Shown: one piece after another, positions 1 through 43,171 of the stretch
Position numbering within the stretch: position 1 is the first letter of the stretch
Layout of the letters: every line of letters starts with the position of its first letter
DNA from: a virus
IMG/VR virus record: IMGVR_UViG_3300028800_000163
Coordinates: 1 to 43,171 of that record
Length of the DNA: 43,171 nt
Strand: one strand, 5' to 3'
Program-made: the position numbers and the translations under genes
Notes under the pieces: generated by a model
What the model was told of the DNA's origin: nothing
Database searches by the model: none
The model's input: the letters and a program-made list of their open reading frames with translations, nothing else

Positions 1-1
1 A

Positions 2-2239
2 GCTGCTCCATGTATTCAGATTACAAACCAAGGATTGCAGGGTGCATCAGCAGTATCTGTAAACGGATCGATCTATGCCGGCCCTGGCGGTGGATCCCTC
101 AACTACATTCAACAGTACCAGGATGGCGCAGACACATGGCTTTCTAGAGCTGCAAGCAGCGTTCAGAAAGAAGACTATGGAGCTTTCGGACTTAACGGAA
201 CTGTCTATCAAGCTGGTAACGTAGCAAGCGGTCCAAGTACTCTCGTTGAGTCGTATAAATCATTCTCCTATTTCACTATGCCTTCGATGCTGAAGAGTGC
301 CAACCCCCCTTCTAGCATATTTGTAAGCGCAGCAATCGCTGCTCTAGCTACATCACTACATGCTGAACTAAGATCTGATGGGGACACCTGGCATGCGCTA
401 ACAGCTGGTTTGGACACAGCGCTAAAGACTGGCGAAGTCGCTAATACTAAGTTCTTGAATGCTCCTCTAAGTTACTTTGCTGGTGGCGCTAACAGTAGCT
501 CTATCGCTGTTCAGATCAACGAGTTGTTTAACGACAACTTGGCTACTTGGACTCAAAGAGCCAATATGACCACTGCTAGATACGGCGGTCTAGGTTTTCC
601 TATCGCTGGCAATGGATTAGTGTTCGGTGGAGCCAACACAGCTGGTACAAACTTAACCACTAATGAGAAGTACACAGAGATCACCGACACGTGGTCAACG
701 CGTACGAGCGGTATCACCGCAAGACATCTTAGTGTTTCTTGGTCTATCAAGGATATCGGCTATGCAGTTAATGGCGGCGGAATATCCGGCAACACAAACG
801 TAAACGAATCGTTTAACGACACAACCAATGCATGGACATCAAACGCTACCACGGCTACTGCTACTACTGGATCAACAGGTTCAGCACTCAATGATTTAGG
901 ATATATTTGCGGTGGGATTACGAGTACTGTACAAACAGCGGCGCTATATTACAATCCAATCACTAATGCATATACCACCATAACTAGTATGCCAGACAGA
1001 GAGTATGCAGGAACCTCATTTGCTGCCAATGGCTTCTTATATGTCGTAGGCGGCGATGATAGCTCAATCGGTAACGGTGCTGCTACAAACTCAACCTTTC
1101 AATACAATCAAAACACTAATGCATGGGCCACTCTTGCAACCATTGCTACAGCGACTATCTTTGCTAGTGCTACGATGGCTGCTGGAAATGGATACATCAA
1201 CGGTGGATCTACCAACGGCGTTAACGTCATCGCTTCTGCTCAAAGATACTCTACACTTGGAAACGTCTGGACAACCATCACTTCTATTCCTACCGCACTG
1301 GTAATGCCAACCGCTCACAGAGCTGGACCAGAACGTACGTATGATCTGCGTATCGGTGTTCCGGCTTATTATCCTGGCGTTGGACTCGGTGTATGGGTAA
1401 CTAAGGCAAACCTCAATACCGGTATCAATACCTCAGGATTTAACTTAAACGGTATCGGATATCACATCGGTTGGAACAACGGCGGAACTGGAACTGAGCA
1501 GTATAACTTGCCAGCAAACGTCTGGATCGTTAAGGGTGCAGTATCCGGTGGTACAGCAGTTGCTTATGTTCCTGGATGTTCCTTTCAAGGATTTGGTTGG
1601 AGATTTGGTGGTAACGGTAGTCCTGTATCACAAGCTACAGACCAATTCAACGATATCACTTATAGCTGGATTAACAAAGCTAACGTTCCTACTGCAGTGA
1701 ACTTGAACGGTTCTTCAACTCTAAACGGTTATGGCTACTCCATCGGCAGCAGCAACGCTCCTTCGACTCCGACTTATCAATACAATCCGTTGACAAATGC
1801 TTGGGCAACTAAGTCCAACGTCACTGCATCTGGCGGCGGAGGAAGTCTTAACCTTGATGCCTTGAATGGATACGTTTACTACTTAAATGGTAACTCAGCG
1901 TTCTATAGGTACAACGATTCGGCTGATTCATGGAGCACTCAGACTTCTTATCCGCTAGGTACAATTGACTATAATATGGGTTGCTCTTACAGAGGTCAGC
2001 TCTGGATTACTGGTGGATACAACGGCTCAACCGCTGTGACGATTGTCAACTCATATAGTGATTCCACTAAGATTTGGTCTGGAAGATCTAACATGAACAT
2101 CGCTAACTTTGCTGGCGGTTCTTTCAACTTAAACGGCGGTATCATGCAGGATGGCGGTGGTCAAAACCCAACGAATACACAGATGTTCGAAGGTAGCTTA
2201 ACGACCACTGTTCTTGGCGCAGCTTTGAGGGTTAGCTAA
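2..2239 (+). CDS. Giant kelch-repeat (beta-propeller) tail fibre protein, 5' end outside the window
   Basis: The frame is open from base 2 and has no start in the window, so only the C-terminal 745 residues are seen. They are built from kelch-like blades of about 45-50 residues: a GYxxGG turn, then a YN..TNxW strand. A linker with SDGDTW lies near nt 375, a second linker with DLRIGVPAYY near nt 1335, and the end is LGAALRVS. The two downstream proteins carry the same linkers at almost the same spacing, so these are paralogues. Such propellers are usual in carbohydrate- or protein-binding fibres; a host-recognition role is inferred. The stop TAA overlaps the next ATG by one base, which suggests translational coupling. 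Confidence 0.85.
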   Translation, partial: AAPCIQITNQGLQGASAVSVNGSIYAGPGGGSLNYIQQYQDGADTWLSRAASSVQKEDYGAFGLNGTVYQAGNVASGPSTLVESYKSFSYFTMPSMLKSANPPSSIFVSAAIAALATSLHAELRSDGDTWHALTAGLDTALKTGEVANTKFLNAPLSYFAGGANSSSIAVQINELFNDNLATWTQRANMTTARYGGLGFPIAGNGLVFGGANTAGTNLTTNEKYTEITDTWSTRTSGITARHLSVSWSIKDIGYAVNGGGISGNTNVNESFNDTTNAWTSNATTATATTGSTGSALNDLGYICGGITSTVQTAALYYNPITNAYTTITSMPDREYAGTSFAANGFLYVVGGDDSSIGNGAATNSTFQYNQNTNAWATLATIATATIFASATMAAGNGYINGGSTNGVNVIASAQRYSTLGNVWTTITSIPTALVMPTAHRAGPERTYDLRIGVPAYYPGVGLGVWVTKANLNTGINTSGFNLNGIGYHIGWNNGGTGTEQYNLPANVWIVKGAVSGGTAVAYVPGCSFQGFGWRFGGNGSPVSQATDQFNDITYSWINKANVPTAVNLNGSSTLNGYGYSIGSSNAPSTPTYQYNPLTNAWATKSNVTASGGGGSLNLDALNGYVYYLNGNSAFYRYNDSADSWSTQTSYPLGTIDYNMGCSYRGQLWITGGYNGSTAVTIVNSYSDSTKIWSGRSNMNIANFAGGSFNLNGGIMQDGGGQNPTNTQMFEGSLTTTVLGAALRVS

Positions 2240-5200
2240 TGAGCACTTATTTTAAACTAGGAGCGCTAGTAGAAGGGGTTAACACCACTGCAACAGCAGC
2301 TGGTATTACTACCCTTACCGCTTCAGATAAGACTGTTCAGCAATTCACTGGTGTTCTTACTCAATCTGTAGTTCTTCCAGATGCGACTACCGTTCCTATC
2401 GGCAGACGTTTCGATATCGACAATAGATCGACTGGTATCGTTGCTGTTAGTGCTAATGGCGGATCATTGATCGGTAACGTTGCAGCCAACTATCAATTAA
2501 CATTCCTATCTACCTCAAACAGTACTGCTGGCGGCGCATGGATCATTGCTAACGCAACCGGCGTTCCTGGTGGTGCAGGTCTTGTATCTAATGCTAACGA
2601 ACTCAAGATGCTTCAAGCTCTTGCTTCAGGACTAAACTACAACGATGGAACGATTGTATCCAAGTCAGCGTTAGTTGCTAACCCAGAAGAAGCTGGCGGT
2701 GACTATGCACTAGCGCGTACCTCCCTTCCTGTAGCTAAATCTCTTGGCTTTCCTTTCGTAATAGGCGGATATTTATTTTTCACTTACGGAACAGGTCCTA
2801 GTACTCCAGTTGCTACAAACTATAGATATGACCAAGATAATAACTATTGGATCATAAAAACGTCCGATTCAGTTAGTCGTCAACAAGGAACTGGCTGGAC
2901 GGATGGAAACTTAGGATACGCGTGCGGTGGTTTTGATGGTACTAATGCTCTAGCTACAGTGAGAAATTACAATCCTGTAACAGATTCTTGGGCAGCATCT
3001 GCTAGCTTAAACACTGCAAGAACTAACGTCGCAGGTTGGTATTCTGGGGCTTATGGTTATGCAGCTACCGGATCCCTCACCAGCGGTACTTCAAGTCCAA
3101 TTACTGAAGTATACACTATTGCACTAAATGCTTGGGTAACTAGATTATCGGCTTTCTTAGACACTGCTACACACTCAATAGAGGGTGTGTTTCACAATAA
3201 GTACGGCTACATCATCGGTGGAGATGCTGCATCCTCAACACCAACCAATGCATTCCGCAGGTTTGACGAGCTTCTTACTTCATACACTAATCAGTCTCTT
3301 CCTACGACCGCTAGACGCTATCCAGCTGGTGGTTCATGCAACGGGACATTAATGATGGCCGCTGGACAAGCTGCTGGTCCAACTGCCGTAGCCACTGTTG
3401 AAGAATATTCTGATGCAACAAACTCATGGCAAGTTAAGGGTTCGATAACGCAAGCGCGTTCGCAGTTGAGTGGTGGAAATAAAAATTTCAACAATTCAAT
3501 GTATGTTGTCGGTGGAAACAATCTCACTAGTGACTTAGCGACAGTTGATGAATATAGAAATTTCAACTGGTTTACCTTTGTCGGCGTTCGCCAATCTCCA
3601 ACACTCCCAACCTCTGTACTCCTAGCTGCTGGTGCAGCAGCCGTAGCATCTACTGTTGCAGCGCAGATCAGAACTGACGGCGATAACTGGAAGAGTGTCA
3701 CTGCCAACGATGCAACTACTATCTTGAGACAAGGTGAAACTCTTATCAACAAGTTTAGGGAAACTGGACTAGTTTACTCTTCTGGCGGCTTTAACAGCAG
3801 CACAGTTCAGGCTACAAACTTTCAGTTCAATGACTCTCAAAACGTATGGATCACCAAGGGTAACATGACCACTGCAAGAGGTGTTGGTGGTGGTTGGTCT
3901 CTTCAAGGAGTTGGATACGCTATTGCTGGCGTAGCCCCATCATTTCCTGCTACCACGTCAGTCGATAAATACAATGATCTCACTGATGTTTCAACTTCAG
4001 CTGCGGCTGTTCCAACAGCTTCCGCATATCTCCAAGGTTTCACAGCAGACGGTTTCGGCTTTGTGAACGGCGGGTCACCTGATGCTGGTCCTACAATCCT
4101 TAGTGTTAATCAAAAATACGATCCTACTGTAAATTCGTGGACTACAGTTACCAGTATGAACATCGTTAAATTTGGAGCCTTTGGTTTCAAGTTAGGCGGC
4201 GGCGGCTTTGCTTCAGGCGGTCGCGTTGGTACAAACACGGACACTACCGACAGCGAGTATTATAACAATCAGTTGAATACTTGGGTAACTAAAGGTTCTC
4301 TAGCAACGGCTAAGATGACCGGCGGAAGTACTGCTGGTTATGGTCTAAATGGTTACGGCTATGCTGCATGCGGACAGATCTCAACATCCGGTACTGCCAA
4401 TCATCAAAAGTACGACATTCAAGCAGACACTTGGACTAACAAGACATCAGCTATCACCTCCAGAGTGTCTCCTGGTTCTAACGTTGCTGGCGGATATGGT
4501 TTTACTTACGGCGGTGGCGCAGCTCTAACCGTGAACGAAAGATATAACGATACTCAGGATTCATGGCTAAGCATGACCGCTCTCCCTGTTGGAACGTCCA
4601 ATCAGCAGAGCATCAATGCTGGTTCATACCGTAATTATGACGTCCGCATTGGCCTCCCAGCCTACATTGCTGGAATCGGCGGCGGCACATGGACATACCA
4701 AACTTCACTTCTTACTTCCTCAACTGAAGTAGAAGTTGTAGAAGTTGGCGGAGCAATGTTAGCTAGAAACGGAACGTCAATCACTGAGTATGATTACTTG
4801 TTCAATACCAGCAGAACTGTCTTCACATATGGTTCTAATAGAAGTTACCCACATGTTTGGGGCTTAAACGGTATCATGTACTGCAGCGGTGGAGCTACCG
4901 GTGGTTCAGGTACAGACACTGGTGTTGGCGATAAGTTTGATCTGGTAACCAAAACATCTCTTACTATTGCAACGTCACCTAACGCAAACGGTGGCGGTGC
5001 TGGATCTGGGCTAAACGGTTATGGCTATAGACACAACGGTATTCAAACTAGCGTAACTGCAAATATCACTTTTTTTGAGAGATATGACCCAGTTGCCAAT
5101 TCATTTACGTCTCGTACAAACTCAGCGACACCAGGAGCTTTCCTTAGCGACGCAGTAATGCAAGGCTTTATCTACTCTCCTTGTGGCGGTGGTTCCGGCG

Positions 5201-5541
5201 GAAGCAACGGTAACTATAAATATGACGATGCTGCTGATTCTTTGTTGACATTAACAGTGGTACCATTTACTGGTGCTGCCGTAAGTCTTGGTTATTTCGA
5301 TGCTGCTAACACGTACAACATCTCATTGAACACCAACCATTATCAGTACAATGCTACGACCAATGCATTCAAAGCAGAACCTGTAGCACCTTGGGCTACA
5401 AACGGCGCTTATAACTCTTGGCACGGAAATACGAGAAACGGCACCTTCTTAGCTACAGACGGCACTACGGCATGGAATATATCTGAGTTCAAGACAAGTC
5501 TTGCAAGTATAATCCTAGGTATGACCTTGGAGGTCAAGTAA
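2239..5541 (+). CDS. Giant kelch-repeat tail fibre protein, paralogue 2
   Basis: 1100 residues. An N-terminal beta-rich domain (about 1-110) carries VVLPDATTVPIGRRFDIDN and a STGIVAV strand, a pattern typical of phage fibre and structural proteins. Three kelch propeller blocks follow, separated by a linker at about 437-485 (containing RTDGDNW) and one at about 797-820 (RNYDVRIGLPAY). The C-terminus is LGMTLEVK. There is no signal peptide or membrane segment. The start ATG overlaps the previous stop (TAATG) and has a GAGG-type ribosome site just upstream. Multi-propeller organisation and triplication suggest a host-binding fibre or several alternative fibres; this is inferred, not shown. Confidence 0.85.
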   Translation: MSTYFKLGALVEGVNTTATAAGITTLTASDKTVQQFTGVLTQSVVLPDATTVPIGRRFDIDNRSTGIVAVSANGGSLIGNVAANYQLTFLSTSNSTAGGAWIIANATGVPGGAGLVSNANELKMLQALASGLNYNDGTIVSKSALVANPEEAGGDYALARTSLPVAKSLGFPFVIGGYLFFTYGTGPSTPVATNYRYDQDNNYWIIKTSDSVSRQQGTGWTDGNLGYACGGFDGTNALATVRNYNPVTDSWAASASLNTARTNVAGWYSGAYGYAATGSLTSGTSSPITEVYTIALNAWVTRLSAFLDTATHSIEGVFHNKYGYIIGGDAASSTPTNAFRRFDELLTSYTNQSLPTTARRYPAGGSCNGTLMMAAGQAAGPTAVATVEEYSDATNSWQVKGSITQARSQLSGGNKNFNNSMYVVGGNNLTSDLATVDEYRNFNWFTFVGVRQSPTLPTSVLLAAGAAAVASTVAAQIRTDGDNWKSVTANDATTILRQGETLINKFRETGLVYSSGGFNSSTVQATNFQFNDSQNVWITKGNMTTARGVGGGWSLQGVGYAIAGVAPSFPATTSVDKYNDLTDVSTSAAAVPTASAYLQGFTADGFGFVNGGSPDAGPTILSVNQKYDPTVNSWTTVTSMNIVKFGAFGFKLGGGGFASGGRVGTNTDTTDSEYYNNQLNTWVTKGSLATAKMTGGSTAGYGLNGYGYAACGQISTSGTANHQKYDIQADTWTNKTSAITSRVSPGSNVAGGYGFTYGGGAALTVNERYNDTQDSWLSMTALPVGTSNQQSINAGSYRNYDVRIGLPAYIAGIGGGTWTYQTSLLTSSTEVEVVEVGGAMLARNGTSITEYDYLFNTSRTVFTYGSNRSYPHVWGLNGIMYCSGGATGGSGTDTGVGDKFDLVTKTSLTIATSPNANGGGAGSGLNGYGYRHNGIQTSVTANITFFERYDPVANSFTSRTNSATPGAFLSDAVMQGFIYSPCGGGSGGSNGNYKYDDAADSLLTLTVVPFTGAAVSLGYFDAANTYNISLNTNHYQYNATTNAFKAEPVAPWATNGAYNSWHGNTRNGTFLATDGTTAWNISEFKTSLASIILGMTLEVK

Positions 5542-8500
5542 ATGTTTTTTAAACAAGGAGCAATGATTGAGAGACTTCAGTCTACCGTCACCAGTGCCGG
5601 TACGCTCACCCTTATCAATACGTCTCAAAGCGTTCAGATCCTAACGGGTAGCCTGAATCATTCTGTAGTTCTCCCTAATGCCACAACTATGTCTGTTGGT
5701 GAAAGATTTGACGTAGTCAATCTCAGCACTGGCACGATCACTGTATTTGCCAACGATGGGACAACCATCCTAGGAACGGTACCTTCGTTACTTACTGTTC
5801 ACTTTAGACTAGTTGCTAACGGCACCACTAACGGAACATGGGATGTCTCTTCAGCTTCTTCAACTTCATCTGTCTCTGCTGCTGACCTAGCAACATTACA
5901 AGCTGCACAAGCTGGAAGCTTCAGTGGACAGTCTTCAGTTTTCGGTAGTCAATCTAAGCTTGTCACAGTTCATCCTGATCGTCTAAGCGGCGATTTCTGG
6001 GTATCTAAGAGCGGTTTGCTAACTGCATTAGAAGCCAACACTGGCATGGAACTCAATGGCTATGGCTATTCTGTTACAGGATTCGTGGGCGCTGGTGGTA
6101 CCAACAACAATCAACGTTATGACCAAGACAATAACTACTGGATCAATAGAGCTCTAGTCCCCGTCTCCACGTACGGCGGCTTTGCATTCCAATTTGCTGG
6201 CTTCGGATATTTCTTCGGAGTAAACGCTGCAGGTAATAACTGCGGAATGTATCAATACACTGATACGACAAATACATGGACTACTCAAACGGCTGAAGGA
6301 ACTACGACTAACGGTGTAGGTATCCAAGGCTTCGTTCTATCTGATGCACCTTACCTTGCCGGCGGCTTCAATACCAGCAACGGCGTTGTAGCAGAGTATG
6401 ACACAATTAACCTAGCATATCGCTACCGCGCATCGATGATTCCACAATCTTTCGGTGGCTGCTTCACTATCAATGACCTAGGATACGTAACAGGTGGTGG
6501 CAGACCCACGAACAGTAGCCCAACAACCTCTTCACAGAAGTACAATGCTTCGACCAATGCATGGTTGGATATCGCGCTTCTCCCAACGTCTGACCCAGCT
6601 TCATATGCATTTGCTGTCAACGGCCTTGGATATGAATTCGGTAATGCTAACGGTGCAGGAACTGTAGCTAACATCTCTCCTAAGCAGTATGTTGATTATG
6701 CCAATTACTGGACAGTAAAGAACGTCCCACCAAATGCTCGTGGTTACACCATGTACGGTAACCCAAGGATGAGTCTCAACGGCATTGGATACCTAATCGG
6801 TGGACCTAACACTTCTGGCACTGTTCAGACATGGGTTGACTCATACCGTAACTTTGCTTACGTCACTGTTCCTATCACGAAGAAGTCTGTGTTAAGTCCT
6901 AGTGCAATTACCGCTTACGTTGACGTCTATGCCTCTGTCAACAACAAGCTAACTAGCTTTCCTTCTGTAAGAGTCAGAACTGATGGGGACAACTGGAGAA
7001 ACATGTTGGGCAACGTTGCCTACTCGTTGCCTCTTGGAGACAACTCTATCTCTGCTAGATTTCAGCAAGCTCCAGGTCTTTATGTTGTAGGTGGAGGTAC
7101 ATCTAACAGTTCAGCATCGGACATAGCTACCAGTGAATTTTATGTCAGTTCGTTAGATACGTGGTATACCCGTGCATCGATGGCTACAGCACGTGGAGAT
7201 CAAGGAGCATTTCAGCTTAATGGTTTAGGCTATGTAATAGCTGGGCAAAACGCAAGTGGTACACCAGCAAATACTACTGAGCAATACAGTGATGTATTAA
7301 ATACCTTTACGACTAAAGCTACTACTACAACTACTGGTAGAAATCAAGGTCCATGTGCATTTGCTACTATAGGATACGGTTACATTGCGGGTGGCGATGG
7401 CGCGGCGACGATCTTATCGACAGAACAATACAATGATGTCGCTAATACCTGGACTACAAAGAGCAACATGGTATCGTCCCAAAACTCTGGTGCCATCTTC
7501 ACGCTACATGATTTTGGATTCATCGGTGCAGGGGATAACTCTGGTGGTAGAACGAACAACGCACAGCGTTACAATCCAATTACTGATGCATGGGCAAGCG
7601 TAACAAGCACTAATAGTAACCATGACACGTGCGCATCGTTCTCTATCGATGGATTTGGATATGGCGCATCTGGTTGGGCAGGATCGTTAAGCTCCACAGT
7701 TGAGCAGTACAACGACCAATTGAATTCATGGTCAAACGTCGCCAACGTAAACAGTGCTCGTGAAAGTTTGATCGGTTCAAGAGGAAGCATCAATGGGTTT
7801 GGATATGCCACTTGCGGCGACTTAAATCCAAGTGTTGTAAACACAAATGAACAGTATAACGTAGGCGCTAACGCTTGGACTACAAAGACCGGTACAAACA
7901 CCGCAAGGACTCAATTCCGCGGTGGCGGCACTATGACCGTCGGCAACGTTCATAACTATGAAGTTCAAGTTGGTATCGCAGCTCTCAACACGAGCTTCGG
8001 TGGAGAGATCTGGGTTACCAAGGCAAACCTCCCTGTAGCTACGCAAATCTATCTAGGTTTTAATGTCGGCGGTCAGGGATACGCTACTGGTGGATATGCA
8101 CCTAGTTTAGCTACCAACAATAGATTCGATGACGTTAACAACGTATGGTTATTGTCTGCCTCGCTTCCTCAAACCGTAGGCCACGGTTATGGATTAGCAT
8201 TGGGCGGTAAGGGTTATAGCATCGGCGGTGATAATGGTTCTGTGGGTATAGCTAACGTTTATGCCTTTGATCCAACTTTCAATTCATGGTTGAGTTTAGC
8301 TTCATTAGGTAGTGCTACCACATTTGGTTCCGCATTTTCACTAAATGGCTTTGGTTATTTGGCCGGTGGTAACACTGGGTCAATTGTTAGTACTTCATTC
8401 CAGTACAGTACTTCAACCAATTCTTGGACCAGTAAAGCTGCAATCGGTACAGTAATCGAAGGTGCACCATCTAAGTCTGCACAAGGATATGGTTATTTGA

Positions 8501-8889
8501 TATCTGGATACAACGGATCTATTGATGTCACCACGGTACAAAAATACAACGATGGTGCTAACGTTTGGACAACTGGTTCTGGGACAGTCAGTCAGCCAAG
8601 AGGTTTCGGGGGCGCAGAGCAAACAACTAAAGATAACATTCTATTTATGGGTGGAGTAAATACGGGCTCCACTAACTTCGCTAACATAGATGAGTATCAA
8701 CCTCTGATGGACCTATTTGTTGTAAAACAGCCATTCACAGCTAGACAGGGAGCTAACGGTTTCAGACTTGGAACTAACATCTTCGCTTGCGGTGGTAACG
8801 CTGGTAGTTCAATAGCTACAGTTGAAGAGTACACAACTAACTTCAGAGAAGCTATCCTTGGTCTCTCATTAGAAGTTACTGAAAGTTAA
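5542..8889 (+). CDS. Giant kelch-repeat tail fibre protein, paralogue 3
   Basis: 1115 residues with the same plan as its upstream neighbour. An N-terminal domain (1-115, with SVVLPNATTMSVGERFDVVN) is followed by propeller 1, the RTDGDNW linker near residue 478, propeller 2, a linker with HNYEVQVGIAALN near residue 803, propeller 3 and a C-terminus LGLSLEVTES. Blades show repeated LNGFGY..GG and NSWT/NTWT motifs. The ATG follows directly after the preceding TAA and has a strong GGAGG site 8 nt upstream. The three genes form one transcription unit and diverge mainly inside the blades, as expected for receptor-binding surfaces (inference). Confidence 0.85.
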   Translation: MFFKQGAMIERLQSTVTSAGTLTLINTSQSVQILTGSLNHSVVLPNATTMSVGERFDVVNLSTGTITVFANDGTTILGTVPSLLTVHFRLVANGTTNGTWDVSSASSTSSVSAADLATLQAAQAGSFSGQSSVFGSQSKLVTVHPDRLSGDFWVSKSGLLTALEANTGMELNGYGYSVTGFVGAGGTNNNQRYDQDNNYWINRALVPVSTYGGFAFQFAGFGYFFGVNAAGNNCGMYQYTDTTNTWTTQTAEGTTTNGVGIQGFVLSDAPYLAGGFNTSNGVVAEYDTINLAYRYRASMIPQSFGGCFTINDLGYVTGGGRPTNSSPTTSSQKYNASTNAWLDIALLPTSDPASYAFAVNGLGYEFGNANGAGTVANISPKQYVDYANYWTVKNVPPNARGYTMYGNPRMSLNGIGYLIGGPNTSGTVQTWVDSYRNFAYVTVPITKKSVLSPSAITAYVDVYASVNNKLTSFPSVRVRTDGDNWRNMLGNVAYSLPLGDNSISARFQQAPGLYVVGGGTSNSSASDIATSEFYVSSLDTWYTRASMATARGDQGAFQLNGLGYVIAGQNASGTPANTTEQYSDVLNTFTTKATTTTTGRNQGPCAFATIGYGYIAGGDGAATILSTEQYNDVANTWTTKSNMVSSQNSGAIFTLHDFGFIGAGDNSGGRTNNAQRYNPITDAWASVTSTNSNHDTCASFSIDGFGYGASGWAGSLSSTVEQYNDQLNSWSNVANVNSARESLIGSRGSINGFGYATCGDLNPSVVNTNEQYNVGANAWTTKTGTNTARTQFRGGGTMTVGNVHNYEVQVGIAALNTSFGGEIWVTKANLPVATQIYLGFNVGGQGYATGGYAPSLATNNRFDDVNNVWLLSASLPQTVGHGYGLALGGKGYSIGGDNGSVGIANVYAFDPTFNSWLSLASLGSATTFGSAFSLNGFGYLAGGNTGSIVSTSFQYSTSTNSWTSKAAIGTVIEGAPSKSAQGYGYLISGYNGSIDVTTVQKYNDGANVWTTGSGTVSQPRGFGGAEQTTKDNILFMGGVNTGSTNFANIDEYQPLMDLFVVKQPFTARQGANGFRLGTNIFACGGNAGSSIATVEEYTTNFREAILGLSLEVTES

Positions 8890-8898
8890 GAGGTAAGT

Positions 8899-9177
8899 AT
8901 GATTTACAGAGCAGCCAAAAACACAAATGGAGTTATAATTGCAATCGGTTCGGATGAGAGTCAGTCCGGTAACTATCCATCAGGTTCAGTTGACGGCAGC
9001 AATCTTGGCGTGTGGTGCTCATGGACGGACGACATTGCTAACTTGCCAAGTATAACTGCTCCAGTTGTTGGCTTAGATCCTACTATCCTGACACCACTTC
9101 GTTACAAAGAGAATGCTGGCGCTAACGGCCTTGAACTGCGCCCAGACGCAGACGTGGTTGCTAGTCCAAACGCTTAA
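8899..9177 (+). CDS. Small protein of unknown function downstream of the fibres
   Basis: 92 residues, acidic, no cysteine cluster or membrane segment. It begins MIYRAAKNTNGVIIAIG and ends DADVVASPNA. It lies 9 nt after the third fibre gene with an AGAGG ribosome site, so it is probably the last gene of the fibre operon. A fibre-associated or chaperone role is possible from position only. I do not recognise the family. Confidence 0.7.
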   Translation: MIYRAAKNTNGVIIAIGSDESQSGNYPSGSVDGSNLGVWCSWTDDIANLPSITAPVVGLDPTILTPLRYKENAGANGLELRPDADVVASPNA

Positions 9178-9285
9178 GGTTCAGGAGCATTGAGCTCCGA
9201 CCTTCTATGAGGTTGAGTGAGGTCTTCTTCCGTTGACCTTGACTCGCTCTTAGAAGTATAACCACCAAACGGAAGGAGACACCTA
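9178..9285 (+). promoter_or_regulatory. Structured intergenic region with a possible promoter
   Basis: Two hairpins can be drawn: GGAGC/GCTCC with loop ATTGA at 9184-9198, and a longer arm at 9215-9245 (GAGT..GGTC / GACC..ACTC). Neither is followed by a T run, so they are not classic terminators. A GTATAAC box at 9256-9262 resembles the GTATAAT boxes elsewhere in the window, and an AAGGAG ribosome site precedes the ATG at 9286. This looks like a transcript boundary. Confidence 0.4.
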
Positions 9286-10095
9286 ATGTCTAACAAGACA
9301 GACCTAAAAACAGTCCGCGCTGAGGACATCCTCAGGGCAGGCGTAGAAGAATCGTACAAGCAGATCATCAATGCAGACCAAGAACAGACGAGGGCCAGAG
9401 CGCAAGCACTTGCCATCCTTCCTGAAGCTGCAAAGACACAGATCGTAGAGGCTTCCCAGTACTCTAGCTACTTCCCAAATCCTATCACCAAGCCCTTCCA
9501 AAGGAAGTACATCTTGGCTAAGTTGGAGTTCCCTACCAAGGGATCTCAGCTTGCTCAGAGCATGACTGAGTTGAACGTCCGTATCGATAACCTGTTCACT
9601 GATGCCTACACGTTCAGGAAGACTGAACTTGAGGCTGAGATGCTTGCCGTCGAGATGGAAGAGAAGACTCAACAGCTGGACGAAAAGCATACCGACCTTC
9701 AGCATAAGAAGCTTCAGATCGAGATTGAGAAGCTTCGCTTAGAACAGCAGAATAAGATCTACTCGCTCAACAAAGTAAAGCTTGCAGCTATGGCTCGTTA
9801 CAACGAAGCCATGGGTTGGAAGGCTTGCGTTGAAGAGATCATGGGTGAGATGGGTGTTAAGTCTCTTGAAGAAGTAGACTTCAACCAAGTCCGTCTCGAT
9901 GAGATGGATGCGAAGATCAGAAAATGGGGCGAGTTGCACGCACAGGGTGCTCTTGAGCTCACACCGTCGAAGTTCCAAGCTATCGACTCCAATCAGGACG
10001 CCTTTGTCAAAGGTGTTCAAGAAGGCAGCGCCAAGCTTGAAGAAGCTAAGAAGATTCTTCAGCTCTCCGGCTCTGCTCCAAGAAATCAGAACTAA
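9286..10095 (+). CDS. Coiled-coil protein of unknown function
   Basis: 269 residues. The middle (about 110-175) is a long charged helix rich in E, K, Q and L (EAEMLAVEMEEKTQQL and onwards), predicted as a coiled coil. The ends look globular and there is no signal peptide or membrane segment. The start is set by AAGGAG upstream of the ATG. It lies between the fibre genes and a strong terminator, so a structural or assembly role is possible, but the sequence does not show one. Confidence 0.75.
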   Translation: MSNKTDLKTVRAEDILRAGVEESYKQIINADQEQTRARAQALAILPEAAKTQIVEASQYSSYFPNPITKPFQRKYILAKLEFPTKGSQLAQSMTELNVRIDNLFTDAYTFRKTELEAEMLAVEMEEKTQQLDEKHTDLQHKKLQIEIEKLRLEQQNKIYSLNKVKLAAMARYNEAMGWKACVEEIMGEMGVKSLEEVDFNQVRLDEMDAKIRKWGELHAQGALELTPSKFQAIDSNQDAFVKGVQEGSAKLEEAKKILQLSGSAPRNQN

Positions 10096-10106
10096 ATAGA
10101 ATTGAA

Positions 10107-10130
10107 GGGGAGACGAAAGTCTCCCCTTTT
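10107..10130 (+). terminator. Rho-independent terminator, probably bidirectional
   Basis: A perfect 8-bp stem GGGGAGAC/GTCTCCCC with a GAAA tetraloop (10107-10126) is followed by TTTT. It closes the plus-strand unit ending at 10095. On the minus strand the same stem follows the last gene of the convergent replication operon, with TTCAATT after it. Confidence 0.9.
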
Positions 10131-10506
10131 ATTGAAACAGTAGAGAAGTAGCGTCAACGAACAGTTGCTCATCGCAGTTGTTTTTAGCTTGATACTCTTT
10201 AGACCACGTGATGGTAACACCATTAACTAGTGGTAGTTTGTCTTCTTGCTGGAGCCAGTTAACCTGCAAGCGCATGTTCCAGTCAAAACTTCTTATCTGT
10301 CCTTCTAAGGCCTCTATAGCTTTAGATGTTAAGGATAACCAACTGCGCTCGTCGCTCACCATCGTGTTCACATCCTCTACGTTAGCTATAAAAGCTAGCA
10401 CGAATGCATCGATGATGGACTTGTTAACGTTCTGAGCTCTAAGCTCTCGTTTGCGCTTGATCTTCTTATCAATCTCTTCGTTGAGCTTCTTCTTAACGTC
10501 AGACAT
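10129..10506 (-). CDS. Unknown protein, last gene of the minus-strand replication operon
   Basis: 125 residues. The N-terminus is lysine/arginine rich (MSDVKKKLNEEIDKKIKRKR) and helical; the C-terminal half is mixed, with NGVTITWSKEY. Its start overlaps the primase stop by 8 nt, so it is translated with the replication genes. The stop lies inside the T run of the convergent terminator. The family is not recognised; a replication accessory role would rest on position only. Confidence 0.7.
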   Translation of the reverse strand: MSDVKKKLNEEIDKKIKRKRELRAQNVNKSIIDAFVLAFIANVEDVNTMVSDERSWLSLTSKAIEALEGQIRSFDWNMRLQVNWLQQEDKLPLVNGVTITWSKEYQAKNNCDEQLFVDATSLLFQ

Positions 10507-11374
10507 CGTTCTTCTTTATAGTGGAGCAAAAGAACTTGGAAAACTCAGCAGGTCCAAGCTCTCTCATGAAATCGTTCCAGTCGTTCGGGGAACCGGTCAG
10601 AGCGTAGTGAGTAGATGCCTCGGCCTCGTTGAACTTCTTCAACATCTTCATGCCGGCTTCATCTGTATCTGGAGCGATGATGATCTTCATCCCTTGTTCT
10701 TTGAGTTCCTTAAGCGCTTCCTGATGGTGTTTCGTAGCACCAGCCCCGCTGCAAGAAATAGCCCGCCAGGGATTATTGCTAATCCCACCGCGAGCAGCGT
10801 TGAGCGCTTGGTTAATAGAGATCGCGTTAAACGAGCCCTCCGTGACAATGACTGCCTTAACATCTCCAACGAATCGCGATTGATTCCACCCATAAAACAG
10901 GAGTCCTAATCTTGTTCCCGGAAGTGTGTCCATCTTCTGGACTTCACCGTCTGGGTGAACGCGTGGTTCTACGAACCTAGTCTGCGCGCCGCAGAAATGA
11001 TTTTCGAAATAATAGGGGAACACGATGCCGTTCCTCTCTATATCATAATACATGTCGCCCTCTGGAGTAAGACCCCTGCCCTTAATATAGTTGACGCCAG
11101 GCGCTGCCCGTTGGTCAGAGAGTGGAATGAAACGTGTCGGCCAGCCCATGACCTGCAACTCGTTGGATGGCGCTTCCCTGATGTCAAACTCACCTTTTAA
11201 GAACTCAGGTAGGGAGATCCCGGCCTGCCAGCAGTAGTCATGGATTGTGTAGCCACGCTGGCACTTGCCTTGGCACCACACCCAGTAGGACCCATTCTCT
11301 GGATCCATATGCCAGTGGAGGCAGTTATTCTTTCTGCCGTCTTTACAGATGAGACACTTCTTAGTGTTAATCAT
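10499..11374 (-). CDS. DNA primase with N-terminal zinc site and TOPRIM domain
   Basis: 291 residues. Residues 7-38 hold a zinc-binding pattern (C7-x2-C10, C34-x3-C38, with nearby Cys and His) like the template-reading zinc domain of DnaG-type primases. The TOPRIM fold is marked by VIVTEGSFNA (Glu179) and IIIAPDTDEAG (Asp236, Asp238), which bind catalytic metals. It is shorter than bacterial DnaG (about 580 aa) and has no helicase domain, which is encoded by the next gene upstream. The ATG overlaps the helicase stop and has a GAGG site. It should make RNA primers at the phage fork. Confidence 0.85.
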   Translation of the reverse strand: MINTKKCLICKDGRKNNCLHWHMDPENGSYWVWCQGKCQRGYTIHDYCWQAGISLPEFLKGEFDIREAPSNELQVMGWPTRFIPLSDQRAAPGVNYIKGRGLTPEGDMYYDIERNGIVFPYYFENHFCGAQTRFVEPRVHPDGEVQKMDTLPGTRLGLLFYGWNQSRFVGDVKAVIVTEGSFNAISINQALNAARGGISNNPWRAISCSGAGATKHHQEALKELKEQGMKIIIAPDTDEAGMKMLKKFNEAEASTHYALTGSPNDWNDFMRELGPAEFSKFFCSTIKKNDV

Positions 11375-12407
11375 CTGAGTCCTCTATCATGTCATTGCCG
11401 TCTTCTCTAGTCATCTCATCTAACTTACAGCGGGACTGATACTCAACCAGGGCCTTCTTATCCTTGAAAGCTTCCATGAAATGCCCGTCAACGAACGGAC
11501 ACACTGTCTTCTTGCCGGTCCGACCGAAGAATCGGTCTTTGCATATAGCAAAGGTTGTTGTCTTGTACTTGAAGTCTGGAATGACCTCAATCACTACTGA
11601 TGCCGGTTCCAGGATGAACGAACACTCTTTAATACGACCGTCGAGCTCTGTCCCCTTAGCTGGACGCTTACTGAGTGAGTGAAGCTGGACGAACAACACC
11701 ACTGGAGCGTTGGACGCTTTGGCATATGGACCTAGATAGTCCTTAAGTTGCATGAGCACTTCGTATGGTGTCTTCCTAAGATCTGTTTCCGAATACTTGA
11801 TGAGCTGGAAGTAATCGATAAGGATGCATGAGTAGTCTTCTAGCTTGGCTGCTTCTAACAGGTTCTTTACACCCTCGATCCTGGCTGTACGAGGATCATC
11901 GACGTCTTTGACGTTGATAAACTTCTCGATGGAGGGCAGGTGAGAGATGCAGGCTAGCTTCTGCTCTCGACTCATTGTCCCGTTCTTGTAATCCCTGAAG
12001 TCGGCTCCCACCTCTAGACACGCGATACGAAGCTTGATGTCCGTCTCAGATTCTTCGTTTGAGATCACTAAGACTTTCTTACCTTGCTTCCAAAGCGGTC
12101 TAGAGATGTTAGCAGCTACAGTACTCTTACCGCTACCAGTATAGGCGCAGAATAGATATAGATTTTCACGTGTCAGGGGCACGATCTTTGTGAGTGAGTC
12201 ATTGATGAGGGTGAGACGCTCGCGCAGATGCTTGTCATGTCGAGCCATGCTCTTTATGATGCGGCGTACCGAGTCATTGCTTCCAAAGTTACGCATCTCC
12301 TCAACAGAGGCTTTCATTGCGTTAAGCTTCTCGCTAGTACCCATGCCTGACTTGGCTAGGAGTGCGTCTTGCTCTTCTTTTGAAAAGACTTTTATGTTAC
12401 TGCTCAT
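11367..12407 (-). CDS. DnaB-like replicative DNA helicase
   Basis: 346 residues. It has a RecA-type ATPase core with Walker A TGSGKST near residue 90, ISNEES just downstream, Walker B ILIDYFQLI near 195 and FVQLHSLSKR after it, the usual DnaB/T7 gp4 helicase order. The bacterial DnaB N-terminal collar is mostly missing, as in many phage helicases. I chose the ATG at 12407, which has AGG at good distance; a GTG at 12416 would add three residues. It overlaps the gene upstream (stop at 12397) and the primase downstream. It should unwind the fork as a hexamer. Confidence 0.87.
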   Translation of the reverse strand: MSSNIKVFSKEEQDALLAKSGMGTSEKLNAMKASVEEMRNFGSNDSVRRIIKSMARHDKHLRERLTLINDSLTKIVPLTRENLYLFCAYTGSGKSTVAANISRPLWKQGKKVLVISNEESETDIKLRIACLEVGADFRDYKNGTMSREQKLACISHLPSIEKFINVKDVDDPRTARIEGVKNLLEAAKLEDYSCILIDYFQLIKYSETDLRKTPYEVLMQLKDYLGPYAKASNAPVVLFVQLHSLSKRPAKGTELDGRIKECSFILEPASVVIEVIPDFKYKTTTFAICKDRFFGRTGKKTVCPFVDGHFMEAFKDKKALVEYQSRCKLDEMTREDGNDMIEDSDD

Positions 12408-12909
12408 TGTTGTCACCTAAAACGCTCAGCATCTCTTCTTCTAAAAGAAGCCCATCTTGTTTATCTACCTCGTCAAAATCAACCATCTCAAAGGAGTCTG
12501 CATGAGCGCTCTGAAGAGCGTGCTCCCTAGAGGACATCTTGCCGTGAACCTTAGGTTCGCCATCATCGTCTCCGCCATCTGGGATTGGAAAGAAAACGTA
12601 CATGCTCGACGTAGCAGTGTCGGCAATGTCCTTGTTCCAATCCGTGATGAACTCTGCTTGAGTTACGCCGGCAAACTGAGAGCTGTTGCGAACAGAGTTC
12701 CATACGAACTTCGCTGTACTAGCTGTTGGCTGATGCGCCTTGATTGCCTCTGGACAGATGTCACGAGCTTCCTCTAGAGTTGCACCTGCATTACGCAGAG
12801 CCTCAAACAACTCGTCAAAGTTGGAAGGAGTATTCTCACGCTTCCTATTCTTCGTGCTTAGAGCTGCCTTCCAGCGGTCGAATATCAGATCAAGATTGTT
12901 GGCTGCCAT
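12397..12909 (-). CDS. Unknown protein directly upstream of the helicase
   Basis: 170 residues, acidic, with a helical N-terminus (NLDLIFDRWKAALSTK) and a C-terminal acidic tail (KQDGLLLEEEMLSVLGD). It overlaps the helicase start by about 11 nt and has an AGAGG ribosome site. A helicase loader or partner is an obvious idea from position, but no motif supports it. The family is not recognised. Confidence 0.7.
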   Translation of the reverse strand: MAANNLDLIFDRWKAALSTKNRKRENTPSNFDELFEALRNAGATLEEARDICPEAIKAHQPTASTAKFVWNSVRNSSQFAGVTQAEFITDWNKDIADTATSSMYVFFPIPDGGDDDGEPKVHGKMSSREHALQSAHADSFEMVDFDEVDKQDGLLLEEEMLSVLGDNNEQ

Positions 12910-13105
12910 TAGGCACCTCTTCTTGATCCTCAGTTAGAACTTCGCCAGTCTTGATATTAGTGATCTGGATCTTAGCTGAGTTGTTCACCTTATCGATGAA
13001 CAGGAGCTCGATCTTGTATTCATCGTTGATGATGAAGGGACGGCGGCGACCTAGCCACCAATAGAGTTGAGTCTTTAACTTGTCGGCGTACGAAACATCG
13101 CCCAT
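12890..13105 (-). CDS. Small protein of unknown function in the replication operon
   Basis: 71 residues, beginning MGDVSYADKLKTQLYWWLG. The start at 13105 is preferred because AGGAG lies 5 nt before it. An in-frame ATG at 13135 overlaps the HNH stop (TAATG) but has no ribosome site and would add ten residues. The body is beta-rich and basic in the middle (GRRRPFIINDEYKIELLFID). It overlaps the next gene by 20 nt. Function unknown. Confidence 0.65.
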   Translation of the reverse strand: MGDVSYADKLKTQLYWWLGRRRPFIINDEYKIELLFIDKVNNSAKIQITNIKTGEVLTEDQEEVPNGSQQS

Positions 13106-13133
13106 AAAATCTCCTAAAATGTTATCAGATTCC

Positions 13134-13139
13134 ATTATA
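13134..13139 (-). promoter_or_regulatory. GTATAAT promoter box at the end of the HNH gene
   Basis: On the minus strand TATAAT preceded by G overlaps the HNH stop codon. Transcription from it would begin about 13127 and give a short leader with AGGAG before the 13105 start, providing an internal promoter for the replication genes. Confidence 0.5.
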
Positions 13140-13500
13140 CGATCGGATTCAGAAACTCTTGTACATCCTTGTCTTTCTTGCGGCTGTTGCAGCTATAGCA
13201 TGCCACGACTAGGTTAGACGAGTGAAACCTCGCTCCACCCTTCGCTAGAGGCTTTACGTGATCTAGAGTTGCTAGATCTTCGTTGAAGTCACTAAATTTC
13301 TTGAGTGGACCCTTCCCGCAGTAGGCACAGAGTAGAGTCTTGTTCTTCTTGCAGTGCTCACGTAGAAACCACTTACGATACTTCAGCCATGCTCTATAGC
13401 CTATAGGACGTGGAGCTAGTTTCTTGGTGAGAAGTACGAGTGCAGCTAACGACTGCATGTGGGGTTCATGAACTAAAATGTTGTGTTTATCATATCGCAT
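13135..13500 (-). CDS. HNH endonuclease
   Basis: 121 residues. The C-terminal half holds a zinc-stabilised HNH site: CAYCGKG, then LDHVKPLAKGG, then SNLVVACYSCNSRKK. The central DH supplies the catalytic His and two CxxC pairs hold zinc. The N-terminal half is basic and helical. It may be a free-standing homing endonuclease inserted in the replication operon, or a packaging- or repair-related nuclease; the sequence does not decide. It is the promoter-proximal gene of the minus-strand operon. Confidence 0.85.
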   Translation of the reverse strand: MRYDKHNILVHEPHMQSLAALVLLTKKLAPRPIGYRAWLKYRKWFLREHCKKNKTLLCAYCGKGPLKKFSDFNEDLATLDHVKPLAKGGARFHSSNLVVACYSCNSRKKDKDVQEFLNPIV

Positions 13501-13520
13501 AAAAAGCTTTCGACCTTCCC

Positions 13521-13526
13521 TTTATA
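13521..13526 (-). promoter_or_regulatory. -10 box for the minus-strand replication operon
   Basis: On the minus strand TATAAA lies 20 nt before the HNH start, with GGGAAGG in the leader. It shares its edge with a 12-bp palindrome and the divergent plus-strand box. Confidence 0.5.
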
Positions 13527-13536
13527 CTTGCAAGTA
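13525..13536. repeat. Perfect 12-bp palindrome between divergent -10 boxes
   Basis: TACTTGCAAGTA lies exactly between the minus-strand TATAAA and plus-strand TACAAT, overlapping each by two bases. A protein bound here would cover both promoters, so it is a candidate operator. Confidence 0.5.
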
Positions 13537-13540
13537 CAAT
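13535..13540 (+). promoter_or_regulatory. -10 box 6 nt before the UvsW-like helicase start
   Basis: G-TACAAT, then six bases, then ATG at 13547, with no Shine-Dalgarno site. The predicted transcript starts at or next to the ATG (leaderless). Confidence 0.6.
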
Positions 13541-13546
13541 CTCATA

Positions 13547-14938
13547 ATGTTGAGCCACGTCGCCGTCTATAACGATCATCTGGTCATCACTGATCCCTCG
13601 AACGAGCTGAAGGCTTTCGTTCAAGAGAATCTTACGTACGTTGATAAGTCAAAGCAATATCAGCTTAGACGTATGGGAAAGAACATCTGGCAGAGAAACT
13701 CTCCAGCGTATGCTCAACTCAAGAAAGAAGTAAACGGGTCTCTATATGAAGAGGTAGGCGATAAGCTCGTCATGAGCTCATGCTTCTTCAACTTGCTCAA
13801 GGATAAGTTTAATAGCTTGGGTGTCCTGGACCTGCGTGGTGAGACTGGAACTAAGATCTCATTGCCGTGGATCAACAAGCCATTTAACCTCAGAGACTAT
13901 CAAGAAGAAGCTGTAGACCTAATGCTCAATAGTCCTCGCGGCCTTATTAACCTTGCTACTGGGTTAGGTAAGACGCTTCTCGCAACACACTTTGTACAGC
14001 GATATAAACGAAGGGCTCTCATCGTGTGCCCAAGTGAGTCCGTTGCTAAACAGTTCTACGACCAATTCGTGTCGTGCTTTGGAAAGAATAGGGTGGGATT
14101 CTATGGAGGCGGAAAGAAAAACATATGCGACCTTACAATTGGTATTGCTGCTTCAGTCTCTAGGAATATCAAGGAGTTCCAAGATGCGGAGCTGGGTGTG
14201 GTCATACTTGACGAAACCCATCACACGCCCGCAACAACATTCTTTGATATTGCACAGGGACTTAGTAAGGTTGGTAAAATATTTGGGCTTACCGCAACCG
14301 ATTACCGTTCGGATGGCAAGGATGTAATGATTACTGCTGGGTGTGGACCTGTCCTCATCCGACGCGATATCAAATGGGGCGTTGCAAACGGTTGGCTCGC
14401 TAAGCCGTACTTCTTTGTTAGGCAGGTTCCAACCACCGGCAGAGATTATAAAGACGACAAGGGCAAGTCCTATAAGGAGCACGTTCTAAACAGCCCTGTG
14501 ATGCTCAAGCAGATCGAAGAAGATGCTCGGAAAATGATGGAGGCAGGTAAGTCTGTTCTCATCCTTGTAGATGAGGTTGCTCACGGAAAGCTTCTCAGTT
14601 TAGCTCTGAATATTCCTTTTGCTACCGGTATTGATGCTAAATCGCAGAGCTATGTAGATGATCTCAATGCAGGCAAAGTAAAGGGTCTAGTCGGAACTGA
14701 CGGCAAGATCGGTGAAGGGTCAGACACACAAAATGTTGACTGTCTGGTACTCGCAAACTTCGTAGCTTCTCGTGGCCCAGTTATCCAAGCTGTAGGACGC
14801 GGGTTGCGCAAACAAGGTACTAAAGACAAGTGCATCATCATAGATTACATCCCAATGGGATCAACTATGTTGAGTCGCCACGGGTTTGGTAGAGTTGAAT
14901 TCTACAAAGACATAACTGCAGATGTAAAGGTCGTATGA
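13547..14938 (+). CDS. UvsW-like superfamily 2 DNA helicase
   Basis: 463 residues. After an N-terminal domain of about 110 residues come the SF2 motifs: NLRDYQEEAV (Q-like), ATGLGKT (Walker A, about 137-143), DETH (about 222, motif II), LTATD (about 248, motif III) and QAVGRGLRK (about 414, motif VI). This matches T4 UvsW and related branch-migrating or R-loop-unwinding helicases in order and length. The start at 13547 is chosen because a -10 box lies 6 nt upstream; an open frame extends further 5' but runs through the promoter. It is divergent from the replication operon, and its stop overlaps the next ATG (ATGA). Confidence 0.87.
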   Translation: MLSHVAVYNDHLVITDPSNELKAFVQENLTYVDKSKQYQLRRMGKNIWQRNSPAYAQLKKEVNGSLYEEVGDKLVMSSCFFNLLKDKFNSLGVLDLRGETGTKISLPWINKPFNLRDYQEEAVDLMLNSPRGLINLATGLGKTLLATHFVQRYKRRALIVCPSESVAKQFYDQFVSCFGKNRVGFYGGGKKNICDLTIGIAASVSRNIKEFQDAELGVVILDETHHTPATTFFDIAQGLSKVGKIFGLTATDYRSDGKDVMITAGCGPVLIRRDIKWGVANGWLAKPYFFVRQVPTTGRDYKDDKGKSYKEHVLNSPVMLKQIEEDARKMMEAGKSVLILVDEVAHGKLLSLALNIPFATGIDAKSQSYVDDLNAGKVKGLVGTDGKIGEGSDTQNVDCLVLANFVASRGPVIQAVGRGLRKQGTKDKCIIIDYIPMGSTMLSRHGFGRVEFYKDITADVKVV

Positions 14939-15192
14939 ACTTTAAAGTACCAAAGCAACAAGTCATAGATAATGCAACGTATAGAGCTGAGTACGTCATG
15001 CGCCGCATGTGTGACGATATGCGATATCGCCACGATCCATACGCCCGTCACTTCGGTGATCACGGCGGCGACTTAGGTCACTCAGAGCATGCGGTTGTCA
15101 TGGCAATCAGAGAAGCTATCACGAGTATTGTAGACGACATCTACACTGATGAAGAGTTCGAGCAAGATCTAGGGTTGACCAAAAAGTCCTAA
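14935..15192 (+). CDS. Small histidine-rich unknown protein
   Basis: 85 residues with many His and Asp in the middle (RYRHDPYARHFGDHGGDLGH), which could bind a metal, and a helical acidic C-terminus. The ATG overlaps the helicase stop and AAAGG lies just upstream, so it is coupled to the helicase. The family is not recognised. Confidence 0.65.
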   Translation: MNFKVPKQQVIDNATYRAEYVMRRMCDDMRYRHDPYARHFGDHGGDLGHSEHAVVMAIREAITSIVDDIYTDEEFEQDLGLTKKS

Positions 15193-15197
15193 CGTAG

Positions 15198-15203
15198 TAT
15201 AAT
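15198..15203 (+). promoter_or_regulatory. GTATAAT box 6 nt before the M15 peptidase start
   Basis: TATAAT preceded by G; six bases separate it from ATG 15210. There is no Shine-Dalgarno site, so a leaderless mRNA is predicted. Confidence 0.65.
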
Positions 15204-15209
15204 AAGCTC

Positions 15210-15692
15210 ATGCAGAGCTTTCAACCGTCTGATAACATCTCAAAATACTTCACCTTCTCAGAAGTACTAGCGCTTCCTTCATGGAGTCGTCTGGGAAATG
15301 AGTCTGATGGACTCAACGATGACGTCATCGCTAGACTTAAATTTCTAGCTCAGAAGATGGACTTAGTTCGAACTTATTTTGGTAAACCGATACACGTACA
15401 CGTGTGCTGGAGACCGGTTAAGTATAACGCGCAGATCGGTGGTGCTAGGAACAGTGCCCACATCGCAGGTGTAAATGCTCAAGGTCTTCCCCTCCAATCA
15501 GGAGAGATGGAAGCTGCTATGGATTTCGACGTAGAAGGCATGTCCTGTATTGATGCTAAGAATATGATCCTACAGGACAATAAGCTGGAAGAATGGGGCA
15601 TGCGCATGGAGAACAATGGCGACAATGCCAACTGGGTTCATCTAGATACGCGCCAACCACTTCCCGGTCACGCACGATACTTTATTCCGTAG
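15210..15692 (+). CDS. M15-family peptidase, probable endolysin
   Basis: 160 residues. The M15 zinc site is visible: NSAHIAG (His84), EAAMDFD (Asp105) and NWVHLD (His144), with IHVHVCWRPVKYN before it. This family cleaves peptide links in peptidoglycan (carboxypeptidase or L,D-endopeptidase). There is no signal peptide, so it would need a holin or act inside the virion. It stands alone in a single-gene unit with its own promoter. It ends in TAG, which is relevant because the phage carries amber-reading tRNAs; readthrough would add 10 residues up to a second TAG inside the tRNA-like gene. Confidence 0.83.
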   Translation: MQSFQPSDNISKYFTFSEVLALPSWSRLGNESDGLNDDVIARLKFLAQKMDLVRTYFGKPIHVHVCWRPVKYNAQIGGARNSAHIAGVNAQGLPLQSGEMEAAMDFDVEGMSCIDAKNMILQDNKLEEWGMRMENNGDNANWVHLDTRQPLPGHARYFIP

Positions 15693-15700
15693 ATCTGTGG

Positions 15701-15706
15701 TATAAT
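15701..15706 (+). promoter_or_regulatory. Extended -10 promoter for the tRNA-like gene
   Basis: TGGTATAAT is an extended -10 element; the tRNA-like sequence begins 9 nt downstream at 15716. Confidence 0.6.
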
Positions 15707-15715
15707 CTTTCTCAA

Positions 15716-15796
15716 GGGGCGGTAGCTCAGCAACAGAGTGCCGTGGGCGTAAAAAACTCACGGAGGTCGGTGGTGCAAGTCCATCCCGCCCCACCA
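15716..15796 (+). tRNA. Non-canonical tRNA-like gene with enlarged anticodon arm
   Basis: A perfect 7-bp acceptor stem (GGGGCGG/CCGCCCC), an A discriminator and encoded CCA are present. The D stem GCTC/GAGT and T stem GGTGG/CCATC both form. The anticodon arm is six bases too long: CCGTGGG/CTCACGG (7 bp) closes a 9-nt loop, CGTAAAAAA. The D loop (AGCAACA) lacks the GG pair and the T loop (TGCAAGT) has G in place of T55, so the usual elbow contacts are missing. The anticodon cannot be assigned (AAA or TAA by alignment). It may be an unusual tRNA, a degenerate one, or a tRNA mimic. Confidence 0.6.
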
Positions 15797-15815
15797 TTTT
15801 AAGAAAGGAATCAAT

Positions 15816-15842
15816 ATGAACTAGGTTTGCAAGCCACCCTAA
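15816..15842 (+). other. Possible mini-ORF interrupted by an amber codon
   Basis: An AAAGGA ribosome site lies 6 nt before ATG-AAC-TAG, then five sense codons and TAA. If TAG is read it encodes MN-X-VCKPP. It lies just after the tRNA-like gene and upstream of the peptidyl-tRNA hydrolase. It may be chance, or a leader peptide. Confidence 0.25.
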
Positions 15843-15876
15843 ATCTCCAAGCTAAAGGCCACATAGATTTCAATAC

Positions 15877-15882
15877 TATAAA
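15877..15882 (+). promoter_or_regulatory. Possible -10 box before the peptidyl-tRNA hydrolase gene
   Basis: CTATAAA about 20 nt before ATG 15902, with GGAG in the leader. Weak evidence, position only. Confidence 0.3.
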
Positions 15883-15901
15883 CTTTACTCGGAGAATAAA
15901 C

Positions 15902-16462
15902 ATGAAAACACAGATTAGAGCTCTAAAGCTCAATTTAAAACAAATCGCTAAAGAAATCAGAAACCAGAAGAACGTTCGCAAGAAGTCGCATCCTCACCAC
16001 GATGTGTACAAAGGCGACAGCTATGTCCTTTACCTTAAGGATGAGTTTAGACACAAGCACGTTGCCTACTGTCTCGTAAGGGGTCGTTCCCTTGAGCAGA
16101 TAGATTCTGGTGTCAAGCTTGACATGGACCGTGTCAACTGGATCATCAAGACAATGCAGCCGGACTCGAAAGAAAAGCTGTACGTCGTCGTGAACGAAAC
16201 CCTAACCCCATCTCAGCAGGCAGTTCAATCTGCCCATGCCGTAGCAGAGTTCATGAGAAAGAATCCTCATACGCAGTGGAGTAACGGGTACTTGATCCTC
16301 CTCAAGAGCACGCCGGGATATGGTGGGAATATGAGGGGTTACAAGCTTGCAGGATCAGAGTATGCTGAATTCATCGAACCAGACCTAGAGAACAAGGTAA
16401 CGGCATATGCGTCCTTCGGACCTGAGGTCGAGCGCTTGATGAAGAATTACAAGCTGGTATAA
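15902..16462 (+). CDS. PTH2-type peptidyl-tRNA hydrolase with an extra N-terminal domain
   Basis: 186 residues. The C-terminal half matches the PTH2 family: KLYVVVNETLTPSQQAVQSA with HAVAEF following, WSNGYLILLK, then EFIEPDLENKVTAYASFG. PTH2 enzymes free peptides from stalled peptidyl-tRNA. The N-terminal 90 residues are basic, include HKHVAYCLVRGRSLEQIDSG, and look like a separate domain. The ATG at 15902 has GGAG 7 nt upstream and is preferred over an upstream in-frame TTG. It sits between a tRNA-like gene, a structured RNA and two amber-reading tRNAs, so a role in tRNA recycling in this island is a reasonable inference. Confidence 0.78.
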   Translation: MKTQIRALKLNLKQIAKEIRNQKNVRKKSHPHHDVYKGDSYVLYLKDEFRHKHVAYCLVRGRSLEQIDSGVKLDMDRVNWIIKTMQPDSKEKLYVVVNETLTPSQQAVQSAHAVAEFMRKNPHTQWSNGYLILLKSTPGYGGNMRGYKLAGSEYAEFIEPDLENKVTAYASFGPEVERLMKNYKLV

Positions 16463-16463
16463 G
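16458..16463 (+). promoter_or_regulatory. Possible promoter of the structured RNA
   Basis: G-TATAAG at the end of the hydrolase gene; the structured RNA begins 4-6 nt downstream, the right distance for its 5' end. Confidence 0.4.
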
Positions 16464-16467
16464 ATAA

Positions 16468-16628
16468 GTGTGCGGAGCATCTCGGATTGACGAGAAAACC
16501 GTTGGGAATGGATCTAATAGGTGCTGAACAACCCGAGGCTGGCTTAAGACGGCCGAGCAGAAATTTCGGGCAAGGCCTTTACGCCTAAGGTGGATCCAGT
16601 AGGTATTGCATACTCCTACCCCGCACAC
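16468..16628 (+). ncRNA. Compact multi-helix structured RNA of unknown class
   Basis: An 8-bp closing helix pairs GTGTGCGG (16468-16475) with CCGCACAC (16621-16628). Inside are TCTCG/CGAGA (16480-16484/16491-16495), TGGATC/GATCCA (16509-16514/16593-16598), CCCGA/TCGGG (16532-16536/16566-16570), GGCTG/CGGCC (16537-16541/16550-16554), AGGC/GCCT (16573-16576/16583-16586) and GTAGG/CCTAC (16599-16603/16615-16619). All are compatible in one fold. No gene of good quality covers it, and a promoter-like box precedes it. It is not a normal tRNA, tmRNA or RNase P RNA as far as I can tell. It may be a phage regulatory RNA, ribozyme or tRNA mimic. Confidence 0.6.
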
Positions 16629-16636
16629 ATAAATTT

Positions 16637-16765
16637 ATGAGAACATTCTATCTTCTAATCATCCTAGGTTTGGTCTGCTTCATGTCCTGGGAGTTCAACT
16701 TCTTCACCAGACATTACGCTTCTCTAGAAGCTAGATTTGATTATGTCTTCTCTCACTGTAAATAA
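16637..16765 (+). CDS. Possible tiny single-span membrane protein
   Basis: 42 residues: MRTFYLLIILGLVCFMSW gives one hydrophobic segment (about 4-18), followed by an aromatic and charged tail ending in FSHCK. It lies between the structured RNA and the first amber tRNA. There is no clear ribosome site, so expression is uncertain. A lysis-related or leader-like role cannot be shown. Confidence 0.35.
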   Translation: MRTFYLLIILGLVCFMSWEFNFFTRHYASLEARFDYVFSHCK

Positions 16766-16769
16766 CTTT

Positions 16770-16845
16770 GGTCTCATAGCTCAGTTGGTAGAGCGGTCGA
16801 TTCTAAATCGATCGGTCGTGGGTTCGAGCCCCACTGAGACCTCCA
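16770..16845 (+). tRNA. tRNA with CTA anticodon (amber suppressor type)
   Basis: A canonical 76-nt cloverleaf: acceptor GGTCTCA/TGAGACC, D arm GCTC-AGTTGGTA-GAGC, anticodon stem GTCGA/TCGAT with loop TTCTAAA, five-base variable loop, T arm GTGGG-TTCGAGC-CCCAC, T discriminator and encoded CCA. The anticodon at 16803-16805 is CTA, which pairs with UAG. A possible promoter is TTGATT, 16 nt, then TAAATA just upstream. The amino acid it carries cannot be read from the anticodon. Confidence 0.92.
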
Positions 16846-16848
16846 ATT

Positions 16849-16923
16849 GCCCCAGTAGCTCATTGGTCGAGCAGCTATTTCTAAAATACGCGGAAGCGGG
16901 TTCGATTCCTGTCTGGGGCGCCA
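16849..16923 (+). tRNA. Second tRNA with CTA anticodon, imperfect anticodon stem
   Basis: 75 nt: acceptor GCCCCAG/CTGGGGC, D arm GCTC-ATTGGTC-GAGC, T arm GCGGG-TTCGATT-CCTGT, G discriminator and encoded CCA. The loop TTCTAAA gives anticodon CTA (16881-16883). The anticodon stem GCTAT/ATACG has two mismatched outer pairs, or pairs fully if one C bulges (GCTAT with ATA-c-GC). It lies 3 nt after the first CTA tRNA and differs from it in acceptor and discriminator, so the two may carry different amino acids. Confidence 0.85.
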
Positions 16924-16927
16924 AACT

Positions 16928-17677
16928 TCAAGTAACCCACCATAGAGAGTATGGGTTTGCATTCAGCCCCTGTGGATGATAGTAGATTGCCGCTACATCC
17001 TTCATCTGATTAGCGTAGTCTTTCTTCAATCTTCTCAACCAGACCTTGTACGCTAGCCAGTTCAGGATACTTACCTTGCTGTTGCAGTTTCCCATATGCC
17101 AAGCCAATCTCCTAGCATCGGTGTTGCTCACATCTGTATTGATGCAGCTTACCAGCAAGCAGATAGCACTGTATACGAAGAACGGCAAGCCTAGCAGTCT
17201 TGCTAGGTAATGCAATGGATTCTTAAGACTCGGAAAGCTCGCAGCAATCATTGTTGCAACCAGCTGTAACTGTCTGAATAGAAACGAAGAACCCGTCATC
17301 TTACCTGGCTGGTTGTTATTTAAGAATCCAAAGTGTGAGATCAATGCCCACAAGAACTTTCTAGGGAGATCCGTGATTCCAAGCTCCATGCAGCCGTTGA
17401 GAACTCCGTAGTAGTCGTCTGGACCTTCTTGATCTGAGTCAGTTGGGACTGGGGCTCTGTTCAACATCCCGTTTGAGTCAACACATCCGCTCATGCGGGC
17501 ATGGTAATCCAGCTCGTCTGCAGGGGATAAGAGTCCCAGCTTCTTGAGCATTATGAAGTACTCACTCGTGTACATGGTCCCATTATCTGAACCTCTACCT
17601 GGGGAAGGTCCCATCGGTCCTGGCGCTAGTAGGTTGTTCCCGTCGACGTATGGCTGAAAGTCATCTTTAATACTCAT
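16928..17677 (-). CDS. Phage protein of unknown function, convergent with the tRNAs
   Basis: 249 residues. It has a recognisable layout seen in phage proteins: LSPADELDYHARMSGCVDSN, then DYYGVLNGCMELG, GFLNNNQPGK and FRQLQLVATMIAASFPS, with a hydrophobic stretch about 165-185 (LPFFVYSAICLLVSC) and a C-terminal YYHPQGLNANPYSLWW. I know the pattern as a phage protein without assigned function. It has its own promoter box 6 nt before its ATG. Its 3' end comes within 5 nt of the opposing tRNA, and no terminator separates them. Confidence 0.72.
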   Translation of the reverse strand: MSIKDDFQPYVDGNNLLAPGPMGPSPGRGSDNGTMYTSEYFIMLKKLGLLSPADELDYHARMSGCVDSNGMLNRAPVPTDSDQEGPDDYYGVLNGCMELGITDLPRKFLWALISHFGFLNNNQPGKMTGSSFLFRQLQLVATMIAASFPSLKNPLHYLARLLGLPFFVYSAICLLVSCINTDVSNTDARRLAWHMGNCNSKVSILNWLAYKVWLRRLKKDYANQMKDVAAIYYHPQGLNANPYSLWWVT

Positions 17678-17683
17678 AGAGTT

Positions 17684-17689
17684 ATATTA
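17684..17689 (-). promoter_or_regulatory. -10 box 6 nt before a minus-strand start
   Basis: On the minus strand TAATAT, six bases, then ATG 17677, with no Shine-Dalgarno site. It fits the leaderless spacing seen on the plus strand. Confidence 0.5.
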
Positions 17690-17700
17690 TCAGAAGGTGG

Positions 17701-17790
17701 GATAGGCTGCCCTATCTAATCCTGAGAGTTAGAGGGCTCTTCTTTCTTTTCTCGATCTTCGAAGAAGATCGACACGCGCTTCTGCGCGTG
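17701..17790. other. Three tandem hairpins in the divergent intergenic region
   Basis: GATAGG-CTGC-CCTATC (17701-17716), CGATCTTC-GAA-GAAGATCG (17753-17771) and CACGCGC-TTCT-GCGCGTG (17773-17790). All are perfect stems of 6-8 bp without T runs. They lie in a 262-nt gene-free gap between a minus-strand gene and the dUTPase. Possible roles are transcript ends or protein binding; the rest of the gap shows nothing I can support. Confidence 0.5.
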
Positions 17791-17925
17791 AGGGTTCACT
17801 TAGGTTTTTGTAAGTATAGAAAGAATGGTTTGACTAGCTAGAACCCTTTTATGATACCCGCGACGAGCAACTTTTTAACTTAGTGACGAAAATAATCTTC
17901 AACTCACCATGCTGGTCTGGTTTTG

Positions 17926-17931
17926 TATAAA
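17926..17931 (+). promoter_or_regulatory. GTATAAA box before the dUTPase
   Basis: TATAAA preceded by G, 8 nt before ATG 17940. There is no ribosome site, so the mRNA is probably leaderless or nearly so. Confidence 0.55.
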
Positions 17932-17939
17932 TGCTACAT

Positions 17940-18458
17940 ATGATGGACGAAGAAAAGATTAAGCTTTTAAAGAAGATGCGAGAGGACATGTTCCGTATTC
18001 AGGTTGAGATTCTCAACGACGGGAAGTTGCCTTACAAGGCAAACTATACCGACGCGGGCTTCGATCTGTATGCAACTGAGGATGTGACGATCTATCCAGG
18101 TCAGGTACAGAAGCATCCACTCAATATTAAGTTGAGTTTGCCAAAGGGAACTTGGGCTGAGATCACTTCTAAGTCCGGTCTCGGTGCAAAGGGGTTGCTG
18201 GTGTTCGCTGGCGTCATCGACCAAGAGTATCGCGGGATTCCTCACGTTGTTATGAGCAATATCTGGGTGATGCAAGAGATTGGTCCTGACGGGTATCCGC
18301 TTATGAGAGTGAACCCAATCATAGTTAAGAAGGGCGAGAAGCTTGCCCAGCTCATCATGAATCCGTACTCGCCGGAGTATTTCATTGAACAGGTAGAAGC
18401 AGTTGATACGAATACTGCCAGAGGTGCTGGCGGGTTTGGAAGCACCGGCGCAACGTGA
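17940..18458 (+). CDS. dut: dUTP diphosphatase (dUTPase)
   Basis: 172 residues with all five trimeric dUTPase motifs in order: DAGFDLYA (38-45), SKSGLGAKG (77-85), GVIDQEYRG (91-99), GEKLAQLI (132-139) and RGAGGFGSTG (161-170). It hydrolyses dUTP to dUMP, keeping uracil out of phage DNA and feeding dTMP synthesis. An insert between motifs 3 and 4 makes it slightly longer than the usual 140-150 residues. The start at 17940 follows the promoter box; an ATG at 17931 overlaps that box and is unlikely. The stop overlaps the next gene's GTG start. Confidence 0.93.
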   Translation: MMDEEKIKLLKKMREDMFRIQVEILNDGKLPYKANYTDAGFDLYATEDVTIYPGQVQKHPLNIKLSLPKGTWAEITSKSGLGAKGLLVFAGVIDQEYRGIPHVVMSNIWVMQEIGPDGYPLMRVNPIIVKKGEKLAQLIMNPYSPEYFIEQVEAVDTNTARGAGGFGSTGAT

Positions 18459-18871
18459 TCGTCGTAGATCCGCGACTCAACAAGGTTGAGATGCAGCACT
18501 GGTTGGTCCAGTATCTAGCGTCATACGCTACGATGGATTATGATATGCCCATGACAGGTAAAGAGATTACACTGTTTGATATCGCTGTCACGACAACCGG
18601 TCAATGTAAGGTTGAACTCTTCGAGAATAATCACGGTTATCAGCTTAAAGCGCTAGCAACCCTTCAAACAGGTCAGAATCAGAGTACGTTCGTGTACAGT
18701 CTTGGTATGGTTTTGCCAACGTACTCAACCGTCAAGGTGAGAGTGACCAACTTTGAGAAGTGGCCATATGACATAGCCATCATGCTTCGATACTCCTCTG
18801 AGGATCTGTACGAGAAGTACAACAGGGAGTTCACAAGAGCATTGGAGGCCAAGCTTGAGCGCGAAACCTGA
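18455..18871 (+). CDS. Unknown protein downstream of dUTPase
   Basis: 138 residues starting at GTG, which overlaps the dUTPase stop (GTGA). The body is beta-rich (KEITLFDIAVTTTGQCKVEL, then FVYSLGMVLPTYSTVKVRV) and the C-terminus is a charged helix. No cysteine motif or membrane segment. Possibly a small structural protein; the family is not recognised. Confidence 0.65.
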   Translation: MIVVDPRLNKVEMQHWLVQYLASYATMDYDMPMTGKEITLFDIAVTTTGQCKVELFENNHGYQLKALATLQTGQNQSTFVYSLGMVLPTYSTVKVRVTNFEKWPYDIAIMLRYSSEDLYEKYNREFTRALEAKLERET

Positions 18872-19301
18872 ACGCAACTATCTAGATGAACTCAATACAG
18901 ATTTAGGTCACATCTTTGGCGACTTCCTGAGGATGATGAGTCTAAACACTGTAACTCCAGACGTGATTTCAAAGTCCCGCTATGCAGCTCACAACATCAG
19001 TGGTAGCTACACACTGGAGTTAAATATAGAGGTTAGTGTTACAGAAATGCTGAAGATGAAGAACAATGGGGTAATCAAATCTTCAGTTGATTTCAATAGC
19101 TTAGTTTGTTTCGGTAGCTATATTCCTGATCACCAGGCACAGACACAAGACTACAAGACTGGCACGATGTCAATGGTGCTTGTATACCAAATTCATGACT
19201 TAGAAGATTTCCTTAAGGAACTTCATAAGAGAGCTTGGATTCACTACAATGCTTGTATGAACGATGAGATAGATAAGGTACTCGAAGAGTCCTCTGACTA
19301 A
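18855..19301 (+). CDS. Unknown acidic protein
   Basis: 148 residues. The TTG start at 18855 is supported by GGAGG 7 nt upstream, inside the preceding gene, with a 17-nt overlap. It begins MSAKPERNYLDELNTDLG and ends in an acidic tail (KVLEESSD), with a mixed alpha/beta body. Function unknown. Confidence 0.65.
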   Translation: MSAKPERNYLDELNTDLGHIFGDFLRMMSLNTVTPDVISKSRYAAHNISGSYTLELNIEVSVTEMLKMKNNGVIKSSVDFNSLVCFGSYIPDHQAQTQDYKTGTMSMVLVYQIHDLEDFLKELHKRAWIHYNACMNDEIDKVLEESSD

Positions 19302-19302
19302 G

Positions 19303-19308
19303 TATAAT
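19303..19308 (+). promoter_or_regulatory. GTATAAT box with a short hairpin leader
   Basis: TATAAT preceded by G. The predicted leader begins with GCTCC-AGACA-GGAGC (19309-19323), a hairpin that contains the AGGAG ribosome site of the TTG start at 19329. Ribosome access may therefore depend on this hairpin. Confidence 0.55.
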
Positions 19309-19328
19309 GCTCCAGACAGGAGCATCGA

Positions 19329-20075
19329 TTGGACAATTTCTCCAGCATATACCAAACCAACGTTAGAATCCACGGAATGGACTCCATGAGTTCCGACGCC
19401 ATCTGGCCTAGGAACACTGAAGTCTGCATCACTCGAATCCCTATAAGGAAGCGAGACGGCTTCGATCCTGATAAGTTCAAGGAGTTCGCTACTAAGTTGA
19501 AGAACCATATGGTTCCAAACGGCATAGTGTTTCTCATCTGTTACGCTCCTATTGAAGCTAAGTGGCGACCTTTCGAGATAGCTAAGATGATGGCTGACGT
19601 AGGTTTCACTCACATTGACAACATCGTTGTAGAGAAAACCTGGTTCCCAGGCAAGCGCTCAGAAACAAACTTAGTTAACTCACATGAGTACGTTCTCTAC
19701 TTCTGCAATGGCAACGTCTGGAAACTAGACCGTCTGCCCGTCAGACAATACCTCAAAACTGATGACGAGACATCTTGCCCAGGCAATACATGGAAGATTG
19801 AAACTGGTTCTTTGGACGAGGCTTACCCAGTCGACCTAGCTGAACTCCTAATTCGAATGACTGACTGTCTTCCAGGCTCAGTCATATTTGATCCCTACTG
19901 TGGCGGAACAGGTTCACTTAAAGCAGCACTCAAACTTGGGCATAGCTTCTTTGGCTTCGAGAACGATCCTAAGCAGATCAAGAAGTACGAGAAGGTAGTA
20001 AAAGAATACAATAAGGAGATGGACAATGCCGTTAGACATCGCCCACGCAATCCAAGAGTTAATAAGAAGCGGTAA
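19329..20075 (+). CDS. N6/N4-type DNA methyltransferase homologue lacking the catalytic (S/D)PPY motif
   Basis: 248 residues with the beta-class order of an N6-adenine/N4-cytosine methyltransferase: a target-base half first, then LVNSHEYVLYFC, and the SAM-binding motif FDPYCGGTGS near the C-terminus followed by GHSFFGFENDP. Where motif IV (SPPY or DPPY) should stand, the protein reads CITRIPIRK, so the catalytic motif is absent. It may be inactive, a binding protein, or have an altered chemistry. The TTG start has AGGAG 7 nt upstream; an ATG at 19378 is a weaker alternative. The C-terminus is basic. Confidence 0.72.
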   Translation: MDNFSSIYQTNVRIHGMDSMSSDAIWPRNTEVCITRIPIRKRDGFDPDKFKEFATKLKNHMVPNGIVFLICYAPIEAKWRPFEIAKMMADVGFTHIDNIVVEKTWFPGKRSETNLVNSHEYVLYFCNGNVWKLDRLPVRQYLKTDDETSCPGNTWKIETGSLDEAYPVDLAELLIRMTDCLPGSVIFDPYCGGTGSLKAALKLGHSFFGFENDPKQIKKYEKVVKEYNKEMDNAVRHRPRNPRVNKKR

Positions 20076-20601
20076 GACTGAGGGAGATGGCGACGTAACA
20101 GTGATGCCAGGCTTCAAAACTGTTGACATCTATCCTATCTTTGAGCATGCGTTCACTGAGAAGGCAAAAGCAACCCTTCTTAACAAGACTAACAATCAAC
20201 TTTATCAATACAATCGTAAGATTGTTGCCGGGCCAGCACTTATTTTGTTAGGTAAACTTGGGTTAAAAACCTGCAAGATGTGGGCTGACGCTACTCCTGA
20301 CGGGATGTATGTGAGAGATTTTGACTTAGTTCACTATGCTGCTAGTAGGGCAACCAAAGAAAAGCTTCCTCAAGCAATAATGAGAGTTATAGATACTGTG
20401 AATATCGTCGCTGAAAAGGACTTCACAAAGGCGGCGTTGGTACAACTAAGTGTTATAGAGCTTGCTCGTGTAAACACTCCAGAACCCGAGTTTGTAGTGA
20501 TATCTTACGTCACTCTAACTAAGAAAGGTGCTGAATACGTTGCACAGCATATGTCAGATAGGTTCATCCCAGAGGGTGGACTGCCAGATAGGATTGAGTA
20601 A
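20026..20601 (+). CDS. Unknown protein between methyltransferase homologue and GroEL
   Basis: 191 residues, starting with AAGGAG 7 nt upstream and overlapping the previous gene by 50 nt. It is mostly alpha/beta with no known motif (ATPDGMYVRDFDLVHYAASR in the middle, FVVISYVTLTKKG near the end). The stop overlaps the GroEL start (TAATG), so the two are coupled; a partner or substrate of the chaperonin is conceivable but unsupported. Confidence 0.65.
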   Translation: MPLDIAHAIQELIRSGKTEGDGDVTVMPGFKTVDIYPIFEHAFTEKAKATLLNKTNNQLYQYNRKIVAGPALILLGKLGLKTCKMWADATPDGMYVRDFDLVHYAASRATKEKLPQAIMRVIDTVNIVAEKDFTKAALVQLSVIELARVNTPEPEFVVISYVTLTKKGAEYVAQHMSDRFIPEGGLPDRIE

Positions 20602-22325
20602 TGATTTATCAGAAGAGTAAAGCAAAGAGCGTAACAGCAGATAGAGCTAAGATCAGACAGATTGTGCAAACCACGATCTCTGAGATGGGCGATATCGTTG
20701 GGGCAACACTTGGACCGGGTGGACGTCTTGTCATCCTGGAGCGCGATGGTCTGTCTCCGCTCATCACCAAAGACGGTGTTACGGTTGCTAAAGAACTTGG
20801 TCTCGCAAACGCTGAGGCTAACGTCATCATCGAATCTGCCAAGGAAATCTGTCTTCGCACAGCTAAGCAAGCTGGCGACGGAACGACCACTGCTATTGTC
20901 CTAGCTAGTGCGATCACAAAAGAGGGTCTTGATTTCCTCGAGAAGAATCCCAAATATAATCCTCAGCGTATGGTTAGCGAATTGAATAACCTGTATGCTG
21001 ACGTAATCTGTCCATTCTTAAAGACACACGCAAAGCCAGCAAAGGAGCGTCATGAACTTATCAACGTCGCTAGGATATCTGCTAACGGCGATAGTCTTAT
21101 TGCTACCGCAGCTGTTGACGCTGTTATCGCTGCGGGAGAGGACGGCCAAGTTCTTATTGAGGAAGCTGACGATACTGGTATCCGAGTGGAAACGATCGAC
21201 GGGTGCATCGTAACGACAGGATTAAAGGATATTGGTTCAATCGGTCTAGCTTTCATCAACGACCGTGCAGGTCAGCAGTGCAAGATGGATAATGGGTTAG
21301 TATTCCTGTATGACGGAACAATGAACGATCTCAAGGTTCCAGCTGCTATCCAGCAAGCTGTAGAAGGCACTGAGATGTTCGGCAAGCCAATGCTTGTGTT
21401 CGCTCACGGCTTCTCTGATGTCGTACTAGATAGATTTGCTAAGACTACAAAGGGCGGATATACTGTTATCCCTGTAAAGACGCCGATGGGTGGAGTTGCA
21501 AACTCACGCTCTATGCTTCTGTATGACCTCGCTGCATATACTGGCGGTACGGTTGTGGATCCAGGCACAATTGATGCCTTCATCCAAGAAGAATCAGATG
21601 AAGAGTTTGGTAGATTCGAAACTGCAAAGATCAACATGTATGAGACATTCATGACCAGCGATGTGGATCATGAGAAGATTGAGGCTCGTATCTCTGAGCT
21701 CAAATCAATCATGCATGTTGCTCCTGACGAGAGACAGAAGATGTTCGCTAAAGCTGCTATCAGTAAATTGACTGGTGGAGTTTCAACTATCTGGGTCGGC
21801 GGTGGATCTGAGCTTGAAGCTAGAGAGAAGAAGGCTCGCGTGGAAGATGCCGTGGAAGCTGTTCGCTCTGCTATCGCAGAAGGAATCGTCCCAGGCGGTT
21901 GCGGCGTTCACCTAGTTCTATCTGACATCATTGCTCGTCATCCGGACCACGTCCCTTCTTGGGGCATCATGGTGAAGGCACTTAAGGCTCCGTTTGGACT
22001 CCTGCTGTCCAACTGCGGTGAGAATTTCGACGACATCTGGAACGCATTGCAACCCCACATAGTCAATAGGAATTCTCCACCTAAATTCATATTCGATGCA
22101 AACAAGCACAGGATCGTTGATCCTGAAGAAGCCGGAATCATCGAGCCAGCAAAGGTGTGTAGAGTTAGTCTAGGTAATGCCTTATCAGTTGCATCGCTTC
22201 TGATCACATTGGGTGGTATTGTTGTTGTGCCTCGTGACTTTGGTCTTGAGAATCAGCTAGCACTTAGCAAGCAAGCTTTCAAAGATATGATGAATCCTGA
22301 TAGCGGACTTGTTGGACAGGAGTAA
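20601..22325 (+). CDS. groEL: Phage GroEL-like group I chaperonin
   Basis: 574 residues, close to bacterial GroEL (about 545). Conserved nucleotide sites are present: ATLGPGG (35-41), ITKDGVTVAKEL (about 55-66), AGDGTTTA (91-98, including the Asp equivalent to E. coli D87) and RVEDAVEAVRSAIAEG near the C-terminal third. The GGM-repeat tail of bacterial GroEL is missing; the end is GLVGQE. No GroES is visible in the window. Some large phages encode GroEL relatives that fold phage proteins, and that role is inferred. The ATG overlaps the preceding stop. Confidence 0.93.
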   Translation: MIYQKSKAKSVTADRAKIRQIVQTTISEMGDIVGATLGPGGRLVILERDGLSPLITKDGVTVAKELGLANAEANVIIESAKEICLRTAKQAGDGTTTAIVLASAITKEGLDFLEKNPKYNPQRMVSELNNLYADVICPFLKTHAKPAKERHELINVARISANGDSLIATAAVDAVIAAGEDGQVLIEEADDTGIRVETIDGCIVTTGLKDIGSIGLAFINDRAGQQCKMDNGLVFLYDGTMNDLKVPAAIQQAVEGTEMFGKPMLVFAHGFSDVVLDRFAKTTKGGYTVIPVKTPMGGVANSRSMLLYDLAAYTGGTVVDPGTIDAFIQEESDEEFGRFETAKINMYETFMTSDVDHEKIEARISELKSIMHVAPDERQKMFAKAAISKLTGGVSTIWVGGGSELEAREKKARVEDAVEAVRSAIAEGIVPGGCGVHLVLSDIIARHPDHVPSWGIMVKALKAPFGLLLSNCGENFDDIWNALQPHIVNRNSPPKFIFDANKHRIVDPEEAGIIEPAKVCRVSLGNALSVASLLITLGGIVVVPRDFGLENQLALSKQAFKDMMNPDSGLVGQE

Positions 22326-22327
22326 CT

Positions 22328-22786
22328 ATGACTACTAAACAGATTGTTATTATCAGCATCGTCGTGATTGCAGCAGCATTTGCGTTCGGTCGTTGGAGTG
22401 CTCCAGAGCATGTGAAGATTCAAACTGTCGAGGTTGAGAAGAAGACCGACGATAAGAAGGTAGTAGTGGACGACAATAAGAAGACTACCATCACTGAGAC
22501 TGACAAGCCAGATGGCACTAAGACCAAGGTTACAGTAATTACTGACAACAAGAACTCTAAGTCTGAAGATAAGAGCACAGACGATACAACCAAAACTGTA
22601 TCTAAAGAGATCGACAAGAGTTCAAGTAAAGTCACCATCTCTATGCTTGCTGGCGCTAGCTTGACAAAGCTTGGTACACCTATCTACGGTGGTGCAATCT
22701 CTAGACCTATCCTAGGCCCTATCACTGTTGGTGTGTTCGGCTTCCAGAACGGTGTGGCCGGCGTAAGCGTAGGTTTGACGTTTTGA
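22328..22786 (+). CDS. Membrane-anchored protein with charged linker
   Basis: 152 residues. One N-terminal membrane segment (about 5-22, IVIISIVVIAAAFAFG), then a K/D/T-rich linker of about 80 residues, then a C-terminal glycine-rich, hydrophobic beta region (GPITVGVFGFQNGVAGVSVG). AGGAG precedes the ATG. The layout fits a protein that spans the envelope; a spanin-like or superinfection-related role is only a guess. It probably shares an operon with GroEL. Confidence 0.72.
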   Translation: MTTKQIVIISIVVIAAAFAFGRWSAPEHVKIQTVEVEKKTDDKKVVVDDNKKTTITETDKPDGTKTKVTVITDNKNSKSEDKSTDDTTKTVSKEIDKSSSKVTISMLAGASLTKLGTPIYGGAISRPILGPITVGVFGFQNGVAGVSVGLTF

Positions 22787-22787
22787 T

Positions 22788-23135
22788 ATGCCTAAGTTTC
22801 GCTTCCTGTGTGGATCCTGCAGTCTAGAGGTAGAGAGATACACTTCGGTCAAGACTGAAGAATCTAAGTGTCCCTCATGTGAAGGCACCATGAAGCGTCA
22901 ACTTCCCGGTAGCGGTTCACAGGTCTCTAGGGAAGTGATGGATCCATATACCAACGTTCGCACTGCTCCAGATGAGAAGCTGCAGAACCTAGCTCGTAAG
23001 ACTGAGTACTTCTGGGAAGTTGAAGTCCCTAGACTCGTTCAGACATACTCGACGCAGACGTGTCTTGAAGAAGGCTGGCTTGTGTACAATGACAAAGGTG
23101 AACTTGTCATTAACAAACCGCCGAGCAAGAGATGA
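22788..23135 (+). CDS. FmdB-type zinc ribbon protein
   Basis: 115 residues. The N-terminus MPKFRFLCGSCSLEVE with CPSCEGTMKR about 20 residues later gives two CxxC knuckles, matching FmdB-family putative regulatory zinc ribbons. The rest is helical and charged. No clear ribosome site; it lies 1 nt after the preceding stop, so it may be coupled. It may bind nucleic acid or protein. Confidence 0.75.
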   Translation: MPKFRFLCGSCSLEVERYTSVKTEESKCPSCEGTMKRQLPGSGSQVSREVMDPYTNVRTAPDEKLQNLARKTEYFWEVEVPRLVQTYSTQTCLEEGWLVYNDKGELVINKPPSKR

Positions 23136-23386
23136 AGAAGTATAGTTACGATAACTGGAATCAAGTTTTAGAGCTACCAGAAGGCGAAGATAAGAAGAGA
23201 CAACTTCGTATTGTTGGCTCTCTAGCCAGGGGCAATCTTCACTGGTTTGTTCGTAAGCTTATAGGCGGCATCTCAACCGATGATCCTGAGTGGTGTAAAC
23301 AGAGGATTGCGGCTGGCGAGATGCTTCCAAAATCTGACTTCTTGAGAATTACGAGGACGTATGAAGATACTCTCGGTATCTATTAA
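23132..23386 (+). CDS. Small unknown protein before the gp46-like ATPase
   Basis: 84 residues, basic, starting in an ATGA overlap with the zinc-ribbon gene and overlapping the next gene by 26 nt. It contains HWFVRKLIGGISTDDPEW. The tight packing suggests co-expression with the recombination ATPase. The family is not recognised. Confidence 0.65.
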   Translation: MKKYSYDNWNQVLELPEGEDKKRQLRIVGSLARGNLHWFVRKLIGGISTDDPEWCKQRIAAGEMLPKSDFLRITRTYEDTLGIY

Positions 23387-25091
23387 AAACATTCTAAGCA
23401 TCGAGGACGCATATGTGGAGTTTGACGAAACTGGACTCATGCTCGTACAGGGGTGGAATCACGACGTCGGTCGAGCAAATGGAGCAGGCAAGACAGCTAT
23501 ATTTAACGCGATTACATACGCTCTCTTTGATAAGCTTCCTCGAAAAATTACTGCATCGGAAATTCTTCGGAGGGGATCTAAGAGCGGAAGCGTTGAGGTA
23601 CACCTCGAAGTTGGTGGAGATCGATACGTGGTCAAACGATCCCGTCCTAAGGGCGTCGCTTTCTCCAAAGATGGAGCAGCACTTACGGTCACTCAAGAAG
23701 GATGGGAGCGAATCCTCAAGTTGAACTACACCCAGTTCATCATCTCGATGTACGCTGCACAAGGCACATCAACAAGGTTCTTGTCAATCAATGACTCAGA
23801 TAAGAAGCAATTTTTGTTGCAACTCTTGAATCTTGAGGAGTTTTCCTCTTGCAAGCTTATAGCTGATAAGAAAGTAAAGACCTTAGAGGATGAGGTTGCT
23901 TCTTTGAAATCCCGGATGGATGCCATAGATTCAAAGGTAGACGCTTATCAAGAGTCGTTGGTTGACGAGATCACAATAAATCACCACATCAATATCTGTG
24001 ACCAGGTGATTGCAGAGCTATCAACCATCGTTACAGACGCTCAGGCCGTTCCCAAACCAGACCTTAGCAAGTATCAGAAGCTTCAAGAAGATATTGCTAC
24101 AAAGAAGACAGAATTCACTAAAGCACGCATGAAGAGGGAGATGCTGCATGACCAATACCGTAAGATCCAAAGCAAGGCAAAGCCATTCAATGGAAGAACA
24201 GCTTGCGTGGAGTGTGGATCGTCGCTTGATACAACTGCTGCGGAAGCTCAACATGGTAAACTACTTGATTCCTGTAAGATCGAACTTTCCAATCTTAAAA
24301 CGGAGATTGACGCCTGCGACGCGATACTCCTGAAGGAGAACGCTGTCAATGAGCTTCAAGTAAAGGTACGAGACAAGAAAAGGGTCGAGTCTAAGGACTG
24401 GGAAGTTGCTATCAGCAAGGTAAATGATGCTCAAACTAAGATCAACTTGAAGGTTCAAGAGCGCGAGCAACTATATTTAAAACTTCAAAATAACTTAGAA
24501 TTAAACAATAAGATCAAAGATCTACTTGACAATCATGTAAAAATTGTTAACAGTAGGGCCACCATATCACGGGAAATTGAACTTTATAAAACGATCTCAG
24601 CTATGTATTCGCCTACCGGGGCCCAGGCTTATATCCTTGATTCTGTTATCGATTCTTTCAACGAACGAGTTGTTGAATACGTAAACCTTTTATGGTCAAA
24701 TATGACCTATGAACTGAAGTCTTACAAGGAAACAGTCAAAGGTGATGTCACAGCGAAGTTCTCTGAACATCTCATCATGGATGGCAAGCCCATCTCTATA
24801 GGTAGTCTTTCTGGGGGTGAATTCCGTGCACTGTCCCTATGTGTAGACTTCGCTCTCATAGATGTGATGGAGCGCCAGTTTGGCATATCGATGTCCCCGA
24901 TCATCCTAGACGAACCGTTTGACGGATTGGATGGTACGGGCAGGGAGCTCATCATCGAGCTCCTGGACGCATTCTCTCACAGCAGACAGGTCGTAGTGAT
25001 TGATCATGCTAGTGAGGTTAAGTCTATGTTCTCTAAGGTAATCAACATAGAGAAGCGTGACGGAGTTTCCAAGGTTAGCTTAGAAGCCTGA
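23361..25091 (+). CDS. gp46/Rad50-like recombination nuclease ATPase subunit
   Basis: 576 residues with the SMC/Rad50 arrangement: Walker A GRANGAGKT near residue 40, a long coiled coil, a zinc-hook-like CVEC near 282, the returning coil, signature SLSGGEFRA near 482 and Walker B IILDEPFDGLDG near 514, then VVVIDH. This matches T4 gp46, which with gp47 resects DNA ends for recombination-dependent replication. The gp47-like partner is encoded about 10 kb downstream (35073-36086). GAGG lies 4 nt before the ATG. Confidence 0.9.
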   Translation: MKILSVSIKNILSIEDAYVEFDETGLMLVQGWNHDVGRANGAGKTAIFNAITYALFDKLPRKITASEILRRGSKSGSVEVHLEVGGDRYVVKRSRPKGVAFSKDGAALTVTQEGWERILKLNYTQFIISMYAAQGTSTRFLSINDSDKKQFLLQLLNLEEFSSCKLIADKKVKTLEDEVASLKSRMDAIDSKVDAYQESLVDEITINHHINICDQVIAELSTIVTDAQAVPKPDLSKYQKLQEDIATKKTEFTKARMKREMLHDQYRKIQSKAKPFNGRTACVECGSSLDTTAAEAQHGKLLDSCKIELSNLKTEIDACDAILLKENAVNELQVKVRDKKRVESKDWEVAISKVNDAQTKINLKVQEREQLYLKLQNNLELNNKIKDLLDNHVKIVNSRATISREIELYKTISAMYSPTGAQAYILDSVIDSFNERVVEYVNLLWSNMTYELKSYKETVKGDVTAKFSEHLIMDGKPISIGSLSGGEFRALSLCVDFALIDVMERQFGISMSPIILDEPFDGLDGTGRELIIELLDAFSHSRQVVVIDHASEVKSMFSKVINIEKRDGVSKVSLEA

Positions 25092-25097
25092 TAAAAT
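25092..25097 (+). promoter_or_regulatory. TAAAAT box 6 nt before a start codon
   Basis: TAAAAT, six bases, ATG 25104, no Shine-Dalgarno at normal distance; it overlaps the end of the gp46-like gene. Confidence 0.5.
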
Positions 25098-25103
25098 CAA
25101 GGG

Positions 25104-25412
25104 ATGCAGGACCTAATCGACAAGATTGAAGAGCTAAGGAAGAACTTAGCTGCAATGAAGAAGCCAAAAGAAGGGCCTCTAGTACCTGCAATCAAGCAGC
25201 CCTCTATAAAGCCACTCTCCATGCCGGCGGCTGGTACGGGTGGTGCACCTAAGAAGATTCCTGGTGTTGCACCTCCAAGCAACAAGGATCCTAGGCAGGT
25301 TGCAGCTCAACTCAAGAATCCTAGACCTAAGAAGCCTAAGATCGAGATGCTTAAGTTCGAGAAGAACGGCCAGTGGTCGCTGAGCAAGTTCGGCGAGAAC
25401 AATTCAGTATAA
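25104..25412 (+). CDS. Proline/lysine-rich disordered protein
   Basis: 102 residues. A short N-terminal helix (MQDLIDKIEELRKNLAAMKK) is followed by a low-complexity basic stretch rich in P, K and A, and a C-terminal KFEKNGQWSLSKFGE. It could be a DNA-associated or scaffold-like protein; nothing more can be said. Leaderless start predicted. Confidence 0.6.
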   Translation: MQDLIDKIEELRKNLAAMKKPKEGPLVPAIKQPSIKPLSMPAAGTGGAPKKIPGVAPPSNKDPRQVAAQLKNPRPKKPKIEMLKFEKNGQWSLSKFGENNSV

Positions 25413-25413
25413 T
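25408..25413 (+). promoter_or_regulatory. GTATAAT box 6 nt before a GTG start
   Basis: TATAAT preceded by G, six bases, then GTG 25420, with no ribosome site. It overlaps the previous stop codon. Confidence 0.62.
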
Positions 25414-25419
25414 CTCTTC

Positions 25420-25986
25420 GTGAAGAAGAGACCTCCATACAATCAAGAGTCAGCAATACGCGGAGCACTAAGACGTGCCTTCTCACGTTCGCCATTGGTT
25501 CGTGAAGTATTAGAAGAGTCTCGTCAAGAGTTTCCAAGGTACAAGAAAGACGGCACCAGGCATAAGAAGAACTGGGTTAAGAGACAATGTCAGGTCTGCG
25601 ATGAGTGGGTTAGCAGCAGTCATATAGCTGTCGACCACATTGATCCTGTTATCTCAGTGGAAGATGGTAAGCAGGACTGGAATACGTTCATCGATCGTCT
25701 GTGGTGCAATACTTCCGGTAAGGCAAACCTTCAGCGCATCTGTGATCCTTGCCACGACAAGAAGACGCAGGTTGAACGTATTGCACGGTTAACCAAACAG
25801 TACACTGAGGAACTCGACGCTCTAGAAGAGATTGTCTCATCTGGTCGCGGCGACCCTAAAGTACTCAAGAAAACTCTTAGTAAATATACTGCCAAGAAGA
25901 AGACTAAGGGTCTCGAACCGATAGTAGAAAGAGCCCAGAGATTAAAAGACAGGCTAAAAACAAGGAGCACAAATGTCAAGTTCTGA
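25420..25986 (+). CDS. HNH endonuclease
   Basis: 188 residues starting at GTG. The HNH site reads CQVCDEWV, then AVDHIDPV, then NLQRICDPCHDKKT: two CxxC zinc knuckles around the catalytic DH. The N-terminus is basic, the C-terminal 70 residues helical and basic. It may be a free-standing homing nuclease or serve DNA processing or packaging. Together with the nuclease at 13135 it is the second HNH protein in the window, with a different flanking sequence. Confidence 0.85.
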   Translation: MKKRPPYNQESAIRGALRRAFSRSPLVREVLEESRQEFPRYKKDGTRHKKNWVKRQCQVCDEWVSSSHIAVDHIDPVISVEDGKQDWNTFIDRLWCNTSGKANLQRICDPCHDKKTQVERIARLTKQYTEELDALEEIVSSGRGDPKVLKKTLSKYTAKKKTKGLEPIVERAQRLKDRLKTRSTNVKF

Positions 25987-26272
25987 ATCAGTTAAGAAGG
26001 TTCTCAGTAAGAGTTTCGTTGACAACCATGAGAACGTCAATGAGGATGTGGCTGCTGACCTCATCGTCAAGGCTACCCAGAAGATCAGGGCTATCAAGGA
26101 AGAGCGAGCTGCCCACGAGAAGCTAGCCCAGGCCAAGCAGATCGTCAAGGACCTTAATGCTGGCTTCTCCAGTGCCCTTAAGTACGAACAGGCCAAGATT
26201 GACTTCCTACTTGAGAAGATTGAAGAGATCCAGAGTGGCGAAGTTAACCCTAGCTCAGGTGCAAATGCCTGA
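25973..26272 (+). CDS. Small coiled-coil protein
   Basis: 99 residues, almost all helical and charged (ATQKIRAIKEERAAHEKLAQ), ending in a flexible tail. AAGGAG precedes the ATG and it overlaps the HNH gene by 14 nt. Function unknown. Confidence 0.65.
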   Translation: MSSSESVKKVLSKSFVDNHENVNEDVAADLIVKATQKIRAIKEERAAHEKLAQAKQIVKDLNAGFSSALKYEQAKIDFLLEKIEEIQSGEVNPSSGANA

Positions 26273-26278
26273 TAGAAT
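26273..26278 (+). promoter_or_regulatory. Possible -10 box for the following structural gene
   Basis: TAGAAT, followed by a leader of about 20 nt that contains AAGGAG before ATG 26306. Unlike the leaderless boxes it lacks the preceding G. Confidence 0.3.
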
Positions 26279-26305
26279 GGGTCTTACTTGACTTAAGGAG
26301 ACCCT

Positions 26306-27157
26306 ATGAGCTTAAGAGACTCTTATTACGGCGGCCCAAACGGGCTACAACAGCAGATGGATGCTGCATTTGCGAACGGCATAGCTTACGTAGGTGCTGG
26401 ATCTAACGACATTTCTACACTTGATCTTGGCGATCGAAACGGTTCCAACCTAGGAGCCGGTGCTGCTCAGCCTGGTAAGTACTTTAGCTACGCTACACCA
26501 ACTGCGAACTACTTCATGTGGTTCATTGTTAGTGGCGAAGTTGCTCCTTCGGTATCGGGAACCTTGGTTCCAGTTGCGATCCTGTCGGGCGATAGTTCTA
26601 CTCAAGTTGCAGCTAAGATTGCTACGGCTATGAATGCAATCATGAATACACCATTCTCGGTTGTGTCTAGCGCTAGCGTAGTTACAATGAACAACAGCTT
26701 AGCTGGTGCAGTGATCCTTCCAGTCTCTGCTGGAACGCTCGGTGGAACGGCTGCTGTGGCTCAGGCTCAAGCAGGTGTTAACACCACTGGAAACTACAAC
26801 ACTCTTGCCGCTGGTATCCAATCAGCTGCTCAGAGCGGTTTGTTAGACTTCAGAGTAGTTGTTCAAGGCACTGGTAATCAGAACTCTGTAAACCTCAGGA
26901 ATCGTAACGGTAACAACTTAGCATTGAGAGCTTTCTTCGCTGGAATCTATCAAGCTATGGCTGAGCAACAGATTTACGACTATCAGGTTCGTTTAGAGCT
27001 TGACATCAGTACTAGCCAAAGCACGAACGTTATCTTCAACTTTCACTTCGGAAACATCTGTTCTCATGCTCCTGTTAACCTCAACTCGTTGATCTGCCCT
27101 CCAAACGGTAACGGCACCTCAACAGGTCCTGGTAGCTCTGGAACGCGCTGCTGCTAA
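26306..27157 (+). CDS. Probable virion structural protein
   Basis: 283 residues rich in G, A, S, N and T. The first half resembles a beta-sandwich (WFIVSGEVAPSVSGTLVPVA); the second includes LDFRVVVQGTGNQNSVNLRN. The end is a glycine/serine tail with GTRCC. Composition and its own promoter and terminator fit a virion or tail component made in bulk; exact role unknown. A strong AAGGAG site sets the start. Confidence 0.6.
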   Translation: MSLRDSYYGGPNGLQQQMDAAFANGIAYVGAGSNDISTLDLGDRNGSNLGAGAAQPGKYFSYATPTANYFMWFIVSGEVAPSVSGTLVPVAILSGDSSTQVAAKIATAMNAIMNTPFSVVSSASVVTMNNSLAGAVILPVSAGTLGGTAAVAQAQAGVNTTGNYNTLAAGIQSAAQSGLLDFRVVVQGTGNQNSVNLRNRNGNNLALRAFFAGIYQAMAEQQIYDYQVRLELDISTSQSTNVIFNFHFGNICSHAPVNLNSLICPPNGNGTSTGPGSSGTRCC

Positions 27158-27184
27158 GCAAAGACTAACAACTTAATCCAACGG

Positions 27185-27216
27185 ACGGGCATGGGAAACT
27201 GTGCCCGTTTCTTTTT
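27185..27216 (+). terminator. Rho-independent terminator before the DNA polymerase
   Basis: The stem ACGGGCA/TGCCCGT (27185-27191/27202-27208) is followed by TTTCTTTTT. It ends the structural-protein transcript, and the polymerase promoter box follows at once. Confidence 0.85.
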
Positions 27217-27217
27217 G

Positions 27218-27223
27218 TATAAT
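27218..27223 (+). promoter_or_regulatory. GTATAAT box 6 nt before the DNA polymerase start
   Basis: TATAAT preceded by TG; six bases, then ATG 27230. No ribosome site. It directly follows the terminator T run, so the polymerase transcript must begin here. Confidence 0.7.
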
Positions 27224-27229
27224 ATGTGC

Positions 27230-30200
27230 ATGCCAAGATTCAAGGAACCTGCACAGCTACACAATCACTCAAAGTATTCTCTGCTCGACGCAGTGCCTTC
27301 ACCTGAAGAGTGGGTTGGTTGGTGTCTTGAGTCTGGTACCCCTGCTCTTGCTGTCACCGATCACGGTACAGCTATCTCTATGTATGACGCTTTGAAGGCG
27401 AAAGAGTTCATTAAGAACTACAACAAAGAGCATAAGACTAATCACCCTCTAGACGCGGTCACTCTGATTCCGGCCGTTGAGCTGTACGTGAAGCTCAATG
27501 CTGAGGACAAGAGCCACTATCACATCACAGCATGGGCAGCAAGCACAGAGGGATATCACAACCTCATGAAGCTGTCGTCGATCGCGTATCACGATACAGT
27601 TTCTTACTTCGGCTCTGTCAAGGCTCGTGTAACCTTTGATCAGATCAGACAGCATAAGGCTGGCATCAAGTTTGGAACTGGCTGTATCGCAGGTCCTATC
27701 GGCAAGGCCTTCTGGGATGGCGACAAGAAGCTGGCTGAAGAACGTTTCTTAATGTACAAGGAGCTGTTTGGTGATGATCTTTATATTGAGTTTCATTGCA
27801 ATGATGTCACTCATAATTTTAATAAGACTACTGGCTCTTTCGATCCTATTCCGGCTGACGAGTGCTCCTGCGACGGAAACAAGCAAAAAGGATACAACCT
27901 CTTCTTAAGAGACATGGTTGACAAGTACGGTGGAAAGTGCATCCCAGTTACGGATGCCCACTTCATCATGCCTGAAGACAAGGTCATCCAAGATTGTCTA
28001 CTCAAGAACGGTAACTCGAACGGATGGTACTTTTATGAGTCATATCACCAGCTCAGAGCAGAGCAGATGTTCGACAAGCTTAGAGTACATCTCGGCGATT
28101 GGCTCACAGAAGATACTTTCAAAGTATGGATCGAGAATACTTACGAGGTCGCAGAAGCTGCAAAGAATATCTCTGTTAAGTTTGATTATCACCTCCCGCG
28201 GGTTGTCATACCAGAGCACATTAAGGCTAAGACTAGTGATTATGACACTCAAACTTATTACTACATGATGGAGCTTATCCACGGGCATGGACGCTGGAAT
28301 AACGATCCAGTCTACATCGCTCGTTTCAAGCAGGAGCTCAACGTTATTAAGGATAATGAGACTCTTAACTTCATACCGTACTTCCTAGTCTACGAGGATA
28401 TCGGTAGGTTCGCCAGGTCTCAGGGCATCTTGCAGAACATCGCTCGTGGATCTGCTGGTGGTTCACTTATCAGCTACTATCTAAAGATTATTCATGTCGA
28501 CCCTATCAAGGCTAACCTACCTTTCGAGCGATTCCTCTCTCATGCTCGTATTAGAGCTGGATCCTTTCCAGATATCGATGCAGATATTGGTGACCGTGCA
28601 AGGTCACTGGTTATGAACTATCTTCGTACGAAGTATGGGGTTGGGTTTGCCCAGATCTCCACATTCCAGAAGATGAAGACTAAGAATGCCATCAAAGATG
28701 CCATGTTTGCTATCTATGGCAGGTCTAGGAATGACGTAGAGATCAAGATCATCTGCGACTCGATCCCAGATTCCCCTCAGGGTGTGGACGAGTACGATTT
28801 CTTGTACGGTGGAACCGACAAGGAAGGCAACTATACCGCAGGCCAGGTGGAGATCAATAAGAATCTAGCCAACTTCTTCTCTACGTATCCTGATGTAGAG
28901 AAGATGGTTAAGAAGCTCATTGGCACGATCCGAGGCTGGTCTCGCCACGCTTCTGCGTTCGTTATCTCAACATTGGATCTATCAGCTGAGCGTGTTCCAA
29001 CGATGGTGATGAAGGATAAGGAGCTAGGTGATATCGTCTGCACTCAGTATGACGCAGACATGGTAACAGCTTGCCAACTTGTTAAAGCCGACATCCTTGG
29101 AATTAAGACGCTCACAGCGGTATCCGACTGCGTGGCTCTTGTCAAGGATAAGGTTGACTACCTCGCTGAGGAAGCTGGTATGCCGTACATTTATAGGCTG
29201 CCAGAAGACGACGGTGTGTATGCCGACTTCTACAACAAGGATACAGATTCTTCGTTCCAGTTTAACACGGAGTTAATCAAAGGCTACATTCAGGAGTTCT
29301 GTCCTATCAAGCGCGGAGACCTGTCAGCTATGACGGCCCTTTGTCGCCCTGGTGCTCTTGATGCCCCACTCTATAATACGACTGCCGCTCAGTACTACAT
29401 GGACATTCGTAATGGGAAGAGGGACATTGAATATCTTCACGAAGATCTAAAACCTATCCTCGAGTTCAGTAACGGCGTCTTCGTCTATCAAGAAGAAGTC
29501 ATGAGATTCCTGGTGGAGGTTGCAGGCTATTCTTGGGAAGAGTCTGACATCATCCGTGCTGCTATCGCCAAGAAGAAGCACGACGTCATCATGAATACGT
29601 TCGATAGGATTCGTAATGCGTGCAAAGCGCGAGGTTGGACTGATGAAGCTGTAGAGACAATCTGTCAGCAGATTCAAGCTTTCTCTCGCTACTCGTTCAA
29701 CAAATCCCACTCCCATGCGTACGGCGAGCTGGGATACATCACAATGTACCTGAAGCACCATCACCCTCTAGAGTGGTGGGCAAGCACGCTGAACGTCCAT
29801 AACGGCGATGAGGCTAAGGTTCGTCAGTATATGTCTAGACTTGGTAACTTAGTGAGACCTCCATCTCTCAAGTATCCTACGGACAAGTTTGCGGTACGAG
29901 AGATTAACGGGGAAAGGTATATCGTTACTCCGTTGTCAGCCATTAAAGGCGTTGGTCCTGCGGTCGTGAAAGAGTTGTGCAATAAAGGTCCATTCCCTAC
30001 GCTGGAAGACTTCGTAAAGCGAATCGACCACGCTAAGGTGAACTCTGGCGGTATCTCTTACCTCATCAAGGGAAGAGCAGCCGATGACATGATGGACATG
30101 TCTATACCTGATTACAGCGAGCGTAGAAAAGCATTCATTGAAACCTACAAGAAGCTGAGAGGTAAAGAGATCAAGCTTCAACCTGAAGTGTTCGAGTTCG

Positions 30201-30667
30201 ATCCACTGTCAATCTTCCTAATGGAGAAGGAATACAACCAGGCTTTCAACAAGAACCTTCTCTCTGACAAGGGAGTTGTGGACATCATTAAGAGCAGGTG
30301 GCCAGCTCTCTCCGAGACTGGTCGAGCAGGTGTTCCCCTCATGATGGGTGGAGATACACCTATCTTAGCTACTATCAAGGTTGCAGAGGGTCTCATCAAG
30401 AAGGAGTTCGTTAAGGAAGTAGGGATGATCCTGCTATACGAATCGTCAGCCTTCACTAAAGGCGTATCCAAGAAGAGTGGTAGACCTTGGCAGAAGGTCT
30501 CGGTATACCTCTCTGACGGTTTCACGACGATTGAGTGCACAAACTGGGATGCCAACGCCGCGCTTGGTTGGGCTAAGAACACTATAGTTTATGTCAGAGG
30601 AAAGCTGAAGCCAGGGTGGAAGACTCCTGTTAGCTTACAGATTGAAGAGATCGAGAAAGTAGAATAG
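27230..30667 (+). CDS. dnaE: DNA polymerase III alpha subunit (family C replicative polymerase)
   Basis: 1145 residues. The N-terminal PHP domain shows LHNHSKYSLLD (10-20) and VTDHGTA (about 41). The palm carries PDIDADIGDRAR (about 447) with the two catalytic Asp, and the third Asp lies in VKADILGIKTLT. Fingers motifs include YQEEVMRF and FNKSHSHAYGELGY, and a C-terminal OB-like domain ends GWKTPVSLQIEEIEKVE. The start at 27230 is set by the promoter box; an upstream in-frame ATG at 27191 lies inside the terminator. The gene ends in TAG, and a second TAG is the only stop before the in-frame next gene. Confidence 0.93.
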   Translation: MPRFKEPAQLHNHSKYSLLDAVPSPEEWVGWCLESGTPALAVTDHGTAISMYDALKAKEFIKNYNKEHKTNHPLDAVTLIPAVELYVKLNAEDKSHYHITAWAASTEGYHNLMKLSSIAYHDTVSYFGSVKARVTFDQIRQHKAGIKFGTGCIAGPIGKAFWDGDKKLAEERFLMYKELFGDDLYIEFHCNDVTHNFNKTTGSFDPIPADECSCDGNKQKGYNLFLRDMVDKYGGKCIPVTDAHFIMPEDKVIQDCLLKNGNSNGWYFYESYHQLRAEQMFDKLRVHLGDWLTEDTFKVWIENTYEVAEAAKNISVKFDYHLPRVVIPEHIKAKTSDYDTQTYYYMMELIHGHGRWNNDPVYIARFKQELNVIKDNETLNFIPYFLVYEDIGRFARSQGILQNIARGSAGGSLISYYLKIIHVDPIKANLPFERFLSHARIRAGSFPDIDADIGDRARSLVMNYLRTKYGVGFAQISTFQKMKTKNAIKDAMFAIYGRSRNDVEIKIICDSIPDSPQGVDEYDFLYGGTDKEGNYTAGQVEINKNLANFFSTYPDVEKMVKKLIGTIRGWSRHASAFVISTLDLSAERVPTMVMKDKELGDIVCTQYDADMVTACQLVKADILGIKTLTAVSDCVALVKDKVDYLAEEAGMPYIYRLPEDDGVYADFYNKDTDSSFQFNTELIKGYIQEFCPIKRGDLSAMTALCRPGALDAPLYNTTAAQYYMDIRNGKRDIEYLHEDLKPILEFSNGVFVYQEEVMRFLVEVAGYSWEESDIIRAAIAKKKHDVIMNTFDRIRNACKARGWTDEAVETICQQIQAFSRYSFNKSHSHAYGELGYITMYLKHHHPLEWWASTLNVHNGDEAKVRQYMSRLGNLVRPPSLKYPTDKFAVREINGERYIVTPLSAIKGVGPAVVKELCNKGPFPTLEDFVKRIDHAKVNSGGISYLIKGRAADDMMDMSIPDYSERRKAFIETYKKLRGKEIKLQPEVFEFDPLSIFLMEKEYNQAFNKNLLSDKGVVDIIKSRWPALSETGRAGVPLMMGGDTPILATIKVAEGLIKKEFVKEVGMILLYESSAFTKGVSKKSGRPWQKVSVYLSDGFTTIECTNWDANAALGWAKNTIVYVRGKLKPGWKTPVSLQIEEIEKVE

Positions 30668-30700
30668 CTCTCTTAGTATCATCACAATAAGGAGAATCGA

Positions 30701-31219
30701 ATGGCAAAATTTGTTGTAGTAAATGAAGCACCGCAGACTTTAGAGAAGGGTGAGATCGTAATCAACCAGGCAGACTTCTCAGAGCAGATCGTTGCGAACC
30801 AGAAGAAAGCCCCAAGGAAGAAGCAGACTGGTTTGAACCATCTTCGCGAGGTGCTCAACTCTATCGGCGTCAAGTATGACCCAGATATGAACGTCTTTAA
30901 GATTAGGCTTGTCAACTATGAAGGCCTTCCATATGCTGACGAAGCTGAGTTCTCGGCCATCGTTACTCGTATCCTGAAGAACGAGTATCCCGTCATCTTT
31001 GACAAGGTTCTAGAGTATCAACTTAAGAATCGACCTATGAATACTAAGTTGATCTACTATGTAGGTGACTTCAATTCAACTGGACCTTTCTACAAGAACG
31101 GTCTAGACCCAATCGATCTCAAGGACGTCGAATCATACATGACTGGCAAACCTAAGAAGGTTGTTGGAAAGCCAGCAGTAACTAACGCAGAGGCTAAGGG
31201 CGATGGCGACGCCGAATAA
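30701..31219 (+). CDS. Unknown basic protein in frame with the DNA polymerase
   Basis: 172 residues with an AAGGAG site. The N-terminal third is beta-like and lysine-rich (NQKKAPRKKQTGLNHLREVL); the middle is mixed (VKYDPDMNVFKIRLVNYEG) and the C-terminus is a flexible tail. It lies 33 nt after the polymerase stop and in the same frame, separated only by amber codons. Possibly a polymerase-associated factor; no family recognised. Confidence 0.68.
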   Translation: MAKFVVVNEAPQTLEKGEIVINQADFSEQIVANQKKAPRKKQTGLNHLREVLNSIGVKYDPDMNVFKIRLVNYEGLPYADEAEFSAIVTRILKNEYPVIFDKVLEYQLKNRPMNTKLIYYVGDFNSTGPFYKNGLDPIDLKDVESYMTGKPKKVVGKPAVTNAEAKGDGDAE

Positions 31220-31343
31220 AGAGTGCATTGAGTGCGGCTACGAAGCCAATGAAGAATGTGACGTCTGCGGACACATTGTCTGTGACGATTGCATAGATCT
31301 TCATGGTGAGTTCGTCCACTCTGATGATAACGATGTCAAGTAG
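31203..31343 (+). CDS. Small double zinc-site protein
   Basis: 46 residues, overlapping the previous gene by 17 nt. C8-x2-C11, C19-x2-C22, C27-x2-C30 and H34/H39 give two probable zinc sites, like a minimal RING or B-box. The tail is acidic (HSDDNDVK). It ends in TAG. Cysteine density and conserved spacing argue that it is a real gene despite its size. Confidence 0.6.
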   Translation: MATPNKECIECGYEANEECDVCGHIVCDDCIDLHGEFVHSDDNDVK

Positions 31344-31497
31344 TACTTTACTTAATTTTCTGCTTCTTGTTTTTGTGTATGCTGGGGTTCAACACTTCAG
31401 TCATCACAACTGTATTGCTATAGCCACGGTGAGTGCCTTGCTATTTTTAAAGACGCAACCAACGATACAGATTTCTAAAAAACGTGGTATAATATAA
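31333..31497 (+). CDS. Possible small two-span membrane protein
   Basis: 54 residues: MSSSTLLNFLLLVFVYAGVQ gives one hydrophobic helix, and CIAIATVSALLFL a second, with a basic tail (ISKKRGII). It overlaps the zinc protein end and its stop overlaps the next promoter box. There is no clear ribosome site, so it is uncertain. Holin-like size and layout, but no other support. Confidence 0.4.
   Translation: MSSSTLLNFLLLVFVYAGVQHFSHHNCIAIATVSALLFLKTQPTIQISKKRGII
31488..31493 (+). promoter_or_regulatory. Extended -10 promoter of the ssDNA-binding protein
   Basis: TGGTATAAT. It gives a leader of about 40 nt with a palindrome at 31504-31513 (CCAATATTGG) and GGAG before ATG 31542. T4 gp32 represses its own mRNA through its leader, so a similar control is conceivable. 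Confidence 0.65.
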
Positions 31498-31541
31498 GCA
31501 CGCCAATATTGGTGTTTAACTGTAACCTATGGAGAAAATCT

Positions 31542-32558
31542 ATGACCGTAAACTCAAAAATCAAGCTCAATCTCGATTCCCTCAAATCCCGCAAAGAATG
31601 GAAAAGACACAAGGTGAAAGATGGTCACAACATCTATCGCATTCTTCCCCCATTTGGCGAGGCATCTAACGGATATCCTTATCGCAAGTGGCAGATCATC
31701 TGGGGTCTTACTGATCCAGAGAATGGTCGCGCTCGTCCTTTCGCTTCCTCAATGACCTCTGAGAAACGTTGCCCAATCACCGAGTATGTCAATCAGCTGA
31801 AGACTCGCGCTGAAACCATGACTTCCAAGTTGAAAGCCGACGGCGTCAGTGAAGAAGATATCAGGGCACGTCTCAAGGATCTTCAAGACCTTATCGGAAA
31901 CCTTATCCCTAAGACTGTCTACGTTTACAACGCCGCCGACAAGGGCGGTGAAGTAGGACTTCTCGAGCTGAAATCTACAGCTCACAAAGAGATGAAAGAG
32001 AAGATGAACAAGTACATCCAAGACTATAACCAGGATCCTACGTCGCTTAACAGCGCCGATGATGATGCTGGTGTGTGGTTCGATGTCGTTCGTTCTAATG
32101 CCACGGGCAAGTTCCGTGACACGAAGTACGAAGTTGAAAAAGTCCAGACGAAAGTGAAAGGCCCTAACGGCGTTATTCAGTTCGTTGACGACCGTTCTCC
32201 TCTTCCAGACTCCATCGTTGAGAACTACGATAACTTGGCATATGACCTGTCTTCGATCTATCAAGCTAAGACGTACGAAGAGCTTCAAGAAGTTCTTGAT
32301 GCAAATATGCCTGGCATCATCGAGCTAGTCCCAGATGCTAACCTTGCAGTTGAACCTGGCTTCGCAGCCGCAGCAAAACCTGCTGCTAAGCAAGCGGCTC
32401 CAGCTTCCCGTCCAGCAGCAAGTCACATCAAGACCCGTCTTGATGACAATGACGATGATGCTCCGATGGGTTTCGCAACCACCACTACCGCTGCACAAAC
32501 CGCAGCTGTGAGTGCTGATAGTTTCTTGGATGAGGCTGACGCGCTCTTGAACGGATAA
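31542..32558 (+). CDS. gp32-like single-stranded DNA-binding protein
   Basis: 338 residues. The core matches T4-type gp32: NIYRILPPFG, KWQIIWGLTD, KRCPITEYVN and a long helical insert, then WFDVVRS. The C-terminus is low-complexity A/P with an acidic end (DDNDDDAPMG, then DSFLDEADALLNG), the typical partner-binding tail. It coats single-stranded DNA for the polymerase and the recombinase. The start at 31542 is set by GGAG; a TTG at 31509 is unlikely. It is followed by the recombinase operon. Confidence 0.87.
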   Translation: MTVNSKIKLNLDSLKSRKEWKRHKVKDGHNIYRILPPFGEASNGYPYRKWQIIWGLTDPENGRARPFASSMTSEKRCPITEYVNQLKTRAETMTSKLKADGVSEEDIRARLKDLQDLIGNLIPKTVYVYNAADKGGEVGLLELKSTAHKEMKEKMNKYIQDYNQDPTSLNSADDDAGVWFDVVRSNATGKFRDTKYEVEKVQTKVKGPNGVIQFVDDRSPLPDSIVENYDNLAYDLSSIYQAKTYEELQEVLDANMPGIIELVPDANLAVEPGFAAAAKPAAKQAAPASRPAASHIKTRLDDNDDDAPMGFATTTTAAQTAAVSADSFLDEADALLNG

Positions 32559-32563
32559 TCAAA

Positions 32564-33010
32564 ATGAGTGATCTAACCCAAAAGGTAGACATCACTCGTC
32601 TTGCTCATTATGTAAATAAGATACAGGAGTTGTCATCTGTAAATAAGATGATGGCTCCTGTATACTTACAAGACATGATTATGGGCCAAGACGTTGCTGC
32701 TGGGCTACTAGCAAAAGCGATGCAGGCTGACTCAAAAGCTAAGTCCAAGGTGGAACACGCCGAGGCAATAGCCTATCTTGAGAACGCTCGACCATATCTG
32801 GAATCCAAGGGTATTAAAGATACCAGCGAAGCCAGGAAACAATACGTGAATATTGACGAGAACGTCATGAAGGCCAAGGACGAGAGAGCACTGTCTGAAG
32901 CTCTAGTTACTCTCCTCAAGGGCAAGCTTTCTCAGCTGAGACAAGCTCACGACGATCTGAAGAAGATCGCATATGGAGATCAGAATATGACTCCATACGA
33001 AGGGATGTAA
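32564..33010 (+). CDS. Unknown protein between ssDNA-binding protein and recombinase
   Basis: 148 residues, mainly helical (SKAKSKVEHAEAIAYLENAR, then DERALSEALVTLLKGKLSQL). Size, helical nature and position between gp32-like and RecA-like genes recall the T4 recombination mediator UvsY, but no clear sequence match is seen. It may load the recombinase (inference). Only a weak ribosome site is visible. Confidence 0.6.
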   Translation: MSDLTQKVDITRLAHYVNKIQELSSVNKMMAPVYLQDMIMGQDVAAGLLAKAMQADSKAKSKVEHAEAIAYLENARPYLESKGIKDTSEARKQYVNIDENVMKAKDERALSEALVTLLKGKLSQLRQAHDDLKKIAYGDQNMTPYEGM

Positions 33011-33011
33011 G

Positions 33012-34127
33012 ATGTCAAAGCATTATAGTAAGTTAAGTGAAGATTTCGGTATTGCGGCAGATGAACTGAAGCAAGCTGAGGGAGAAGTTATCCCTGCATG
33101 GTCACCTAGTGTAAACTGGGCTACCTGCATCGGTGGTTTCAAGTGCGGCAAGATCTCTGTTATGTATGGTCCTGAGAGTGCTGGTAAGTCTCTTATGGCA
33201 ATGATGGCCATTATCGAGATGCAGCGCAGGGATCCAGAAGCTATCGCTCTCTGGTTCGATGCCGAGTTCTCGTTCAACGTCCAGCTGTTCATGAAGCTAG
33301 GTGGGGATGCTAAACGTCTCAGAATTAAGAAGACGAATGATCCAGTTAAGATCTTCGACTTCATTGGAACGAGCGTTCTGGAAGCTATTCAAGAAGGCTA
33401 TCCCATCAGAGCCATGGTTGTTGATACGATCAAAGCAATCAGGTACCCAAAGGAATCAAACAAGAAGCTTACAACTGATATGACGATGGGTGGTACGGGA
33501 GCTAGTTATCTCCCAGGTGCTATCAAGTTGATTCTTCCTATCATCGCTGAGCATAACATCATGACCATCTTTGTTCAGCAGGTCACGATGCAGATCGATC
33601 CTATGAAGGCTCTTCGTAACCCATACGTTCTCACAGAGGGTATGGCTCTCAAGCATTGCGCTGACATCATGATGGAGATCATCAAGCTCGACACCAAGGC
33701 CGGCGTTATTGAGTCTGGTGAAACCATTGCAGGCGGAACTGCACAGGTTGGTCATAAGGTTCGTGTTAAGGTGAAGAAGAATCGCATGGGAGCTCCAGCT
33801 CGCGTTGCTCAATTCTCATATCATTATGACAAGGGCATCGTTGACACCGCTTCGGAGATCTTTGAGCTTGGCAAATCATTGGGTGTGATATTCCATCCAG
33901 TAAGCGCTGAGACAGGTAGAGAGAACTCCATGATGTGGCAGTTTGCCAACTATGATCCTATCCGTGGTGAAGCTAACCTAAAGGCATTCGTTCTGAACTC
34001 TAAGAAGGTTCAGGATGAGATTCTAGAAGCTTGCTACAAGCATCAAGATGCTAAGGTTGAGTTGGATGCGGATGGTGTGGCCATTGATGATCCAGCTGAC
34101 GCTTTGAACGTGGACTTGGACGGCTAA
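33012..34127 (+). CDS. RecA/UvsX-like recombinase
   Basis: 371 residues. Walker A is GPESAGKS (about 53-60), with ALWFDAEF (catalytic Glu region), MVVDTIKAI (Walker B) and an FVQQV motif (about 190-195) followed by a GHKVRVKVKKNR stretch. This is the RecA fold used for strand exchange in recombination-dependent replication. The acidic C-terminus is typical. It overlaps the next start (TAATG). Confidence 0.9.
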   Translation: MSKHYSKLSEDFGIAADELKQAEGEVIPAWSPSVNWATCIGGFKCGKISVMYGPESAGKSLMAMMAIIEMQRRDPEAIALWFDAEFSFNVQLFMKLGGDAKRLRIKKTNDPVKIFDFIGTSVLEAIQEGYPIRAMVVDTIKAIRYPKESNKKLTTDMTMGGTGASYLPGAIKLILPIIAEHNIMTIFVQQVTMQIDPMKALRNPYVLTEGMALKHCADIMMEIIKLDTKAGVIESGETIAGGTAQVGHKVRVKVKKNRMGAPARVAQFSYHYDKGIVDTASEIFELGKSLGVIFHPVSAETGRENSMMWQFANYDPIRGEANLKAFVLNSKKVQDEILEACYKHQDAKVELDADGVAIDDPADALNVDLDG

Positions 34128-34714
34128 TGATTTACCTCACTTCAGATCCTCACTTCTGGCATGCGAATGTCATTAAGTACTGCAACAGGCCTTTCGCCTC
34201 TGTAGAGGAGATGAATGAGGCTCTTATCCGTAACTGGAACGAGGTAGTACAGCATGACGACGTGGTCTATTGTCTTGGCGACTTCAGCTTGGCCGCACGA
34301 CCAGTGGAAGCATATACATTGCGACTCAATGGCACTAAGTACCTGGTTCCTGGAAACCATGACTTCTGCCACTCGTACCACAAGAAGTCCAGAAACCCAG
34401 AAAACAGGGAAAAGTGGATTGCGCAGTATGAAGCCTGGGGATGGAAAGTTCTCCCAGAGCAAACGACGTTAGATATACCTGGGGTCGCCACAGTTAACCT
34501 TTGTCATCATCCTTACACCTTAATTGGGCCTGGTGATGATAAGTATGACAAGTGGCGACCTAAGGATGACGGCAGATGGTTGCTATGCGGCCACGTCCAC
34601 GAGAAGTGGAAGGTGGTAGGTAGAATGATCAACGTAGGCGTAGACGTCTGGGACTACAAACCAGTTCCTATTACGGAGATTACGAAGATCATATGCTCAT
34701 CGAGTACTACCTAG
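34127..34714 (+). CDS. Calcineurin-like metallophosphoesterase
   Basis: 195 residues with the five metal-binding motifs: SDPHFWH (6-12), LGDFS (about 50), PGNHD (about 76), CHHP (about 126) and CGHVHEKW (about 155). It is smaller than the gp47/Mre11-like protein downstream and is a separate enzyme, probably a phosphodiesterase or phosphatase on nucleic acid or nucleotides. It ends in TAG. Confidence 0.85.
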   Translation: MIYLTSDPHFWHANVIKYCNRPFASVEEMNEALIRNWNEVVQHDDVVYCLGDFSLAARPVEAYTLRLNGTKYLVPGNHDFCHSYHKKSRNPENREKWIAQYEAWGWKVLPEQTTLDIPGVATVNLCHHPYTLIGPGDDKYDKWRPKDDGRWLLCGHVHEKWKVVGRMINVGVDVWDYKPVPITEITKIICSSSTT

Positions 34715-35076
34715 CAGACGGCCAAAAGATCAGTTACGATACCGGTGGTTGTATGGTATCTATGAGCATGATTGATGACATCGCGCTCATGTACGCTAAG
34801 ATGAGACCTAACGATCTACCGACAGATGTGTACATGCATGTGACGGTTTATACTGAGTTCATGAGAATGTTGCAGCATAGAATAACGTTGACAACTCCCT
34901 CTGATGGCGTTCAGAATCTAATAATTCATACCGGGTGTGGGCCGCTGACTGCCCACGCGATGCCATATGCATTTGATAAGTTTGTAATGTTGATAGGTAA
35001 GCAAGAAGACTACGATAGATACTTCATCGATGAAGTTTTCGAGGACATAGTTTTAAAGGATTGTGAACGCGAGTGA
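34693..35076 (+). CDS. Unknown protein between two phosphoesterases
   Basis: 127 residues, overlapping the upstream gene by 22 nt and its stop overlapping the gp47-like GTG start. Alpha/beta with several methionines and cysteines (MVSMSMIDDIALMYAKMRP) and an acidic end. The family is not recognised. Confidence 0.62.
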   Translation: MLIEYYLADGQKISYDTGGCMVSMSMIDDIALMYAKMRPNDLPTDVYMHVTVYTEFMRMLQHRITLTTPSDGVQNLIIHTGCGPLTAHAMPYAFDKFVMLIGKQEDYDRYFIDEVFEDIVLKDCERE

Positions 35077-36086
35077 GAGTACTTTTCATAGGTGATCCTC
35101 ACCTAAAGATCAACCGCTTTGACCTAGTTACCAGCTTTCTAAACTGGTTGAATGCTCTCATTGCTAAGGAGAAGCCTGATCTCGTTGTTAATCTAGGCGA
35201 CACGTTTGATACTCATGCTGTCCTAAGGTCAGAAGTGATGAACGAATTCATGAGCCACGTGTATAAGACGATGGCTTTAGGTATTCCGTATGTCTATCTC
35301 CTAGGCAACCACGACATGTACAAGCCCAATGATACTAAGTATCATGCCATGAAACCTTTCAAGGATAAGTTCAAGAATCTCCATATTGTGGACAGTACGG
35401 AGGACCTGTTTGGTATGACGTTCGTTCCGTACCAGCACAACGGTGCAAATTTCCCAAAGAAGACGCTACCGATATGTGTGGCACACCAAACATTCATAGG
35501 AGCTGATTATGGACCTATCCGAGCAACAGAGGGCGTCGATGCGGCGAGCGTTGAGGGATGTGACATCATCATCTCCGGACATATTCACACGAAATCAGTA
35601 CTCGGATCGGTCATATACGTCGGTTCACCATTTAGTCAGTCTGCTTCAGACGTTGATCAGATCAAAGGAATTACCATCTTTGATAGTGACACGTACGCTC
35701 AGAAGTTTGTCGAAACTCCACTCCCGACATGGAGACGACTACGTGGACTGGTATCTGAACCTGCCTCGATTGGACTCATCTCCCAGGATATTAAGCAGAG
35801 CATCTCTGGAAGCAAGGATCATTGGGTCCTCGAGCTAGAAGGTCCTCAAGCTGAGATTGTAGCTTTCCTGGGCTCCAGTGAGTATAAAGATTCTGTCGCT
35901 GATGTTGATGTGAAGGTAAAGACGAAATTCACTGATAGGGAGAAGAAGAAGGTTTCCATTGAAGCGAAGTCTATGGAGCACATTGTATCAGAGTACGTAG
36001 TTAAAGTGTATAGTGGTTCCATAGATAAAGAAGAGTTATTAAAGCTTGCAAAGTCTGTTCTAGGCGAATCTAGACAGAGTAAATAG
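35073..36086 (+). CDS. gp47/Mre11-like recombination nuclease
   Basis: 337 residues starting with GTG (GTGA overlap). Phosphoesterase motifs: GDPHLK (7-12), LGDTFD (about 41), LLGNHD (about 78), VAHQTF (about 134) and GHIHTK (about 169). It should form the nuclease that partners the gp46/Rad50-like ATPase encoded at 23361-25091. The C-terminal third is a charged cap region. In T4 genes 46 and 47 are neighbours, whereas here they are 10 kb apart. It ends in TAG. Confidence 0.87.
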   Translation: MRVLFIGDPHLKINRFDLVTSFLNWLNALIAKEKPDLVVNLGDTFDTHAVLRSEVMNEFMSHVYKTMALGIPYVYLLGNHDMYKPNDTKYHAMKPFKDKFKNLHIVDSTEDLFGMTFVPYQHNGANFPKKTLPICVAHQTFIGADYGPIRATEGVDAASVEGCDIIISGHIHTKSVLGSVIYVGSPFSQSASDVDQIKGITIFDSDTYAQKFVETPLPTWRRLRGLVSEPASIGLISQDIKQSISGSKDHWVLELEGPQAEIVAFLGSSEYKDSVADVDVKVKTKFTDREKKKVSIEAKSMEHIVSEYVVKVYSGSIDKEELLKLAKSVLGESRQSK

Positions 36087-36100
36087 AGTTATCCACCTGG

Positions 36101-36106
36101 TATAAT
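36101..36106 (+). promoter_or_regulatory. Extended -10 box before a leaderless mini-ORF
   Basis: TGGTATAAT, six bases, ATG 36113. The first start codon opens a 7-codon ORF whose end contains the AAGGAG site of the next gene. Confidence 0.6.
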
Positions 36107-36112
36107 AGTTAT

Positions 36113-36136
36113 ATGGTGGATAGCACCAAGGAGTAG
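36113..36136 (+). CDS. Leaderless 7-codon mini-ORF (possible leader peptide)
   Basis: ATG 36113 encodes MVDSTKE and stops at TAG (36134-36136). It starts where the transcript is expected to begin. Its last codons (AAG GAG) are the ribosome site of the gene starting at GTG 36139. Ribosomes translating it would cover that site, so it may control the downstream gene. Confidence 0.4.
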   Translation: MVDSTKE

Positions 36137-36138
36137 AT

Positions 36139-36588
36139 GTGGATCTTCAGAAGTTAACAGAGATGGTCGATCAGCAAAGGTGGTTGTTAAACAACGGCCT
36201 AGTGCCTGATTCTGCCAAGAATCAACTGTTCTTCTATGGATCTATCGTCCACGCTGAGGTGCAAGCCGTTGAAGTTAAGATTCGTCCTGAGGACAAGTTC
36301 GTAGACTATACGATCTATCTTCAGAAGGGTCTCATAGCTAAAATGGCTAAGTATCAAAGGCTATCCACCGCCACATCGTTATTCGGCATGTGGCGATTCA
36401 AGCGCTTCTTGAAGAAGGAGGGTAGCTTAGATTTTCAAAACATGCTGAGTGCGTTCGTTAGGGACTATTGTGGACCGAGTTGGTCTACAAAGGTAACCGT
36501 ATTGGACTTCGATGTGTATGTAGACAACATTGGAGTTGAAGGTGAGCCCGACGGAGCAAGTCAGCAATCTAATAAATTGCCTGACTAA
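36139..36588 (+). CDS. Unknown protein upstream of the sigma-like gene
   Basis: 149 residues starting at GTG with AAGGAG 5 nt upstream. Mixed fold with AEVQAVEVKIRPEDKFVDYT in the first half and VTVLDFDVYVDNIGVEGE near the end. No motif recognised. Its end overlaps the next gene. Confidence 0.65.
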   Translation: MDLQKLTEMVDQQRWLLNNGLVPDSAKNQLFFYGSIVHAEVQAVEVKIRPEDKFVDYTIYLQKGLIAKMAKYQRLSTATSLFGMWRFKRFLKKEGSLDFQNMLSAFVRDYCGPSWSTKVTVLDFDVYVDNIGVEGEPDGASQQSNKLPD

Positions 36589-36964
36589 AGACGAAGATTT
36601 AAGACAAGACCTTTGGGTGCACTACCTTAGTGGTCACTCTCCCTCCTCATTTGCCTCCTACTTACAAAAGATCGAGAAAGAGTTTGCTGTAGACACAGAG
36701 CTGCAAGAGCGCCTGTGGTACGCATTCAATGCCCCAGTATCAGTGAAGTTTAACGAGCTGCTAGAATGCTTCAGCGATGTAGAGCGTTCAGTACTATGCA
36801 TGCTATCGTTAGGCTTAACTGTAAGTCAGATAAGTGGGTATAAAAGGATCAGCGAGATAAGGATCAGGCAGGTCATATCTATCGTTAAAGAGAACGAGTG
36901 CTGGGAAGAGTTATATGGCGTTAAAGAAACGACTAACAGAGCAAGAGCGATACGGGTTAAGTGA
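36542..36964 (+). CDS. Sigma-factor region-4-like DNA-binding protein
   Basis: 140 residues from GTG 36542, which has GGAG 5-6 nt upstream; a TTG at 36530 is an alternative. The C-terminal part (about residues 75-125) resembles a sigma region 4 helix-turn-helix: FSDVERSVLCMLSLGLTVSQ, then ISEIRIRQVISIVKE. The N-terminus has a helical segment with DEDLRQDLWVHYL. It could be the factor that reads the GTATAAT boxes, like the small late sigma of T4 (inference). A helix-turn-helix regulator or packaging protein is the alternative. Confidence 0.6.
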   Translation: MSPTEQVSNLINCLTKDEDLRQDLWVHYLSGHSPSSFASYLQKIEKEFAVDTELQERLWYAFNAPVSVKFNELLECFSDVERSVLCMLSLGLTVSQISGYKRISEIRIRQVISIVKENECWEELYGVKETTNRARAIRVK

Positions 36965-37541
36965 AGAAGAGACCAAGCTTGCCGAGAAGTACCTAAGAAA
37001 GCACAAGACTGCTGGTGCACTTAAGGAACTTGAAGCTGCTAAACTCTTTGAACTATACCTTCTAGGCGAATCGCTACCTAAGATTGCTCAACAGTTTCCT
37101 CAATATCACCTGGGCCAGATTGCCCTTACCGCGTCGTTGCGCGGATGGGCATACGATCGAGACAAGATGATGCACACTCTTCAAGACAGAGTTCGTGCTA
37201 AGGTTGTTAAGTCTGTTCTTGAGCAAGTTGACTTTCTTACAGCTATGATGTCTGTGGCTAATGCAGAGCACCTTGAGAAGATGATCAAGTACTGTCAGGA
37301 TCCTATTAACAATCCTAAGCCTGACATGCGCGTTACCAATATTAAAGAATATAAAGATGTAGCCGAGACCCTTTACAAGATCGTCTCCGGCGCAACGCCT
37401 GGAAGCAGGGACAAGCAGCGTTCACCTATGTTTGATGCGCTCACCCCTCCGCCAGCTAAGAAGGAAGAAGCTCCTGCGGAAGAGGATGCAAGCACTATCC
37501 TAGCCCAGGTAGTCGGAAACAATGAGCAAGAGCAAAACTAA
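36915..37541 (+). CDS. Probable terminase small subunit
   Basis: 208 residues immediately before and overlapping the large terminase. The first half contains a helix-turn-helix-like segment (LFELYLLGESLPKIAQQF), as in small terminases that bind the packaging site. The C-terminus is a flexible, acidic P/E/A-rich tail. No direct family match is visible; the call rests on position, size and HTH. Confidence 0.62.
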   Translation: MALKKRLTEQERYGLSEEETKLAEKYLRKHKTAGALKELEAAKLFELYLLGESLPKIAQQFPQYHLGQIALTASLRGWAYDRDKMMHTLQDRVRAKVVKSVLEQVDFLTAMMSVANAEHLEKMIKYCQDPINNPKPDMRVTNIKEYKDVAETLYKIVSGATPGSRDKQRSPMFDALTPPPAKKEEAPAEEDASTILAQVVGNNEQEQN

Positions 37542-39477
37542 CTCAACACTAACATTTGATCAGCAGAGGAAGCTTCTGTTGACGCCTTGTCGTTCAAGAC
37601 AAGAGCTCAAGAACTGGATCAAGTATCATTTGGGACCTAGCGGCATCACAGAACTTCCTGATGTCACTGTATCTCGTTACTCGGACACGAACCCACTTGA
37701 TGTTATCTGGGAAGTGTATCGTATCTGTGTTCTACAGCAGAATCCGGACAACGTTCAAGAGCTTCTGTTCGTCGCTGGTCGAGGTTCGGGAAAGACCCTC
37801 GGGATGGCTATCGCCGAGCTTATGATCCTGTTGCATGACAAGCGCGATGTCGTTCACGTTGGAGCCATTCAGAACCAAGCTGAACGTTGCTATGCCTATC
37901 AGAAGAACTTTCTCTACAACCGTAAACTGAAGACATTAGTTATGCCATCAGATCTCCCAGAAGATGAGAGAATCTTGGAGAAGGCTAACATGTCCAAGTC
38001 CATCTTCAACCTAGGCAATGATAAGGTCACACTTGAAGTCTTACCTTGCACGTTAAAGGCATGTAATGGTCCTCACGTTCCTCTAGTCGTTGTCGATGAG
38101 ATCGATACGGTTTCCGGTGAAGGCGTTAAGGCATTTAAAGAGATTTCCGGTATGTTAGACTCCAAGGGCGGCAAGAAGGCCCTTCGCGTAGGTATCTCCA
38201 CTCGTAAGTCTCGCTACGGTTTAATGAACCAGAAGCTAGAGGAGATGGAAGCAACCCCCGACAAGACTCGTGTCGTCCGTCGTTGGACCGCATTTGAGTT
38301 CACCGAGCGCTGCCCTGATAGTAGGTCCGGCATTCTACCTGTTGATTTGTATGTCAATCAGGATAGGATGGAAGTTCTCACCCAAGAGCAGTTTGATAAG
38401 AAGGATAAGCAGAAGCAGAAGGAGTTCCAGCCTCACAAAGGCCTCAACGGCTGCGTCAAGTGTCCACTTTTCTCTATCTGCCTCACCGATGCTAAGTTTC
38501 AGACATCAAAGAGCCCAATGTTGAAGACCCTCGATGAGATGGTTCAGAAGGTTAGATCTGAGGGTCCTGACTGGGCCTTAGCTCAGCTTATGAACCTGAA
38601 GCCATCAGTGGAAGGCATCATCTTCAGGGAGTTCGAGGAGAAGATTCACATCAGGTCCTGGAACGAGATGTGGAAGACCTTGGTTGGCAAGGAGTTCCCA
38701 GGTGAGTGTACTCACGACATGTTTGTTAAGAAGTGCCACGAGCTGAACATCCCATGCTACGCAGGTATCGACTGGGGATTCTCGGCACCTAACACTGTCG
38801 TATTCTTCTTCGTTGACTCTAGAGAGAACATCTACGTTGTCAAGTGCGACGGTATGACCCATATCTCTGCTCCGACATGGATTCACCATATTAAGACTAA
38901 GTACCACAACATGTATCGCTGTCAGCTGTACGTTCCTGATGCCGCCGACCAAGGCTCCATCCAAGAAATGCAGAAGGCTGGTCTTCCTGTGGCCAACCAA
39001 CCAGATAAAGGCGCAGTTAACACAGGTATTCAGGTCATCAAGAAGTTCTTGAAGATGCCTGGCTCTACCGAAGCCAAGTTATTCTTAGCTAGAGACTATT
39101 GCACACCTCTGGTGAGAGAGTTCTTGCTCTACCACTATAAGGTAGACGCAGCAGGTCTCATCACCGATGATCCTGATACTGAGCATGACCACTGGATCGA
39201 TGCTCTCAGGTATCCGATGACGCTTCTTTTCGGGAAGTCACAGATCATATTAGGTGGCGGCTTGGCGGACCAGACGGCCGGATTGACAGATGGCTTTGGT
39301 AACTTCAACAGGATGCCGTCACCTACGGAATATGCCCTTACACAAGGCATCAAGATGAATGAAACAGAACCCGACAGATCTAAGTTGGGCAAGATTGGTA
39401 AGGCCTCAGAGTTAGATGACTCGGGCAACGATGATGACTCTAGCGGCGGGGCCGGTGGCTTCATCTGGAGTATATAG
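37522..39477 (+). CDS. terL: Terminase large subunit
   Basis: 651 residues. The N-terminal ATPase has AGRGSGKT (about 86-93, Walker A) and PLVVVDEIDT (about 189-195, Walker B). A cysteine cluster CVKCPLFSIC lies at about 311-320. The C-terminal RNase-H-like nuclease has GIDWGFS (about 415) and DHWIDALRY (about 556). It powers DNA packaging into the head and cuts the concatemer. It starts with a weak GGA site inside the small-subunit gene and ends in TAG. Confidence 0.92.
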   Translation: MSKSKTNSTLTFDQQRKLLLTPCRSRQELKNWIKYHLGPSGITELPDVTVSRYSDTNPLDVIWEVYRICVLQQNPDNVQELLFVAGRGSGKTLGMAIAELMILLHDKRDVVHVGAIQNQAERCYAYQKNFLYNRKLKTLVMPSDLPEDERILEKANMSKSIFNLGNDKVTLEVLPCTLKACNGPHVPLVVVDEIDTVSGEGVKAFKEISGMLDSKGGKKALRVGISTRKSRYGLMNQKLEEMEATPDKTRVVRRWTAFEFTERCPDSRSGILPVDLYVNQDRMEVLTQEQFDKKDKQKQKEFQPHKGLNGCVKCPLFSICLTDAKFQTSKSPMLKTLDEMVQKVRSEGPDWALAQLMNLKPSVEGIIFREFEEKIHIRSWNEMWKTLVGKEFPGECTHDMFVKKCHELNIPCYAGIDWGFSAPNTVVFFFVDSRENIYVVKCDGMTHISAPTWIHHIKTKYHNMYRCQLYVPDAADQGSIQEMQKAGLPVANQPDKGAVNTGIQVIKKFLKMPGSTEAKLFLARDYCTPLVREFLLYHYKVDAAGLITDDPDTEHDHWIDALRYPMTLLFGKSQIILGGGLADQTAGLTDGFGNFNRMPSPTEYALTQGIKMNETEPDRSKLGKIGKASELDDSGNDDDSSGGAGGFIWSI

Positions 39478-39500
39478 TACACTCTTAAGTCGCTAGAAGG

Positions 39501-39506
39501 TATAAT
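39501..39506 (+). promoter_or_regulatory. GTATAAT box 6 nt before the portal start
   Basis: TATAAT preceded by G, six bases, ATG 39513, no ribosome site. A portal promoter separate from the terminase unit. Confidence 0.65.
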
Positions 39507-39512
39507 CATTGC

Positions 39513-41492
39513 ATGGCGTGGTATGACGACTGGTTAAAGAATAGGGTCAGAGGCGAGATTAGTGAGCTATTGAAGGCTGACGGCATCTCTTCGCCAATGG
39601 CAGCTCCAGGGACCCAAGATGTGGTCAGTGGAGACGGCTTACCCGACGTTCCAGAAACTGGCCATGACGCTAGTCAGCAGATCGGCCGCAAGGCTTATGT
39701 CGATGATCCTTATTTTGATCTCATCGGCAGCCAAGTCAACTATAAATTCAAGCTAACACGCATCTCTAACAAGACCCTTAAAGAGGTCTCTGTAAGAGAC
39801 TGGCTCATCTCAGCCATCATCCAATGCCGCGTTGATACCCTTCTCAGGTTCTCGCGCATCGAGCATAGACGCCATGAGATGGGTTTCAGGGTTGTCAAGA
39901 AGGATAACTCTGCTCACTACTCTCCTGAGGAAAAGGAAGAGATAGCAGCGATCGAAGACTTTATCTATCACTGTGGTCGCAAGGAAGGCACGCCAGCCGA
40001 CGATAAGAGACTCTTCGGTGAGTTCTTGAAGTGTATCGGCCGTGACGCCCTCACATTCGGTCACGTTGCAATTGAAAAAGTTAAGACGAGAGCTGGTGGC
40101 TTACACAGGTTCCGCCCTCTGCCTGCGGAATCTATATATCTTATCAATAAGAACCTCTCGAAGGAGCAAGTGAGCTCCAACGCGATGAAGAATTATCAGC
40201 TCACTCGCCCAAAGAGCGACAACGATCCTAAGACTGAACAGGTCGTTAATGAGGTCGAGAACGATTTCATCAAGTACGTTCAGATCTCGTACGATAACAG
40301 ACCCCTTGCCACGTTCGGTGACGAGGACTGTATCTTCAAGCTGTTCAACCCTCAGAACTTCGCAGACTCGATGGGATATTGCTATTCACCCCTTGAATTA
40401 GCTATCATCAACATCACGAATCACTTGAACGTTGAAAACTACAATGCAAACTTCTTCACGCACGGCTATGCAGCCCGCGGCGTTCTCCACCTAAAGGGAA
40501 CTGTAACGCAGCAGCAGCTTGCCAACTTCCGTCGTACTTTCTATAACAGTATTACAGGTCACCAAAACGCATGGAGAACCCCAATCGTGGCGGGTCTCGA
40601 TGAAGTTCAATGGGTACCAATGTCTGCTAACGCCAAGGAGATGGAGTACCTCAACTACAACAACCATCTTATGCGTATTCTTTGCTCTCAGTTCCAGATC
40701 GACCCGGTCGAGTTGGGATTGGACTACCTCATCAGTGCAACCGGCCGCGGTTCTCCGATGCAGCAGTCTAACAATGAGTACAAGATCACCTACTCCCGTG
40801 AGCGTGGCTTAGTACCCCTCTTGATGTTCGTTGAAGATCTTATCAACTGCGATGTTCTTCCTGCTATCGACAAGAGCTTGGCTGGCAAATATAAGTTCGT
40901 GTTCACCGGCATGACCGAAGAGACTCCGCAAACTGAGATTGCTCAGATGCAAGCTGAGATGACTGTATGGAAGTCGATGAACGACCTCCTTCAGCAGGCT
41001 CAGAAGGATAAGATCGGTGAAGCCGCTGCAGACCTTCCCCTTAACCAGGCTTTCTGGGCACTGGTTGAAAAGAACTACACTCGTGGGGAGATTCGCGAGT
41101 TCTTCTTCGGCGATAAGGGTGCAAGCACTAAACGCGAGCTTCAATACATCCCTGGCGACCAGTCATTCATGGCATGGCAGCAGATGTTAGCAGCTCTTGA
41201 AGCTGCTGAAGAGCAGAAGAAGCAGATGGCTCAGCAGCAAGATGCTGCAACTCAAGAAGCTCAGATGAAGATGGCTCAAGAGAAGCAGAAGCATGACCAT
41301 GCTGAAGCTGCTCATGGTCGCGATAAAGAGAAGCACAACCTTGAGATGGAGCAGATCAAAGCTAAGGCTGCAAGTGATGCAGTTCAGAGCGGTCTCAAAG
41401 GTACTGCTAAACAGTTTGGTGCATCTAAGGCTGGCAATATAGGTGGTCAGGTTACAGCCAACCCCATCAACAAGCTAGATGGATCAGAATAA
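39513..41492 (+). CDS. Portal protein
   Basis: 659 residues. Position after the terminase, size and motifs fit a phage portal: SVRDWLISAIIQCRVDTL, GHVAIEKVKTRAGGLHRFR, FNPQNFADSMGYCYSPLELA, and the ring region with SRERGLVPLLMFVEDL. The C-terminal 100 residues are a long charged Q/K/E-rich coil, perhaps the barrel or crown. It forms the dodecameric DNA gate of the head. The start lacks a Shine-Dalgarno site and fits leaderless expression. Confidence 0.88.
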   Translation: MAWYDDWLKNRVRGEISELLKADGISSPMAAPGTQDVVSGDGLPDVPETGHDASQQIGRKAYVDDPYFDLIGSQVNYKFKLTRISNKTLKEVSVRDWLISAIIQCRVDTLLRFSRIEHRRHEMGFRVVKKDNSAHYSPEEKEEIAAIEDFIYHCGRKEGTPADDKRLFGEFLKCIGRDALTFGHVAIEKVKTRAGGLHRFRPLPAESIYLINKNLSKEQVSSNAMKNYQLTRPKSDNDPKTEQVVNEVENDFIKYVQISYDNRPLATFGDEDCIFKLFNPQNFADSMGYCYSPLELAIINITNHLNVENYNANFFTHGYAARGVLHLKGTVTQQQLANFRRTFYNSITGHQNAWRTPIVAGLDEVQWVPMSANAKEMEYLNYNNHLMRILCSQFQIDPVELGLDYLISATGRGSPMQQSNNEYKITYSRERGLVPLLMFVEDLINCDVLPAIDKSLAGKYKFVFTGMTEETPQTEIAQMQAEMTVWKSMNDLLQQAQKDKIGEAAADLPLNQAFWALVEKNYTRGEIREFFFGDKGASTKRELQYIPGDQSFMAWQQMLAALEAAEEQKKQMAQQQDAATQEAQMKMAQEKQKHDHAEAAHGRDKEKHNLEMEQIKAKAASDAVQSGLKGTAKQFGASKAGNIGGQVTANPINKLDGSE

Positions 41493-41643
41493 CCTTTACT
41501 TCAGGGCGGATACCGGCGAGGTTATGACTAAAGAGAAGAGAAACTCGGTCATGATGCTAACTAAGATCCTGTATAGGCTCGACATAATCACTGAAGAACA
41601 AGCCCTCGATATAGCGACCAAGTTCCATATCTTGTTTGTATAA
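41479..41643 (+). CDS. Small protein of unknown function after the portal
   Basis: 54 residues overlapping the portal end by 14 nt. Starts MDQNNLYFRADTGEVMTKEK and ends KFHILFV. Helical and basic. Its stop overlaps the next promoter box. No family recognised. Confidence 0.55.
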   Translation: MDQNNLYFRADTGEVMTKEKRNSVMMLTKILYRLDIITEEQALDIATKFHILFV

Positions 41644-41644
41644 T
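41639..41644 (+). promoter_or_regulatory. GTATAAT box before the kinase-fusion gene
   Basis: TATAAT preceded by TG, 10 nt before ATG 41655. This leaves at most a 3-4 nt leader and no ribosome site. Confidence 0.6.
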
Positions 41645-41654
41645 CACCTCGATT

Positions 41655-42500
41655 ATGGCATTAATAATTCTAGAAGGTCTCGACAGGACCGGTAAAAGTT
41701 CAGTTGCCTCTCTCTTTGAGAGCCAGGGGTACGAGCTTATCCATATGTCGGCACCGGATAAAGCTTTAAGTCAACCGGGATACGAAGGTCCAACCTATCT
41801 AGATCAGATGGTTGAGATGCTTGCGGCCATTGGCGGTAGGGACGTTGTCCTTGATCGCAGTCACTATGGAGAGCTCATCTGGCCTCAGGTGTACGGCCGC
41901 AAGGGTCTTCTAAACGAGGAGGACATGGAATATCTCCGAGAGATCGAGAATAACATGGATCCACTTCGCATCCTGATGCATGATCCAAACAACGAGGCTC
42001 ATTGGCAACGTTGCGTTGACAACAAAGAGCCGCTCACTAAAGCACAGTTTGTCAAAGCTAGATCGCTTTACTCCAGTATGGCAGATAAGTATGGCTTTGA
42101 GCGCAAAACTTTGAAGGACTTTCCTGATGCCGTCCAACCGCTCCCCGCGAATAGTAAACCTCAAGATAGCAAGTCCGCTGATGCTAAGACCGCCAGTGGT
42201 GAGGCTTCTGCTTCTTCTCAAGAAGCTGGGAATAATAAGGGGAGTGAGGCTCTAGCTAAGTCTAAAGAACAGTTGAAGCTTGAGCGAGCCAACATTATCA
42301 ATGAGGTCCTATCTAAGCGCATCATCAAGGGCAAGGGCCAATCGTATGATGACGTTGAAAGAATGGTTCGTCACTTCCTAAACATGGAACTAGGTAAAAT
42401 TTTGGGTACGAGCGGTCCAAATAACACATCACTTACAAATGAAGAAGTAGAACTACTCAAGTTCTTCTGCCAAAGATTGAAAGATAAGGAGTCACAATGA
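41655..42500 (+). CDS. Thymidylate-kinase-like protein fused to a C-terminal unknown domain
   Basis: 281 residues in two parts. Residues 1-160 are a nucleoside monophosphate kinase: P-loop EGLDRTGKSS (7-16), VVLDRSHYGE (about 64-73) and helical lid. A low-complexity A/S/K linker (about 165-200) leads to a domain of about 80 residues (INEVLSKRIIKGKGQSYDDV, then LGKI, and LTNEEVELLKFFCQRLKD). The kinase would supply dTDP or another dNDP. The tail looks like a separate phage protein joined by the linker. Its stop overlaps the next ATG. Confidence 0.75.
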   Translation: MALIILEGLDRTGKSSVASLFESQGYELIHMSAPDKALSQPGYEGPTYLDQMVEMLAAIGGRDVVLDRSHYGELIWPQVYGRKGLLNEEDMEYLREIENNMDPLRILMHDPNNEAHWQRCVDNKEPLTKAQFVKARSLYSSMADKYGFERKTLKDFPDAVQPLPANSKPQDSKSADAKTASGEASASSQEAGNNKGSEALAKSKEQLKLERANIINEVLSKRIIKGKGQSYDDVERMVRHFLNMELGKILGTSGPNNTSLTNEEVELLKFFCQRLKDKESQ

Positions 42501-43087
42501 AGGGTTTCAGACAGCAGCCACAGGTAGGACGTAAGGAAAGACTTCGCGAGATGGAGACCGAGCTAAAGAATATGGCGATGTCCCTTCGCATCTCTCAGAT
42601 GATGACTCAACAGATTCTTCAGAATATGAAGGCTATGGCTGAGGACATGGGACGAAACGTCGGCCTCATCAGCGAACTTCAGTATAAGGTCCTTGCGGTT
42701 CAGAAGGCTGCTAACCTCGACGTCGTTCAGTTAAACGAAGTTGCCAACGAATATCGTCTGAGGGACTTCTGCGAAGCTTCTGATAAAGAAGATGCAGAGC
42801 AAGGTTTCACTGTAGGTACAGTCGTAGATGAGCACAGCACTGTCATCCTAACCTCTACCACTGCCGATAAGGATCGCGGCATCTTCCGTTCACGTATCAA
42901 GCTGTCAACCTGTCAGGTCCCTGACCTCATCAAGGCTTTCACTGGTCGTGAAGTTGGTGCACGTGCTGTCGTATCCCTCAACGGTATCGAGCATGATGTA
43001 GAGCTTCTAGCAATTAGACAACCAGCTCCTGTAGTGGCTGAAGCAGCTCCGCAACCTGATGCGCAGGCGGTCCAAGGGAACGCATAA
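42497..43087 (+). CDS. Unknown protein with coiled coil and C-terminal beta domain
   Basis: 196 residues. Residues 10-85 form a coiled coil (MKAMAEDMGRNVGLISELQ); residues 100-170 a beta domain with FTVGTVVDEHSTVILTSTTA and VGARAVVSLNGIEHDVELLA; then an A/P-rich tail. AAGGAG lies 5 nt before the ATG. Possibly head- or packaging-related from position. No family recognised. Confidence 0.65.
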   Translation: MKGFRQQPQVGRKERLREMETELKNMAMSLRISQMMTQQILQNMKAMAEDMGRNVGLISELQYKVLAVQKAANLDVVQLNEVANEYRLRDFCEASDKEDAEQGFTVGTVVDEHSTVILTSTTADKDRGIFRSRIKLSTCQVPDLIKAFTGREVGARAVVSLNGIEHDVELLAIRQPAPVVAEAAPQPDAQAVQGNA

Positions 43088-43171
43088 TGTCTGATGATGA
43101 CAAGGAGATGGACCAAAGGTGCCCACGCGCCCTTGATAACCTTCCTAAGGAATTTTGTCCTCTCGCTGTCA
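43087..43171 (+). CDS. Partial gene at the right edge
   Basis: The ATG overlaps the previous stop (TAATG). 28 codons remain open to the window end, beginning MSDDDKEMDQRCPRALDN and containing two cysteines. Function unknown. Confidence 0.5.
   Translation, partial: MSDDDKEMDQRCPRALDNLPKEFCPLAV

Follow-up and report, generated by a model that had tools for sequence, protein, structure and literature searches.

Leaderless expression from a promoter box placed at a short fixed distance before the start codon is an arrangement that is already known, but uncommon, having been described for Deinococcota and Actinobacteria and, with the best documentation, for phages of Thermus. Among the phages, most of the middle and late mRNAs of phiYS40, which infects Thermus thermophilus, are reported to be leaderless (PMC3594737), and the middle and late promoters of P23-45 belong to the extended -10 class (PMC7403470); in both cases the host is shifted towards such promoters or mRNAs (PMC7403470, PMC3594737). 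In Deinococcota a TANNNT element located just before the ORF, usually lacking a -35 element, drives leaderless transcription with specific spacing needs (PMC12340547). Predicted leaderless genes whose Pribnow-like box begins some 12 bp ahead of the translation start have also been reported from Actinobacteria, Acidobacteria, delta-proteobacteria and others (PMC3160421).

The window analyzed here, i.e. the whole stretch of 43,171 nt, is a 43-kb fragment of a large tailed phage, with replication, recombination, GroEL, terminase and portal genes, and its relatives among viral contigs reach up to 167-177 kb. A sequence-only reading had listed eight places in it where a -10-like hexamer is followed by exactly six bases and an ATG or GTG, all of which read as described, and had proposed from them a phage-wide promoter class linked to leaderless translation. 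In having a spike of such boxes at the 6-nt spacing (see below), the window and its relatives resemble phiYS40, likewise a large lytic-type phage; however, the portal, DnaE and TerL proteins of the window have no tblastn match in the first 100 kb of phiYS40 and, in contrast to both phiYS40 and P23-45, the G at -13 is commoner here than the full TG-N and SD-led genes are common. Whereas the Deinococcota element is found before host genes, at about 30% of the ORFs, the box described here precedes phage genes, at about 5-21% of the ORFs of at least 100 aa in the genomes with the spike, and follows a stricter TATAAT. The predicted leaderless genes of PMC3160421 also have a Pribnow-like box but are those of host chromosomes, with no such phage clade described there. 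The clade with this promoter class is uncultured, unrelated to the Thermus phages and new for predicted leaderless expression.

A box at a fixed spacing from the start codon across a phage clade

To quantify the spacing, every ATG or GTG start within the first 30 codons of ORFs of at least 100 aa was considered, and TATAAT-like boxes (at least 5/6 matches, TA...T) were counted at each distance upstream of it; this score lets in a few chance boxes, e.g. that at 18551. The window has 6 box/start pairs at 6 nt against a mean of 0.39 at the other spacings (Poisson p 3.6e-6), and GTATAAT itself occurs 11 times in it against 3.95 expected, a number reached in 0/100 shuffles. Comparable spikes were recovered in the relatives: 14 boxes at 6 nt versus 1.35 at other spacings in G001, 15 versus 1.87 in G002, 21 versus 2.04 in G003, 17 versus 3.09 in G004, 9 versus 1.17 in G005, 11 versus 1.30 in G008, 12 versus 1.00 in G014, 8 versus 0.65 in G010, 8 versus 0.74 in G012 and 5 versus 0.39 in G011. 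For these and the window the p-values range from 5.5e-5 to 9e-15, to be read in light of a simple ORF calling and of relatives that are not fully independent of one another; in particular, G010 and G003 are not independent because G010 matches a part of G003, with the same motif sites and equal portal and TerL identity. The spike is weaker in G015 (p 0.0035) and G013 (p 0.0024), marginal in G007 (p 0.07) and absent from the more distant relatives G006 and G016 (56% portal identity). The six-base spacing, which was singled out beforehand as the point on which the reading should fail if it were no commoner than chance, exceeds chance in the window and most relatives.

The enrichment is specific to both sequence and distance: of the hexamer's 20 permutations, TATAAT alone forms a peak at 6 nt (56 cases; the next-best permutation has 10), with just 2 cases at 5 nt and 9 at 7 nt. 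As a positive control, the same count in the first 100 kb of phiYS40 gave 9 boxes at 6 nt versus 1.48 elsewhere, or 18 at 6 nt when the TANNNT pattern was used; therefore, a phage with reported leaderless mRNAs displays this spike as well. No spike was found in 50 kb of SPO1 or in Myxococcus phage Mx1 (OR576727), the latter even with the looser TANNNT pattern. Mx1 is the nearest isolated phage found by portal protein coverage (30.5% identity) and has a similar replication and packaging set (GroEL, SbcCD, DnaE, SSB, RecA, TerL and portal) but, in addition to lacking the spike, differs in its annotated sigma factor and its 55.5% GC.

Table 1. Predicted promoter, terminator and leader features of the window
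Feature	Positions	Strand	Context
-10 box TACAAT, G at -13 (GTACAAT)	13535..13540	+	6 nt before ATG 13547; DNA helicase gene 13547-14938
-10 box TATAAT (GTATAAT)	15198..15203	+	6 nt before ATG 15210; M15-peptidase endolysin 15210-15692
-10-like box TAATAT after TGA (extended -10)	17684..17689	-	6 nt before ATG 17677; unknown protein 17677-16928
Box, leadered promoter	19303..19308	+	Methyltransferase-like gene, TTG 19329; AGGAG in leader
-10 box TAAAAT after TGA	25092..25097	+	6 nt before ATG 25104; small unknown protein
-10 box TATAAT (GTATAAT)	25408..25413	+	6 nt before GTG 25420; HNH endonuclease
Intrinsic terminator, 12-bp stem and T tract	27183..27216	+	-18.7 kcal/mol, z -4.0; adjoins promoter of DnaE-type polymerase
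-10 box TATAAT (GTATAAT), G at -13	27218..27223	+	6 nt before ATG 27230; DNA polymerase III alpha-like gene 27230-30667
Box TGG-TATAAT, leadered promoter	31488..31493	+	SSB-like gene, ATG 31542; SD GGAG
-10 box TATAAT after TGG (GTATAAT)	36101..36106	+	Promoter of leadered gene
Short leader hairpin TGGTG GATAG CACCA	36114..36128	+	Kept in many relatives
SD AAGGAG	36128..36133	+	For GTG 36139, true start of 36139-36588
-10 box TATAAT (GTATAAT), G at -13	39501..39506	+	6 nt before ATG 39513; portal gene
Box	41639..41644	+	10 nt before ATG 41655; dNMP/thymidylate kinase-like; very short leader, no SD

Signatures of the predicted promoters and of the start codons

Bacterial transcription favours a pyrimidine at -1 and a purine at +1. 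A pyrimidine is found at -1 in 85 of 121 box genes, as against 51% of internal ATGs (p 4e-5) and 49% of SD-led starts (p 2e-5). In the window and G001-G005, SD sites precede 6-24% of the box genes, 48-62% of the other genes and 10-17% of the internal ATGs, the loss at box genes being in part a consequence of the box occupying the SD region; hence the proposed lack of SD sites at the box starts holds in a statistical sense, as a fall to the internal-ATG background. A search for -35 enrichment at the box promoters found none, with 13 showing at least 4/6 matches against 18.5 expected, and they do not have the canonical sigma-70 organization, in which TTGACA precedes the -10 box by about 17 nt. 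The claim of no clear -35 element is thereby borne out for the class as a whole, with a possible exception in the endolysin promoter, where a TTGACC 17 nt upstream of the box is a plausible -35. Upstream of the hexamer, a G at -13 is present in 72% of the box promoters, and the TG at -15/-14 typical of the extended -10 in 20/86, about a quarter.

The genomic neighborhoods of the box genes are likewise distinct: 26/86 are divergent from the upstream gene, compared with 144/855 of the others, and 7/86, which include orthologues, have a terminator upstream, compared with 5/855. Conversely, 13/86 overlap or abut the upstream gene versus 332/855 of the others. These contexts suggest that a box gene tends to be the first of its transcription unit, while longer mRNAs may serve as an additional template for the 13 that touch their upstream neighbor.

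Conservation of the DnaE module and of individual sites

Upstream of the DnaE-type polymerase gene, the terminator, the box and the ATG follow each other directly (Table 1). This module of hairpin, T tract, box and ATG is kept in about 16-17 relatives, with stem sequences that differ widely and arms that differ or covary while their pairing is maintained, and in about 16 relatives some 13 nt separate the end of the terminator from the ATG. Transcripts coming from upstream should end at this terminator, and the leader of the polymerase mRNA would therefore be limited to a few bases. Where the DnaE-type gene is without the box, it mostly has an SD site before the ATG (e.g. in the relatives L125, L126 and G005).

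Other sites are retained to varying extents. The helicase orthologues of G001, G002, G003 and G004 all keep the box 6 nt before the start, and the orthologues of the gene at 17677 have TACAAT at 6 nt in G001 and TACTAT in L112. For the small protein at 25104 the box is at 6 nt in 12/20 distinct relatives, and the box columns of the alignment hold 1.02 bit compared with 0.33-0.45 in the flanking columns; for the HNH endonuclease it is present in 11/31 relatives and the GTG is kept. The portal gene has the box at 6 nt in 29/70 distinct relatives and alternates between this state and a start at TTG or ATG preceded by an SD. An AAGG in the portal region was considered as an SD and rejected, since its position (-16 to -13) is too distant from the start and overlaps the promoter. 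The simple SD criterion counted this AAGG too often, and the contingency table for the portal gene was therefore left out of the evidence.

Seven of the eight listed starts are gene starts. The exception is the ATG at 36113, which opens a 7-codon frame ending in TAG and was rejected as a leaderless start in favour of the SD-led GTG downstream (Table 1); relatives retain this SD and mostly lack the ATG of 36113. The leadered genes at 19329 and 31542, said to have the same box further away, indeed do so, and the kinase-like gene at 41655, with its slightly longer spacing in the window, shows the 6-nt distance in L003 and L016.

Mechanistic interpretation and alternatives

We interpret the boxes as -35-less -10 promoters of a host-type RNA polymerase, from which the box genes would give rise to leaderless mRNAs, and put the probability of this reading at about 0.88. 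Several signs in the sequence give good support to leaderless transcription from promoters of the -10 type that do without a -35: the spacing is fixed and conserved, -35 and SD elements are missing, a pyrimidine is preferred at -1 and the terminator-box-ATG module is maintained. Where the mRNAs begin, the type of polymerase and host involved and the mode of initiation are inferred. In the proposed mechanism, a sigma-A/sigma-70-like host-type holoenzyme would recognize G(-13)TATAAT without -35 contacts, and the six-base gap after the box would set +1 at the first base (A or G) of the start codon; the mRNAs would therefore be leaderless. The ribosome would take the 5'-terminal AUG or GUG directly, probably via 70S-type initiation, and genes reached by read-through, or with a box further away, would rely on ordinary SD sites. 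The polymerase is predicted to be that of the host because of the consensus, because no multisubunit RNA polymerase was found in six long relatives by searches that detected the positive controls (the window itself being only a 43-kb fragment), and because G001, G002, G003 and G005 have no match to sigma region 2.

A possible but doubtful extension is that the phages favour the -35-less promoters during infection, e.g. by displacing sigma region 4, or shift initiation factors towards leaderless mRNAs. If they actively favour the class in this way, the leaderless genes would be regulated together as one regulon, in phages that have no relationship to those of Thermus.

One unlikely alternative accepts the box as a promoter but has the mRNAs mostly start upstream or read through, with leadered translation and the six bases reflecting compact packing. 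It would fit the 13 box genes that touch the upstream gene and the SD-led starts found at the same place in some orthologues; however, packing predicts a spread of spacings rather than a spike at 6 with few cases at 5 and 7, and the background level of SD sites in box genes, the position of the DnaE terminator and the restriction of the -1 pyrimidine to box genes all argue against it. Marginally less probable again is that the promoters are recognized by a sigma factor or an RNA polymerase of the phage itself. G006, and weakly G004, have a match to sigma-70 region 2, and a sigma factor is annotated in Mx1, but G006 and Mx1 are without the spike, whereas G001, G002, G003 and G005 have the spike without such a match; a multisubunit phage polymerase is further opposed by the search of the six long relatives.

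We regard it as highly improbable that the hexamer, rather than being a promoter, acts at the mRNA level as an A/T-rich signal for translation initiation of the kind seen in SD-poor bacteria. Such a role would be in line with the fixed distance to the start codon and with a single match to a contig of a metagenome-assembled genome (MAG) binned as Saprospiraceae, whose phylum is SD-poor. Against it, the exact order TATAAT is enriched while its permutations are not, the box also stands at a greater distance ahead of leadered SD genes and directly 3' of terminators, SD sites are used widely by these phages and the MAG has little motif excess (15 versus 6 in the control). Because of the last two observations Saprospiraceae were also rejected as the host. 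Finally, chance or a gene-calling artefact has a negligible probability: TATAAT is common in A+T-rich DNA and the choice of starts can be ambiguous, but the per-genome p-values, the permutation control, the negative phages and the phiYS40 positive control exclude it.

Host range, implications and functional range of the box genes

On the preferred reading of leaderless transcription from host-read promoters, phage-wide leaderless expression would extend from the Thermus phages to an unrelated uncultivated clade present in many metagenomes, and the host range would narrow to bacteria that translate leaderless mRNAs well. The 6-nt spike offers a sequence test usable on assemblies without a cultured host, the box spacing helps to correct start-codon assignments and gene calling in genomes of this type, and orthologues that switch between leaderless and SD-led starts amount to a natural experiment. 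With regard to other features, a candidate tRNA-Phe(aaa) at 15716 is without Rfam support and was dropped as evidence, and genetic recoding via the amber suppressor tRNAs is not proposed, as TAG remains a stop codon in about 8-16% of genes.

The class is phage-wide, as had been proposed, but the suggested link to key proteins such as polymerase, portal, helicase and lysin is too narrow: TerL, RecA, GroEL and SSB are without a leaderless-type box in nearly all the relatives examined, and the class comprises about 5-21% of genes, of mixed function. Their PHROGs matches include helicases, SbcC (in G003), ribonucleotide reductase, head proteins, head proteases, endolysins, HNH nucleases, kinases and unknowns. 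In G003 an endolysin of a different family, encoded near the helicase gene of that genome, likewise has the box at 6 nt.

Box of predicted leaderless starts at endolysin genes; sigma factor matches

The TATAAT-like box placed exactly 6 nt before the start codon is common to the endolysin gene of the window (15210-15692) and that of the related contig G003 (L155:14541-15074). The two endolysins belong to different families and both lie near the helicase gene, as if the gene at this locus had been swapped while the leaderless promoter stayed behind.

A strong match to sigma-70 region 2 (E 1e-24) is present at 34860-35069 of G006, a relative without over-representation of the box at this spacing, and is paralleled by an annotated sigma factor in Myxococcus phage Mx1. 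No region 2 match was found in G001, G002, G003 or G005, all of which show the over-representation.

Leader elements and RNA genes

Pairing within the leader hairpin of the methyltransferase-like gene 19329 would mask its AGGAG Shine-Dalgarno (SD) site, and several relatives possess a similar hairpin. The hairpin preceding gene 36139, retained in many relatives despite sequence changes, is a possible translational regulator; the conserved element of the SSB-like gene leader is a possible autoregulatory site.

Features of the leaders and RNA genes
Feature	Position	Strand	Remark
Methyltransferase-like gene 19329, leader hairpin GCTCC...GGAGC	19309-19328		
SSB-like gene leader, GCCAAT..TGGC	31494-31541		conserved; between promoter and SD
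Hairpin GGTG...CACC	36114-36133		immediately 5' of gene 36139 SD
tRNA, CUA (amber) anticodon	16770-16845	+	exceeds Rfam tRNA threshold
tRNA, CUA (amber) anticodon	16849-16923	+	exceeds Rfam tRNA threshold
tmRNA-like gene, phage G005	L170 2544-2692		predicted

The two tRNA genes are neighbours in the window. One or two CUA tRNAs are also encoded by each of G001, G002, G003 and G004, and the TAG stop codon remains in use in about 8-16% of genes.
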